A stretch of DNA of 64,000 bases from Ditylenchus dipsaci. Lineage: Eukaryota > Nematoda > Chromadorea > Rhabditida > Anguinidae. Positions 1-64,000 of the stretch are shown here, piece by piece; the stretch's first letter is position 1; each line of letters opens with the position of its first letter. Below the pieces are notes generated by a model. The model was not told the DNA's origin. It worked only from the letters and a program-made list of their open reading frames with translations, and did no database searches. A program made the translations under genes and the position numbers. The stretch covers positions 53,545 through 117,544 of the forward strand of contig SADC01000368.1 of NCBI GenBank assembly GCA_004194705.1. Direction: 5' to 3'.

Positions 1-297
1 ACTTTTTGTGCTACATTTGGCAAAGATGTTGCAACAAATTATACCTTGTTGAGAACTCGGATCGCGGGGCTAGATGGTCGTGATATCACTTTTGAAAAAT
101 TGTTTATATATTCGCCTCTTCCACTAAATAAAAAGGGGCACTTTTGAGCCAAAAAAAGGTACTTTCGGACCAAAAGAAGGCAAAAAATATTTATCCTTGA
201 TGATTTTGTTGGGCGTCTTGTATCTCTCAGTGGATCATACTAAAATTTAGTACCGAAAATAATAGGTTTTCAAAATTCAGTTTATGTTCATTATGAG
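1..297. other. no recognised feature
   Basis: AT-rich sequence with no supported exon or repeat end, apart from the 8-bp duplication at 290-297 that belongs to the next element. Confidence 0.5.
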
Positions 298-508
298 TAG
301 GGTTGTCGACTTTCGACTTTTAAGTCGAAAGGTCGTAATTTGTTTAAGGTCGATTTTTGGCCTCGGAGCGAAAATCTGAAATTTACAACAAATACTCAAA
401 ATTAAAAGTTGGGTATACATTGTAGAATCAGATTTACACTCCGGTAAAAAAAATCTGTCTTAAAAAAATTCGACCTTTCGACTTAAAAGTCGAAAGTCGA
501 CAACCCTA
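298..508. mobile_element. hAT-type MITE, TAGGGTTGTCGAC ends
   Basis: A 211-bp non-autonomous element. Its inverted ends begin TAGGGTTGTCGACTTTCGAC and extend about 40 bp. It is flanked by a perfect 8-bp duplication ATTATGAG (290-297 and 509-516), the hAT signature. No coding capacity. Relatives with the same TAGG.TTG ends lie at 32611, 44057 and 50577. Confidence 0.85.
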
Positions 509-1085
509 ATTATGAGTTTTGAAGAGAAAAAAGATCAAAATCATGATTTTAGAACTTATTTAGCTAGCACAAATAAAAAATTCACGAATGCAGGATCAGG
601 ACACGGGCGACGGTAAATTGGCCAACAGTAAATTCGCCAACGGTAAATTCGCCAACATCTCTTTAGATTTTTAGGCGCTAGTATAGGATACCACCTCCCC
701 CCTCCTAAAATCTGATCCTCCCAAAATCGCTGTAACCACCCTTGGAACAACAAGTTTAGGCTTAGCCCTTAGGCTTAGGGCTAGGCCAGCGTATGGAAGT
801 TGTGACTAATAGATGTCTTACGCACTTTTTCTGGTCCTGGGACATGTATTTGGGTACTCTTTACTTAAGTTTTAGAAGGGAAAATTTAAGGGGGAGGGGC
901 TGGGGTATTCGCTACTAGGGCAGGGTTCGACAAATGTGCCCTAAAGGGCACATTTCAGGGCACATCGTATTTTTGAAAAAATATGTGCCCTCGAAAAGGC
1001 ACAATGTGCCCTTTTAAGGGCACAATGTGCCCTAAAAAGGGTTAATTGTTTTGTTAATATGCAGCAGTTAAGATATACAATTGTA

Positions 1086-1581
1086 TTACAGGTCCATTAA
1101 ATTTCCAGCATTATTTAATTCGTCTATTTCTGGCAACATGTTATTGAGAAATAGTGATCGCAGACATATTAGCTTTGAAATTGTTTCAGGTTTTAGTCGA
1201 TTGCGCAGTGCTGTTCCGTTGAGGCGCAATAGCAAAAAAGCTCTTTCGCTCGTCGCGCTTGAAGCCTGTATGGGCAAATATTTTTTTAGCAACTCGAGCT
1301 AGCATAGGAAGTCTTTTTTCGAACGTCTTCCAGAATTCCAAGGTATTCAAAGAATTACTAGCCGCTAGATTATTATAGATGGCAATTTCAGCAGCTATTT
1401 CCACAGTTACAGGTTTAGCTTCAAAGTATATGCGTGAACCACTATTTTGCTGTGAATTAGGAAACACAGCGTCTTGTAAACCATCTCCTAGCAACAAAGC
1501 TTCAGCTTGGACAGCGTTTACTATCTGAAATAAATTATGAGGTTTGCTTTTATTCTGTTCTTCACCTCTTCTAAGTTTCAA
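1086..1581 (-). pseudogene. hAT transposase C-terminal dimerisation region, frameshifted
   Basis: One minus-strand frame (1581 to about 1270) contains EFWKTFEKRLPMLARVAKKI. The overlapping frame (about 1292 to 1086) continues with PIQASSATSERAF and RNRLKPETISKLICLRS. These are the tryptophan-bearing helix, the SSATSER motif and the leucine-rich end of the hATC dimerisation domain known from hAT transposases. A single shift near 1275-1290 separates them, and the catalytic DDE core upstream is not recognisable. It lies inside a hAT element with correct ends and duplication, so the assignment is firm. It is too short and too broken to be active. Confidence 0.85.
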
Positions 1582-2103
1582 CGCTCAACTTTTCGGCACA
1601 AGGACGATAACTGGTTTCTTATTTGAGGGTCCACAAAAGCTGAGCAAAGTGCTACTTTTTATTCATCTCGGTCATTTTTTCTCAAGAGTGAATAAAGCAG
1701 CGCGAGCAATGGAGCTGTTTTTATGAGCGCCTCAAAATTTCTGCTATTTCAGAGAAACTTCACCATGTTTTACAACAGTGATAGCAATTTATTTGACATA
1801 TCAACCTTTTTTGCAAAGCAAAAAGGATAGCTTTGCAAAAATTGTTTCAAGGCGCCCATTCAAAAAATAATTTGAGTCTATGAGCCTCGATAAAAACGTG
1901 AAAAGATGTTTTCTTAAAACAAACAATGATAGCTTGTCAGAACATACTTTACAGTGTTTTTTGATAATTTGTTTAAATATCTGGCACTATTCAACTTCTT
2001 TCTCTTAAACAAAAAAATATGGCTTTTCAGCTAAATGACGGCTTTTCAGTTTTGACTTTAATGAATCAATAAAAGATGGAAATTTTTTCAGAAAACAATG
2101 CTC

Positions 2104-2542
2104 TGGTTAGAGTAAAACGTAGAGCAGGTAGAGGTGGCGGTCGTGGTAACAATGGAGGCAGTGCCTCTAGTGATGGAAACTCAAATGATCGGTGATCAGT
2201 ATCTGGAGACAGTGCCAGTGAAGGCAGCAAGCCTGACAGCAAGAACAAGGGAACTGTCAAGGCTTTCATATCTGGTGGAGTATCCTCTGTTGGCACTGGT
2301 ATTGCGAGTTGGGCCGTGTGGAGTGGCTTTCCACAACTAAAGCATGGCTTAACTCAAATGCAACCCTTGTTGGTTGGCTGACTTATGGCTTAGGTGGCAT
2401 GATTTTCCTCATGGCCTTGTTAATTGCTCTGTGGATGTGCATTCGCAACCGCATGCGACATGCTGCTAAGAAAAGAGCCGCTTTAAAGCAGAGAAATATA
2501 GATCTAGAAATGAGAATGCTCAATTTACATGCAAAACACTGA
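2104..2542 (+). pseudogene. broken single-pass membrane protein frame inside hAT element
   Basis: Two overlapping plus-strand frames look like one former coding region. The first (about 2104-2335) is Gly/Ser-rich and contains a TGA at about 2192. The second (2309-2542) has an N-glycosylation-type NAT, a hydrophobic helix GGMIFLMALLIALWM, then a basic tail and a predicted helical end. AATAAA sequences at about 2588 and 2612 follow the stop. Nothing identifies a family. It could be a host gene piece captured by the transposon or an unrelated insertion. The layout (glycosylated outer part, one helix, short basic tail) resembles the end of a type I membrane protein. Confidence 0.4.
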
Positions 2543-2810
2543 TATTTACCCTGATTATTTTAATATATATTTATATTGTAAACTATAATAAACATGTATA
2601 GGCCGAAATATGAATAAAATCTGTAAAAAACACAAAAAATTGAAAAAAAGTTAAAAAAAGTAACAAAAACTTTGAAAAAGAAAAGGGCACATTTTTCCTT
2701 GAAAAAGGCACATTTTATGAGCGATGTGCCCTAAAAAAGGCACATAAATTAAGGCTTAAAAAAATGTGCCCTTTTTAGGGCACATTGTGCCCGAAAAAGG
2801 GCACATAAAT

Positions 2811-3533
2811 GGACAAAACTTTTTTTTGACCCAGATTCACTTTTTTTGACCCAGATTCACTTTTTTTTGACCCAGATTCACTTTTTTTTGACCCAGATTC
2901 ACTTTTTTCTGTCCTAGATTTGACTTGTCCAGATTCACTTTTTTTGACCCAGATTCACTTTTTTTGACCCAGATTCACTTTTTTTTGACCCAGATTCACT
3001 TTTTTTGACCCAGATTCACTTTTTTTTGACCCAGATTCACTTTTTTTGACCCAGATTCACTTTTTTTGTCCCAGATTTCCTCATTTCTGTCCCAGATTTA
3101 GCTTAAACCACGGGGGGACCAAGCACTTACAAAATTGGTCAAAAAAATTTCTCTCATAACAGCCTGAAAGTTTTTCTATAACATTTCTATCATGTTTTGA
3201 GCATTTTCGCCAAAAATTATTTTTTTCCGCAAAAATTTTTGCCTTGGGGACCAAGGTCACATTTCAGGCTCCTGAAAACTTTGGGCTACCTTGCTCCCCA
3301 AGGCAAAAATTTTGCGGAAAAAATAATTTTTGGCGAAAATGCTTAAAACATGATAGAAACGTTATAGAAAAACTTTCAGGCTGTTATGAGAGAAAATTTT
3401 TTTGACCAATTTTGTAAGTGCTTGTCCCCCCTGTGGTTTGAGCTAAATCTGGGACAGAAATGAGGAAATCTGGGACAAAAAAAGTGAATCTGGGTCAAAA
3501 AAGTGAATCTGGGTCAAAAAAAAAGTATTGCCC
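2811..3533. mobile_element. MULE-like foldback with TTTGACCCAGATTCAC arrays
   Basis: A 723-bp palindromic element with a perfect 9-bp duplication CACATAAAT (802-810 past 2000, i.e. 2802-2810, and 3534-3542). The left end carries about twelve tandem copies of a 20-21 bp unit ACTTTTTTTGACCCAGATTC (2817-3075); the right end carries only two or three inverted copies. The arms meet at a centre of GCCTTGGGGACCAAGG and GCTCCCCAAGG (3240-3305). No coding capacity. Confidence 0.85.
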
Positions 3534-4507
3534 CACATAAATATGGCGCGAAAAAAATGTGCCCTAAAAAGGGCACATTGTGCCCTGAAAGGGCACATTT
3601 GTCGAACCCTGTACTAGGGTCGTTTTTTACTTTGTTTGCTAAAATTCTGTACGAATAAGAGTCTATTATACTTCTTTTTTTGACCTGTGGACGAATTGAC
3701 TGCACGTCAGGTTTATTTATTGTGGTACACGTATCCAATGTTGATTATCTTACCCTCGTGCATGTACTGGTCTTGGCCGCGAAGCATCCATCCCTTTGTC
3801 CGATTACGACAACATGTAAACCATTGAATGTTGATTAAGACCATTGAGGACGAACCTTGATCACTGAGGGTATATCGGTACATATAAAGTTGGATTTAGA
3901 TAATTCAAAGTAGATCCTAACTAGTAAAAATGGTTAAACACCATTGGAACTGGACCAGCTGGGGAGATGATTATCTACTTAGAAGTGAATACCTGTTTGG
4001 AAAAGGTGCCAGGTGGTTTTCCTACCAACTTGTAACTACCTAGCCCTTTTAAATGAACTTAATGAAAAATAAATAAAGTTTGCCACCACTGGGATTCGTG
4101 TTGGCGAATTTAACTCTTGGCGAATTTACTGTTGGCAAATTTACCTAGAGCCTGAGGACACGAATAAGGTCCAAAAGCCAAAAATTGACTTCTTGAATTT
4201 CTTGAAACATTCTGTATTAAGCGATTGAATAATACAGATTTTATTTAAAGTCCTGTAAAAATGACAAGAAAAAGTAAATAAAGACAGATTTTGTATAAGC
4301 CACCTTTGCAGCTGTCTCTGAAGTCTCGCTACTTGCCATTCATAGCTAACATCAACGACATCTACCAGACCATTCTGTCTAGCCAATAAATGCACGCATG
4401 AATCACCATCTGCTTATCCTCTTACAATATCACGAGAAAAACCAGAATTTGTGTGTATCTAGCAAATGAAATGTTTGTTTTTAAGTGGTTGTGATTGTTA
4501 CTAAATA

Positions 4508-4665
4508 CCGTATTTCCTCTAATAAGCGCCCCCGCTCCAATAAGCGCCCCCCCCCCCCTATTTTTGACTAAAATTTTGGAGTTAAGGCCATTTCTGATTG
4601 ACAATTTCAAAATTTTAGGGTTTTGAAAAATAAGCGCCCCGGGGCGCTTATTAGAGGAAATACGG
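4508..4665. mobile_element. CCGTATTTCCTCTAATA MITE, GCGCCCC subtype
   Basis: A 158-bp element with TA on both sides (4506-4507, 4666-4667). The arms are CCGTATTTCCTCTAATAAG...CGCCCC and its inverse. Same family as 13057, 27772, 37184, 38824, 59450, 60416 and 63188. Confidence 0.8.
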
Positions 4666-5088
4666 TATGTGGTTACCAATAAATAATTTATTCATATAAG
4701 AGCCTAGCATATTTGATATTGTAACATGAAAATGGTCAGGCGCAATTTACTGCCAGGTCAGATAATTGCAATAAAAACTTCTTACAAACGTTCTCAGGCA
4801 TTATTATATTGGAAACAAAGTATTATCGATAATACCACATCTCACACAACAGGAAGTCACGTATTTCTAACGGTGAATAACAAAAAGGTAACCGACAAAA
4901 AAACGCGATAAAAATATATATATTGGCCAACAGCGTGCACATAAGTCAAATCAACACGTCCCGGTTCGTGGGCTCGCGCCTAACTATGACTTGGCTTGCG
5001 CAAGTCATAGCCAATCATTATGCCATGGAAACTAACATGCAGGGGGGGGCAGAATTTGATCATTGGAAACAAGGTTGTAAGCACCACC
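4666..5088. other. intergenic, no recognised feature
   Basis: Short frames at 4726-4911 and 4923-5114 have no splice sites or recognisable motifs, and I do not call them. Confidence 0.4.
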
Positions 5089-5278
5089 CAGGGTTAGCAT
5101 TTTGCCTTTTCTGATGTCCCGCATTTTCTTTCTTGAGAAGAAAAAAGGCATTTTTATTTGACCTGCCTTTTTTGGAGAAATTGTTTACATTGAATGCTTT
5201 AATTCGAGAGAATTTTATATTTAATGCCTTTTTTTAGCAGGCTCATGCCTTATTTTTTAATCAGGCATGGCAACCCTG
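5089..5278. mobile_element. hAT-type MITE, CAGGGTTAGCATT ends
   Basis: A 190-bp element beginning CAGGGTTAGCATTTTGCC and ending GGCATGGCAACCCTG. Flanks GCACCACC (5081-5088) and GCACCATC (5279-5286) match at 7 of 8 positions. The ATG at 5267 lies inside this MITE, so it is not a native start for the frame that follows. Confidence 0.75.
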
Positions 5279-5449
5279 GCACCATCAACCAGTGGTGCAA
5301 GCAGGATAGAGAGAACTAAAGCTGCTACAGCAGACGAATTTCTTGCTCCTCATATTGTTAACAACCCAAAATATAAGTTTATTCTGGAAAATTTACACCT
5401 TTACATTAGGCATTTGTACAACAGAAGAGTTTCTATCACTGAACAAAAG
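5279..5449 (+). CDS. orphan exon-like frame, function unknown
   Basis: An open frame after the MITE reads as an ordinary soluble segment, including EFLAPHIVNNPKYKFILENL, and ends before a possible donor at TGAACAAAAG|GTAGCT. No upstream or downstream exon was found, and its end runs against the 3' end of the minus-strand gene starting at 5467. It may be the remains of an older gene or transposon interrupted by the MITE. Confidence 0.2.
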
Positions 5450-5466
5450 GTAGCTCGAGCATTTCA

Positions 5467-6283
5467 TCATTGCTTCTGATCGTCGCCAGCGGAAGCAACA
5501 CTGGCATTGTATTCACGCAAGAAACGCTTCATTTCGCGATATTTTTCGGTTGTCTGCAAATAAATTGTTAGAAAAAGATGATTACGACAATACCTACCTG
5601 TTCCAGCACTTCATTGTCAAAATCCTCGACTCTCGCATCGACACTCTCACAAAGAAGCTGGAAATTAGATGAAATAGAAATTATTGAAAAAGACGGAGTA
5701 AACTAAAACCGAAAATTTAACCTGAATCTCTTTCACTCGCTCGTCCTGTTGCTGAAGCATGCACTCATAGTCGGTTGATGCGGACACATACTTGGTACTA
5801 CCCGAAATCTGCGATTCCCCTGACTCAATCGATGAAGACTTCGAAGACGGGTTAGAACTGACTGAAATGTCTGGATAGCGGAACACATTCTTGGACGAAA
5901 GCTCCTTTTTCTTTTCAATCATCAGCGCTTCCAAACTCGATTTCATCTAGGAGGCACATGATAACAAAAATTATAGAAATATTCTAACCGATTTACTTGT
6001 GTTATAGCAAGCATTTTCTTTCTTGAAGTTGTCCAACTTGTGATCGAAGTCATCAGCGATTGCTTTGGCACTGAACTTATTTTAGAAAGTACCAAAAACT
6101 TTTAAAAAATAATCACCGGTAGAACATGGACTTCGCCTTTTTCAAACGATGAATAGCCTCCAAGAGTTCCAGACTGGACTTCCTATGTTCTGATTCAGCT
6201 TCTGAAGTGTCCAAGCCATCACTACTACTGTGACTACTGCTATCCTGTCCACTATCGCTTGAACTGCTGCTGGTGCTGCTCAT
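5467..6283 (-). CDS. complete five-exon gene, Ser-rich coiled-coil-type protein of unknown function
   Basis: Exons on the minus strand: 6117-6283, 5989-6070, 5722-5946, 5598-5657 and 5467-5553. All junctions are GT-AG and in phase, giving 206 aa. Introns are 46, 42, 64 and 44 bp. The start ATG (6281-6283) opens a serine/aspartate tract (about residues 1-30). A charged helical part follows (RKSSLELLEAIHRLKKAKS, then AKAIADDFDHKLDNFKK), then a Ser-rich linker, then heptad-like helices near the end (ECMLQQQDERVKEIQLL and TTEKYREMKRFLREYN). The last residues are DDQKQ and a stop. It has no signal peptide or membrane segment, so it is probably an intracellular coiled-coil protein. I do not recognise the family. 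The frame survives four introns without a lesion, so the gene is probably functional. Confidence 0.8.
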
Positions 6284-6668
6284 CAAGAACGGTTGGAGAG
6301 ACGGAAAAAATTAGTATTAGAGACCCGCATGATAGTAAAAATTTCGTCAAATAAAAATGAACATGAGAAGCGATATAGTTTTGTCTTGCCAATATAAATA
6401 TTTGAATAAATAAAAAGAAATAGGCAAAGCTTTTTATTGGCTTCAACAGGCTTTTATAAGCCCTAAAAGCTTTTTTCGGCGCTAATAGTACGATCGAGTT
6501 ATTCTTCGTATATCAGCATGTAGCCTGCATTTCTATTTTCTAATGAGCCATCAGCTGACTCTTTGTAGTTAGATCCTTGTAGTAAGGCGGCATGCCGTAT
6601 TATAGCATGCCGCCTTTTTGGACATGCCGCCGTATTAGAGGAAATAGGGTATTCTAAAATCTGGTTAA
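6284..6668. other. intergenic stretch with a single MITE end
   Basis: Contains a GGCATGCCGTATTATAGCAT palindrome (6588-6620) and one end of the CCGTATT family (6627-6652, ATTAGAGGAAATAGGGTA). No gene seen. Confidence 0.4.
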
Positions 6669-7689
6669 AGGGGCATGCTCGCGCCCGATGCAATAATTCT
6701 TGCATTTCAAATTCGCGGGTATCAGGCACGCCAGAGATTTGAATTTCAAAATCGTTTTTGAAATCATTTCGAATCTTTTGTTCTAGTGCGTGGATGTTTT
6801 CGCTCCCCTTCTTTCTGAGTATGCTCATGTGAATTGTCTAATTGACTGTAATGCTAATGGCTAATGAGCAGCAAATAAATTAGGAACTATCTTCTCTGTT
6901 TTCAATTGCTCGAATTGGGGGTTTGAGTGTTGCAACATTCCAAAGGCTTGCAAGATCATTTGTTTGGCCTGCTGTAGAAGAAGAATACAATGAGCAATCT
7001 AACTCTTTAATGGCCACAACCCTACAGAGAAGCATCCTAGTATAGGAATAACATTCTAAACAAAATCATAAAAAAAATTTAGAGCCCTATTGATATTTCG
7101 GTTGATGGACAGTATGATAGTCCAGGTTATAGTGCAGAGCTCTGTTGTGTGGCAGCCATTGACAATGAAATAAAACAAATAATAAGATTTGAGGCTATCG
7201 GGAAAAGCGAGACAGGTTCTTAAAACACAACCTTCAAGATTTAATCATTTGTTGTAGAAAATGTTTCAACTCGTATGGAGCTCGAGGGTGTGAAACGATG
7301 CATCCAGGGTCTTGAAAAATTAGGAGTGCTTATAGGTTCAGTTACAAGTGATAGGCATACACAAGTTCGGTCATACTTAGCATCCCAAAAACCAAACATA
7401 CAGCATTTCTTTGACGCCTGGCACATGCTGAAAAGCATTAGACGTTCTATAATTACTGTAAGACAATGGCAAATATTGTACCTTTTTACAAACGAAATGA
7501 AGGAAAGTAAGAAAAAGTGCAATCATGAGCTCAAAGACGCTGGACCACGCTTCATGAACTGTCGCGTCCGCGAGGCCACAATCGTTCCAGAACCTGAAAT
7601 AGAAATAAAAATTGTTGGTTTTAAATTTTGTTGCTTTTTAATTTCTTGTTCTCTTGTTTTGCTCAGGGGCACCCTACTAAAAATCTAGG

Positions 7690-8440
7690 CAAAATTCCTG
7701 GACCAGAGCTGACTTTCGGCATTGGATTACTTCCCAAAATTTAGGCTAGAAAGTTGGGCTGATTTCTCAATATTTACAACCCAAAGTACTTTGGACTAGT
7801 TGTACATGCTAATGCATTGGCTTCCCTGGCCCAGCTAGCCAGCTTTCTTTGTTTCCCTGTACCACTGCTTGTTGCTGACTCATACAGCTGGCTAGTAAAC
7901 AAAATTCCAGGGCAGGCTTTTTTCACCTAAAACTTTCACCCAGCCAATCATCACCCGTTTTTTAGGTTCAACTCTGGCCCATCCCCCTTATTGCCTATAA
8001 AAGTTGCACAACAATGATTTTGGTGTGTCCCTTTTTATCTTCAACTAAACCACTGAGAACCACTGGGTTCAGGAGCTTTCGCTCCCAATTTAATATCCAC
8101 TGAGAACCACTGGGTTCAAGAGCTCTCGCACCCCCTTCTTTATCAAACTTTGAGAACCACTGGGTTCTACTTACCACCTGATCCCCCTCCGCGGTGCCCT
8201 CTGAGCGCTCTCGTGCTCCTCCTCTGACTTGTCTGATCTCGCTCTCTCGAGCTTCTTGATCCTCTTGCTGGCCGCGGCCAAATTGCTGTTTAGTGCTTGT
8301 TGTAGTGCCTGAAATTAAACTGAAATTAATATTGACTGTCAATAAAAACCTTGTTGAATTACCTGTGAGCCCTTGCAGGACATCAGATATCGGTAAAACA
8401 CCCGGGACCCTCTACACGGCCACTCCAGACTCGAAGAGTT
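7690..8440. other. non-coding middle of the Kolobok-like element
   Basis: Separates two transposase blocks, perhaps a former intron. It contains three spaced copies of TTTGAGAACCACTGGGTTC or close variants (8052-8168). No gene is supported on either strand; the minus-strand frame over 7995-8342 is made of this repeat. Confidence 0.4.
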
Positions 8441-8677
8441 ACAATTCTCTATAAAAAATTCGTGCCGAGAATTGTGGATCGGCACATGAACCATCTGTGG
8501 TATGCATCTTCACTACCGAAAGGCGATCCGAAAGTAGTCAAAGAAACAGCTCTTTCTTCTCTATTGCATCTGGCCGGAGTACACAGTTGGTCTCAAGTAA
8601 CAAATTATCATTTTTTGACAAAGAGTATGAAAAAACTCCTTAGGGTTTCGTACGAGACATTTTCACGAAAAAACAAA

Positions 8678-9083
8678 GGATAAATCTTTTTTCTGCCGCT
8701 TCTGGCTTTTTTCTGCCCGCTTTTAGCTTTTTTCTGCCCGCTTTTTTGAGTTTATGTTAGAAAAGATTTTTTCTGCCCGCTTTTGGCTTTTTTTCTGCCC
8801 GCTTTTGCTCGAAAGTGCCCGTTTTTGCTCGAATGTGCCCGCTTTTGGCTTTTTTCTGCCGCTTTTTCTTTTTTAAACAAAAGCGGGCACTTTCGAGAAA
8901 AAGCGGGCAGAAAAAAGCCAAAAGCGGGCACATTCGAGCAAAAACGGGCACTTTCGAGCAAAAGCGGGCAGAAAAAGCCAAAAGCGGGCAGAAAAATCTT
9001 TTCTAACATAAACAAAAAAGCGGGCAGAAAAAAGCTAAAAGCGGGCAGAAAAAAGCCAGAAGCGGGCAGAAAAAGTCTCGTCC
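8678..9083. mobile_element. MULE-like foldback with TTTTCTGCCCGCTTTTGGC arrays
   Basis: A 406-bp near-perfect palindrome starting GGATAAATCTTTTTTCTGCC and ending with the inverse GGCAGAAAAAGTCTCGTCC. Flanks AAAAACAAA (669-677 past 8000, i.e. 8669-8677) and AAAAACAAC (9084-9092) match at 8 of 9 positions. Each arm is several copies of a CTGCCCGCTTTTGGCTTTTT unit. Removing the element and one flank rejoins the transposase frame on both sides. Confidence 0.8.
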
Positions 9084-9758
9084 AAAAACAACGGCTTGGC
9101 CACAGCTGCGGAATGGTCAAAAAAGAGAAGCAAACGAGCTCTGGACATTTCGGGGAAATTTCAGGTACATCAAGCCAATGTTATATAAAATAAACTAATA
9201 CGACTCATTGTAGGTTGAAACATTCACGAAAGTGCTAAACTGCCATCACAATACGATAACAGAGAATGAGATTATGCGCACCCCCTCAATCCAGCGTCCA
9301 GTTCATTTGCAGTACTACTCCAAGTAATTTCATCTGACCAATTCCTGAATGATATCAGCAGGTTGAATGGATCGAACAGCACCAGCTACGTAGAGTCTTT
9401 CAATTCTGTCGCAAACATTTACAGACCGCAACGAAAGTTCTAGTACGAATTTATATGCTCTCTATTGTGTTCACAAATATAAGCAAAAATTTTAGTGCGA
9501 AGAGAGGTTTTATCGCCAGGACTCAACTTGCAGTTCTACATTTCAACGAAATAGAAAGGCAGAAATAAGAGGAGAGAGATTTATCAAATATATAAGAGAC
9601 GTTTACTCGAAAGCAAAAGGGGGTACGGTCCGAAAGGGTGTGAAGAGCGCTCGTGATTTTGAATGGAAATGCGCATTGTCGATAAGGCAATCAGAAGAAG
9701 GGCTTCAGATGAATCACAAATAATCACCCTAGAAGAACTTTATGATGGCTTTGAGATA

Positions 9759-10787
9759 CAGTCGACTCTCTACATAACGTCTTTCAAGGGACCGGCCAAA
9801 ACGGGACGTTATGAGGAGAGGACGTTATATAGAGAGTTGTTATGTAGAAAGGCACTCGCCTATATATAACTCACCAAACGTTATGTAGAGAGTTTTTCAA
9901 AAAAAACAATCATTGGATGGGCATTAAATAAGTATAAATACTCTTCTGCTTCAGTTTCTTTGTGCGTTCTTTGGCAAGCACATCATTCACTTTATTGCAC
10001 AGCAGCTCAACTTCAAGGATGTTGAAGAATCTTCGAAGCTTCAACTGCTTCTCGAGTAGTGTCTGGTGGTTCTGGCACTTGGTCAATCTCTATCAATAAC
10101 AGTATCACTAAAGAAAAACCCATAAAAGAACCCAGCAAAACAAAAGAATTTCCTTTCCGTCTCCGGCTCTTCCATTTGGCTCTTACCGCTCTTCCAAAGT
10201 ATGCTTAATTAATTACTGGCGTTCTCAAGATCCACTTTATCGACAGCGCCTTCCTGATCCATCGATATATTTCTTGATTGTCAGTGCCTTCCTTGAAAAA
10301 CGGAAATTTTTTTTTGTAAAAGTACAAGATTTACTTCTGACACTTAATGAATCCGGCTTTTCGGAAGCAATTGGCGATATTTTCCGGTTTGACATGCGAC
10401 CAGCAACGATGAAGAAAGCGCTGTGCCTTGTAGAGATTTATTTTGTACTCGGTTATCTAAGTAGAAGTTGGTAGCCGTAGTAGTGCAACTTCAAACTTTG
10501 AAAGCTGCCCAAACGGAACATATTAGAAAGAAAAAATGAGTTATTTTCTTGTTGAGACGCTTTCAATTTTAATTTTTTTTTTCGAAAAAAATGTTATATG
10601 GAGAGGCGTCTTTGAAGCAGTGTCCAGCCGAATTAGGACGTTATGTAGAGAGGGAATTTATGTAGAGAGTCGCTATATAGAGAGGCAGTTGTTCGAGCAT
10701 TTAGTTTAGACCAACCAAACGAGTTTTACTGGGACGTTATGAGGAGAGAGACGTTATATAGAGAGTCGTTATGTAGAGAGTCGACTG
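9759..10787 (-). mobile_element. pogo/Tigger-like element with CTCTATATAACGTC arrays
   Basis: A 1029-bp element starting CAGTCGACTCTCTACATAAC and ending with its inverse, with TA on both sides (9757-9758, 10788-10789). Each end carries about three copies of CTCTATATAACGTC. The minus strand keeps transposase fragments, so this is a shortened autonomous element, not a pure MITE. Confidence 0.8.
9930..10420 (-). pseudogene. pogo/Tigger transposase C-terminal fragments
   Basis: On the minus strand, SHVKPENIANCFRKAGFIK (about 10344-10400) matches the conserved end of the pogo-family DDE domain (typically W..V....I.NCF.KAGF). Further along (about 9930-10060) lie NKVNDVLAKERTKKLKQKS followed by IYTYL, resembling the lysine-rich tail with final hydrophobic residues of these transposases. 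Frames are broken between the blocks and the N-terminal DNA-binding part is missing. Confidence 0.65.
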
Positions 10788-11096
10788 TAGATGAAAACAT
10801 TGAAGAGACCGACTTTATGGACAATGAACCCGATTTTGAGAATATGATGTGGAATTTGACGATGATGATATTGTTTATTGAAATAAAAATGTGGACGTGA
10901 AAAGATTTTTTATGTCTAAGCAATAGCTAAAAAACAGCCATGACTTTTGTTCTAACCATAAAGGAAAACTATAATACGACGCGGCCAAAAATTTATCGAT
11001 TAGAACATACAAACAATACAGAGGGTAAGCTCATCATGACCTTCACCACACAAAATTTCAGATCCTTTGATTGTTCTTCTTCCGCTCATACTTTGA

Positions 11097-11405
11097 AGGC
11101 ACCTGAAATAGACAAGAGGAAAAAAGCAAAAAACGGCTGAAAAATAGGAGGAACTTATCTAATGCAACACCTCGAGCACTTATTCTTGCAACTAGAGGCT
11201 GAAATCACCATCGAATCACCAATTGTACAAATAGTAACGATAGAAAACATACCTACACACATGTTGCGAACTTATCAAAGTCTTTAGCACACAGAATTAC
11301 GAATATTTTCATGGCTTGATCATGTGGAATCCATTTGCAGGCACCTAAAAATACACAAGAGACAAAAAGCAGAAGACGGCGAAAAATATGACTAAAACTT
11401 ATCTA
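11097..11405. repeat. diverged tandem duplication, period about 242 bp
   Basis: The segment from AGGCACCTGAAATAGACAAG to AACTTATCTAAT (11097-11163) recurs, diverged, at 11339-11405. It lies in the 3' non-coding part of the Kolobok-like element; 10790-11515 shows no supported gene. Confidence 0.5.
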
Positions 11406-11592
11406 ATTCGAGATGACGTATCTTGGTAATCCGAGTAAAAGCTGAAAATGCGTAATTATCACTCATTTCAACATAGTAACCGTAGAAAAGACACTAAAGC
11501 TTTAGACTAGAATGACTCTAGCCATTAGCATTACAGTCAATTAGACAATTCACATGAGCATACTCAGAAAGAAGGGGAGCGAAAACATCCAC

Positions 11593-12562
11593 GGCTCACC
11601 TTGAGACTGGCATTAATTTTTCTGATATCAATTGATTCTGGCAAAAATTAATTCTGGAAAAAATTCAAACTGACAATAATTGGTCTTGACCAGATTTTTT
11701 TTGAATAAAACTTGTATTAGCAAAAATGGTTTCGAAATTAATGATTCCAGTAAAAAATGGTTGTGTATTAATTTGGCTTCTTTTGGACCTGGATGACCTG
11801 AAAAAATTGAGTCAGATTCTGAAACAAATCGTCCTATCATACGTTAAATCGTGTTACTAATTGGGTTTGTTAGGGACCATTTTACCACTATCAAATCATC
11901 TTCAGCATGCCCGAATTAGTTCAAAAAACAGGTTTTGGAACATGAAAAACGTAAAAAAAATTTTGATCCAAGTAGACGACCACTTGGTTTGGTTGGTTCA
12001 AAAAAATTAAATTCCCGCAAAATTATAAAAAATGCACAAATTTAAAAATGCGGATCAATTCATGTGTGGCCAATTCGTGTTTGGACGAATTTGGTATGGA
12101 TCTATTCGGTTAACTCATGTAAATGGATATCCACTGACCAGAAGGTACCCATTTTGGGTTTTGGGGTCTGGGTCGATAAAATCACACTTTTTGTCTTAAC
12201 AAACCCAATTCTCCACACAATTTTGAATAAAGAAAAGTGTTTGTATTTTGATTTTTGAAAAATTTTATTTTTAGGCCATCCATATGGATATCCACCTGAC
12301 CAGGTGGTAACTACACTGGATTCGGGGTTCGGTTGGGTGAAATCGAACTTAATATAAATCAATTAATATCAATTAATATAATCAATTAATATAATTTAAT
12401 TTAAATCGAAAACAATTATTTGCATGAACATTTAACTACCAAACAAATTATTCAAAAAAAATCTGGTCAAGACCAATTATTGTCAGTTTGAATTTTTCCA
12501 GAATTAATTTTTGCCAGAATCAATTGATATCAGAAAAATTAATGCCAGTCTCAAGGTGAGCC
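11593..12562. mobile_element. hAT-type foldback with about 110-bp arms
   Basis: A 970-bp element with ends GGCTCACCTTGAGACTGGCA and the inverse, flanked by a perfect 8-bp duplication ACATCCAC (11585-11592, 12563-12570). The arms extend to the CAGATTTTTTT region. The 750-bp interior is AT-rich without a gene. It interrupts the right inverted end of the Kolobok-like element. Confidence 0.85.
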
Positions 12563-12707
12563 ACATCCACGCACTAGAACAAAAGATTCGAAATGATTTC
12601 AAAAACGATTTTGAAATTCAAATCTCTGGCGTGCCTGATACCCGCGAATTTGAAATGCAAGAATTATTACATCGGGCGCGAGCATGCCCTTTAAAGAGCT
12701 GAAATCC

Positions 12708-12914
12708 TAGAGATGGCAAATGGCTTATTTCGGGACGGGACACCGGGACGGGACAGGGCCTAAAAATCCTTCGGGACGGGACGGGACGGGACGTCCCGAC
12801 CCATTAATAAGGGAAAAATAAAGGAAAAATGAAGGAAAAATCGGAAATCATTCCGGGACGGGACACCGGGACGGGACAAGCCCTAAAATTCCGTCCCGTC
12901 CGAGGCCATCTCTA
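12708..12914. mobile_element. hAT-type MITE with CGGGACGGGA arrays
   Basis: A 207-bp element with ends TAGAGATGGC and GCCATCTCTA, and a perfect 8-bp duplication TGAAATCC (700-707 past 12000, i.e. 12700-12707, and 12915-12922). The interior carries runs of GGGACGGGACACC in both orientations. A related partial copy with CGGGACGGGACGG lies at about 31330-31400. Confidence 0.85.
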
Positions 12915-13056
12915 TGAAATCCTGGCTACAGCCTGCAGGACACATGACAATCTTGTGTCATCAATTTTGTACCGTAATTTTTTTGCCGCGACAATTTTGT
13001 GCCGACAATTTTTCGAAGCCATAATTTCAAATTTATCATTCTTTGTCTTGTGAAAA

Positions 13057-13314
13057 TCGTATTCTCTGTAATAAACGCCATCGCGAAAAGTCGGAAAATA
13101 TACCCAGTACCCTTTATTCGGGGATTCAAATTTACTTGAATTTTTCGATGTTACACGACCTTACAAAGAAAATTCCTGAATCTCAAATATGTGAAAATAC
13201 TGCATTTGACGGTTTAGTTTCAGATAATCTAAGAAAAAGTTGTGAAATCGACAAAAAATAAGTTCGTGTACATTTTCCGACTTTTGGGGAGGGCGTTTAT
13301 TAGAGAAAATAAGG
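13057..13314. mobile_element. CCGTATT MITE, GGGCGTTTATTAGAG subtype
   Basis: Degenerate member with CGTATTCTCTGTAATAAACG at the left and GGCGTTTATTAGAGAAAATA at the right, followed by GGTA. About 258 bp. No coding capacity. Confidence 0.55.
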
Positions 13315-13496
13315 TATTTTAAATGTTGTTCTTTAATCTAACTCAGTTCTACTAGATGATCCATTCACCAACCAAACCAAGTAGCCGTCCACTTGGTGCA
13401 ATTTTTTCATGTTTTTCGAAGTTCAAAATATGGTTTTCGCACTGATTCGAGCATTCTAAAGAAGGTTTGATAATAGTAAAAGGCTCAAATAGAAAT

Positions 13497-15118
13497 GTAC
13501 CACCAAATGTGAGAATTTGGCCGCCTTTTTTATTTTTTTGGCCGCCTTTTTTGAATTTCAAATTAAAAAATAGAAATTGGCCGCCTTTTTTAAAAATTGG
13601 CCGCCTTTTTTTCTTGTCAATTCCTGTTTTTCAAATTTTAGCTTCAATTTGATGGTAATTTTGCTCTTTATGATAGCAAAAATGAAAGCGCAGAATCTGG
13701 GCTACGTACTGTATAAAAAAGGGTGAACTTATAGGAAAAAGTTAGAAAATATAATCAAAAACACCTAGAGGGCTATTTCGGCTTCTATCCAGGCCTGTGC
13801 AAGGGCCGGCCCGCCCGGGCCGTGATTTTTGAGGCCCGGGCCGGGCCCAACTTTCAAAATTGCTTACGGGCCGGGCCGGGCTCGAAAATCGACGGCCGGG
13901 CCGGCCCGGAAATTATTAATCTTAAATTACCTTATCAAATCCAACTTTAAAAAAAATTTAAGTCTTGTATCAAAATGGATCAATCAAAACGGATTTCGGG
14001 TTTTCAACAATTTGTTGACTGACTTACTGGAATTTTCAAAAGTTTGAAGAAAGTTCTGTTCATACAAAGACTTGTTTCTGAAACTTTTTTGAAATCGCAT
14101 TGAATCAATTAATGGTTTGTTAGAAAGCTTAAATCCAGGGCTATGTAATAGTGTGAAATTTTTAGAAATAAAAATTCGAAACAAGTCAAAAAAGTTCCTG
14201 GGCCATAGTAACAATCGCGGTAACAACTAAAAGTAACGTGGCTAAAAGTAAAATCCCGAGATATTTCACTCCTGACTTGGAAACTGAGTATTTTAAGGAA
14301 TAAAATTAGGTACAGCGATGAGTCAATTGATGAAAAAGAGTAGAGAAAACTTTTTACATAATCAATATTTCTCTATTTGTGTAAGAAAATAAATAATAGA
14401 AAAAAATATTGCGTTTCGAGTGATGTTGAATATAAAGTCTCCCACCTATTTTTTGCTTGATTTTTGAATATGTTAGAAATTGTACTCACAGTTGACTATA
14501 CTACGGCCAGCCCGGCCGGGCGGGCCGGGCCCGAAAAAAATTAGTTCCGGGCCGGGCTGGGCCGGGCCCAAAAAAAATGTCCGGCCGGGCCGGGCCGCGA
14601 AAAAGTGGGCCCTGCACACCTGCCTCTATCTCCTAAATGGTTTTTGTGTAATTTGAACGTTTTGAATTACAGCTTTTACAAGTTGGTACTATCCTTTCTA
14701 TAATAGCAAATACGAAAGCTCAGAACTTTGGCTACTCACTAATTTGAAAAAAGTGTCAACTTGTAAGGTAAAATTCAAAAAATTACACAAAAACCATTTA
14801 GGAGATAGAGGCCGAAATAACCATCTAGGTTTTTTGATTACATTTTCTAATTTTCCTATAAGTTCACGATTTTTTCATACCAATATGCAGCCCAGATTCT
14901 GGGCTTTCATTTTTGCCATCATTAAGAGCAAAGTTACCATCAAATTAGAGCTAAAATTTGAAAAACAGGAATTGACAAAAAAAGGCGGCCAATTTTTAAA
15001 AAAGACGGCCAAATTTATTTTTTATTATGAATTTAAAAAAGGCGGCCAAATTCTATTTTTTTTATGAATTAAAAAAGGCGGCCAAAAAAAATAAAAAGGC
15101 GGCCAAATTCTCACTTTT
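13497..15118. mobile_element. foldback with GGCCGCC arms, interrupted
   Basis: Left arm 13497-13785 (GAGAATTTGGCCGCCTTTTT repeats, then TATTTCGGC) is inverted at about 14800-15118. A smaller palindrome (14630-14800) and the GC-rich hAT element (13790-14622) fill the middle. Frames in the arms are shadows of the repeat. No duplication was resolved. Confidence 0.6.
13790..14622. mobile_element. hAT-type element with GGGCCGGGCC-rich ends
   Basis: Ends CAGGCCTGTGCA and CTGCACACCTG; flanks CTTCTATC (782-789 past 13000, i.e. 13782-13789) and CCTCTATC (14623-14630) match at 7 of 8. About 110 bp at each end is made of GGGCCGGGCCGGGC-type repeats, while the 600-bp interior is AT-rich. No gene. Confidence 0.75.
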
Positions 15119-15130
15119 GGTGTACATTTC

Positions 15131-16376
15131 TCATACAGCATAGTAAAATGCCATTTTGTAGAATACAGGACGTTTTGACTATTTTTGAGGAAAAACATCA
15201 TTTTATCCAGCGTCTTATTGACCTTATTTGACATTTATGAACGAAAAAAAACGTTTTGACTAAACATTTTTAAAGATAAGAAGGATTTGGCGTGCCAAAA
15301 AAAAAAATATTAAAACAAATGGCAATACGATTCCTGGATTAACGCTTTTTATGAAAAATGGATTCTGGGGAAACTTCACGTTCTGAATTTAAAGAAACAA
15401 GCTAGTTATTTTTAATTTTGTCTCAATAAAAACTCCCTGAAAAAATATCTAGACTTATGAGTACTTGTGCATTTGGTTTAGCGGTAACCATAAAGTTTGA
15501 ACCAGATCCCAAGGTCATTTACTACACATTTGGTCACTCATTCAACAATCTATTATTGTGAATCTTTATTGATCAAACCTTTTGAAATGTGGTATTTAAA
15601 ACTACTTCTTAGTTTTCATTTCTCCTCGAAATCAGCCTGGTTATTTGCCTCAACTACCAAAGAGGTGTACAAGAAATTATAGAAATCCCCAAAAATTATA
15701 CATTTCCTCTACGAGAATGAGGTGGTCACGGTAAATTAAATTTTGATCCTTTTGAAGTCCTTGTCACAAAAACAATAACCGGATCTAAATTCGGCCGGCG
15801 TAAGGCGTTCAGTGTTTTTGGTTGATTTTTTAAATTTAGATTTATCGAATTTAAAGGCTTCCAATTATCTTATTTTAACCTGGGCGACACCCTGGCCCAG
15901 ACTAAACAATCGCAGGCAAGAATGGGCTGAAAAGTGCTCTCAACCACAGACGTATTTCAAAAATTTTGGTGAAAGGCAACATTGAGGGGTGGCTGATTTG
16001 TACAAAAAAAATCCGCCTTAATCCTCTTTAGTAAGACTAGTGGCCGGACCTGGCCCGTTGGATTGCCTGCTTAGACCTCTTCTTCCTGGATATGTCTCAA
16101 CCTTCAACAGTCAAAACGGGAAAAAATAGAGTGCCAAAACATCAAAAATCGAAAAGACCATTAAATGACTGCCTCAGCAATTTAATATACTTTTATATTT
16201 AGAAAAGCTAGTTTTTAGTTGGTAAAAAGTATTCCATAGATCTACTCCGGCTAGTCTTTGCTGCAAAACTCTTGCCATTTCCAAAAAACGACCTGCAAAA
16301 TAGACATTTACTACTCCTTAAACCAGACTGGCTAATCAGATTTGGCAAAGTTGTAAAAAATCAGGGTAAAAAATGG
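15131..16376. other. no gene recognised
   Basis: AT-rich. Contains a segment (about 16030-16110, GGCCGGACCTGGCCCGT) that recurs at about 18975-19012. No exon with convincing splice sites. Confidence 0.4.
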
Positions 16377-17743
16377 TGATTGGAGTCACTAGGCAAAAAT
16401 TCATTGATGTTTTTCGAAAAGAGAGACACGAAAAACACATCAGATCGAAGTTTAGAAACAAAAATATTTTGTGAAAAAATTGCCCTGGTCCAATTCAGGA
16501 GCGTCTTGGTAGTTTTCGAACTGTTTCAGAACTCACGTTTTATAGGTGCTATAGTAAACAAGGTCATATACAAATTGGCTCTATATGTGTTTATGCCGAC
16601 GCCGAAAAAAATATTCCTTGATCCCGCCTGTTGTATTTTTTTCCAAAAAAATTTTAATTTTTTTAATTGGACGATACGGAAAAGTGCCTGCTTTTTTGAA
16701 AAAGTGCCATCTTTTGTAAGAAACTGTCCGCTTTTTTGTGAAAAAATGCCCGTTTCTGGATTAACCTGTTATATTCATTATGGATAATCATTTTTTATGG
16801 CGCAAATTTACTTTATTGTGGCGCAAATACACTTTTTATTGGCGCAAATATTTTTTGGCGCAAATAAACTTCTTTTTGGCACAAATACACTTTTTTATGG
16901 CGCAGATTCAGTTTTTCTTGGCACAAATTTACTAAAATTGGTGCAAATTTACTGAAATTGCGCCAAAAAAAAAGTAAATCTGTTCCATAAAAAGTGTATT
17001 TGCGCCAAAAAGAAGTTTATTTGCGCCAAAAAATAATTGCGTTAATAAAAAGTGTTTTTGCACCATAATAAGTAAATTTGCGCCATAAAAAATGATTGTC
17101 CATTCATTATGCTTTATATGAACGTAATTCTTGAATTTGAAACTGCAGTATTTTGCAGTAAATGGACGTATATCATACGGTTGCTAAAATATGCAGACTC
17201 AGTCCTTGTTATAAAGGGGTTTCACAAAAAGCGGGCACTTTTCCGTTTTGTCCTTTTAAATTGTCTCAAAAATCATTTAAATACATTTTTTTTTTAAAAA
17301 TACACATTTACGAGACCACCGTGAGATCATATAGATCGTTATGTCGTACTTGGGTTGGCCGCTGCACAACCGAAACCAGCGCATTTTTCAAGAAAAGTAT
17401 TAATTAGTTGTAGGTTAATATAAAAAACCATAAAATTTGAGCAGCAGGCTAACACATCTGTAAATGAATGGTTTTCTGAGACGATCAGACGAAAGAAAAT
17501 TTTGCGGAAAAAATTCAACAGGGGGACCAAGACATATTTTTTTCGGCGTCGGCCATAACACATATAGAGTCTCGATTGGTGTGAAAAAGAAGGGGTTAAA
17601 AGTAAAAATAAAATTAACTTAAGATTGCAAAATATCATTTTTCTAGTCAAAATAGCCCTCTTAAAGTCTGTCCTTCTTTGAAAGAAATTACAATATAAAT
17701 TTTGAAAAAAACATCAATGAATTTTTGCCTAGTGACTCCAATC
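16377..17743. mobile_element. foldback with GATTGGAGTCACTAGGC ends
   Basis: Outer arms GATTGGAGTCACTAGGCAAA...TTGATG (16379-16412) are inverted at 17710-17743. Inside, a second inverted pair carries TATG...GCCGACGCC and the CCTTGATCCCGCCTGTTG block (16570-16640 and 17509-17570). The MULE-like 320-bp element sits between them. No gene. Confidence 0.6.
16782..17101. mobile_element. MULE-like foldback with TGGCGCAAATACACTTTTT arrays
   Basis: A 320-bp palindrome starting GGATAATCATTTTTTATGGC and ending with its inverse, with a perfect 9-bp duplication ATTCATTAT (16773-16781, 17102-17110). The arms are tandem copies of TGGCGCAAATACACTTTTT. A half-copy (one arm only) lies at 31107-31190. Confidence 0.85.
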
Positions 17744-18048
17744 AAAGCAGTAGCTGTGTTTCATCAACCAGCTAATATGTTCGAACATGGTGGTTTTTGG
17801 AGTCTAGGCACTGCCCAGGCAGTGTTCAATTTCACCAACCCAATTATCCAAATCAACAGGCCACACTTGTTTATATCCAACTAGAAATGGCTGAAGCCAC
17901 AGTATATGTCAGGAAATATAAGATGGAGGTCTTGTTTGAAGGCAAGCTGGATGCTCAGTACTGCCTGGAAGGTATGCGGTATGCGCAGGTTGCTGATTTC
18001 GAGGCAAGTTTTTGGTTTGGATTTAAAAAAATTAGGCAAATATTTTGA
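17744..18048 (+). CDS. possible exon remnant, unknown
   Basis: An open stretch with protein-like composition, including EMAEATVYVRKYKMEVLFEG and LDAQYCLEGMRYAQVADFE (about 17884-18003). No clear start, acceptor or partner exon was found and no family recognised. It may be a fragment left beside the foldback. Confidence 0.2.
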
Positions 18049-18286
18049 CCAAACATTTAGTAGTTTTTTGAAAATTATCGTATGTAAATAAAAATGTCAG
18101 TTTTTCGCAAGGCAAAACCACCCGAGATAATAACTGCTCGAAATTGAAATTCTATACTGGCTGTCCCGATTAGCTTTCATGGTTTGTGGAGACTTAGAAA
18201 GCAAAATTTTTTCCCACAAAACTCACAAGCTATAGCAAATTTGGAGTGCCTTCATGACATACTCTTAACAGCTATTTTTCTTACTA

Positions 18287-18923
18287 CAGTCGACGTTCGA
18301 TAGTACGTGCCCCCAAAAGCTCGTTCCTCAGCTGGGTCCGACACTTCTTCAGCCCAGTTTTTAAAATGTTTGATCGGTTTTGATTTGTCAGTCTAGTTCT
18401 AATATCGCAAGGATTTGGATCTTGCCGATCGATTATAAAGGACCATGGTTTTTGCGCGCAGCGACATGTCCAAAATTTAATTGTCGGGGGACACTTCTCT
18501 TTCGTCTAACGATGTACTCTTTCGAGTCATTCGAAACAACTCCAAAGAGTACACTGATAGATCTATCAGTGTCTATAGATAAAAGAGAAATGTCCCCCGC
18601 CAATTCAAATTTTGCACATGCCGTTGCGCGCAAAAACCATGGTCCTTTAAGAAATGATATATTTTCGCCATTTTGACCCGCAACTCTCGATAGTACGTAC
18701 ACCTTAATTCAGTTTTTTAGAATTTAGGTGTCGAGAGTTGCCGGTCAAAACGGCAAAACTATATCATTTCTCAAAAACGATCTGCAAAATCCGCATCCTT
18801 GCAATATTTTGGACTAGACTGACGAATCAGAACCGATGAAACACTCTAAAAACCGGGCTAAAAAAGTGTCGGACCCAGCTGGGAAACGAACTTTTGCGGT
18901 TACGTAAAATTGAGAGTCGACAG
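18287..18923. mobile_element. pogo-type MITE, GGGTCCGACACTTTTT family (copy 1)
   Basis: A 637-bp element with ends CAGTCGACGTTCG and GAGAGTCGACAG flanked by TA. Inverted arms carry GGGTCCGACACTT and ATATCGCAAGGATT..GATCTTGCCGATCG. The central palindrome around 18430-18700 produces mirrored open frames that are not genes. Confidence 0.7.
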
Positions 18924-19459
18924 TATAAAAACCCAAAAATACTCCACATGTTTGAATCATTGGCTACGCTAAGACTAGTGTCCATGCCGGACCTGGCCCG
19001 TCTGGATGTAGACGAAAATGCAAACCTCTTTTATCACTTTTTCATGTTTTCGATTAGTTGAACTCAAAACCAAAAGGCGCTTACTTCAAATATCTCGGAA
19101 GCTTACGAAAAGGGCATTGCAAAAAAGAATTAGAGTTTTCGATCGATAAATTGAAAATATTGAGGTTTTTAGTTACTTATTTTCTTCGATATTTTCAATT
19201 TTTCAATAACCAATTATTAAAATGTTTTGACATCTTTGATTTTTCAGTCAGCGACTATCAAATTTTTTTGATAGTTTTGATGATCGAAAATAAATATTCC
19301 AAAAATTTAAATTCGGTGTAAAAATCGATATTTTTGATTTTTAGCAACCGATAATTGAGGATCAAAAACATCCAGAAGAGTAAATTGCCACCATCAAGCT
19401 CTAGCAATTCCATGGGCAAGGAATTACGGCAGTCATGTGGCGGAGAAGAAATTCAATTA
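18924..19459. other. no gene recognised
   Basis: AT-rich; the 87-aa frame at 19058-19321 is low-complexity and unsupported. Confidence 0.4.
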
Positions 19460-19823
19460 CAGTCAACTCTCTTAAATGACAACCCCCTCAAAGTTCGTTC
19501 CGCCTAGGGTCCGACACTTTTTACCTCAATTTTTGAAGCTTTTTGTCAGTTGTCTTCGGTCTAGTCCGAAATATCGTAAGGATTCTGGTTTTTTCACAAA
19601 AAGGGGTGCGGTTTATTGAGTACCTGCGGGTCTCTACAACGAAAATGATGAATTGAAAAACGTTTGGCAAAATCAGAATCCTTACGATATTTCAGACTAG
19701 ACTGGCCGAAGACAACTGGCAAAAAGCTTCAAAAATTGAGGTAAAAAAAGTGTCGGATCCTAGGCGGGAACAAATTTGAATGAGGGGGGGGGGGGGGGTT
19801 GCCGGTTTAACGAGAGTTGACTG
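19460..19823. mobile_element. pogo-type MITE, GGGTCCGACACTTTTT family (copy 2)
   Basis: A 364-bp element with ends CAGTCAACTCTCTTAAATGA and the inverse, flanked by TA (19458-19459, 19824-19825). Arms match copies at 18287, 32030 and 46107 over the GGGTCCGACACTTTTT and ATATCGTAAGGATTC parts. Confidence 0.8.
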
Positions 19824-19976
19824 TAGACAAAAAGAAAATAAAATGTTTGATGAGGAAAATTGGAAATACAGTTCTTGGTGTACGATGCGTTACTTTCTTG
19901 GGACGAGGATTTATCGGAGGGTTTACGCTTATGAACGAGTGGATAGCTGAAATTTATATTATCACTCCTAACCCAC

Positions 19977-21513
19977 CCTAGCTTGTTGCAGCATTCCCAA
20001 AGTGCCAGCCCAAGATGTTCGGAAATGTTTGCGGTCAGTAGGACGGTGTGTGGCCATGCTGCTGCACATCCCTCTGTCAGATTGCCGTACTCCACTATGC
20101 CCACCCAATAGCTTCTGGTGGGCTCCAATCCTAAATACACAAGGGTGCAACAAGCGCTTCTATCGAATTTTGTAGTATTTTTAGATACTGGATAATTCGA
20201 CCTTGGTGATGCCACCTCAATACCACCACCTGAGTAACTCCATCTGCGTACCACTGCCTGCGTACCACCACCTCGGTACCAATACGTGAGTACCCCACCC
20301 TGGTGACCCAAACTGTTACCTTGAAATTAATAGACAGCCTCAACGGAGAATAATATTGGGTCAAACTTTTTTTTAAAACATAGCTAAGATCCTGCGCTAC
20401 AATGTAACAAGCCTTTTTTCAAAAATGATCATTGAAAAGTGAAATTGCCTGAGTGTTTCTTAATTCCCATCAATGAAAAATCTGGATTTTTTCTATAATT
20501 GAGTACCCACTTTAAAATTGATAGGCAGCCTCAACGGTTCATCGCTGCAAACTTCTTTTAAACGATAGTCAAGATCTTGTGCTATTACGTGACAGAGCAT
20601 TTTAGATTTTGTGATTAAAAACGCCAGTAAAAATCAGATTTATAAAAAAAGTAGGACACACCACACATGCCAAATACCATATAGAGATTGTTAAAAGAGA
20701 AAGAACACATGAACGGTATCCACCTGTGAAATGTCCTTTGATCAAGATGGGAGCATTACTTCTGTATGGCTGTTGAAAAAGTACTTCTCCACTGATTCGG
20801 CCACTCTCACTATTCATTTTGGCCATGGCTTTCAGGGTATCTGAAGAAAGTATTAAATATACGGTTCTCTAGTAATCGGCCACTCTTAAAAACGACGTGA
20901 TTTTTGTTTTTTATTATAATAATTTTAATATAATGATTGTTTACATCAGTGATCACACAAAAAGTTCGTTCCCACCTAGGGTCCGACACTTTTTTAACTC
21001 GACTTTCGAATTCTTTTACTCATTCTGTTTTTGTAGTCTTGTCCCAAATATAGTAAGGATTCCGATTTTACTGGTCTCTGTTGGTAAACTGTTGAAAACT
21101 CGCAGAGCTGCGGAAGGCCTCGATGGCCTGCGGAAGGCCTCAAAGACCTCGATTACCAACGGGCAAAGCTTTTTTTCGTAGCTAAAAAGTTTCTTTTTTT
21201 GTGTTTCTCGGTGTTTTTCTGATCGTAAATTTTTATTTTTAAATCAGCATGCGTCCCGGAATCTCTAGTTTCTAATGAGCCATCAACTGACTTGATGTAG
21301 TTATAAAAAGTTTGAGAAATACCCGTTTTTTGGGGAGACAGACTAGGTATTTCAGGTATTTCTCGAGCTTTTCATATCTACATCGAGTCAGTGGTGCTCA
21401 GGTTCAAGCGCTCCAAATAATTTTCTAAAATTACCTATGTATTGGTGTTGAGCCCACCCAAATATGCACAAAACTGGCAACACATACCATTTCACACCAA
21501 TATATTTGCACAT
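19977..21513 (-). pseudogene. secreted SOD-like gene, copy 1 (last exon missing)
   Basis: Minus-strand exons: 21435-21513 (ATG and signal peptide, MCKYIGVKWYVLPVLCIFGW, phase-1 donor ATAG|GTAATT), 20724-20840, and 19977-20130. The second exon gives SGRISGEVLFQQPYRSNAP; the third gives GLEPTRSYWVGIVEYGNLTEGC, aligning with the Cu/Zn-SOD segment that normally reads HGFHVHEFGD.T.GC. Compared with copy 2 at 33.4 kb, the third exon carries a net +2 shift after TEGC, and no counterpart of the fourth exon was found, so this copy is probably dead. The copper-ligand His-x-His is WVG here. The 593-bp second intron contains inserted palindromic sequence, and intron 1 holds one arm of a GGGTCCGACACTTTTT MITE (20958-21070). 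Confidence 0.75.
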
Positions 21514-21870
21514 CTTCACTTTTAATCCAAATTGATCCAAAATCTTAGTTTCAACAAAATTAGGTCATGCAGTGTCTGAGTTCAACAGCAAAGCAATAAA
21601 ATATTTATTGCTTTCAATCTTAATGCTCACAAAAACAAAGATTTTCACTGCAGATTTCATTTCTCCGCCAGTGACACAAAGACATAGAGAAGCACGAAGA
21701 AGTCATAGCAGCTCTGGACTACAGTTATCACCCACAATTGCAGGGGTATTTGGTCGGCGAAGCAGATCATCTGAAACTGGATTTGCTATAGCTTTGGTGA
21801 TTTCAAATGAAAATGCACAAAATGAATTCAAGACAAGCATGTGCCCGAGCCATAATTTTGGTAGGACACA
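21514..21870. repeat. duplicated block shared with 34931-35220
   Basis: Sequence upstream of the SOD-like start codon (CACTTTTAATCCAAATTGAT through GCAGATCATCTG) is nearly identical to that upstream of copy 2. The duplicated unit therefore included 5' flanking DNA. The frames here are not supported as exons. Confidence 0.7.
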
Positions 21871-21929
21871 CGGGAAAGGCACGAACACCCCGTCACTCAT
21901 CAAAGAACTTTATATACCAAAAGATAGCT

Positions 21930-22810
21930 CTCTTTGAGCTTACTAAGAAACCGTTCGCAAAAATCTGCTACGCGCTAAAACGCGCTGAGATATCGGCTTC
22001 TGAAAATTAGATATTTTTGATCTACTATCTATTGCAGATTAGCACACAGTGACCAACAGGCACTTGTGGCGCAGCGTAAAAGCCCAAGTGCCCGCCCCCT
22101 CCAAAGAGTATTTCTCTCTAAGCGTACTATTTTGGGTTCCCTTGATTTTTTAAGTTTTCTATTTTGCAATGTGTAGCGCGCTAACTTAGGATTAGGCTTA
22201 GGCCTTAGGCAAAGCTGAAAAAAGTTTGCTTAGAGAAAAATACTCTTTGGAGGAGGGGGAGGGCGGACGGCAACCGGACATTTTGCATAATTGTGAAATT
22301 TGTCCACGGACAAATCGCATAATTTTTTCGGTGTAATTCGGGCAAAATTTTTTTTTCGTAGATTTTTTTTAATTCTTTTTTTACAGATTGATTTTAAATA
22401 TTGTAGATAATATTTTTTCAGTATATAATGCAAAAACACAATTTTCGATAAAGAAGTTTTATTAAAAATAAACGGAAAATTTAAAAGTAAAATAAAAAGT
22501 AGCAATTAGGAATCCAACCTTCAACATAAAAAAGAGAGAATCAACCCATGCCACTGCGCCACGAGCTTAGTTGGACCGCCGCCGTCTCATCTCAAAAATC
22601 TATGACCGCCGGGGGCCGCCGAAGTAACCGAAGGGGTGCCGCCGGCGGCAGTCCAACTATGGCCACGAGTACCTTTTAGTCGCTGTTGCTTATCTGCAAT
22701 ACGTAGTAGGTCAAAAATTTCTAATTTTCAAAAGCCGATATCTCGGCGCGTTGTAGCGCGTAGCAGATTTTACGAACGGTTTCTTAGTAAGCTCAACATG
22801 GTTCCAAGCA
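21930..22810. mobile_element. foldback with GCCGATATCTC...CGCGC arms
   Basis: The arm at 21940-22110 (AAACCGTTCGCAAAAATCTG, ACGCGC, TGAGATATCGGCTTCTGAAA) is inverted at 22665-22795. A second palindrome inside (22092-22130 and 22222-22265) carries CCTCCAAAGAGTATTT. No gene. A tRNA-like piece lies within. Confidence 0.55.
22505..22575 (-). ncRNA. tRNA-like sequence (degenerate tRNA or SINE head)
   Basis: The minus strand has an A-box match TGGCGCAGTGG (22552-22562) and a weaker B-box GGTTGGATTCC (22508-22518), spaced as in tRNA genes. No full cloverleaf or anticodon arm could be drawn with confidence. Confidence 0.3.
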
Positions 22811-22849
22811 ATAGTCATGATCAAAAAATATGTATAGAGGCTCTTGTTT

Positions 22850-23404
22850 AGGAGTGTTGAATCGAATATTCTAAATCGAATAATTTCATTCAATATTTTT
22901 CCGAATATCGAATCGAATATTCAAAAATTTCGAATACAGAATAGAATATTCGATTCGAAAGTTATAATAATATCGATAGAATACCATATAACCTCTAATA
23001 AATCATCCACCCTCCGAGAAGGATTAAAAAAATTCCTTAGGGGATTAAAAGAGATATACTGTATAAGTGTTTTGAAACAGGTGGAACGGCACCAGTGCTA
23101 AATCGGGTATGGGATTCGAACAATTGACAGTCTTGCTAAATATTTCGGCTAAGTTTTGAGATGAACTTCAGCTCAATTTTTATTTGAAAATCGTCAAGAG
23201 GATTCAGGCAAATTTTGAGTACGCGATATATATCAATTGTTCCAAAAGTAAAAAAGAATCTAATTTTAAAATCACCTGCAGGAAATTAGAGTTCCAATAG
23301 CGCGATACCCTCTCAAATTCGACCTCTAATTGGTACAACACTTTATATCCAGATTTTCAAAGTCTTTTTTGTTAATTTGATATGGTCAGTTGTCAAATTG
23401 AAAG
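22850..23404. other. no gene recognised
   Basis: Begins with alternating GAATATTCGA-type repeats (22857-22960), probably one arm of a decayed MITE. The rest is AT-rich without exons. Confidence 0.4.
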
Positions 23405-24025
23405 CAGTGGTGTAACGGCACCGGGTTGCGCACCAGCAGGGTGCGTGATTTTTCCAGGTCGGACCTGCACCAATTTATAGGTGATTTTTCATTAATCGAA
23501 TAAAGGTGCCAAAGTTATTATGCCTTTTTGACAACCGCCAAGTGGTTATTTGTGATCTCTTGCTTGCAAATTACGTCTATGGATTTGAGGAAATAAAAGC
23601 CTACCCGCAGTAGTAAACAAGCCTTCCGATAGCGATGAAGTTTTGGAATGGCGCCAGTGCAGAGCCGTACCCAATCCTGAAGACTCTGGCAAGCCAGCTC
23701 AGCCGGTGTTGAAGGTCTGTTCTCTCAGTTACCTCTTACAACGAGCAGCCACAAATATTTGGACCAAAACTAATTAGACACAAAGCTTTGCTAAACTTCC
23801 ACCAAGGATACATTTCTTTTTAATTATATTTGTATTTGTTCAGTTTCGAATATTGTTAAGGAATAAAAGTGCACGAAAAATTTGCTGTCATGAAAACAGT
23901 GAGGTGCGAGTGAGGCACTGGCGCCCGTGCGTTACAGACCAGCACCGCATCGACCCGGTGTGATGCTGGTGCGGAAATTTTCGGGGGTCGGTACCGGTGC
24001 GCATATTCCGAGATTCACACCACTA
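23405..24025. mobile_element. hAT-type element, CAGTGGTGTA ends
   Basis: A 621-bp element starting CAGTGGTGTAACGGCACCGG and ending CACACCACTA; flanks ATTGAAAG (397-404 past 23000, i.e. 23397-23404) and ATTGAAGG (24026-24033) match at 7 of 8. GC-rich GGTGCG/CGGTACCGGTGCG motifs mark the ends. No transposase seen. Confidence 0.7.
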
Positions 24026-24436
24026 ATTGAAGGAATTCTAATTTGGCGAGTCTTTCCTGTGAATGACTACAGTTTTTCACGATTGCGGATAACCTGGCAC
24101 TCTATTTCAATATGGAACTACAGATCTTATTGGCGAACTTTGATTATTAATAGAAACAATCGGTAAAATAAGAATTCTCCCGATTTTTGGGACTAGACTG
24201 ACTGAAGACAACTGGGAAAAAAACCCCGAAAATCGTGGTAACAAGTTTTGTTTAATCGGATAACTATTTTTCAAAAATTCTAATTCAGTCCAAATTTCGA
24301 ATTTGCAAGTACCATGTACCAAAACTCGTTTTTTTTTCAACCGATGTCCGTCTGCTGCTCTTAAATCAAATAGGGATACTGCTTGGCACATAAACGTGGA
24401 GCTGTGGAAACAAGCTAGAAAGCACATATAAAATGG

Positions 24437-24600
24437 TAACTCCCAACTTGCGGTAATCCCAACTTGCGACACCCAACTTGCGGTAATCCCAACTTGCGAC
24501 ACCCAACTTGCGGTAATCCCAACTTGCGACACCCAACTTGCGGTAATCCCAACTTGCGGTAATCCCAACTTGCGACACTCAACTTGCGGTAATCCCAACT
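24437..24600. repeat. minisatellite, CCCAACTTGCGGTAAT / CCCAACTTGCGACA
   Basis: About eleven copies of a 14-16 bp unit alternate between two forms, giving a 30-bp higher-order period. It lies about 100 bp upstream of the gene starting at 24699. Frames through it are repeat artefacts. Confidence 0.9.
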
Positions 24601-24698
24601 AACTTATTGCTTCAAAATCATTTATAGCGCTCAAAACAATCGTTAGCGCTCAAAACAATGTCGTCTGATTAAAATTTTTATTTCTAATTTGTTTTCAG

Positions 24699-25684
24699 AT
24701 GTCTTCAATTGTTTTCACTTACAATCAGCGCATTGGGTGCAAGAGCCTGGCAGTAACGAAATATAAAGCTGATCCTGAAACTAAGTGCTATACGTGGTCG
24801 GTTCAACACAGATATAAACGGACAGATGGAACAAGGGTCGATCACTACCAATGCACAGGATGCCGAGCAATGCGTGATATATGGAAGAAAGCTAATGTGC
24901 CTCGCGACAATTTTCCACTACCAATTATCAGAGCCAATGGAACAAAAGGTGTGTGGATAGATAAGGGGCCGAGTCATGAACATTTCTGTCAGCCTAAGAA
25001 TCAAAGCGAAGTGAATATTTATTTTGTATTAGATTCATACTTTTGCGTGAGTTCAGGTTGGTGGACTTAAGCATAGACGAAGTATGCAAGCGCAATTGGC
25101 AACTGGAACGCAAGAAAACACCGCTTCAGCCATCGTTCGCACTGAAAAAAGAATATTGACTGAATTTGCTGGAAAAAGCCAAGGTTTTCTTTCAATTGGT
25201 TGAATGGTTTTCAATGAGTCTTTTTAGAATTTCGTAATGAAGCTCGCCAAGTCAGCGTTGCTAACCGTCCTGCATTGTCAAAAGCCTTCTCACGCGCCCG
25301 AAGCAAGCAATATCCTCTGGTGGCCGATTTCGCAGCTGTCATGGATGATGACACTTTCTCCTTCGGTGCACTGAGCGTGGGTCCATTCCAAGACATGTCA
25401 GCTTCGGTGAGCAACTTCTTTTCTTTGGAGGTAAGCTTATTTTATCCTACATAGACAATGCCGATTTATTTTTAGATAGCGAAATGCTCATATTTTTTTC
25501 TCCAAGGCAGAAAGTCTATTTCAAGACCACTGAGATGATTGTATGCGATGGTAACTACAAGTTCAAGCCTGTGGGATCTTATGAAGTCTACCGCGTGTTT
25601 GGCTACGTCTATATATACAATATATATACAGTGCATGAGACGAAAAATCCCAAAGAAAATAAAATATTTCAACATCGATGTTGA
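24699..25684 (+). CDS. FLYWCH-like / MULE-derived protein, four exons
   Basis: Exons 24699-25010, 25057-25183, 25228-25430 and 25511-25684 join in phase, giving 271 aa. Introns are 46, 44 and 80 bp. A TTTTCAG acceptor directly abuts the ATG. The first exon has a modified zinc-finger-like pattern: CYTWSVQHRYKR, then YQCTGC, then HEHFCQP, i.e. C-x2-C followed by H-x2-C, as in FLYWCH-type domains. The last exon has VYFKTTEMIVCDGNYKFKP and SYEVYRVFGYV, which looks like the beginning of a MULE transposase core (an Asp within a DG motif). The protein then stops at a CATCGATG repeat array, so the catalytic domain is cut off. It may be a domesticated fragment or a truncated transposon gene. No frame lesion in the modelled exons. 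Confidence 0.6.
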
Positions 25685-25770
25685 CATCGATATCAACATC
25701 GATGTCAACATCGATGTTAACATCGATTTTCAAATCAAAATCGATTTTAAAATCGAAATCGATGTCGATG
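25672..25770. repeat. self-complementary CATCGATG array
   Basis: About ten units of ACATCGATGT or close variants. Each unit is a palindrome and the whole array is an imperfect palindrome. It lies immediately at the 3' end of the FLYWCH-like frame. Confidence 0.85.
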
Positions 25771-26719
25771 GGAAAAATAGGCCCAGTGTAAGACAGATTT
25801 TGGCCTGTTATACAGCTCCTGGACCTGTGAAGCTTTGCGTAAACAATCTTTTTTGAAAGCTAAGAGCAAGAGGATCATTTTGACACCAAGCAAGTGGAAA
25901 ATATGAAAAATGGGGTATAAAATAGGGTGTGCACTCGATTTAAAAAAAAACCAGAAGCAGGAAAACGATATTTTTGAGAGAAAAAAGAAGACAGGAAAAA
26001 ACAGAAAACCAGAAGCAAGAAACCAGAACTGAAGAGAAGCCTATAACTTAGACCCATGGTTTTTCTATTTTTTCACAAAAAAAACTGAAGCAGAAAAACA
26101 GAAGCCGTGTGCAGCCCTGGTGTGTACCCAGTGGTATTCGAACCTGTGGCCGAGACGTATAAAGTTAGCTCACCATTCAACTGTGGGTGGTACTTTTTTC
26201 TAGTACCAAAATTTCATTCTTTTTACTTTTCTCTTTTTCTCCTCACTTTGTAGGTAAACGTTTGAATTTTTTTAAACTATCGTGTAACACTGAATCTCAG
26301 CTACTCAACAAGATATCTTTTTTGGTGAGATTTAGGGGTCTGAATAGAGGAACATGGTCGAAAAAGTTACTTCATACAAAGCTCAAAATCTTCATATCTT
26401 TAAAATCTTTTACAGGAAATTGAAGTCTAGTTAGAAAGCTGAGATTCAGGCCTACACGTTCATGTGTCAAGGAAAAAATCTCTAACTTTACAAAGAGTTT
26501 TTCTATGCATGTTAAATTTTGGTACTAGAAAAAAGTATTTTAGTATTAGAAATAAGTATTTTGGTACTAGATTTAAGTATTACCCTTCAAGTGTTTGCTG
26601 ATTCGAAATTCGTTTTATTTCGAAAAGAAATCCATTTCGGCATTCATTTTGTGTCGTGCTTATTTAATTGGCAACATGCGATTAAACACGGTCTCTTGCT
26701 ATTTCCGAGAAGATCTTAC
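25771..26719. other. no gene; one foldback
   Basis: A palindrome spans about 26185-26545, with GGTACTTTTTTCTAGTACCA at the left and TTTTGGTACTAGAAAAAAGT at the right. A B-box-like GTATTCGAACC lies at about 26133 (minus-strand tRNA-like). The rest is AT-rich. Confidence 0.4.
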
Positions 26720-27632
26720 GGTAACACTTTACTTGGCCCCCCCCCACGGCTGACCCACTTTCGAGGTGAATTTTTGAAAACCGATTGCATATTCGTGTTT
26801 CTCGACCCGGATTTTTACGGGAAATGATCATCCGATTCTGTGAAAGTGAAAAAAAAATTTCGGGATTTGCCTTGATCCCCCAAGGTAAAATTTTAGAAAA
26901 ATTTGAAAAAAAAATATTTTTTAAATTGGCGCCTTTTGAATTTTAAAGGGATTAAGGGCTGTATTGGGAGGGGAAGGGAATAGAAGGGGGCCACTTTTAT
27001 GGCAGAACAATAGAAAGTAAATATATGTATTCTTCGACTGCCTCACCATGTTTTTCAACTGGGCCGTGGCAAAAGAGACTCTATACGCATTTTTTGATCA
27101 AGAGTACTTCTCGGAATTATGTCTAAGGTAAGTGAGTGCGCGCATCTCTAACTCTCAAGCCCCCTGCGCCCCCTTCGGGGCGCAGGGGCTTGGGGGCTTG
27201 GAGTTGAGATGCGCACACCCACATACCTTAGACACAAATCACTCGAAAGTGACTCTGGATGCATGAAAAAGCATGCATACCAGAGTTTATTTATGCGGTA
27301 GGACCCAGTATTCAAAACTATGTTCAACATCTTCTTGTTAGGGGCCTTGTGTGATTAGTGGCCCTGTTTATTCCCTTCCCCTCCCAATACAGCCCTTAAT
27401 CCCTTTAAAATTCAAAAGGCGCCAATTTAAAAAATATTTTTTTTCAAATTTTTCTAAAATTTTACCTTGGGGACCAAGGCAAATCCCAAAAATTTTTTTT
27501 TCACTTTCACAGAATCTGATGATCATTTCCCGTAAAAATCCGGGTCGAGAAACACGAATATGCAATCGGTTTTCAAAAATTCACCTCGAAAGTGGGTCAG
27601 CCGTGGGGGGGGGGGCAAAGTAAAGTCTAGCC
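26720..27632. mobile_element. hAT-type foldback carrying hairpin core 1
   Basis: A 913-bp element starting GGTAACACTTTACTTGGCCC and ending with the near-inverse, with a perfect 8-bp duplication GATCTTAC (26712-26719, 27633-27640). Arms of about 280 bp (26735-27000 and 27355-27620) hold the CCTTG.TCCCCCAAGG block. The centre is the conserved hairpin core. The arms are unrelated to those of the 47811 and 51887 elements. Confidence 0.85.
27121..27286. other. conserved three-hairpin core, copy 1
   Basis: A 113-bp stem from GTCTAAGGTAAGTGAG (27121) to CACATACCTTAGAC (27233) contains GCGCATCTC pairing with GAGATGCGC, and CAAGCCCCCTGCGCCC pairing across a TTCG loop (27174-27177). Then come the small hairpin CACTCGAAAGTG (27240-27251) and a third hairpin from ACTCTGGATGCATG to CATGCATACCAGAGT (27252-27286). 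Copies 2 and 3 are at 48086 and 52179. Whether it is transcribed is unknown. Confidence 0.75.
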
Positions 27633-27771
27633 GATCTTACTTGATATCAATTTGGTGCTATGCTTGAATATCTTAGTTATGCCATAACTACGTTCCATCT
27701 AGTATTTTGTTTCACTTCAAGCATAAAGCCACATGAAAATGGCCGTGGGTAACAATCTAACTTATGACTTA

Positions 27772-27910
27772 CTGTATAACCTCTGGTAATCCCCCATCCC
27801 TAATTTTTTTGACTAAGATTTTAAATTTAAGGCCATTTTTGATTTATGATTCCGAAATTTTTCAAGGGTTGAAAATTAATCCCCATGGGAGATTCGTAGA
27901 GGTTATACGG
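27772..27910. mobile_element. CCGTATT-family MITE, CTGTATAACCTC subtype
   Basis: A 139-bp palindrome with ends CTGTATAACCTCTGGTAATC and its inverse (GTAGAGGTTATACGG), with TA on both sides. It resembles the 59450 copy, which also reads TATAACNTCT. Confidence 0.7.
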
Positions 27911-28109
27911 TATACAAAATAAATTTTTGTTTGGTTGATTTTTTTTCTTGTTTTTCTTTTTTTCTCCAACTTTTTTACTTATCTTTATGTGAAAATTTTT
28001 CTTGGGTGTTTAGTAACTGAACGGTCATATTCATTTTCGTGGAAAAAAAACTTGTAACCCCCATTTATTTTGATATGTTTTTTTAGGAAAGCGTTATCGA
28101 AAGAATAAA

Positions 28110-29888
28110 ATGGCCAATCGACCTGGTGCTCGAACATCTGACGAGGTGACTTATCATTCTTTCTATGACAGTTCAGTGATAAGATAATGCTAGTGTGTGT
28201 GAAAAATATTTGTCGAAATCACTTCCTCCTCAGAGTCCACTTCTCCTCTTAAAAAATCCAGACAATATTTCTTGCCAAATATTTTACAAATGAGATTACC
28301 AAATGAGATAATTATGGAAGTAATATACTTCTTCGACATTTTCGAGTGCATAGCCAGTCTGGCAGTGTTTCCACGACTAGCAAGTCTTATTTCAAATCGA
28401 CTTTCCGTCGTAGGGGTAGTTACTTGTTTTAGTGACCATATTAAATGTTCTTTTAGAAATGGTATTCTCTATCTGTCCGTCTTCACGAATATCAGGATAG
28501 ACTGGCACAACTGTCTGCTGCTGCAAAAATTCGTGAGCTTACAGCTGAAGAAATGAGGGAGACAGTCAAGATTCCGAAAGATTTCGCCCTAGCCGAAGAA
28601 CAAATGCTCTCAAATTTGTCTGGTGAGTTTGACCACCTTTTTGACAGCATCTAAATTTTTTAAATTTAGAAAGCAATGTTCTGGAAATCACAGGAGTAGC
28701 CTTCACTTTCAATTATCAAAAGCTCATAGCCGAATGTCAGAACAAGCTGGTGAAGTCCATCCAAATTTCGCTCTCTAAGAAGCTCGTTTTGTCGTGCGCT
28801 TATAATTTGCCATTGCTGAAGGTTGGTGTTTAATAACTTCTACTAGCTCGTTTCACTGATCAGTTGATGCAATTTCAGAGTCATTGCATCAAAGGAATTC
28901 AGTCAATGACCCAGGATGAGCGCAGTGTTTTCTTTAAAGCAGCCAATGAAGAGCCAGAGATTGAGAGATACAATTCGATTCAGCTTCGCCAGTTCAATGA
29001 CGTGATTCTTTGTCCTACTTCCGTTACATCTGAGGAGGTGAATTGTGAATTTTTCATTAGGACAATTTAGTGGTTAGACAGTGCTAGTGTGTGCTAGAAA
29101 CATTTATTGATATCACTTTCGTTCCCTAGTCAACTTTTCATTGCAAAGAAAATCTGGATTATATTTTTGGCCAATGCTAATTCAAATTTGATTACCATAT
29201 GAAGTCACTATGTTGATAATCTATCTCGAGTACATAAAGAGTCTTAAAGTGTTTTCACAACTAGCAAGTCTTGTTTCCAATCGACTTTCAGTCTTTTTGA
29301 CCTAATGGAACGTTCTTTTAGACTTGGTATTCTCTATCTGCTCGTCTTCACGAGATGCAAGAGAGAGTGGAAGAACTGTCGGCTGCAGCGCAGATTCGTG
29401 ACCTCACAGCCAAAGAAATGAAGGAGAAAGTCGGAATCCAAAATAAGTTTGCTGAAGTCGGCCCACAAATGATTGCTATTTTGTCTGGTGAGTTTTGACT
29501 ACCTTTTTGACTGCACCCAAATTTTTTAATTTAGAGCGTAATGTAGTGGACATCACAGCAACTGCTGTTACTTTCAATTTCCCAGATGTTTTCGCGATTT
29601 GTGAACTGAAGCTGATCGAATTCGTGGATATCCCTCTGTCAAAGAAGCTGGTTGTGTCGTACGCTTATGAATTGCCATTGCTAAAGGTTGGTGTTACGTG
29701 AAATCTAGAGAGCTGGTCTCACTTGTTGCTTGGTTCAATTTCAGGGTCACTGCATAGATCAACTTCAGTTGATGAGTAAGGATTACGTTGTCGTTTTCTT
29801 CAAAGCAGCCAAAGAACATCCGGAATATGAAAGCTTTAATTTCGAACAGCTTCGCCAATTCAATGACCTGCTTATTCAAGCTTTGTAA
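28110..29888 (+). CDS. seven-exon gene with two tandem three-exon repeats, function unknown
   Basis: Exons 28110-28145, 28457-28622, 28670-28821, 28879-29037, 29322-29487, 29535-29686 and 29745-29888 join in phase, giving 324 aa. A T-rich acceptor lies 23 nt upstream of the ATG and AATAAA at 30103-30108. After a 12-aa leader, a unit of about 155 aa occurs twice. Exons 2-4 (166, 152, 159 bp) correspond to exons 5-7 (166, 152, 144 bp) with the same phases. Shared stretches include WYSLSxRLHE, LSAAAxIRxLTAxEM, SKKLVxS.AYxLPLLK and VFFKAAxExPE followed by LRQFND. The long introns before exons 2 and 5 are also related in sequence. The first exon of each unit looks helical; the second and third look like a mixed alpha/beta domain. 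No signal peptide, membrane segment or known motif. I do not recognise the family. Confidence 0.85.
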
Positions 29889-30477
29889 CTTGTTGTTGTG
29901 TGAGGAGGGATAAAGTTCTGTTGTATTTTGTGGTTTTAATTATCATTTTCTTCATTCTGTACCAAGTTTTCTCATGTATTCTGTTAGCGCACATAATATC
30001 TTCATGTACCAATTTCCTTGTACCAATGTACCAAGAGCCAATGGATCTCTGTAAGCTTAGTATTTTCGCGCAGTTCTTGGAATGGTATTGGAGCGTCTGC
30101 AGAATAAAATGTACCTTCTGACAAAAAATCACTTCGCTTGCGGTATTTGGGATTTTTGTACATAGTTTGGCCGGAATCAGATATCTATATTCTATATTTA
30201 ACATACCCTCTCTGATAACAGACGTACCCAGGTTACTTTGAGGACCTAAGTCTAGGCCTACAATCAATATTTTGGACTACTTTTTATTGCGTTAACTCTC
30301 ACGAGAGTGGTATCCATCTGCAACAAAATAATTCTTAACTATTGGGAGATTCTTACATATCGGGGACTCACATAAAATCCGTTCAACAAATGAAAGATTC
30401 AAACAACGTCGTTTTCACAGAAAGAAAGATACGGATTTTGTGTGAATTTCCCATCATTTGAATAGTCTCTGTGTGAG
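29889..30477. other. 3' flank of the repeat gene, no further gene
   Basis: Contains the polyadenylation signal at 30103-30108 and a small palindrome (30373-30445, ACTCACATAAAATCCGT and ACGGATTTTGTGTGA). Confidence 0.4.
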
Positions 30478-32012
30478 GGACACGGATATTTCACCGTCTG
30501 TATTATTTCACCGTTTGTATCATTTCACCGTCGGGTCATTTAACCGTCCGTATTATTTCACCGTCTAGTAACTCGACCTCATTATGATTCAATAGAATCT
30601 TTTTTTAAATGACGAGTTCTTATCATATTTTGATATCTTTACTCTCAAATATTTTTCCTTTATACGATTATCCACCTCCAGAATTCAAAAATTTGGGTTA
30701 AGCTGAGAGTAATTAAAATCATCGTACCCTATCCAGAAACGTGTCTTGAAATGGTTTGGTCATGCTAAAACAGCTACTTCACTAACAAGAACCCCACTTC
30801 TGAAGTATTGAAATGGTAACTTGCCTACACCGTTTTCGGCTTTTAGGTTGTTTTTATAATGAAATAAAAACTTTCAGAGGAGGGGAGGGCTTTAGCCCGG
30901 TTAGCCACCACTCCCCCCTGGATATGTCCTTGGTAGTATCACAGAGAAAGTAGTACTCAGGTGGTAGTACCAAGGCACTGACAGTGTATCAATACTCAAG
31001 TGTCTAGGTAGTGGTATTTGGGTGGTGGTAGATGCTAGCCTCTAGGTAGTAATACTCCGATAATATTAGTACGCACTACCGGGTTGTATACTAGACAATT
31101 TTCGTGGATAATCATTTTTTTCGGCGCAAATACACTTTTTTTTGGCGCAAATACACTTTTTCTTGGTGCAAATTTACTTTTTCTTGGCACAATTACATCA
31201 TACCGTCTTTCTTCTTATTTATTTCAAAAATTTTAAATTTTTTTTCTAACTAAATTGCACATGTTATTGAAACAGAAACCAGTTATAAATAGGGTTGGGT
31301 GATGGCTGATAACCTTGTTTAATTCATTGGGACGGGATATATGCTGAAAAGTCTTCGGGACGGGACGGGACGGGATGGGATTCCCGTCCCGTCCCAAGCC
31401 ATCTCTTATCGAAAGTACATACTTCTCTGCTCTATTAGAAACCACCAGAATCCCAGGGTAGATGGCCAAACACGAATGAAGAGTTTTTTAGAAGTTTTTC
31501 ATACAAACAATCCTAAATTCTGGTCTGAAGTGTGAATTTTACTTTTGAACCATACTCCTTAAAATCTTTCTAATGTCTTAAAAAGGGGTACCAGTGATAC
31601 CCCAAGGGTATACATTTTGTGGGTAAGTACCGGAAACCCCGGGCTATGTTCATTTATTATGCCTTATAATGTTGGGGTTAAGTAAAGTGGGGTAAAGGTT
31701 AGTAGTAAAAAATAAAATTTTAAATTAACAAGGAAACTTCTCAATACTAAAAAAAGAAAACGTCTCGTGTCGGGACAAGTCTTTGTGGATGGATTCGCTT
31801 AAATCCAATGTTTCCTGGTTTTTCAGTCTCGATAAAAAGCTTTTAACAGCTAAAATATGCAGAATAACACGTAAAAATTCAACTAAGAATTCAAAGGTGC
31901 CAAATGCCAACAAAAATTTTTTCAACGGTGAAGTGATATAGACGGTGAAATGACTTGGACGGTGAAATGATACATACGGTGAAACGTACGTACGGTGAAA
32001 TGACACGGACCC
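30478..32012. mobile_element. MULE-like element with TATTTCACCGTC arrays
   Basis: Left array 30478-30575 (about five copies of TATTATTTCACCGTC) is inverted at 31918-32012. Ends are GGACACGGATATTTC and, reversed, GGGTCCGTGTCATTTC. The 9-bp duplication is CTGTGTGAG (30469-30477, 32013-32021). The interior contains a half-copy of the TGGCGCAAATACAC array (31107-31190), a CGGGACGGGA block (31325-31400) and GTAGTACTCAGGTGGTAGTACC-like repeats (30930-31070). No gene. Confidence 0.75.
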
Positions 32013-32029
32013 CTGTGTGAGTCTCCCTA

Positions 32030-32370
32030 TTTTTGAAAGCTTTTTCCAGTTCTGTTTTGACAGTCTGATCGAAAATATCGTCAGGATTCCGATTTTGTCG
32101 ATTGTTTTTTAAAAATCCTGCAATTTCGACATTAAAAAGGCAAAACCTTGCACCCTTTTTTGAAAAAGGGTGCCGGCTTATCGAGGTTTTATTTTTCTAC
32201 CCAAATTTTGTTTTCTTTTCAAAAAACGAACGGCAAAATCGGAATCCTGACGATATTTCCGACCAGACTATAAAAACAGAACTGGAAAAAGCTTTCAAAA
32301 ATTAGGTTAAAAAAAGTGTCGGACCCAAGGCTGGAACGAACTTTTGGGGGTGCCGGCTTTATCGAAAATT
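32030..32370. mobile_element. pogo-type MITE, GGGTCCGACACTTTTT family (copy 3, left end cut)
   Basis: Arms AAGCTTTTTCCAGTTCTGTT and ATCGTCAGGATTCCGATTTT are inverted at 32225-32300. The right arm alone keeps GTGTCGGACCCAAGGCTGGA and GAACTTTTGGGGGTGCCGGC. The left terminus appears to be missing. Confidence 0.6.
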
Positions 32371-32610
32371 TCCATTCGGGAATTTTCGATGAAACGCCTT
32401 ATGCCAAATCAAATGAAATTGACCGATTTCGGTATGCCGGGTCGCAGACGAAATTTTTCAGATAAAAATATAGAAAGTGAAATAGTCATTTGATAGAGAA
32501 ATGAAATGTAGCACATAAATGTGAAATGTTCAGCTAAATTTTGTAGCTCCTGATCTATCGGAGCAATTCACCCGATTTTGATTAAAAGGTGGCAAGATTT
32601 CAGTTATTTT

Positions 32611-33007
32611 TAGGATTGTCAGACGTTCGAAGTTATCGAACGTACGGTTCGACGAACGTTCGAATTTGAAATTTTCGAACAAACGTTTGGTTCGAAGTTC
32701 GGGTTCGAAAATTTTCGAACGTTCGGTTCGATTCGGCCTTTTTTCGAATTTGAACTTCAAAACGAGCCCAACCCATTTTTGATGCCTTTTTTATGATGGT
32801 GCGCATGTTTGGTCAAATCTTTTTCGTGTTTCTAAGTATTTATTGAAAGTATTTGGCACGAAATTTGATATGTTTCGAATCAAACGTTCGGTTCGAAATT
32901 CGAATTTGCAAATTTTCGAAGGAACATTCGATTCGAAGTCGAACGTTCGAAAAAAATCTCGAACATTTCGAACAATGTCTTAAAGAACGTTCGATTCGAC
33001 AACCCTA
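32611..33007. mobile_element. hAT-type MITE with TTCGAACGTTCG arrays
   Basis: A 397-bp element with ends TAGGATTGTCAGACGTTCG and TTCGATTCGACAACCCTA and a perfect 8-bp duplication GTTATTTT (32603-32610, 33008-33015). The interior is many copies of TTCGAACGTTCGGTTCGAA. Confidence 0.85.
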
Positions 33008-33436
33008 GTTATTTTATTTGAAATTTGAAAAAGGGGCAAGAAAAAATAAAAAAGGGCAAGAATTCAGACTTCAGGGCAACAATTCAATTTATAAAAAATT
33101 TAAAAACACATATAAACATATTGACACACTCTGCCCCATAGTTTTTGCCGTTTCTAGTCTGTGCTCATAGATTCAAATGATTCCAGCTGCCTGCAAATGA
33201 AACCAGTCACTACAAATCACTCAAAACCAATGAGTTAACTGTGACCAACGAATGGGAAGGCATAATTGGAAGAACACTGCGTATAGTTTGCATTAACTGT
33301 AGACTAGGCATGGATTATTTAGGTGGTTGTGCAATTCTTGGTCGTTCTGGTAATGAAATGTTTATTAACAATTTACAGAATAATTTTTGGACTATAATAT
33401 TTGGATTTTAGAAGATGAAGTGTTTTTGGAGAAAGA

Positions 33437-34930
33437 CTAGTGTGGATTGAGCCTGCCCACTACTCCACACGCTAATATGTTTCTTTTAAATGTTGTGCTA
33501 TGTGATGGACTCCAATTGTTGCTGGCTGCTGGACCATCAAACAATATTACTCCTCTGCCAATTATACTGTTTTTGCCGTAAAGTGACATTTTGTAATTTT
33601 CATGAGTGCGCAACTGGAAATTATTAGTGCATATCACCATATTTTTTGCTGACCAAAATCATATTATCACTCCTAACCCACCCTAGATTGTTGCACCATT
33701 CCCAAAGTGCCAGCCCAAGGTGTTCGAAAGTGTTTGTGGTCAGTGGGATGGTGTGCGGTAATGCTAGCACATCCCTCTGTCATATTGCCATACTCTACTA
33801 TGCCCACCCAATAGCTCCTGTTTGGCTCTAGTCCTGAATACGCATACATTGTCTTGAAGAGAGAGAAACATTAACGGTATCCACCTGTGAAATGTCCTTT
33901 GATCAAGGTGGGAGCATTACTTCTGTATGGCTGTTGAAAAAGTACTTCCCCACTGATTCGGCCACTCTCACTATTCATTCTCGCCATCCCTTTTAGGGTA
34001 TCTAAAGAAAGTATTGAATTTCATTTTTTCTTCTTTAAAGTTTACCGCTACAGATCTAGTTTTTAATGAGGTATTACTTGATCCATGGTGAATAGAATAA
34101 ATTACAGTCAATTTAAAACAATCAATAAAAAAAGGAGTACTTTTAAGGAGTAGTTGCCCAAAATCCTACATTCAAACCCAGACCCACATCCAAGCCCAGA
34201 CCGGCTTGTGGAAATTCTGCTAAACGAGATCGGCAAAAAGATAATTGGCAAACGATATTTGTTGCTGAACCAAGTAGCTTAACACATGCTATAGCATGGT
34301 TTGGTAGCTAAAACTTTTTATTTTTAAACCAGGCAATGTAGTGTACTCACGCTCTCGATGGATCAGTTAAGCGTGCCTGGCCCCCCGACTCTCACTCATG
34401 TTCACAATAAAATTTGAATGTGTCAAAAGTGACGAATGTAGGTGTAGAGTTTAAATGTTCACATCGAGAGTGTTGATGCAGGTGCGAAAATGCACATGGG
34501 CGTAGCCAGGGGGCGGGGCTCAGAAGGCTATACCCTGCTCCGGTCAGATTTGTCGAAAAAATTGTTAATTAAAAACACTATGAAACTCGAAAACGGTGCA
34601 GCTAAAATGACCCTCCCCTTCAGATTTTTAGACTACACCTCTGAAGATGCGTGTAGGTGCTATTGTGGATGTGCCTTTATAGGTTAGAATCTCTTGATCC
34701 GAAAAAATTAAAATAATGGTTGAAAAAGCATCGAATTTTAAAATTTACTGGTGAAATTATCACTTTAATTGGTTAAATCAATTTCAGCCTTATTTTTAAT
34801 TGACATGTGGCTTAGGTTTGTATTTAACTCCAAATAAATTCACAGCAATTACCTATGTATTGGTGTTGAGCCCACCCAATATGAACAAAACCGGCAGCAA
34901 ATACCATTTCACACCAATATATTTGCACAT
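33437..34930 (-). CDS. secreted Cu/Zn-SOD-like protein without copper ligands, copy 2
   Basis: Minus-strand exons: 34853-34930 (signal peptide, ATG at 34928-34930), 33885-34001, 33682-33833 and 33437-33613 (stop TAG). Introns are 851, 51 and 68 bp. The SOD fold is seen in order: RISGEVLFQQ; HFTGLEPNRSYWVGIVEYGN; MTEGCASITAHHP; WAGTLGMVQQSR; YKMSLYGKNSIIGRGVILFD; NILACGVVGRLNPH. It aligns with classical SOD at the disulfide pair (TEGC and ACGVVG) and the structural Gly residues. The copper ligands are replaced (HVH becomes WVG, VVHE becomes ILFD), so dismutase activity is not expected. Exon 1 is one base shorter than in copy 1, which shifts the frame: either a real lesion or a sequencing error. 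Exons 2-4 are clean. Confidence 0.8.
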
Positions 34931-35220
34931 CTTCACTTTCAATCCAAATTGATCCAAACTCTTAGTTTCAACAAAATTAGGTCATGCAATGTCTGAGTTC
35001 AACAGCAGAGCAATAAAATATTTATTGCTTTCAATCTAAATGCTCGCAAAAACAAAGATTCGCATTGCAAATTTCATTTCTCCGCCAATGACACAAAGAC
35101 ATAGAGAAGCACAAAAAAGTCATAGCAACTCTTGACTACAGTTATCGCCCACAATTGCAGGGTATTTGGCCGGCGAAGCAGATCATCTGCAATTGGATTT
35201 GCTATAGCTTTGGTGATTTA
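34931..35220. repeat. duplicated block shared with 21514-21870
   Basis: Upstream flank of SOD-like copy 2, nearly identical to that of copy 1, ending near GCTATAGCTTTGGTGATTT (35198-35218). Marks the edge of the segmental duplication. Confidence 0.7.
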
Positions 35221-35906
35221 AAATTAAACGGAACGGAAGTCCTGCATGTGCACAAGCCACAATCTGGTCGACTTGGGTAAAAAGCCCGGACCGGCATGGG
35301 CCGCCCTGGTATGAAATCCAGGTATATGCACAGGCCGTGCTTTTAACGGCCTGAGTTTTTTGGTCTAGTTGGTTGAAGTTTCGGAAATCACGGACCGGAC
35401 ATACGCTTGATTGTATCATCATAATTTTATCTCACCTAATTTATTATTTACAGCACCTTTTTTAAATAATACATTTATTATACGATTTTTCGTTTTTGGA
35501 AAATACTTTTTATTTTTCACCTTTTTTAAAATTTTGAGGATAGCCATCCCCCTTAAAATTTTGTGCTTGACATTTCTGTCTTTTAAGAATTTTTCATTTC
35601 CGAAAAAAGTTCTGAAAAAAGCCTAAAAGTGAATATTTCGAGTTTTGGGTAATTTCTCAGATTTTTTTTACGGAAACGAAAAATTTTAAGAAGACATAAA
35701 TGTCAAATTTGTTTAAGGAGGTGTATCCTCAGAAATAAAAAAAGTAAAAAATGTTAAGCCGGGCGTCGACTGTAAAAAGGAACCCCGACTGTGACCTGGA
35801 AAAGGTCTGATGAAATGTTTTTGTTCTACTTTTTGTAGACCTTTTGAGCTGAAGAGCCGGATTTATAAGAAATTTAGGCACGCTCTACAAGAATGCTTAC
35901 TGAATA
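35221..35906. other. no gene recognised
   Basis: AT-rich with a weak foldback at 35570-35720 (GACATTTCTGTCTTTTAAGA and TTAAGAAGACATAAATGTC). Confidence 0.4.
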
Positions 35907-36527
35907 ACTGGTGACAAATAAGTTGCCGATAGATTGCCGATGGAATCTGAAACACTTTCCCTTAACGATAGAATTATGATTCAAAATTTGGACAAAGGGT
36001 GAAGGGAAGGAAAAATAATTTATGCAGAGCATGTATATTTCACTACTTAAACTTTATTTTCATTTTAATCTTCAAAGGTTTACATTTTTGTCTTTTGAAT
36101 TTGTCTTTTGAATTTCGTCTTTTGAAAATGAGTGATTTACGGGCAGGAATAGTGCGGCTTTACCAAGAGGGGCATGGTGTAATGGATATTTCCCGCTTGC
36201 TCAATGTTCCGAAACAAACGGTGAGCAAAGCGATCAAGATATTTGAAGAGACCGGCAGCAACGAAGACAGGACAACGAGCGGGCAACCTGTGACATCGAC
36301 AACAGATGAAAATATTCAGCTAATTGCCGATAGAATCTGCTTAGCAAATTTATCTAACCAAATTTATTTTTTCTTACCAAATTTATCCAAATTTCCTTCA
36401 AGTGTATATACCATTTTAAAGAGGAAGGAAAGGGCTACAAAACCGTATGTTTGGAATATTTTTACGAAATAAATTTTGTCCCAAACAATTAGCCCGGATG
36501 TTGTCCACGAACTTATTTGTCACCAGT
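35907..36527 (+). mobile_element. mariner/Tc1-type element, 621 bp, internally deleted
   Basis: Ends ACTGGTGACAAATAAGTT and its exact inverse, with TA on both sides (35905-35906, 36528-36529). The length is half that of a complete mariner. It keeps the start of a transposase gene. Confidence 0.85.
36128..36340 (+). pseudogene. mariner transposase N-terminal DNA-binding region
   Basis: From ATG at 36128: MSDLRAGIVRLYQEGHGVMD, then ISRLLNVPKQTVSKAIKIFE, then an SGQPVTSTTDENIQLIADRI stretch. This is the first helix-turn-helix of mariner-type transposases, followed by the GRP-like linker (here GQP) and the beginning of the second helix-turn-helix. Similarity ends near IADRI; the frame continues into unrelated AT-rich sequence, and the DDD catalytic domain has been deleted. 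Confidence 0.8.
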
Positions 36528-36529
36528 TA

Positions 36530-37183
36530 ATTATAATAAATTTTTCATCTAGGTTGTTTCAGATCAAAGTCAGGGTCTCTTTCTTGTTAGTTAAAAAGGA
36601 TGAAATCCGGCACCTAATTTTTATTTTGTGCATTCAAGGCTAATTTTGTATGCAGCATCAGAAATTTAAATAATTTTGTCAAATTTTTATCATTTTTGAT
36701 TTCATGATTATAAATAGCTATTTATATCAGTATTGTTTTCGTTATTTTAGATGTCTAGCCGAAAAAAGCTTATTCACATGTGAAAATGAATAATAGGGTC
36801 AGAAACAGGTGAAAACGTTGCCGAAATTCAAGACTTGTGAATCTGCACTCAAAAATACTGGATTTCACAGATTTCAACTCAATTACCATTGATAAAAGAG
36901 TGAAAAAAAGTAAGGAATGTAACTCTACCAGCACAATATTGTCGAGTGTCCAAGTTGTGGGCCTTCGGAACTCAAGGCAAACTAAATAAATTTAATCATA
37001 ATAATTGTATAAATGGACAAAAAAACGTGTACCAAATAAACGACAAAAGCACACACATTGAAACCAAGGGCTAGGAAGTCGTAGCGCCAGTGAATTTTCA
37101 CATATTTCCGCTCAAACGCTACTAGTCCTCGGAACAAGGTCAGTACCATCACTGACGATAACTGTAAAACTGAGGGTTTTATA
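36530..37183. other. no gene recognised
   Basis: AT-rich spacer between the mariner relic and the next MITE. Confidence 0.4.
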
Positions 37184-37319
37184 CCGTATTTCCCTAATAG
37201 AGACCCCCCCTTGTTTTTCGACTGGGATTTCGGAGTTATGGCAATTTGTGATTTACAATTTCAAGATTTTGGGCATCCGAAAAATAAAGCCCCCGTGGGG
37301 TCTATTAGAGAAAATACGG
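37184..37319. mobile_element. CCGTATT MITE, AGACCCC subtype
   Basis: A 136-bp palindrome: CCGTATTTCCCTAATAGAGA...CCCC and its inverse, with TA on both sides. Confidence 0.8.
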
Positions 37320-37529
37320 TAATACAGTTGATGACGGCACTTTTGAGGAACAGTTGGAGTGGCCGTTATATGGAAGGTAAGTATTGCTGAATTTCAATAT
37401 TGGCCAACCGAATTCAGTTGAAAAGATGGTCTTGAGATATGGAAATTTTTGGTAGCCTGCCCCACGTTTAAGTTGCGTTTACAAACTAAATTTAAAAAAT
37501 AAATAAATAAACTGACTATATCAAAGGAC

Positions 37530-38250
37530 ACCAAAACATAGAGGAACAGTTGATGTGTGACTACAGCATTGAAATTTGGTTCCAGATCTTCCCAAAACTT
37601 GAGCCTGCCTCCATCATACACTTTGACAGCCACCACACACAGCGTGACCAGAATATAGACTAGTTCAAAGACAACTACTGCATAACACCCTCCTCTTACC
37701 AAACATGACGACAGGCAGCACAATGGTTCCAATTCCAGGTGTCTTTGGTGGACTCTGAATACAATTCACAGTCAACAAAATCATAAGCATTTGTGCTCAA
37801 CTTAGCTCCTTCAACCCCCCCCCCTCCCCCGAGAAGTCTTCAGCCTCTCCCACCCCCCCCCCCTGTCAGATTTTTCTGGCTACGTCTCTGATAATTCCTA
37901 AAACCATGCAAAATCCACCTACTTCTCGGCAATGGGGATCACCTTTGACGGTAAAGATGCCATTTTGGAGTTGGCCCTCTTCAAACACCCAAAAAGCGCC
38001 TTTGCCAGGCCATCCCACCAGGGTGTTGGAGACTGATTTTCTGTTGGAACCGACAGCAAAACAGGCTCAGAAGTGTGGATTCGCACATTAGACTTGGTTC
38101 TCGGCTGATTTATGGTGGGTTGGATGCCTTGCCTGATGGCTACACCGTTTGGCAACTGAATTTGGATGCGTCTGGGTGGTGGTTGGGTGGTGAGAACATA
38201 GCTAGTCTCCACTGGATTCATAGACGGGTCGCCCGTATTGCAGCTTAAAC
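37530..38250 (-). CDS. partial membrane-protein gene, unknown family
   Basis: Minus-strand exon from about 38250 to 37940 encodes a Pro/Gln-rich soluble part (TQPPPRRIQIQLPNGVAIRQ; PWWDGLAKALFGCLKRANSK) ending in a GTGATC donor after SLPSK. The next exon (about 37756-37702) reads SPPKTPGIGTIVLPVVMF. After a 22-bp GT...AG gap (37680-37701) the frame continues VVVFELVYILVTLCVVAVK and YDGGRLKFWEDLEPNF, with a second hydrophobic part (LFLYVLVSFDI) near 37550. At least two membrane helices are likely. The ends were not found. A cysteine pair (CLSCN) precedes the first exon part. Confidence 0.45.
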
Positions 38251-38823
38251 AGGGTATGTCAAGTCTGGACGTTCCAGAGAGAGATTTTTAAATTCACGCA
38301 AAATTTTGAAACTTTTCTTTGCAATTCATTTTTCAATACCTCCGTCTACTAACGTTTCCAAGTATTTTTTTGTTCCAACCGATTTTTATAGTTCATTTAC
38401 ATATCGAGGTGCAGAAATTATCCTGTTATCGTGCGAAAATATCATAATCGTTTTTTACACCATTTTTCAGGCATAATTCTTGTGTAAAACTGAGTTCGGT
38501 TATGTGGGTATACTACGGGTACCACTGCTGCAGAGTAGCTGCAGGGTCATTCCTGCAGCCTGCAAAATTCTCTTGGTATACTTTTTTATTCTCCAAAAGG
38601 AGCGTAATTCACAAAAAATTTGTTCTGTTTAATTAATTTTAAATTTTGAGCATTCTTTAGAGCATCATATAGAAGTTAAAAACGAGGGATTATGCCATAC
38701 TATATTAGTTTCAGCTAATATTTGAAAAAAAAAACTAATTAGATTTGGCGATTTTCACCTTTTGTGGATTGGATTCTATTGTTCAAAAAAGCCAATTTTT
38801 AGTTAGTTTTGTATTATGTATCA

Positions 38824-39085
38824 CCGTATTTCCTCTAATTAACGCCCCCCCCCTCGATCCTGAGGGTTTGTATCTTGGAGCAGAATTTTTTTATCGAACA
38901 CATATATCGAACACAATTTATCGAACACGTTTTTTGCATTTTCTTAATTCCCGCGAGCTCTTCCGATTCCACGTTTTGGATTTTGGTTGAGTACTAAAAA
39001 ATCCAAAAATGACTCTAATTAACGCCCCTCCCCTAGAGGCAAGTTAAAAATCCGCCCGGGGCGTTAATTAGAGGACTACAATAGA
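38824..39085. mobile_element. CCGTATT MITE, TTAACGCCCC subtype
   Basis: The left end CCGTATTTCCTCTAATTAAC is inverted at 39059-39075 (GGGGCGTTAATTAGAGG). The far right tip is degraded. An internal copy of CTCTAATTAACGCCCC lies at 39013-39028. Confidence 0.65.
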
Positions 39086-39369
39086 AACTCCCTTAAAATT
39101 TTCACATTCTTTTTCTTTTACAAGATATTTTTGTCGGATAAGTGAGTAACGCCTTGACTTTTTAATTTTTGATTACCTACTAACCCACGCACATATAAAT
39201 TTATATGCACGCAAGCAAATGTGCGTGTGCCTACTTCAACTGAAAAAATTGTGGAAGGAAATTGAACAGGAGATAAAATACATAAATGTATAAATGTTTA
39301 ATATAAACATATATGAAGCAAATAAGGCAAATAACCGATTCTTTAGAAAAAAAATTGTTTAAAAATCTG

Positions 39370-39602
39370 GGCGCTAGTAGCGAATACCCCCTCCCCAAGC
39401 ATCCGACCTTTAAAAATTGCTGTAACTACCCTTCCAATAACAAGTTTAGGCTTAGCCCTTAGGCTTGGGGGTAGGCCAGCGTACGGAAGTTGTGACTAAT
39501 GAAGAGTTTGCGCACATTTTCCGGGGTCTGGGACATAAATTTGCGTACTTTTTACTAAAGTAAAAAAAGTGAAAATCGTTGGGGGTATTCGCTACTAGCG
39601 TC
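39370..39602. mobile_element. MITE-A copy 2 (hAT type), intact reference
   Basis: A 233-bp element starting GGCGCTAGTAGCGAATACCC and ending GGTATTCGCTACTAGCGTC, with a perfect 8-bp duplication AAAATCTG (39362-39369, 39603-39610). Copies: 674, 52698, 60164, 63662; the element at 47811 shares only the ends. Confidence 0.9.
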
Positions 39603-40066
39603 AAAATCTGATTTTGATTTTTTATCGAAGAGCGACACATCTGATTTTTCAAAAAAAATCAAAAATCGTGGATAACTGTCTTTAAATGGCACCAAAATAA
39701 TCTAAGCAGTTTACCGTTAACCAAAAAAGCAGTTAACCACGTTTCTTAAACTTGCAAATTAAAATTTTCACAACAAATTTTATGGATTATAAAAAACAAA
39801 TAATTACAATTCCAAAAATTTTCTCCACATTTTTATACATCAAAAATCATCTGAGAGAGTGAATTTGAGTTGTGTGTGTGTGTTTAAGCTAGAGTTATTA
39901 GCATCTCTGTGGGGGTCCACTGCAATAATGTACAACAAATGCATCCTTTTCTGATGGAGTCTGCCAAAGTCATGTATGGCCTTTTTCAATTTTTAACAAT
40001 TATTTTTTGCAAATTTAAAGTAGCGTGGTGTTCATCCGGCCGATTTCAAACACGATTTTCCCTCAG
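39603..40066. other. intergenic, no recognised feature
   Basis: AT-rich stretch with a TGTGTGTG run at about 39872; ends at the acceptor of the following small gene. Confidence 0.4.
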
Positions 40067-40073
40067 TCTCCCT

Positions 40074-40332
40074 ATGGTCCGGGCCGAAAATTATCCGGAC
40101 GCGGCGCCTGTGATTGCAAGAGAGTTGACAAAAACAGAATTTATTAATAGCAAGTTAGGCTTCCGGAATTACTTAGTAAAAGGACAAGTTGCAGATGTAA
40201 AAAAGTGTTTTTTTTAATGATTTGCAGACTACTTGACTGCTATTACTGTTTTTGCAGAAACCTAGACTTAGTCCGCCGAAAATAGCATTCTTAAACAGTA
40301 GACTTTACATGACCATATGTTATTGTGGTTGA
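40074..40332 (+). CDS. small two-exon gene, 65 aa, unknown
   Basis: Exons 40074-40196 and 40258-40332 join in phase across a 61-bp GT-AG intron. A CCCTCAG acceptor lies 7 nt upstream of the ATG, and AATAAA (40357-40362) lies 25 nt after the stop. The peptide begins MVRAENYPDAAPVIARELTK and continues to KPRLSPPKIAFLNSRLY after the junction. No signal peptide, membrane segment or known motif. The tidy gene structure is the main support. Confidence 0.45.
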
Positions 40333-40861
40333 ATTACAGACATTGATGACCACAAAAATAAATTATTTATTCTCTTCTACAGCTTTTAAAAATGTTCTTT
40401 AAGACATAGAAGTTGGGTCCAAATCACTTTTTACATACAATAATTTAGGTAGAGATCCAGCTGCAACAGATCTCCGACGTCGTCGGCGCATCTCACCAAG
40501 CTCTGCAACAATAATAATCATAAATACACTTTTTAGGATATTGCTGGATTTATACATACAGCGCTCATTCTTCCAAAAATTGAATTTTTTGAATAATTCG
40601 AAAGCTCTAATTGTCGGATTCTTACTTTGAATTGCACAAAAATTCAACTTTTTAGAGACCACGCACTGTTGAAATTATGCAAACATTATTTTCGTTTTAA
40701 AGTCGCGCCAAAAACTGTTCAATTTTTCTGTCCCGAACCGCTCATTTTAAAAGGTCATCGTATTGCCATAATATTGTGTCTAAATTTTTAACCTTGCAAA
40801 ATATTAAAACCTTCAAGCCCTTTGCAGATTTTGAGACTGCGAATCGAATTCAAAGCGCAAA
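40333..40861. other. intergenic; possible minus-strand terminal exon
   Basis: 40399-40502 on the minus strand is open after a TTGTTGCAG acceptor, containing GEMRRRRRRSVAAGSLPK and a stop, but no acceptable upstream exon was found. 40828-40861 is the 5' leader of the next gene. Confidence 0.3.
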
Positions 40862-41767
40862 ATGACTGCCGGCGAACCAACTGAAAAAGCGACCGAGTTG
40901 ATAATTCCGAGTCAAGGTGCTTCTGCTGAGCAAGCCGCCGAGAAAGCTGGGGACAAGCCTGCTGCTGTCGAGCCTACTGACAAGAAAGCTGAGGATAAGC
41001 CTGCTGCCGCTGAGCCTGCCATCGAGAAAAATGTGGAGGACCCTGCTGCTGCTGAGCCAAAGAGTACCGATCCTTTCGCTGACTTCCCGAAGGGGTAATT
41101 TTAGTTTTCGCATAGTGTGTTTATTTTTCTGTACATTTAGCACGTTTGACATGGATGCTTTCAAGCGAGTCTATTCTAATGAAGATACTGAGGCCATGGC
41201 TATTCCGCACTTCTGGAATAATTTCGGTTAGCCTTGTCCCATTTCGCTTTCTACTCTTGTTAACTCCTTCCTTTCATTGCAGATCCTGAGCACTACAGCA
41301 TCTGGCACTGCGAGTACAAGTTTCCGGAAGAGCTCAAGCTGACTTTTATGTCTTGCAATCTTATCTCGGGTTGGTCATCTAGTCCTTCTACACGGCCCCA
41401 ACATAAATAGATTCCTTTGCAGGTATGTTCCAGCGCTTGGAGCCGCTGAAGAAGAATGCCTTTGGTTCTGTGATCCTCTTCGGCAGTGACAACAATGCGT
41501 CTATTTCTGGCGTCTGGGTTTGGCGCGGCCCTAAGCTTGTCTTTGAACTTTCTCCGGACTGGCAAGTGGATTATGAGAGTTACGAATGGGTATGTTTTCG
41601 AATATATCCTGCTGTTTGCTATGTGTAGTCAATAATAGGTAAACGTATGATTTTAGAAGAAGCTTGACCCCAAGGATGATTCTACCCGTTCTCTCGTTAA
41701 TGAGTATTTGCTGTGGGAAGGCGATTTCGACGGAAAGAAGGTCAATCAAGGCAAGATCTTCAAGTGA
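40862..41767 (+). CDS. EEF1G: eEF1-gamma C-terminal domain protein without the GST-like half
   Basis: Exons 40862-41094, 41141-41226, 41283-41369, 41423-41589 and 41657-41767 give 227 aa; introns are 46, 56, 53 and 67 bp. Residues 1-75 are an Ala/Lys/Glu-rich linker with repeats such as DKPAA and AAAEP. From [20 protein letters not shown] onward the whole EF1G domain is present: [81 protein letters not shown], and the ending NQGKIFK. In eEF1-gamma this domain follows a GST-like part (total near 430 aa) within the eEF1B complex. Here an in-frame TGA lies just upstream of the ATG, and a CTTTGCAG acceptor 34 nt upstream, so the short form appears to be the true product. AATAAA at 41836-41841. 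All domain exons are intact. Confidence 0.92.
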
Positions 41768-41993
41768 GCAGATGAGAGAGTAGCACAAGAAAATTCTTCC
41801 AGATATTCATTTGACTTATGTGCACTCTGTTGGCCAATAAAGATTTATGTTTCGTTTTCGCTGAGCACATTTGTTTACTGTTCATTTGCATATGAACGTC
41901 GATATTGATTTATGTCACGCTAGCTGCGGTATGGTCGTAAATACGGTGTTTTCTTTTTGTCCATCTCCAATTTTATTGATAATCGATTTTGTG

Positions 41994-42054
41994 GTGCGTG
42001 GACGTTTCACCTAAAATACGCAAATGCGTATTTTTGGTGAAACGTCCCTTTACC
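41994..42054. mobile_element. 61-bp hairpin element, GTTTCACC...ATACGCA family
   Basis: The whole element is one hairpin: GGACGTTTCACCTAAAATAC, then a GCAAATGC turn, then the inverse. A 9-bp duplication GATTTTGTG flanks it (41985-41993, 42055-42063). Longer relatives are at 58832-58880, 59405-59450, 59690-59755 and 59960-60015. Confidence 0.7.
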
Positions 42055-42063
42055 GATTTTGTG

Positions 42064-43186
42064 TTTGGTTCATATTCGATTCAAATATCGGGATATTTTT
42101 GTTGTATCGGAAATTTCTTTAAAACAAGGTTAACTGGTTGATTATAGATATATTTAACATGAACTTTTACTGACCATTAAAGGAAGAGCTGAAAAGCTGC
42201 TGGTAGGCATTGTACTGAGCTATGGCTTTGGACCATGCGTCCCTGTTCCAGTTGGGGATCAGGCGCGGATCTCTGAGAACGTTAACCATCACTAAATATA
42301 TAGAATATATTTAGCTCCACTGACCAATGTTAAAGATTGGTCTCTTTATTGCTTAGCACCCTTTGGATTCGAAGAACGATTTCTTTACTTTTATATTCTT
42401 GTGTTTATTTGTTAACCAGCTCAACCCAACGATGTGTTGTTTTAAAACTTGCAACTAGCAAGGCAAAAAAGTAGTTTTTAGTTTGAAAAATTTCACTGTG
42501 TAAGTTTTTCTCTCTCAATTCATTTCTGTTCGAGTTCCGCCTGCGGCTGGTTCAGACAAATTATTTGTTTGCACTTTAGTTCTATTTTATAAGAAATTTG
42601 CTAACTCAATTTTTTTTCGGTGGTCAAGTTTTTTGACACATCCCTTCTATTAAATATTTTTAAATAATTATTTCTAAAGGAATTATCCGTTTTCAAATTT
42701 TGGCAGCTCTAACTCAAAAACTTAAAAGGTGAAATTTATACTGGCTGAATAGTTGATGCAGTCTATTCATGTAATGAATTAGGTCCGAAATGAGCCATTT
42801 GAGCGAAGAACTGAGCTAGTTCTTTGGCATGAGTTTTAATATTTGCTTCCTGATGTTAAAATTGATGACATTCTTTTAATTCATAAGTAGTTAATACATT
42901 AATCAGCTAGTGGCTATTTATGTGGTCGATTTTCATTCAAAATTAAAAATGAATTGAAAAAAATAAATTTTTTCAGTCGCTTTTTACAAATTTTATTTTT
43001 CACGTACTGGGTTTTTATGGCGGTTTATAATTTTCTAAAAAATCGATGGAATTTGGTTGAACAGAAGGTGCGCGCACCCCTTATAATTATTATTTTATTT
43101 CTATCTTTGAAACGCGCTTGTCAAGTTTTACTACATGCAACTTAGGTTCCCAAGGCAATCAAAGCTTTTGAGTCAAAATAAAATAC
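42064..43186. other. no gene recognised
   Basis: AT-rich intergenic or intronic DNA; the frame at 42954-43145 is low-complexity. Confidence 0.4.
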
Positions 43187-43569
43187 CCACTTGAGCATTT
43201 TCCACCTCCCTTGGAAGTACAGCCTACGAATTGGTGCCGATCATCCGCCGAAAGTGTCCTGTGGTTAGGTGGTGCTTGAGCAGGTAGGACAGTGCCTCTT
43301 TTGTTGTTGGAAAGTGAATATGAAGTGGATCTATCATCAGCTACATCCTCACCATTACCTAACACGGCTGTAGGTATTTCCGGTCGAGCTGGTGCGAAGA
43401 GTAGAGAATAGCGAGCTGGGAATTGAGCTTTAGCTGTGGCTGTCCTTGTGATTGCTAACAAGGAAAAGAGTAAGACCAATAGGATCCTCAGCCAACAAAA
43501 CCTGGGATAGGACACGATTTGGGAATGAGCACTCCTACACGGGGTGGTGCATAATATTTCAAGCTGCAT
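43187..43569 (-). CDS. first coding exon with signal-peptide-like segment, unknown protein
   Basis: Minus strand: a TATTTTCAG acceptor is followed after 30 nt by ATG (43567-43569). About 27 residues (MQLEILCTTPCRSAHSQ...) precede a strong hydrophobic run RILLVLLFSLLAITRTATAK, suggesting a long signal peptide or signal anchor. A Pro/Ser-rich part follows (PARYSLLFAPARPEIPTAV; QAPPNHRTLSADDRHQ) and a donor GTGG|GTATTTTA near 43187. No following exon was securely found; the membrane-protein exons at 37.5-38.2 kb, on the same strand, are possible but distant partners. Confidence 0.4.
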
Positions 43570-44056
43570 TGTGCTAAATACTAGGATGCGAATACCAAGC
43601 TGAAAATAGAAATTATAAAAAAATAAATAATTTTTTTGAACTTCTGAACTACAAATAGCTGAAACCAATGGATGCAACGGCTAAATTCACCTTTACACCC
43701 ACCACTCGGTTTTACTTTATTCGCAAAAGTCTTTATAAACCATTTATTAACACTTTTTAAATCATTTTCATGCAAAAAATTTTTAGTGAAATTTTTTTTT
43801 GTAAATTGCCTTGGTCCTCCAAGCTTAATTGAGTGCTAGGAGGGAAGGTAAATTGTTCCGATGCAACAGATTAATGCTTCAAAATATTTTGGTTGCAATC
43901 GATATCTGAGCACCAAACTTTTTACGAATTTTTTTAATTCTGCCAGTTTCTTTGTGCTATTCGAAATTGCGTTAAAGTGTTGACTTTCATAAAGGAATAA
44001 GGAACTAACTCCCTAAATAACTCTAATTCAAAAAAATTCCCAATCAAGCTCCTAAC
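43570..44056. other. no gene; one CCTTGGTCC block
   Basis: Contains GCCTTGGTCCTCCAAGC at about 43808, otherwise AT-rich. Confidence 0.4.
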
Positions 44057-44449
44057 TAGGGTTGTTACACAGTTAATTCATTTTTAAAAAAATTTGACCT
44101 TATTCATTGTTTTTATGATAATTTTTTTATAAAATTTTGAGCGCGTTATCACACGATTAAAAGCTTAGAATTTTGGTCACCCAATGGTGAAAAAATTTCT
44201 CTGTCTAGTTTACAAAAATGTATATATTTTATTAGGAATGCTTTCGAATCACTTTCGAGCTTTTAATTCGAAAGTGTTTGTTATAAAATATTCAAATTTT
44301 TGTGAACTAAACCATGAAATTTGTATGCCATTAGGTTGCCAACATTCTAAGCTTTCAATCGTGTGGTAACGTGCTTAAAATTTTAGAAAAAAAAAACAAT
44401 ATATAAGGTCAATTTTTTTTAAAATCGAGTTAATTGTGTAACAACCCTA
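44057..44449. mobile_element. hAT-type MITE, TAGGGTTGTTACAC ends
   Basis: A 393-bp element starting TAGGGTTGTTACACAGTTAA and ending with the inverse; flanks CTCCTAAC (44049-44056) and TTCCTAAC (44450-44457) match at 7 of 8. The interior is a long AT-rich palindrome around AAGCTTAGAATT and AACATTCTAAGCTTT. Confidence 0.8.
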
Positions 44450-44457
44450 TTCCTAAC

Positions 44458-45294
44458 TAGATACCACAAAACAAGTTTAAGTCGGTGGCATTATTGAAAT
44501 CAACATCAAAAAGTAAGGAAAGACCTCCAACAAATATATACCACAAAATAAGGCAGGTAATAAAATATTGAGAGGTGTTACCGCCTGCATTTCCTTGAAC
44601 TCTGCATAGTTAAACAATGAAAAAGGAAAAAAGTTCGGAAATTAACGTCCACCAATTATTTGATTACTCAAACTTTTTAGTAAAAAATGCTAAAACGCAA
44701 TTTAAAACCTAAGAAAAAATTTCTAACTACAATTACTTGGACAGTGCGACAATGCGTAGGCTACGTACAACGATGGAAAAATTTAATTCCAATTTTTGAA
44801 GACACTTAGTATCAATTTTTTTAGATATTCACCTGCTAAATGGCAAAACACACCCAATAAAAAACAACTTAGTACTTTATTTGCAAAAATCCAGCCTAGA
44901 AACTAGAATCGAGAAAGAATTGAGTATGCCTTGGGCCGGAAACAAGCGAAAAAGTAAGTCACGCTAAAAGTTAAATAAGTTTTATATTTTAAATAACCAA
45001 AACAATATTATTCAGGAAACATAGTTACTATTTTTTGCGAAAAAGTTTAAAATAGTAAAATATACTGTAACATAACCTTATCAGGTTCATAGGCGTCCAA
45101 GGAAAGGCGGCTAGCTGGGCTAAAGCTCTACCCCCCCCCTTCCTGTCAGGATTTTTCTAACTTTTCAAGTCTTTTTAGCTCTTTTAGCCTCCCTCCCGCT
45201 AGAAAATCCTGTCTACGCCTATGATCAGGTCTAGTATAGAAAGAAATAGAAAGCATACAGTAGATTGTCGGCTCTCTTCCACAAATAGGGGGGA
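44458..45294. other. no gene recognised
   Basis: A small palindrome at 45085-45225 (TAGGCGTC..., CTCTACCCCCCCCTTCCTGT). Rest AT-rich. Confidence 0.4.
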
Positions 45295-45540
45295 GTGTTG
45301 GTCGGGGGGGGGGGGGCCTTGGTCCCGCCTGTTGTTTTTTTTTGTGATTTTTTAGGCCAAGACAAGGGTAGGCCAGCGTATGCTATGACGTACTCAAATA
45401 TTTCTGAGACTCATGTTTCAGTCTGTCCTAACATACGCTGGCCTATCTTTGTCTAAACCTAAGCCTAAAAAGTCCTATAAAAACAGCAAGGGGACCAAGG
45501 TGAAAAAAGCTCCCCATTGTGGAATAGGGCCCGATTGTCT
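45295..45540. mobile_element. foldback with CCTTGGTCCCGCCTGTTG arms
   Basis: Left TTCCACAAATAGGGGGGAG and GCCTTGGTCCCGCCTGTTG (45280-45330) are inverted at 45484-45530. A middle palindrome has AGGCCAGCGTATG and CATACGCTGGCCTA (45371-45450), a segment shared with MITE-A. No duplication resolved. Confidence 0.55.
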
Positions 45541-46106
45541 CGGATTTAAGTCACTCCTGAGAACCGAAAGCTAATGCCGGAAAACCGGGAGTAGGATGCA
45601 AAGCATAAAATCGAGACTCTACTGAAATATGAAAATAGAAAGAATTTTTATAAAAAATTGAAAATGAAACGAAAAATAATTTTAAAAATAATGCATTGAA
45701 AATAGCGTGGCTAAGCACAAAATTTCGAAATCAGGACATCTGGCCACTTTGATTAAAAATGACCGCTAGATGAAGAACCAGGTTCTCATTTTTCTGTTTT
45801 TCATTTCCCAACACTGCAGTAGCTCAAAAAGTTTTGCAGCTCATATATATAACAAAGTTGACGCAAACAATGCCACATCACCAAAAAAACAAAAGTTTCG
45901 TTCTAAGGAATCTTTTATGACCTACAAACTACCATGGCTAAAAGTAGCTATATAAAAGGAAAGGAACAAAAACATAGTTGGGAGCAAAGGCGGAAATCTT
46001 AAAAAGAAGTTTTTATCAAAACATCCGAATGAGGAAATAGCAAAAGTGCAAGTGAATAAAAAGAAAAAGCAACATGTTAACATCCATCATATTACTTATA
46101 GCAATA
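45541..46106. other. no gene recognised
   Basis: A 61-aa frame at 45770-45955 begins with a signal-peptide-like MKNQVLIFLFFISQHCSSS, but nothing else supports it. Confidence 0.35.
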
Positions 46107-46532
46107 CAGTCGACGCTATATATAAGAAATCCCCTCAAGTTCGTTTCCACCTAGGGTCCGGCACTTTTTTTAACCTCATTTCTGAAATGTTTTGCCAAAT
46201 GTGATTCGTCAGTATAGTCGGAATATCGCAAGGATTCCGATTTTGCCGATCATTTTTGAGAAATCATATAGTTTTGCTATGTTTATCCGCAACGCTCCAT
46301 ATAATATACCCCCAAATCTTAAAAAAGGGTATCTTATATGGAGCGTTGCCGGTAAAAATTGCAAAACTATATAATTTCTCAAAAACGATCGGTAAAATTG
46401 GTCTCCTTGTGAAATTTCTGACTAGACTGACGAATCACATTTGGCAAAACATTTCAGAAATGAGGTTAAAAAAGTGTCGGACCTTAGATGGGAACGAACT
46501 TGAGGGGGGCATCTTATATGGAGCGCCGACTG
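46107..46532. mobile_element. pogo-type MITE, GGGTCCGACACTTTTT family (copy 4)
   Basis: A 426-bp element, ends CAGTCGACGCTATATATAAG and the inverse (ATATGGAGCGCCGACTG), flanked by TA (46105-46106, 46533-46534). Arms carry GGGTCCGGCACTTTTTTTAA. The centre repeats the terminal GGAGCG..TATATGG motif. Confidence 0.8.
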
Positions 46533-46565
46533 TATTGCATTCTAATAAAATAAGTGTTGAAAAAA

Positions 46566-46998
46566 TTGGGCTCTGTACGTGTTGGCGGTGCCCCCGAAAA
46601 ATATGCCTCGGTCCTTCTGTCGATATTTTGGCTTTTGTTTAGGCGCACAGTAGGCCAGCGTTTTTTAGGGTGGACTCAAGAACTTTTTCTGACTAGTAAA
46701 AAGTTGGGGGAAAAATTGGAGTCTGTCCTAACATACCCTGGTTTACCCTGAGCCTAAGCATAAACCAGAAAAAGAGTTTTCAATTTTACATATTACTGTC
46801 GACACCGCTGTAATGATGTTCAAAAAGTTGTAAAAGATGTTTAGTTGAAGTGAAAACAATTTTTTTGTAAAACAGCTTGAAATTTTTTTTGTAAATTTTT
46901 TGAACAGTTTGAGAATTGTTTTGAAAAAAAATCAATAGAGGGGACCAAGGCATATTTTGTTTCGAGGGCACCGCCAATATATATAGAGCCGAAAAGTG
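46566..46998. mobile_element. foldback with GGCTCTGTACG / GGTCCTTCTGTC arms
   Basis: Left arm GGTGCCCCCGAAAAATATGC then CTCGGTCC (46585-46612) is inverted at 46930-46985. A second pair inside contains AGGCCAGCG / CTGGTTTACC-type MITE-A sequence (46630-46760). Confidence 0.5.
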
Positions 46999-47810
46999 CG
47001 TGTAGGCAAAAGTAGCTGGAACTGCTCAGCTTTCTTAGTGCTCATCCTCCTGGCACGCCTGAGACACACACATATTTACTGAGATGCAGAGCAAATAACA
47101 TTGTTGTTAACCGGACAAATTATATGAAATCCCACTAAAGAGGAAGTGGGAACTGAGTAATATTGAGGATAAATATTTGTTCCGGCAAATAAAAAGGTAA
47201 AATAATAGGCCTATAAGCTGTTTAGAAACATGGCACTTGAAAGTTTTTCTATATTTGAAAAAAAACAAGCTAATTAGCCTTGAATAATGCTTAAAATTTT
47301 GACGATCACATTTTCAGAAATGATAAAAATATTAAAAAAAACAGTCGACTCAATTTTTTGATTTCGAATATTATTCCAAAATATTCGAGAATATTCGACT
47401 TTTTTGGGCGGGCGGATGGTGGGGGCTGTATATGACAGTAGCGTCGGTTAATCCTCGAAATCGAATATTCGAGTCGACAACCCTACTAGACACCCTTTTA
47501 GCTCTTTCAGCCCTGATTTTTTTTTGTTTTGTTTGGTCAGTAATACCTTATAAAGTCATGGATTCCAGTTTCATACGACAACATCTTTGCCATAAAGACT
47601 CGCGGTTCTACAAATAATTCAACACCATATTTTCAAAACAGAGGGCCAGGTTACAGCAAATCACGGCAAAAGCAAAAAATAGCAACGTTAGGAAAAACTA
47701 CTGGTAAAATCGGAATACTTCCTATTTTTGGAATGATTAGGTTCAAAGAAAGCTGCTACAAGATTTCGAAAGCTTATTAATAAAATGTTCGACTCAGCGA
47801 AAGAATAAAC
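46999..47810. other. no gene; one MITE remnant
   Basis: 47340-47485 is a TATTCGA-rich remnant ending GTCGAGTCGACAACCCTA-like at the right. Otherwise AT-rich. Confidence 0.4.
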
Positions 47811-48534
47811 GACCCTAGTAGCAAATACCTACCCCCCCCCCAACAATTTTTTTTTCAAAATCAGGTTTTAACCATTTCTAAGTAATTCTTATGCGCTGAA
47901 AACGATAAAAAAGGTGTTTTCGGGCATTTTCTGACCTAAAAAATGATTTTTGGAAAAAAAAATTTTGATCAAAATTCGACTTTTTGGCTTGGGGGACCAA
48001 GGTATTCTACCTCGTTTTGTCACTGGAGCTAGGCAAAAAGAGTCTCCATATGCAGTTTATGATCAAGAGTCCTGCTCGGAATTATGTCTAAGGTGAGTGA
48101 GTGCGCGCATCTCTAACCAACCAAGCCCCCTGCGGCCCCTTCGGGGCGCAGGGGCTTGGTTGCTTGGGATTGAGATGCGCACACCCACATACCTTAGACA
48201 CAAATCACTCGAAAGTGACTCTGGATGCATGAAAAAAACATGCATACCAGAGTTTCTTTATGCGGTAGGCCCCAGCTAACAAAACTATGTTCAAATCCCA
48301 TCGTTTTAGGACTCTAGGTACCATTTTCAGGTGGTTTGCCTTGGTCCCCAAGGCGAAAAGTCAAATTTCGGTCAAAAAATTTTTTCTCCAAAAATCAATT
48401 TTTTAGGTCAGAAAATGCCCGAAAACACCTTTTTTATCGTTTTCAGCGCATAAGAATCACTTAGCAATGGTTAAAACCTGATTTTGAAAAAAAAATTGTT
48501 GGGGAAGGGGGGGGGTTTATTCGCTACTAGCGCC
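47811..48534. mobile_element. hAT-type foldback carrying hairpin core 2; MITE-A-like ends
   Basis: A 724-bp element, left end GACCCTAGTAGCAAATACC, right end GCTACTAGCGCC, with a perfect 8-bp duplication GAATAAAC (47803-47810, 48535-48542). Arms of about 200 bp contain TGGCTTGGGGGACCAAGG and its partner. The tips match MITE-A, the arms resemble those of the 51887 element, and the centre is the hairpin core. Confidence 0.9.
48086..48253. other. conserved three-hairpin core, copy 2
   Basis: Stem 48086-48199 (GTCTAAGGTGAGTGAG to CACATACCTTAGAC) with TTCG at 48140-48143, then CACTCGAAAGTG (48206-48217), then ACTCTGGATGCATG to CATGCATACCAGAGT (48218-48253). In the main stem GCGGCCCC replaces GCGCCCCC. 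Confidence 0.75.
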
Positions 48535-48542
48535 GAATAAAC

Positions 48543-49031
48543 ATTTAGGGGTTGCCTGGTTATCTGGACCAGAAGTGTGCACGAGCCAGGATGTCAAGGT
48601 CTAATCGGCAAGGCCCAATACTTTTTCTGCGTTTTCAAGTGGCTACAGAATGAAAAATTACACTATGAATAGACAGCCCTAACATTTAATTTCATCTAAA
48701 AAAATTTAAGCGAAAATAACTAAACTGAAGTCGCAGCCTAGGCTTTTATACATCAAACCTGCAGAAAAAAGAATTAGGGTGGGTGTAAATATTTAATGCA
48801 AAATATTTCATTAAATCAGTACAGTTTACACGTACACACTATTATTATCAGCAGCAGTAGCCATAATAGATGTAACGATATTAACAAACATCAAGTGCAG
48901 GTGCAAATTGTTAAATAGGAGTTAGTAAAAGAAGGGCAGTAATGCCGTCACTAGTAATAACTCATAAAAACGTGTTTTATAAATGGGCTAAATATAAATT
49001 GTGAAATAATAAACAACACATCATCCATCCG
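48543..49031. other. no gene recognised
   Basis: 48947-49028 recurs as a direct repeat around 50560-50576 plus 51092-51165 (ATGCCGTCA, TAATAACTCATAAAAACG, AACAACACATCATCCAT). Confidence 0.4.
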
Positions 49032-50560
49032 TTGCTGCTTCTATCCCACTATCTGGTGTCAAAATATGCCTTGTTCCCCCTGTTCATAACGGTTAAGGCA
49101 ACATTGTACCAACTAATTTTTGCCCCAGAAAAGCTTCGTCCGTTTTGCCTAAATTTGAAAAAAATCAAAAAGATGCACCACACAAGTAAAAAATAAAAGT
49201 ACTTCTGAAGGAGCAAATTCAAAAAAGGCTCACCCCAATTTTTGGCTCAAATCGAAACACCCGTAAAAATCCTTAAATCTCCCGTCAAATTTTTAAAACT
49301 TCTTGTTCTCAGTGTTTACTTTTCAAATTTTTATTTTTTTGCACCAACATGTAGCCCTGAATCTCTAGTTTTCAATGAGATATCAACTGGCTTAATACAA
49401 TATGAAAACGTAGGAGAAAAATCATACTTTTTAAAACTACAGTCGAACGTCTCATTAACATACTCCCCATTAACATACGCTCTCTCATTAACATACGGCT
49501 GGGCCCGGTCCCGTTATAACAATTGGCTCTCCCATTAACATACAGTCGATCCTTTTTTCGAATTACATCCTTTTTTACAAAAAAAATTCTACAAAATCTC
49601 AATTTTTTTATAAAAAATTGAAAAAAGGTTGAGGGACCAAGGAAAATATTTTTTAGTTTTTTTTATAAAAAAACTGCCTTGGTCACGCAAGCTGATTTAA
49701 CTGAAGGATGTTTTCTGAAATTGACTGAGGGGTGTGTTCCGAATTCGACTAAGGACTCTGTTCCAAATTTGGCCTTAAAATTGAATGGACTCTCCTATTA
49801 ACATACACTATGCTGAATTATGGAATCTGGATCTCTCATTTACATACTCCCCATTAACATACACCTCTCATTAACATACGGCTAGGCTCGGTCCCAAGGG
49901 TGTATGTTAATGGGAGGTTTGACTGTACAACTATTTTTTCAAAATTTTCAAAATAATTCAAAATAATTAGAGATTCAGGGCTACATGCTGATGCGAAAAA
50001 ATTGAAAAATAAACACCGAGAACAAAAAGTTTTAAAAATTTGACGGGAGATTTAATGATTTTGACGGAAAAATTTACATATTAATTATTTTGACGTGTGT
50101 TTTCACCTACAGCCTGAATTTATATGATATCACTTGATTCTGACCAAAATTATTTTTGACCAAAATTCAAACTGATAATAATAATTTGGCTTGACAAGAT
50201 TTTTTTGAATGAAACTTGTGATCCCTTTAAGTTTTTTGGAAAAGCTATTTAAGTTTGAAAAAGTGGCCTCGGTGTCGCTGTTGATTAGCGCTTGTGTTTG
50301 ATGGCCTAAAATTGTGCGTAGGTTCCATCCCACATGGTTGCACACTGGCTTATTTAACCATTTTCCCGGGGAAGTTGAGTTTTAGAGAGCCAGATTCGGA
50401 ATCAGCGACCCCATTGACCCAGGCATTGATCAAATAGGCCAAAATAAATAGTGTGCCACCAGGTGGAATAGAACCTGCGCGTCATTTTGAAGGCATTTTT
50501 CAAGAAAAAAACACAGGAGGGACAAGCCATATTTTGGCGTCAGATAAAGTAACAGAGCCA
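49032..50560. mobile_element. nested foldback with ATATGCCTTGTTCCCCCTGTT arms
   Basis: Outer arms at 49048-49095 and 50500-50545. A second inverted pair, 49255-49385 and 49965-50075, includes TGTAGCCCTGAATCTCTAG. A pogo-type element sits in the centre. No gene; the signal-like frames are palindrome shadows. Confidence 0.55.
49440..49925. mobile_element. pogo-type MITE with CTCATTAACATAC arrays
   Basis: A 486-bp element starting CAGTCGAACGTCTCATTAAC and ending GGGAGGTTTGACTG, flanked by TA (49438-49439, 49926-49927). CTCATTAACATAC occurs about four times at the left and four at the right. Confidence 0.8.
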
Positions 50561-50576
50561 TGCCGTCAGTAATAAC

Positions 50577-51083
50577 TAGGGTTGGAATAAGACCGCTCCG
50601 AATCTTTTTCGGGAATATTCCCAGTCTACATCTTTTTTTCCGGTTCGATTCGGTCCAAATCTTTTTATGTCCAAATAACTAAAAAAATTAAACAAATCAT
50701 GAAAAATCGATCAAAATATTTAAGGAATACATCAAATCTTCATCAAAATATAACACCATTAAAAACGGTAGTTATATATATTTTAGAATATCTGGATACC
50801 CGTTCAGGTTGGTTTACCTTGGCCCATCAACAAAAAGTCAATTTTTGGTCAAAATTTTTTTTATCAAAAGTGTCAAGCGCCACTTAAAAACATGTTTTAA
50901 GCATGATTTCAGGTGTTGAAACATTGAAAAAGATGATTTTGGGCAATTTTGGGTCACTTAGGGATTCTTCACTCCAGTTAAAATGTTTATTTTCAAAAAG
51001 ATTCGGACCGATTTTTCATTGTCAGTCCGAATCTGAGATTTGGACCAGGAATAAACCGGGAATATTCCTATCACCCAACCCTA
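50577..51083. mobile_element. hAT-type MITE, TAGGGTTGGAATAAG ends
   Basis: A 507-bp element with ends TAGGGTTGG and CCAACCCTA and a perfect 8-bp duplication GTAATAAC (50569-50576, 51084-51091). The ends carry GGGAATATTCC and CGAATCTTTTT motifs. Confidence 0.85.
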
Positions 51084-51091
51084 GTAATAAC

Positions 51092-51886
51092 CCATAAAAA
51101 CGTTTTTTAAAAATGGGCTCAAAATAAATTCTGAAAAAAATAAACAACACATCATCCATTTAGCCTAGTTTCCACATGGCTAAAATTAGTTAAAATTACA
51201 CAAAAGAGATCTGCACCGCCAATTTGTTAGCCAGTTGAATAATTGAGAAGTTAGCCTATGCGTCACCCACTTTGGGCTATTAGCCTAACTTTTAAAGTAA
51301 TTAAGGGTTGGCAGGAGGGAGGAAATGGAGGAAACACCTCCGCAAAATATTTACTACTCGCCATTTTCTTATATAGTTTTAAAAACTGTAATTTAAGAAC
51401 AGAAAGAGATTTCCCCTTGTGTAGGCCACACTTAAATAGGGAAACAGGAAATATTTTTTTCACTTTTCCTAGACATTTTCAGCGTGCTTTTAGTTTGGAT
51501 AGTTAAAAAACCGCTGCGTATAGGGTTGTCAAATCCCCTGAGCAATTGTAAATCGTGGAATCACTTAGAGAATTCGCCGTAAGACGGGGAAATAGGTAAA
51601 ATTAAATCATATTGTAAGACCTCTTTCTTGGTCCCGGCTTACATGTGCTGGTCTACTCTATGCCTAAGGTTTCGCCTAAATTTGAAAAAAAATCAAAGAG
51701 ATGCACCAAACAATCAAAAAATTAATTAAATTCGAAAGGCGCAAATTCAAAAAAAGTTAGGCACCTGGACCAGGGATACTTATCCCTGATTTTGAGGGTC
51801 GGCTGGGTGAACTCGCAGTTTCGGTCCTATCAAACCCAATTCATCACACTATTTCACTATTTTTTTATTATGCTCAGTTTTTGCTC
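51092..51886. other. no gene recognised
   Basis: AT-rich. The overlapping frames at 51258-51506 mirror each other on both strands and have no splice support. Confidence 0.4.
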
Positions 51887-52621
51887 GGAACTTATGTACT
51901 TGGGGGGGCGCATTTTTTGCACATTTGTAAATCATGTTTAAACGACTTCTAAGTAATTTTTATATGCTTAAAACGATTAAAAAGTTGTTTTCTGACACTT
52001 TTCCACGCAAAAAATAGATTTTTTGAAAAAAAAATTCTTTGGCCAAAATAAGACTTATTGCCTTGGGGGACCAAGGCAAAACACCTTGTATTAAGGATTC
52101 TACCGCGTTTTGGTCACTGGAGCTGGGCAAAAAGAGTCGCTTAATGCATTTTTGATCAAGAGTCTTGCTCGGAATTATGTCTAAGGTAAGTGAGTGCGCG
52201 CATCTCTAACCATCCAAGCCCCCTGCGCCCCCTTCGGGGGCGCAGGGGGCTTGGTTGCTTGGGGTTGAGATGCGCACACCCACATACCTTAAACGCAAAT
52301 CACTCGAAAGTGACTCTGGATGCATAAAATGTATGCATACCAGAGTTTCTTTATGCGGTAGGCCCCAGTCAACAAAACTATGTTCAAATTCCATCTTTTT
52401 GTGGTATCCAGGTACCCTTTCAGGTTGGATTTCCTTGGGGACCAAGGCAAAAAGTCAAATTTTAGTCAAAAAATTTTTTTTTCAAAAAAACGATTTTTGT
52501 GTGGAAAAGTGTCAGAAAATGACTTTCTTATCGTTTAAAGCACATAAAAGTTACTTAGGAGTCGTTTAAACATGATTTACAAATTAGTAAAAAATGCGCC
52601 CCCCCCAAGTAAATAAGTGCC
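51887..52621. mobile_element. hAT-type foldback carrying hairpin core 3
   Basis: A 735-bp element starting GGAACTTATGTACTTGGGGG and ending with the near-inverse (CCCAAGTAAATAAGTGCC), with a perfect 8-bp duplication TTTTGCTC (51879-51886, 52622-52629). Arms of about 200 bp hold GCCTTGGGGGACCAAGGC. Tips differ from the 47811 and 26720 elements. Confidence 0.9.
52179..52346. other. conserved three-hairpin core, copy 3
   Basis: Stem 52179-52294 with TTCG at 52233-52236 and a longer perfect GC stem (CCCCCTGCGCCCCC with its complement), then CACTCGAAAGTG (52301-52312), then ACTCTGGATGCATA to TATGCATACCAGAGT (52313-52346). The loop-closing G-C of copies 1 and 2 is A-T here, a paired change. Confidence 0.75.
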
Positions 52622-52697
52622 TTTTGCTCTATTATGATCTTGGTGTTACAATGAAGTTCCACACAATAAAATCAGCCTTTTCAAATTTTGAAAAATC

Positions 52698-53085
52698 GGC
52701 GCTAGTACAGTCAACTCTCGATACAGTGTACCCTCGATATAGTGTAGATCTCAATATAGTGTATATTTTTTCAACCTCATTTAGTCAGCTCTAAGCCAAA
52801 CTGGCTTACAGTGTACCCTCTATATAGTGTAACCTCGATATAGTGTAGATTTTTTCTGGTCCCCCAGCCTACACTATATCGAGAGTTGACTGTAGTGAAT
52901 AATCCCCCCTCCCTAAATGGGACCTAATCAAAATTGCTGTAACTACACTTTCAAGTAACAAGTTCAAGCTTAGCTCTTGGCTCGGGGGTAGGCCAGCAAA
53001 CGAAAGTTATGACTAATAAATAGTCTACGCAGTTTTTCTGAAGTCTGAGACATATATTTGGGCACTCTTTACTAGAGGTGTGCAT
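52698..53085. mobile_element. MITE-A copy 3, split by a pogo-type MITE
   Basis: Starts GGCGCTAGTA; the body resumes at 52893 (TAGTGAATAATCCCCCCTCC) and follows the reference to about CTCTTTACTAG. The right tip is lost. Confidence 0.7.
52708..52892. mobile_element. pogo-type MITE with CTCGATATAGTGTA arrays
   Basis: A 185-bp element starting CAGTCAACTCTCGATACAGT and ending with its inverse, with TA on both sides (52706-52707, 52893-52894). It is almost entirely made of CTCGATATAGTGTA units. Confidence 0.85.
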
Positions 53086-53768
53086 TCGGCTCGCACACCT
53101 TTTTACAGACATTGGGAGTGGTGAAAATCTTTTTCTGAGAACAGTTTCTAAGGTAAATCGGGGTGCCTGAACACGAATCCGCTGTCAGAATTGGGGGTTG
53201 ACAAAGAAATTTTTGAGTTTTTTCCCCAAATTTTTGTTTTCTCCAGACTTTTTTGACTTCAAAGGCAAAAAAATGAGGTCAAAAATGAAAAGAATTTTTT
53301 GTTTCAGATTTTATCGGATTCCGCAACGTGTCAGCTTTCGTTTGAAGGGGGGGGGGCTTTATATACGCATCGTCTTTTGTCGAAAGTTCTAGTCCCTCTG
53401 GGGTGTTTTAATTTACTTTTTAGTAAGTTTTTAACTTTCAGGTCCAAAAATCATCGAGCAATCGATTGCAACCATTTCCAGCACTGCTTTGCTGTTGAAA
53501 ATGAGTATGTAAATTAGAATTGGGGAAAAACGTCAGTTCCAGGATCCTACCGAAAAGTACTGGTATAGTCCTATTGCGGATTTCATCGAATTGGATTTTT
53601 TATATTTTAGCCCTAACTTTATACCAACTTTTCATCTGTATGATAGCTCAAATGAAAGCCCAGAAGCTTGGCTACATTTTGACACTAAACTTGTAAATAA
53701 AAGGAGAGAAAAAAAATAAGGTCTGCAGCCAGTGGTAGTCGAACCTGTGACCTAAGGCGATGCGTATA
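53086..53768. other. no gene; B-box-like site
   Basis: GTAGTCGAACCTGTGACC at 53731-53748 reads on the minus strand as a tRNA-type B box (GGTTCGACTAC). No complete tRNA. Confidence 0.35.
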
Positions 53769-54490
53769 CAGTCAAACCTCGCTATAGTGGCACCCCTTGG
53801 GACCGGCCTCAGGGTGCCACTATAGCGAGTTGCCACTATATCGGGGGCCACTATAGCGAAGGGTGCTTGACCAAAACAATTTGCAAGTGCCACTATATCG
53901 AGGGTCAATACTGAAACAGGCCAATTGAATATTAAATACCTAGTTTTTAATGGGCAAAGCTTATCCTTCCTGCAAAAATACTTTTTTTTGCTCCCTCCCC
54001 TCTTCGCAGCATTTTCACAAGAAATATTAATTATTATACATATTTAAAAAAAAACCCCCCTCTAACAGCTGTAACCGATGCTTCGACATTAATTGTACCC
54101 ACAGATAGCTCGCAGTTCATAGATAACCGTACCCATAGATAACCCGCACCCATAGATAACTCGCGCCAGCGTATAACCCGCGGGTTATACGCTGGAATTA
54201 AGGGTAGTATCAAACAAGAACAAAAAAAGACTGAATAAATTTTGAAGAAAAGTGGATAATGAATGCAATAAGATTTTTTTACAGGTTTTCTTGTTTGACT
54301 TTGAAGGTGCCGCTATATTGGGTGGTGAATTCATAACTCAGGACTAAATAAAGTGCCACTATAGTGGAGGTGCCACTATATCGAGGTGCCACTATAATGG
54401 GATGTCAGTTTGCCTTATTTAAGGCAAAACAACCAAATCGGTCCAAGGGTGCCACTATAGTGGAAGTGCCACTATAGCGAGGTTCGACTG
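53769..54490. mobile_element. pogo-type MITE with CTCGCTATAGTGGCACC arrays
   Basis: A 722-bp element starting CAGTCAAACCTCGCTATAGT and ending with its near-inverse, with TA on both sides (53767-53768, 54491-54492). Units of GCCACTATAGCGAG recur four to five times per end. Near the middle (54095-54200) lies another set, CCCATAGATAACCCGCA, and the palindrome CCAGCGTATAACCCGCGGGT. Confidence 0.85.
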
Positions 54491-54602
54491 TATAAAGTTC
54501 CCCCCCCCCCACCTTTAAAAAAACGTCAAAAATGATGCATTTTAAATAGGGCCCTATAGGGGATCTCCTACTTTGAAGCTTGGCGTCGGATCTAAAAATG
54601 AC

Positions 54603-56546
54603 GGCTCTAGGTAAATTGAACCTATACAAATTGAACCTCGGTAAATTGAACCTGAGGTAAATTGAACCTGAGGTAAATTGAACCTGAGGTAAATTGAACC
54701 TTAAAATTTGTCTTGGGACGATTTTTATCAGAACTATTTTAATTTTTCCGGCGTATAAAAAGTAACCATCTCGGTGATAGGTAAGCACCAGGAAAGGGTA
54801 GGAAACCACAAGGACGTTAGGTCGACCCCATAGTATGCGCCCGACCTAATATCTAAAAGCATTTTTCTGGTTGCGCTACCCAGGTCTCTCTCATCTAGAT
54901 AGTGTTACTTGGGTGGTAGTTTCGTGGTAGTTTAGTGGTTGAGATATATGTAGATCGCCAAGTGTTGGCAACTAAGTGTCGGTCATCATTTGTACATATA
55001 GTCCCTTCTCACTTTTTGGCCAATTTTTGAACTTTGTTTTATTAGTTCAAAATGAAGATGCTTTTAAGCGAGAAGAACAAACCGATGGTCTTTTTGAGGA
55101 ATATATATACTGGCGAAAAGAGCAAAAGAAAAGCGAACTTACTGCACTGCATCTTTTACCAACTTGGAGTGGATTGAAAAGTGGAGAGCAAATGCCCAGG
55201 TATTTTTAAAAACTTATTTATGTTTTTTGGTTTTCATGGCATATTCGAATAGGAAGAGCTTCAACTTTCGATGGCATGGTGAAAGTAACGACGTCTCACA
55301 ATCATTACGCCGACAAAATCAAGGTGGAACTGAAAATATTGCAAGGGGCAGTGCAGAAGCAAGCCAAAAAAATCCTCGGGTCACTGGTCTCTAGTGGTAT
55401 TCATTTTCAGATGATAATATGTATAATAGATTTGTTTAGGGGTTATTATGGTTCACTCCTCGGGGATGGCACAGAACACACTAGCTTGATCAAGTAAAAT
55501 TTTTTGAAAGCGTTTACTTTGACCACTTTCAAGAATAATTTAGGGAGTTCTTGCAAGAATAGGCGATCAAGAATGGCTACGAAACTTTGAATCCTGGTAA
55601 CTGGATAGGATTCTGTAAAGAAATCTTGGGCGGAACACTGTTCTAACTTTGAATAATTGTTTGATGATGATTGTCCTTATGTTTGAATGTTAAGAAATGG
55701 CTTGAATAAAACTTATTTTGATAAAAGTAGGATCGCATTCGGCCGATTAGCAGAACCGGAAAAAAACCGGGTTTTTCAAAACAACCGATCCAAAAGGCGA
55801 CCGATTGAAACCCTAGAATTGAGGTTAAAATAATTAGAGACAGAGAGAGTAGTTTGCAAACATAATATAAAAATTTTTCCAGGTGGTCATCGTTGATCAC
55901 CGCCTGTACTCGGATATAGATTGAGTGCACCAAAACAGTTTACAGGACAGAGGCTTACTGGTCTTATAAAGTTAGTTTAGGACAGTTATCCCAGAAAAAT
56001 TTTATGTTTACTAGCAACAATATTCGAAACTGTGACTTCAGAAATTTAGTGTGCGGGTTTACCACGGGTAAATTTACCGAACGGGGAATTCACCATGGTG
56101 GAATATGCTGCCACTCTTGAAGCACTGTGATCTGGCAACCGGACTGGAAAAATCTCATTTGAATAAAAAATCCTTTCAAGACAAATTTTAAGGTTCAATT
56201 TACCTCAGGTTCAATTTACCTCAGCCTGAGACATCCATTGAAAACATCCGAAAAAACATCCGGACATCCGCTGACATCCGATCTAAAAATTTTTGACATC
56301 CAACATCCACATCCGCCAAAAAAAATTTCGACATCCACATCCGACATCCGACCCAAATTTTTTGACATCCGACATCCACATCCACATCCGCCGGATGTGG
56401 ATGTTCGGATGTACACATCACATCCGGATGTATCTTCGGATGTTTTTACAGCCCTGTCCTCAGGTTCAATTTTTACCTCAGGTTCAATTTACCTCAGGTT
56501 CAATTTACCGAGGTTCAATTTGTATAGGTTCAATTTACCGCCGCCC
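54603..56546 (+). mobile_element. MULE-like element with GGTAAATTGAACCTGA arrays
   Basis: A 1944-bp element, left end GGCTCTAGGTAAATTGAACC, right end reversed GGGCGGCGGTAAATTGAACC, with a perfect 9-bp duplication AAAAATGAC (54594-54602, 56547-56555). Arrays of GGTAAATTGAACCTGA occur at both ends (54612-54700, 56188-56215 and 56457-56540). It contains a FLYWCH-type fragment (55046-55392). A second set of GACATCCG repeats (56228-56450) lies inside the right array. Confidence 0.85.
55046..55392 (+). pseudogene. FLYWCH-type zinc-finger fragment inside the MULE-like element
   Basis: Two exons around a 53-bp intron (55200-55252). Across the frames one reads YWRKEQKKSELT, then HCIFYQLGV, then KCPG joined over the intron to RASTFDGMVKVTTSHNHYAD. 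This gives the C...C...H-x-H order of the FLYWCH finger found in MULE transposases and some host proteins. A single-base shift near 55141 and a stop near 55178 break it. No catalytic domain was found. Confidence 0.6.
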
Positions 56547-56767
56547 AAAAATGACCTATGGTCTTATGTTTGTTGTTGACAAAATGCCACAAATTTGAAA
56601 TTTTTTGTCTCGAGAGGGATGTAAAAACATAGAGTCGAGTTTGAATTTTAAAACCGTTTGTAAGCAAATTGAGTACGCTAAGCACGAATTTGTTTATTGT
56701 ATGGTGCCATATGGCTCCAGTTTTTTCTATTCCTACTGTATGCCGCTTTTAGCAATCGCAGTTGAAA

Positions 56768-58341
56768 ATGCCGCTCGACTACAGCAAGTGGAAGTCCATT
56801 GAAGTGTCGGACGACGAAGGTTAGTTCATTCTTCACTATAGCTCAACTATCGTGTAAAATGCCCCTTTATAGATGAAACTCATCCGAACATCGATACTCT
56901 TCGCTTTTCCGTTGGCGTCACCAGGTATGTTTTTCATGCATGGAATTTGAAAGTAAACCGTGGAAATCTTGAGGCTCGTCTTGAAAGAATGGCTGAGGCA
57001 AAGCAGGCAAGGAAAAACTTGAGGAAGAAAGAAAGGATTCAACACAAAGATGCAGGTTGTATTGAAGTTGAAGTCATATCAATTCGTTTCATCAGCTCTA
57101 TTTAGGAAATCGAGCAGAAGCTGAATAACTCGATATTGGAGAGAAAGAGCGCATCAAACTAGAGCTCGATAAAGAAGCTATTCGCAAGCAAGAAGAAGCG
57201 TTCAAGAAAAGGACAAGAAATTGAAGAGAAGGAGCGCTTGCAGCCTTGGAATGTCGACACTATTGGTCACGCAGTGAACAAAAACGGTCAGTGGAAAAGC
57301 CGTATAATGTTTTTTTACGATCAAGAAATTTATTAGATTGTCATAAGCTCAGTGAGAAGAAGTTGCCGAGGAAGTGGAAGTAGATGACGGACGAATTGGG
57401 CCAGAATTGGTAGGTTGTCAGAGATTGCTGTTTTCGATATGGGATTTCTTAGTCATCGGTCTATTTTTCAGATCAAGTTCTTCGACCAGCATGACGACCG
57501 ATTTGAAGCAACTAAGCATGTTGAAAGGGCTTCGACACTGTCGAGAAGTTCTGCTGGATCATCCGCACCTGTCTTGTGAACATGCTGCCAGTTTCTTGAC
57601 GATGAAGCTCTAAAACTATGCTCTCGAGCGAAAGGTTGGTGTGTGTTTTCTGGATAGCTTTCTCATTTGGCTACTTTAGTATTCTAAAATGGACACGGTG
57701 ACAGAGAACTGCATCACTATCCATATCTGCTTGAATTAGCCAAGAGTCTGATGCTGTCTCGACCAATACGCTCATTATCCAGACTTTTTTCAAAGAAGTA
57801 CGCTTTTACACTGTCTCGCCACGATTTATCTTAACATTTCAGAATTCGTCAAGCAGATGCCATGTACTTGAAGCTGTATACGGATGAAGTGGAGGCCTTC
57901 CGCGCTCGTTTCGAAACCGTGCCAAAGAGAAGCGAGATGAAGCCATGCGTGAAGCTGATCAGGAGGAGAGATCCAAGCGCATTGCTGAGTCGCCGGCGGG
58001 CTGGATCCTCAAGAGGTGCTCGACAGTTTGGCCAGAGGTATGTTCTATTGCCTTGCTGTCTATGATTCTTTTGCCAGACAATGCAGGAGGCCTTCCACTC
58101 GCAGAACATGGACATGATGCGTCGAGCAGCTGAAAAGATGGATGCAAGGTAAGTGTTTTATAATGCACGGTGGAATAGGGATGATGATTAGTTCTTCAGG
58201 TATTCCAGCATCACCTTCAGCGTTGCATCGATTCAGTTTAACATTGGATTGCTGTAATGCCAAGAACTATTTTTTTTGTATTCAGGCTTGTGGGTTCCTA
58301 ATGCTGGCAAGCCGTTGATGGAAGTGTTGAAGTATCTTTGA
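56768..58341 (+). CDS. CDC37: Hsp90 co-chaperone Cdc37, frame interrupted by one-base losses
   Basis: Eleven exons: 56768-56819, 56873-56924, 56974-57055, 57106-57286, 57353-57409, 57472-57634, 57680-57797, 57843-58037, 58078-58148, 58200-58236 and 58286-58341. The start MPLDYSKWKSIEVSDDE plus DETHPNID is the kinase-binding N-terminus, including the CK2-site Ser of the SDDED motif. Later blocks: PWNVDTIG, LDHPHLSCEHAASFLTMK, MDTVTENCIT, IRQADAMYLKLYTDEVEAFR, NMDMMRRAAEKMDA, HHLQRCIDS and GLWVPNAGKPLMEVL. Cdc37 loads kinases onto Hsp90. At least six sites lack one base (for example 56901, 57012, 57132, 57570, 57912, and the 58236 donor), mostly in short homopolymers. The reading frame otherwise keeps its splice sites, so sequencing error is more likely than decay. 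AATAAA near 58463. Confidence 0.92.
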
Positions 58342-58831
58342 TAATGAGGATTCCGATCAGGGTGGATAAGCCACAGAAAAACAGCATTGCCCCGAAGTAT
58401 TAGGAAAACATGTTGTGGTGTGCGCTCTGTCTATGGCTCAAATGGTCATAAGGTGTTTATTCAAATAAATATTTGTGTGGGCTTTGTCTGGGATTTAGGA
58501 ACGGTGGGCTTTTGACATAGGTTATGCGGTATTCGCATGTGGGCTTGAAATAGAGTGTTGGATGCCGAACCCTTTTTTTTGTGTGAAATCGCTTTTTGTG
58601 TGAAATAGTTCGTTTGTCCACATCGGTTCATAATAATTTTAACGGCTGTGTCTTGTCTTTGACCTGAGGAATTACATAACGCTGATTTCAATTCAATCAG
58701 TTTTCTTAAAAGAGGGTGAAAGCTGTTAAGGGCATTGCCGTCTCCGACAACGGTTGTCCCCGCTAATTCAAATTTTTTCTTTATCGTTGGATTTACGTAC
58801 GAATTTTTCAACTTGGTTTCTAACAAAACTA
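58342..58831. other. 3' flank of CDC37, no gene
   Basis: Polyadenylation signal near 58463. The minus-strand frame 58461-58892 spans unrelated repeats and is not called. Confidence 0.4.
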
Positions 58832-60018
58832 TGGTGCGTGAACGTTTCACCAAATACGCATATTCGTATTTTGGTGAAACGTTCAAAAACACAGGGGGAC
58901 AAGGCAGTTTTTACGGTTTTTCGAGATTTTTAGATTGTGTCCGACCATCTCAAACCACACACCATCCCAAACACCGAAATCGTATTGTATCAAATCAGTA
59001 TTGATACAACTTTTGGGTTTTACCTGCCTGACTTCGGCAGGCACCCTAATCATAGGAAGCCCCTTTTGGGGGTACATGGTCGGGATAGGGCTGACCCTTT
59101 CGGGGTACATGGTCCGGGATAAGGGCTGACCCTTCGAATGCTTAAACCTGTTTTGAAACAATTGGCTGTGTGATAGATGTGTGACTCATGTGTAGCTGCG
59201 TTCTAGGCCTTGTTTGTAGAAACCAAGTTCAAAAATCCGTACAGAAGTTTGGATGATTAGGCAAAAAATTTGAATTGGCGGGGGACAATTCAAAACAGGT
59301 GGCAATGACCTTTAAGAAGATAGTGTCGACACGAAAGGATTAATCAAAGTTTTTTTTAAATGTTGTTTTTGAGCCTATTTTTGTCGACAATTCGGTGTTA
59401 CGATGTCGAAAAAACGGTAAAGGGACGTTTCACACAAAAATATCGCATACCGTATAACATCTATTAACGGGCACCCCTACAGTTTAACGTTTTTCAAATT
59501 TGCTTTGCTTTTTTAACCCCAATATTGTTTATTTTTCGAATGGACGACCACTCATTTGTAGAGCTTTCACAAACTCTACAAAATGAGTGGTCGTCCATTT
59601 CGAAAAATAAACAATATTGGGTTAAAAAAGCAAAGCAAATTTGAAAAAGTAACTGTAGGGGTGCCCGTTTAATAGAGGTTATACGGTATGCTTTTTTTGG
59701 TGAAACGTTTCACCAAAAATACGCATTTTGCGTATTTTTGGTGAAACGTTCAACCAACAACAGGGGGGACCAAAGGTAGTTTTTTTTACGTTTTTTCGAA
59801 AATTTTTAGATTGATTACGATTTCGGTGTTTGGGTGATTGTGGTGGTTTGAGACGGTTCGGACACATCTAAAATTTTCGAAAAAAACGTAAAAAAAACTG
59901 TCTTGGTCCCCCTGTTGTTTTTTTGACGTTTCCCACAAAATCGCATATGCGTATTGTTTGGTGAAACGTTTACCAAAATACGCATTTGGTAATTTAGGTG
60001 AAACGTCCACGCACCGAA
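58832..60018. mobile_element. compound foldback, GTTTCACC...TACGCA / CAGGGGGGACCAAGG
   Basis: Four copies of the ACGTTTCACC(A)AAATACGCA hairpin (58840-58880, 59424-59447, 59698-59750, 59958-60005) bracket two inverted arms with CAGGGGG(G)ACCAAGG and GATTTCGGTGTTTGGG-type sequence (58889-58985, 59757-59840 and 59870-59930). A CCGTATT-family MITE sits in the middle. No gene. Confidence 0.5.
59450..59686. mobile_element. CCGTATT-family MITE, CGGGCACCCCTACAG subtype
   Basis: A 237-bp near-perfect palindrome: CCGTATAACATCTATTAACG and the inverse, TA on both sides. The centre is GAGTGGTCGTCCATT. Confidence 0.8.
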
Positions 60019-60163
60019 AAAACTTGTGCGGAATTTAAATTGGATTAGCATCATCAATATCTAAAAAATGCACTAAACGGAAATGGAAAGGAAAAGCCCA
60101 ATTGAAAAGATGGACTATGTTTTCCGTTAATTTCGTTATCAGGCATTTTGCGAAGGAATTTAG

Positions 60164-60396
60164 GGCGCTAGTAGCGAAATACCCCCCAAGCATCCGACCT
60201 TAAAAAAATGCTGTAACACCTTGCAAACAACAAGTTTAGCTTAGCCCTTAGGCTTGGGGGTAGGCCACGCGTACGAAGTTGTGACTAATGAGAGTTTGCG
60301 CACTTTTTCCGGGGTCTGGGACATATATTTGGGTACTTTTTTACTAAAGTAAAAAAAGTGAAAATCGTTGGGGGGGGGGTATTTCCTACTAGCGTC
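60164..60396. mobile_element. MITE-A copy 4
   Basis: 233 bp with a perfect 8-bp duplication GAATTTAG (60156-60163, 60397-60404). Compared with copy 2 it lacks single bases at several homopolymers, but is lengthened in the G run (60369-60379). Confidence 0.9.
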
Positions 60397-60415
60397 GAAT
60401 TTAGAAATTTTAATA

Positions 60416-60653
60416 CCGTATTTCCCCTCTATTAAATCCGCCACTCCTAAAATCTCCTACCATTATGGACCTTATATCTCGCCTAGAGCAATTTTTGCAA
60501 ATCTGTTTTTTCGCGTTTCTGATTGCACGAGCACTCCTGATTCCACTTTTCAGATTTTGATTGAGCGACCAAAATCTCGAAATCTGCCTCAAAAATCTGA
60601 TTTTTTAGGGGTTGAAAAAATATCCTCATGGGGGTTTAATAGAGAAAATACGC
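60416..60653. mobile_element. CCGTATT MITE, TAAATCCGCC subtype
   Basis: Left CCGTATTTCCCCTCTATTAA, right GGGGGTTTAATAGAGAAAAT. TA at the left; the right tip is mutated (ACGCTTA). Confidence 0.65.
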
Positions 60654-60737
60654 TTATTGATGGGTGTAATCCAAATTTTAATTATGCGAGGTTTATCTGA
60701 CATTGAACACTGAGTAGTCACAAAATATGGTTCTAAG

Positions 60738-61499
60738 ACCGGCTGTACACTTTCGTACAGGACATTTCGTCAAGAGCGAACTTTCGTAGAAAAGTTCGTA
60801 CAGCGAAAATTCGTAAGAAAATTTTTCGTAACAGCTAATTTTCCGTAACGAATTTCTTTCGTAAGAGGAATAATCGAAATTTTTTTCACTCTGATTCAAT
60901 TTTTCTAATTCAGGATTTTCATCTGATTCATTTGTTTTGGCCTTTCTGTCACTGTTGACACTTTCGAACAGTTAATTATATGACTATAACCGTATGAGCA
61001 CAAAGTTGGTAGCATAGGTCATATGACTGAAAATTTCGTAATTAGCTGACCCGCCGGATTTTTCATCCATTAAGAGACCAGCAGAAATACCAAAAGCATG
61101 GTGAAAACTCCGAACTAGAATTCATATTTTAATACTACACATAGCTATTTCCCATTAGTGGCATGTATGGTGCAGTAGTAAGTTAAGGGATGAATTTTTT
61201 TCACACAGTGGTTCGATCCACCCTCTGACTGTTTCATTTTTTCTTGATATTTTTGGTCAAACATCACAGAAGCTATAAGAAACATCAAAGGAGGATCAAA
61301 AAGCACAAAAGACAGCAATTTAAAATATCACTAATGTTACTGAAAACCGCGTACGAAAAAGCTTGTTACGAAAATTCGCTGTTACGAAAAAAGTTTCTTA
61401 CGAAAATTCGCTCTTACGAAAAAAAATTTCTTACGAAATTCGCTTTTACGAAAATTCGCTCTTACGAATTGTCTTTCTTACGAAAGTTCGTACAGCCTC
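60738..61499. mobile_element. foldback with TTACGAAAATTCGCTC arrays
   Basis: Left CGGCTGTACACTTTCGTACA and arrays of TTCGTAA..AATTTTTCG (60738-60865) are inverted at 61345-61499. The interior (60866-61340) has no gene apart from the tRNA-like piece. No convincing duplication. Confidence 0.55.
61160..61232 (+). ncRNA. tRNA-like sequence inside a foldback
   Basis: A box TGGTGCAGTAG (61168-61178) and consensus B box GGTTCGATCC (61210-61219) followed by ACCCTCTGAC. The T arm pairs acceptably (GTGGTTCGATCCAC), but the acceptor and anticodon arms do not form clearly, so it may be a tRNA pseudogene or a SINE head. Confidence 0.35.
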
Positions 61500-62106
61500 T
61501 AAAAACCACATTTAAAAAACATATAACTTAGTATGAATCCTTCGTGTCGAGACTATTCCTTAACAACTTTTACCCCTCCTGAATTTATCAGTGTGTCTAC
61601 AAGGGAAACATGCGCCTATCGGCGCCTCCATCGTGTTTGTACTTTAAGAGCATAAAAATTCTCCCAAAAATTTAGTCTAAAGTTCGTCACACACATATTT
61701 TTGTCTCGTTGTTTATAAGACTTTCACATTATAATCAGACAAATTGTATATTTATTTAACAAGGGAGGGACCTGATTGTGACCTGTGTTTTTTCGATTAA
61801 TTTTTTATGCGCATATTCCTTCGAAGCGTACTCAGAATCTCATGTGAATTTGCTCCCCACCTCTGAAAGCCATCAAAATTTTAGGAATTGCCTATGGCCA
61901 AGGGTCAGTTATGAAAAATCATGATACTGGAGCTGTTGGTATGGGCTGTTTTTAGCACTTTGAGTGACCCTTGTAAAACATTTTGTGGATCGTCAGAGCT
62001 GAGAGCCAGATTTGTCAGGAACTTGGACCGCTCTACAAGATACACAGAAAATTGCAGGTCAGTCAGAGTCCTCTTGTAAGTCGTCACGCTGGCGCAGCTA
62101 GTTTGG
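61500..62106. other. no gene recognised
   Basis: The frames on both strands at 61905-62192 overlap as mirror images without splice support. Confidence 0.4.
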
Positions 62107-62370
62107 TCCAGAGGTGGCAAAGATCAGATCAGTTCAGATCAGATCGCGCCGAAGATCAGATCGGCATAATATTTTTTTCCTTAATTTTGTAAATTTCACA
62201 CTCTAAGTCAAAATTTACGCCGACAACGTATTTACCACAGAGTTGCGAAGAGATCAGCTTCGATTTAGATCAGTTCAGATCGGGTCAGATGGGTCAGATC
62301 GGGTTAGATCGGCATATTTTTTTTGTTTTTGTTTTGTCAAATTTCACACTTCGAGTCAAAATTTTACGGC
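62107..62370. repeat. GATCAGATC / CAGATCGGGT repeat pair
   Basis: Two related blocks (62125-62170 and 62250-62312) of GATCAGATCAGTTCAGATC units, each followed by a similar AT-rich tail (TTTGTAAATTTCACACT, AGTCAAAATTTACG). The left border CCAGAGGTGGCAAAG is hAT-MITE-like. Confidence 0.5.
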
Positions 62371-62654
62371 GAACGTATTTACAGTCAAAAGAAAGGTTAT
62401 TGTGTTTTTAACTACATATATAATTACAATTTTTGTCGGTAGATTTTTTTTCGGCTGGAAAAACTTTTGATTCTGACACTGGATTCGTGTTCAGCGTGGT
62501 CTTCATAAAAGTAAGCTTCTTTTGAAATTTCAGAGTCACTGTCAAATTTTGAATTCCGTTCAAGACATAAACATTTGAATTTAAAATTTCAATTTTATTG
62601 TCTTGAGCGGATTCAAAATTTGACGGGGACTCTGAATTGCAGGCAAACCTTTTT

Positions 62655-62752
62655 CTTGCCGTAAAAATACTTTTTTTGCCGTAAATTTACTTTTTTTGCC
62701 GCGAATTCATTTTTTCTCGTAAATTTGCTTCTTTCTGCCGCAACTTTATCTA
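62655..62752. repeat. TTTTTTGCCGTAAATTTAC array (half-element)
   Basis: About five tandem 20-bp units of the same design as the MULE-like arrays at 2811, 8678 and 16782, but only one arm is present. A neighbouring palindrome (62520-62640, AGAGTCACTGTCAAATTTTG) precedes it. Confidence 0.55.
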
Positions 62753-63187
62753 ATAAGGAATGTTGTTTTTGAAGTCAAAAACGCTGGATTTATTAATGGA
62801 GGCTTTTCAGGTGAGCATGGACGTTCAAAGAAACACAGTTGTTTGCGATATACCTAGGTCAACCAACTCCTTCAGAACGTTTAATTCATACCAGGATACT
62901 TCATTTATCTACCTATTTTTAAGAACGGTACATCTATCGTCCGTATAAATTCAAATTAACCCCATTTAAAGTTACTAGTTCAGATCTCTCTGGGTGCAAT
63001 TTGCGAGTTTCGGTATCAAGTGATCCTTGGCTCTTGAACACAGGTGGACTATCAGCGGTAACAATTATTGAAGCTAATACCTACTTACGATTTTAACCTG
63101 CTCTTTGTCAAAAAAATCCATCATTTTTTGTTACTCCGTTTTTTATATCTTTTTTATTATTCTCTTTAATGTAGTGTTCCTTCCTTA
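62753..63187. other. no gene recognised
   Basis: The 62-aa frame at 62760-62948 has no further support. Confidence 0.4.
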
Positions 63188-63443
63188 CCGTATTTTCTCT
63201 ATTAATTACCCCCGGGTAATTATTTTTCACCCTGAAAAATGAAAAAAATTATTTTGATTTGAGATTTTTGGGTGTCTCAACCAAATTTAAAAAGTGGAAT
63301 CAACTAAGTTCGTGGTGATTAAGAAACGCAAAAAACAGATCTGCAAATAATTTTTTTGAGCTGAGATACAGGGTGCCTATGGGGGGTAATTAATAGAGAG
63401 TGGGTAATTATTAGAGAGGGGTAATTGATAGAGAATAATACGG
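63188..63443. mobile_element. CCGTATT MITE, TAATTACCCCC subtype
   Basis: Left CCGTATTTTCTCTATTAATT, right end with three repeats of GGGTAATTNATAGAGA. TA on both sides (63186-63187, 63444-63445). Confidence 0.8.
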
Positions 63444-63661
63444 TATTTTCGATGTGATTGCACAGCCCCGGTGCAGCCTAAAACGTTATCCAAGAAAATG
63501 TTGCTGCGTAAACAGAAGACTTTTCGAACCGTTCCTTACAAGAACAGCCTTCAAAAGCTACTCACATTTTTAAAGTTTTTGATATAGGAACATATCCGAC
63601 AGGTTTTTTTTGTGCAGCTCTAACTTTAGAATTTCTACCGTCCTTCCAAAGTCAAAAAAGC

Positions 63662-63837
63662 GGCGCTTGTAGCAAATACCACCCCCACCCAAGAATCCGA
63701 CCTTTTAAAAATTGCTGCAAACTACCTCAAGTAACAACTTTAGGGTCAGCCCTTAGGCTTGGGGTTGCCGCGTACGGAAGTTGTGACTAATCAAGAGTTT
63801 ACGCATATTTTCCGGAGGGGTATTTGCTACTAGGGTC
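63662..63837. mobile_element. MITE-A copy 5, shortened
   Basis: 176 bp, GGCGCTTGTAGCAAATACCA to GTATTTGCTACTAGGGTC. An internal stretch before the right end is deleted and no 8-bp duplication is visible. Confidence 0.7.
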
Positions 63838-63979
63838 GGTGAAACCATTAAAACACAAGTAAAAGGCTTCAAGGTGGAGTCTTTTTATTTGACAGTTATT
63901 TTCAGTAAATCGCAAAATTAAGACTTTCTGATGATAAAAGAATCATGAAACATTTCAGTCAATGAAAAACATAAAGTGT

Positions 63980-64000
63980 GCACTCAGAGGGATTCGAACC
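63980..64000 (-). tRNA. possible tRNA T-arm at the window edge
   Basis: The minus strand begins GGTTCGAATCCCTCTGAGTG, i.e. a consensus B box and possible 3' acceptor strand. Only this end is inside the window, so gene, pseudogene and SINE cannot be told apart. Confidence 0.25.

What the first reader, a model, noticed from the sequence alone, without database searches (positions are those of the whole stretch)
27121..52346. Structured three-hairpin core reused in three different foldback transposons
About 170 bp (27121-27286, 48086-48253, 52179-52346), plus flanks from TGATCAAGAGT to GTAGG.CCCAG, is conserved between elements whose arms and tips differ. Each copy has a ~113-bp stem capped by C-TTCG-G (an extra-stable loop in RNA), then CACTCGAAAGTG, then a third hairpin. 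The third hairpin shows a paired change: G-C closing in copies 1-2, A-T in copy 3. In the main stem, both sides lengthen together in copy 3. Both strands also read AAGGTA[AT]GTG, a donor-like site at the stem base. Conservation of structure in the centre, while arms turn over, suggests a selected RNA or DNA structure (processing, packaging of hairpin ends, or a parasitic small-RNA gene).
Basis: partly seen in the sequence, partly recalled or inferred. Interest (0 to 1): 0.8.

Follow-up and report, generated by a model that had tools for sequence, protein, structure and literature searches.

The report
Conserved core shared by foldback transposons
What is probably a stem nematode genome holds thousands of copies of a hairpin-forming core that sits at the centre of gene-less jumping elements whose arms and tips differ, which suggests the core itself helps them spread, although how is not shown.

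Summary
The three cores are real and lie at the dyad centre of three palindromic elements (26720-27632, 47811-48534, 51887-52621), each flanked by an 8-bp target-site duplication. The genome (227 Mb, probably Ditylenchus dipsaci) holds 5,116 exact copies of a 23-base piece of the core. Duplications and ends point to the Merlin superfamily; Merlin transposases are present (at least 124 matches), but none of five transposase-bearing stretches had the core inside it and a sixth is unclear.

Across arm families consensus cores are 90-97% identical while arms are mosaic, 60-75% alike or unalignable. Within an element it reverses: arms match each other better than core halves do. Single-copy variants are spread evenly, but variants shared by four or more copies are depleted in the main-stem base (5 per 58 sites, flanks 29 per 74; p=0.007). 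This points to selection on source copies.

Selection on an RNA fold is not shown: 4 of 65 pairs changed on both sides, none in the stem base; three stem mismatches persist. Best reading: Merlin-type non-autonomous elements with a conserved central domain, comparable to the conserved domains of SINEs.

The parts
26712..26719 (.). left 8-bp target-site duplication GATCTTAC of element 1
   Evidence: sequence
26720..27632 (+). element 1, 913 bp, tips GGTAACACTTTACTTGG / GGCTAGACTTTACTTTG
27121..27233 (+). element 1 main stem of the core (apex TTCG at 27174-27177)
27240..27251 (+). element 1 second hairpin CACTCGAAAGTG
27252..27286 (+). element 1 third hairpin, G-C closing pair
27633..27640 (.). 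right target-site duplication GATCTTAC of element 1
47803..47810 (.). left target-site duplication GAATAAAC of element 2
47811..48534 (+). element 2, 724 bp, tips GACCCTAGTAGC / GGCGCTAGTAGC
48086..48199 (+). element 2 main stem of the core
48206..48217 (+). element 2 second hairpin
48218..48253 (+). element 2 third hairpin, G-C closing pair
48535..48542 (.). right target-site duplication GAATAAAC of element 2
51879..51886 (.). left target-site duplication TTTTGCTC of element 3
51887..52621 (+). element 3, 735 bp, tips GGAACTTATGTACTTGG / GGCACTTATTTACTTGG
52179..52294 (+). element 3 main stem of the core
52301..52312 (+). element 3 second hairpin
52313..52346 (+). element 3 third hairpin, A-T closing pair
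52622..52629 (.). right target-site duplication TTTTGCTC of element 3

Best explanation
The three features are non-autonomous, palindromic DNA transposons of the Merlin type. They have no gene, ends of the GG...CC kind, an 8-bp target-site duplication and long inverted arms, and are presumably moved by Merlin transposases encoded elsewhere in the genome (shown: ends, duplications and presence of Merlin genes; inferred: who moves them). The core is the old, asymmetric dyad centre of the palindrome. Arms and tips turn over, and the two arms of one element are kept alike, probably by template switching or conversion through the hairpin (shown: the pattern; inferred: the process). The core halves are not homogenised and stay nearly constant across families with unrelated arms, because source copies that lose the stem-base sequence leave few descendants (supported by the private/shared variant test). 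The most likely role is an internal cis-acting domain that helps mobilisation, as internal sequences do in some other MITEs, by binding a protein or by bringing the ends together. It works as sequence plus DNA palindrome rather than as a demonstrated RNA fold (inferred).
For: Exact 8-bp duplications with G...CC ends in 30 of 56 armed copies (rows, some elements counted twice) against 0 of 660 mismatched left/right pairs; without the end condition 36 of 56 against 46 of 332, and at 9 bp 8 of 56 against 28 of 324. PF12762 transposase: at least 124 matches in the genome. Ends of Merlin-bearing L079 (GGCGCTAGTAAAGAATCC) resemble element 2 (GGCGCTAGTAGCGAAT); L081 is a Merlin element with a 7- or 8-bp duplication. 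L084: a complete core element lies beside a Merlin-fragment element with 41-bp inverted ends, and AAAAAATA flanks both. Core 23-mer 5,116 exact copies, reversed control 0. Consensus cores of four arm families 89.8-97.0% identical (substitutions only) while arms are mosaic, 60-75% or unalignable. Cross-group identities: main stem 0.928 with arms 0.727/0.739, and 0.925 with arms 0.563/0.411. In 253 of 253 element pairs the same core half is more alike between elements than the two halves within either element; for arms the reverse holds in 163 of 253. Single-copy variants 0.48-0.67 per site in stem and flanks; shared variants 5 in 58 stem-base sites against 29 in 74 flank sites, Fisher p=0.0075. 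Inverted apex in 13 of the first 100 of 1,067 copies, and copies in which one side reads as the reverse complement of the other (L027, L056; stem base only in L042, L045), show DNA-level hairpin turnover.
Against: No transposase-bearing element with a core or matching arms was found. Of six stretches read, L079, L080 and L081 have none; L084 and L085 have cores only in separate neighbouring elements (L085 was read only in part, L080 is not clearly bounded); L082 has a core about 150 bp from a transposase exon and is unclear. No duplication was found around L079. Module exchange could make arms look older than the core without selection. The stem-base test is one test on 59 copies with regions chosen after seeing the structure; against the inner stem it is only p=0.052. 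In the recent GGTAAC subfamily the main stem is less conserved than the arms, and between the most distant groups the main stem is down to 0.832-0.859. Most copies were fetched by a 23-base exact match, so hairpin 2 and the start of hairpin 3 are biased. No mobilisation, transcription or protein binding was tested.
Confidence: 0.6

Rival explanations
1. Neutral module exchange: one young core was carried along while arms and tips were repeatedly replaced by copying from other, older Merlin-type elements, so the core only looks conserved.
For: Outer arms switch while an inner-arm block of 56-59 bp stays 91-93% alike between families F1 and F2. Main-stem identity between the GGTAAC and GACGCT tip groups (0.925, 25 cross pairs) is no lower than within the GGTAAC subfamily (0.916).
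Against: Shared variants are depleted in the stem base while single-copy ones are even. Core variants follow the arm families (F1+F2 against F3+F4). Arms of F4 and element 2 are homologous at 74.5% on both sides, while elements 2 and 3 (element 3 belongs to F4) have cores 92.6% alike.
Confidence: 0.25
2. The core is a parasitic structured RNA gene, for example read from the minus strand and ending at the T4-T5 run next to GAGTCTC.
For: The minus-strand RNA folds better in 58 of 65 copies, by 8.3 kcal/mol on average. The T-run is present in the three window copies. The commonest hairpin-2 variant (13 of 100 listed) would be a G-U pair on the minus strand. For the plus strand, one-sided stem cells lean to wobble-making changes (82 to 64, unpaired sites 45 to 80, Fisher p=0.001). 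Cells with both-sided changes exceed all shuffles (24 against 7.9).
Against: No Rfam family at the gathering cut-off, only sub-threshold hits, mostly miRNA precursors. The two strand signals point opposite ways, and distinct one-sided stem events are even (39 to 36). Mismatch offset 14 varies among A, C and T opposite C. 4 of 65 pairs with both-sided change is reached by 155 of 500 shuffles; the 24 cells are mostly two lineage changes inherited by many copies.
Confidence: 0.12
3. A DNA hairpin or cruciform is the selected object (for end processing, replication restart or evading repair), with the exact sequence secondary.
For: Apex inverted in 13 of 100 listed copies while the stem is kept; lineage-level changes at hairpin 3 and at one inner-stem pair keep pairing.
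Against: The stem base keeps three mismatches (59, 60 and 59 of 65 copies). Paired changes are few and each may be one event or a conversion.
Confidence: 0.15

Closest known systems
Merlin superfamily (IS1595-related) DNA transposons (PMC8101967: abstract and passages seen)
   Same: 8-bp duplications, GG at the ends, inverted repeats within the published 24-462 bp range, transposases of this family present in the genome
   Different: no transposase in these elements; left end GG in 22 of 30, otherwise GA (7) or GC (1); long foldback arms; a conserved central domain
SINE highly conserved domains (CORE, V and others) and MER6, a mariner-type MITE that carries the V domain (PMC6887750: abstract and passages seen)
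   Same: a central domain kept nearly constant while other parts of the element change
   Different: here several tip and arm families of a DNA transposon share one core and it is palindromic; no SINE relative is known to me, and none was searched for beyond Rfam
Tm1, Mutator/Foldback elements of root-knot nematodes with a histone-hairpin motif (PMC3169594: passages seen)
   Same: nematode, foldback-shaped, asymmetric terminal motifs, structured motif inside a non-autonomous group
   Different: Mutator type, mostly 9-bp duplications, 39 copies identified in M. incognita; its sequence was not compared with the core here
Galileo (P superfamily) of Drosophila (PMC4168063: passages seen)
   Same: long dynamic arms; sequence inserted in one arm becomes part of both
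   [quoted passage not shown] here the centre is
mPing and Stowaway MITEs with internal sequences that promote or inhibit transposition (PMC9921582: passages seen)
   Same: internal sequence can matter for mobility
   Different: tested experimentally there; its authors found no promoting internal sequence shared between mPing and mPong

Membership tests
Merlin superfamily | 8-9-bp target-site duplication | tested here: met
   30 of 56 against 0 of 660 mismatched pairs with the end condition; 36 of 56 against 46 of 332 without it
Merlin superfamily | terminal GG at both ends | tested here: inconclusive
   of 30 elements, the first G on the left and GG on the right were part of the search condition; second base left is G in 22, A in 7, C in 1; third base right is C in 28
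Merlin superfamily | terminal inverted repeats of 24-462 bp | tested here: met
   alignable arms of 79-271 bp, 79-98% alike, in the 56 armed rows
Merlin superfamily | IS1595-type DDE transposase in the element | tested here: not met
   no ORF of 120 aa or more inside the three elements; expected for a non-autonomous derivative, so I file them only as Merlin-type non-autonomous elements
Merlin superfamily | a transposase-bearing partner with the same arms or core | tested here: inconclusive
   at least 124 PF12762 matches, 6 stretches of them read; ends of L079 similar, arms and core not shared; L082 unclear
MITE | short, non-coding, inverted ends, high copy number | tested here: met
   three window elements 724-913 bp without ORFs of 120 aa; 5,116 exact 23-mer copies
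Foldback (FB) elements | long arms built of internal tandem repeats | tested here: not met
   Tandem Repeats Finder on the three elements finds only arrays of 2-2.4 units: four rows in element 1, none in element 2, one in element 3; foldback in shape only
SINE with conserved domain | pol III head and retrotransposed tail | tested here: inconclusive
   transposon-type ends and 8-bp duplications; no tRNA gene in the window and no Rfam match at the gathering cut-off; promoter boxes not tested
structured RNA gene | compensatory changes above controls and transcription | tested here: inconclusive
   4 of 65 pairs with both-sided change, reached by 155 of 500 shuffles; 24 two-sided cells against 7.9 in shuffles; covariation score 0.047 against 0.038; transcription not testable

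The most novel reading that the evidence does not exclude
A DNA-transposon counterpart of the SINE conserved domains: one selected central domain, under constraint above all in its stem base, persists through thousands of copies of non-autonomous Merlin-type elements that repeatedly exchange arms and tips and so may use different Merlin transposases. The domain, not the ends, is the lasting unit of descent.
Probability: 0.35. Interest if true: 0.72.

Novelty: new variant of a known kind. Interest (0 to 1): 0.5.

Why it matters
MITE families are usually recognised by shared ends with changing interiors (recalled). Here the interior is shared and the ends change, as in SINEs with highly conserved domains, whose function is an old open question. 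With thousands of copies in one genome, a private-versus-shared variant test can locate the constrained bases without any experiment, which makes the question testable.

Tried and rejected
Known RNA family: the Rfam gathering search of the window and a permissive search of the core of element 1 gave nothing above cut-off. tRNA gene: none in the window. Prokaryotic or viral origin: a 19-base core pattern had no exact match in viral contigs or genome contigs. Compensatory evolution of the stem: weak. Wobble asymmetry as a sign of the transcribed strand: cells 82 plus-strand-wobble to 64 (unpaired sites 45 to 80, p=0.001), distinct events 39 to 36 (unpaired 12 to 19); third-hairpin intermediates G.T 282 and A.C 220 beside G-C 3297 and A-T 1623, a slight excess that a shared subfamily could explain. 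Core as part of an autonomous Merlin: not found in five of six stretches, one unclear. Spliced-leader RNA or intron-like roles of the donor-like sites: considered, nothing tested. Rows dropped: 10 of 62 cores before (shortened or rearranged; the flipped L014 copy was kept) and 6 of 65 before (four rearranged copies, two near-duplicate loci). Apex and hairpin-2 states were counted by eye on the 100 rows shown; the pattern requires the F1/F2-type left stem. The pooled tip-group rows mix within- and between-group pairs, so cross pairs alone were recomputed.
Full report
Where it is. The window is contig 367, bases 53545-117544, of a 226,978,389-base genome in 1,359 contigs. The Ditylenchus dipsaci draft has 227,234,012 bases in 1,394 scaffolds and GC 37.5% (PMC6929663, whole text). 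A Merlin transposase frame from this genome matches, at 69% identity over 57% of its length, a protein recorded under a Ditylenchus name (the species name is cut off in the listing). I take the organism to be probably D. dipsaci; this is inference.

The observation. The three cores are at the stated coordinates and are the only three in the window found by blastn. They sit at the centre of three palindromic elements with ungapped arm matches of 213 nt at 87%, 135 nt at 93% and 138 nt at 85%. Folding of the main stem is far below shuffles; that of the stretches with hairpins 2 and 3 only moderately. Each element is bounded by an exact 8-bp duplication: GATCTTAC, GAATAAAC and TTTTGCTC.

How many. 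The 23-mer CACTCGAAAGTGACTCTGGATGC has 2,621 forward and 2,495 reverse exact matches; the reversed control has none. A pattern that leaves the second hairpin free has 4,853 matches; in the 100 rows shown 68 have the exact hairpin. Some matches are in tandem arrays. From the fetched loci and the window I collected 122 distinct copies, 65 of them with a full core. Most were fetched by the exact 23-mer on contigs C1-C7, and eight (L001-L008) as best matches to copy 1, so conservation inside the 23-mer is biased upward.

What kind of element. Of 56 rows with clear arms (a few elements appear twice and L054/L055 are near-duplicate loci), 30 have an exact 8-bp duplication next to G...CC ends; 660 mismatched left/right combinations gave none. 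Without asking for the ends the numbers are 36 of 56 and 46 of 332, and at 9 bp 8 of 56 and 28 of 324. The third base of the right end is C in 28 of 30 and the second base of the left end is G in 22 of 30; the outer G and GG were required by the search. Merlin elements are described with terminal GG, 8- or 9-bp duplications and 24-462-bp inverted repeats (PMC8101967, passages). The Merlin transposase domain PF12762 has at least 124 matches in this genome. L081 holds such an element with ends GGTTCTAG, flanked by ATAAGATG if its left end has one G, or ATAAGAT if it has two; L079 has an end GGCGCTAGTAAAGAATCC, close to GGCGCTAGTAGCGAAT of element 2, but no duplication was seen. In L084 a complete core element lies directly beside an element with a Merlin transposase fragment and 41-bp inverted ends, and AAAAAATA flanks both. 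Of the six transposase-bearing stretches read, L079, L080 and L081 have no core (L080 shows only 35-bp, 77% matches); L084 and L085 have cores only in separate neighbouring elements (L085 was read in part); L082 has a core about 150 bp from a transposase exon and stays unclear. The link to Merlin is therefore by ends and duplications, not by shared arms.

Core against arms. Sixty copies with both arms long enough were compared. In 843 pairs with no detectable arm similarity on either side the core identity has median 86.8% (range 69-96%). Arm families F1 (23 copies), F2 (11), F3 (9) and F4 (5) have consensus cores 89.8-97.0% identical, counting substitutions only (2-6 gap columns besides). Their arms share only pieces: a 56-59-bp inner block at 91-93% between F1 and F2; F4 against element 2 74.5% over 169-180 bp on both sides; F3 against element 2 60-65%. 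Elements 2 and 3 have cores 92.6% alike and arms 75-78% alike where alignable. Core variants follow these families, which speaks against rampant conversion of the core between families. Between tip groups, cross pairs only, the main stem is 0.928 (GGTAAC by GGTTGC; arms 0.727 and 0.739), 0.925 (GGTAAC by GACGCT; arms 0.563 and 0.411), 0.832 (GGTAAC by GGAACT; arms 0.413 and 0.434) and 0.859 (GACGCT by GGAACT; arms 0.418 and 0.389).

A reversed pattern. Left and right core halves are homologous: the left flank aligns with the reversed right flank. In 23 complete elements the two core halves of one element are 0.679 identical (median, gaps counted), while the same halves in two elements have medians of 0.909-0.965 by class of arm similarity and a minimum of 0.821, in 253 of 253 pairs higher than within either element. 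For arms the opposite holds: within-element identity has median 0.818 (range 0.384-0.855) and exceeds the between-element value in 163 of 253 pairs. Arms are kept alike within an element; the core is kept different between its halves and alike between elements.

Selection or not. Mutations after insertion should fall evenly. Variants seen in one copy do so: 0.54 per site in the left flank, 0.48 and 0.55 in the two sides of the stem base, 0.67 in the inner stem, 0.61 in the right flank (0.39 in hairpin 3 and 0.14 in hairpin 2, both biased by the seed). Variants shared by at least four copies, which passed through source elements, are 29 in 74 flank sites but 5 in 58 stem-base sites. Of these five, two are at the freely varying mismatch position and one lies just outside the paired stem. 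Fisher p=0.0075; with variants of 2-3 copies added p=0.012; against the inner stem p=0.052 (59 copies). This supports selection on source copies and speaks against a lower mutation rate. The regions were defined after seeing the structure, so a test on all copies is needed. Within tip groups the picture is mixed: in GGTAAC the main stem (0.916) is less conserved than the arms (0.959, 0.966), in GGTTGC level (0.935 against 0.924, 0.944), in GACGCT and GGAACT higher (0.965 against 0.885, 0.799; 0.939 against 0.824, 0.798).

Is it the structure? On 52 of 62 alignable cores 96.3% of cells pair, but only 4 of 65 pairs have a change on both sides (155 of 500 shuffles reach that), none in the 25-pair stem base. 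The 24 two-sided cells exceed every shuffle (mean 7.9), as does the covariation score (0.047 against 0.038); 22 of the 24 come from two pairs whose changes are inherited by many copies. In the stem base three mismatches persist: A.A in 59 of 65; at offset 14 A, C or T opposite C in 60 of 65; C.A in 59 of 65. One-sided stem cells lean to plus-strand wobble (82 to 64, against 45 to 80 in unpaired sites, p=0.001), but distinct events are even (39 to 36; unpaired 12 to 19). The minus-strand RNA folds better in 58 of 65 copies. The two signals disagree about the strand. The third hairpin's closing pair is G-C 3,297, A-T 1,623, G.T 282, A.C 220 genome-wide. Of the 100 rows shown of 1,067 copies with the apex left free, 13 have the loop inverted to GAAG. 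In L027 and L056 the left flank, and in L042 and L045 the left stem base, reads as the reverse complement of the right. These are signs of DNA-level hairpin copying, which can make paired changes without selection on an RNA.

Mechanism. I think these are Merlin-moved elements in which the centre is a cis-acting domain under selection while arms and tips are replaced through palindrome-based copying. Internal sequences that change MITE mobility are known from mPing and Stowaway (PMC9921582, passages); one arm taking on the other's new sequence is known from Galileo (PMC4168063, passages). Which protein or process reads the core is unknown; enhancement of mobilisation is my best guess.

Comparison and novelty. 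The nearest concept is the highly conserved domain of SINEs, also found inside the MITE MER6 (PMC6887750, abstract and passages). In nematodes, Tm1 is a Mutator-type foldback with a histone-hairpin motif (PMC3169594, passages). Full-text searches for Merlin with foldback or palindrome, Merlin MITEs with 8-bp duplications, MITEs with conserved cores, Ditylenchus with MITE or Merlin, end swapping, and foldback with template switching (at most 20 papers listed each) showed no description of these elements in the titles and abstract openings listed. I rate it a new variant of a known kind.

Noticed in passing
L039 (contig C6, bases 1-700) and contig C8 108035-108369: Tandem arrays of about 75-76 bp; on C6 the unit is the right half of the core (right stem, second hairpin, start of third hairpin) with a new junction; on C8 only positions and 33-base matches were seen.
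   Followed up: no
L080 1-4701: A palindrome of about 4.4 kb, arms 1.7 kb at 99.5%, with two inverted copies of a Merlin transposase gene, a minisatellite centre and a small element near each end; the palindrome extends past the outer elements.
   Followed up: partly
window 666-921, 39370-39586, 52897-53073, 60156-60402, 63662-63815: Matches to an element of about 255 bp in L081 with ends GGCTCTAGTATAGAATA / GGCGCTAGTATAGAATA and flanks sharing AAAATTC, probably another Merlin-type MITE family.
   Followed up: no
window 52706-52894: Inverted repeat TACAGTCAACTCTCGATA..., arms 96% complementary, just right of element 3; looks like a small TA-type element.
   Followed up: no
window 35999-36472 and 7275-7688: Fragments of a Tc1-like helix-turn-helix protein (above Pfam cut-off for HTH_23) and a possible Mutator-like transposase (below cut-off).
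   Followed up: no
stem base, offsets 10, 14 and 18 of the main stem (element 1 left side 27131, 27135, 27139): Three conserved mismatches spaced four bases apart; the middle one varies among A, C and T on the left but stays unpaired. Unexplained.
   Followed up: partly
main-stem base of the cores: Donor-like sites AAG|GTAAGT (plus strand) and AAG|GTATGT (minus strand) both lie in the conserved stem base; whether they are used is unknown.
   Followed up: no
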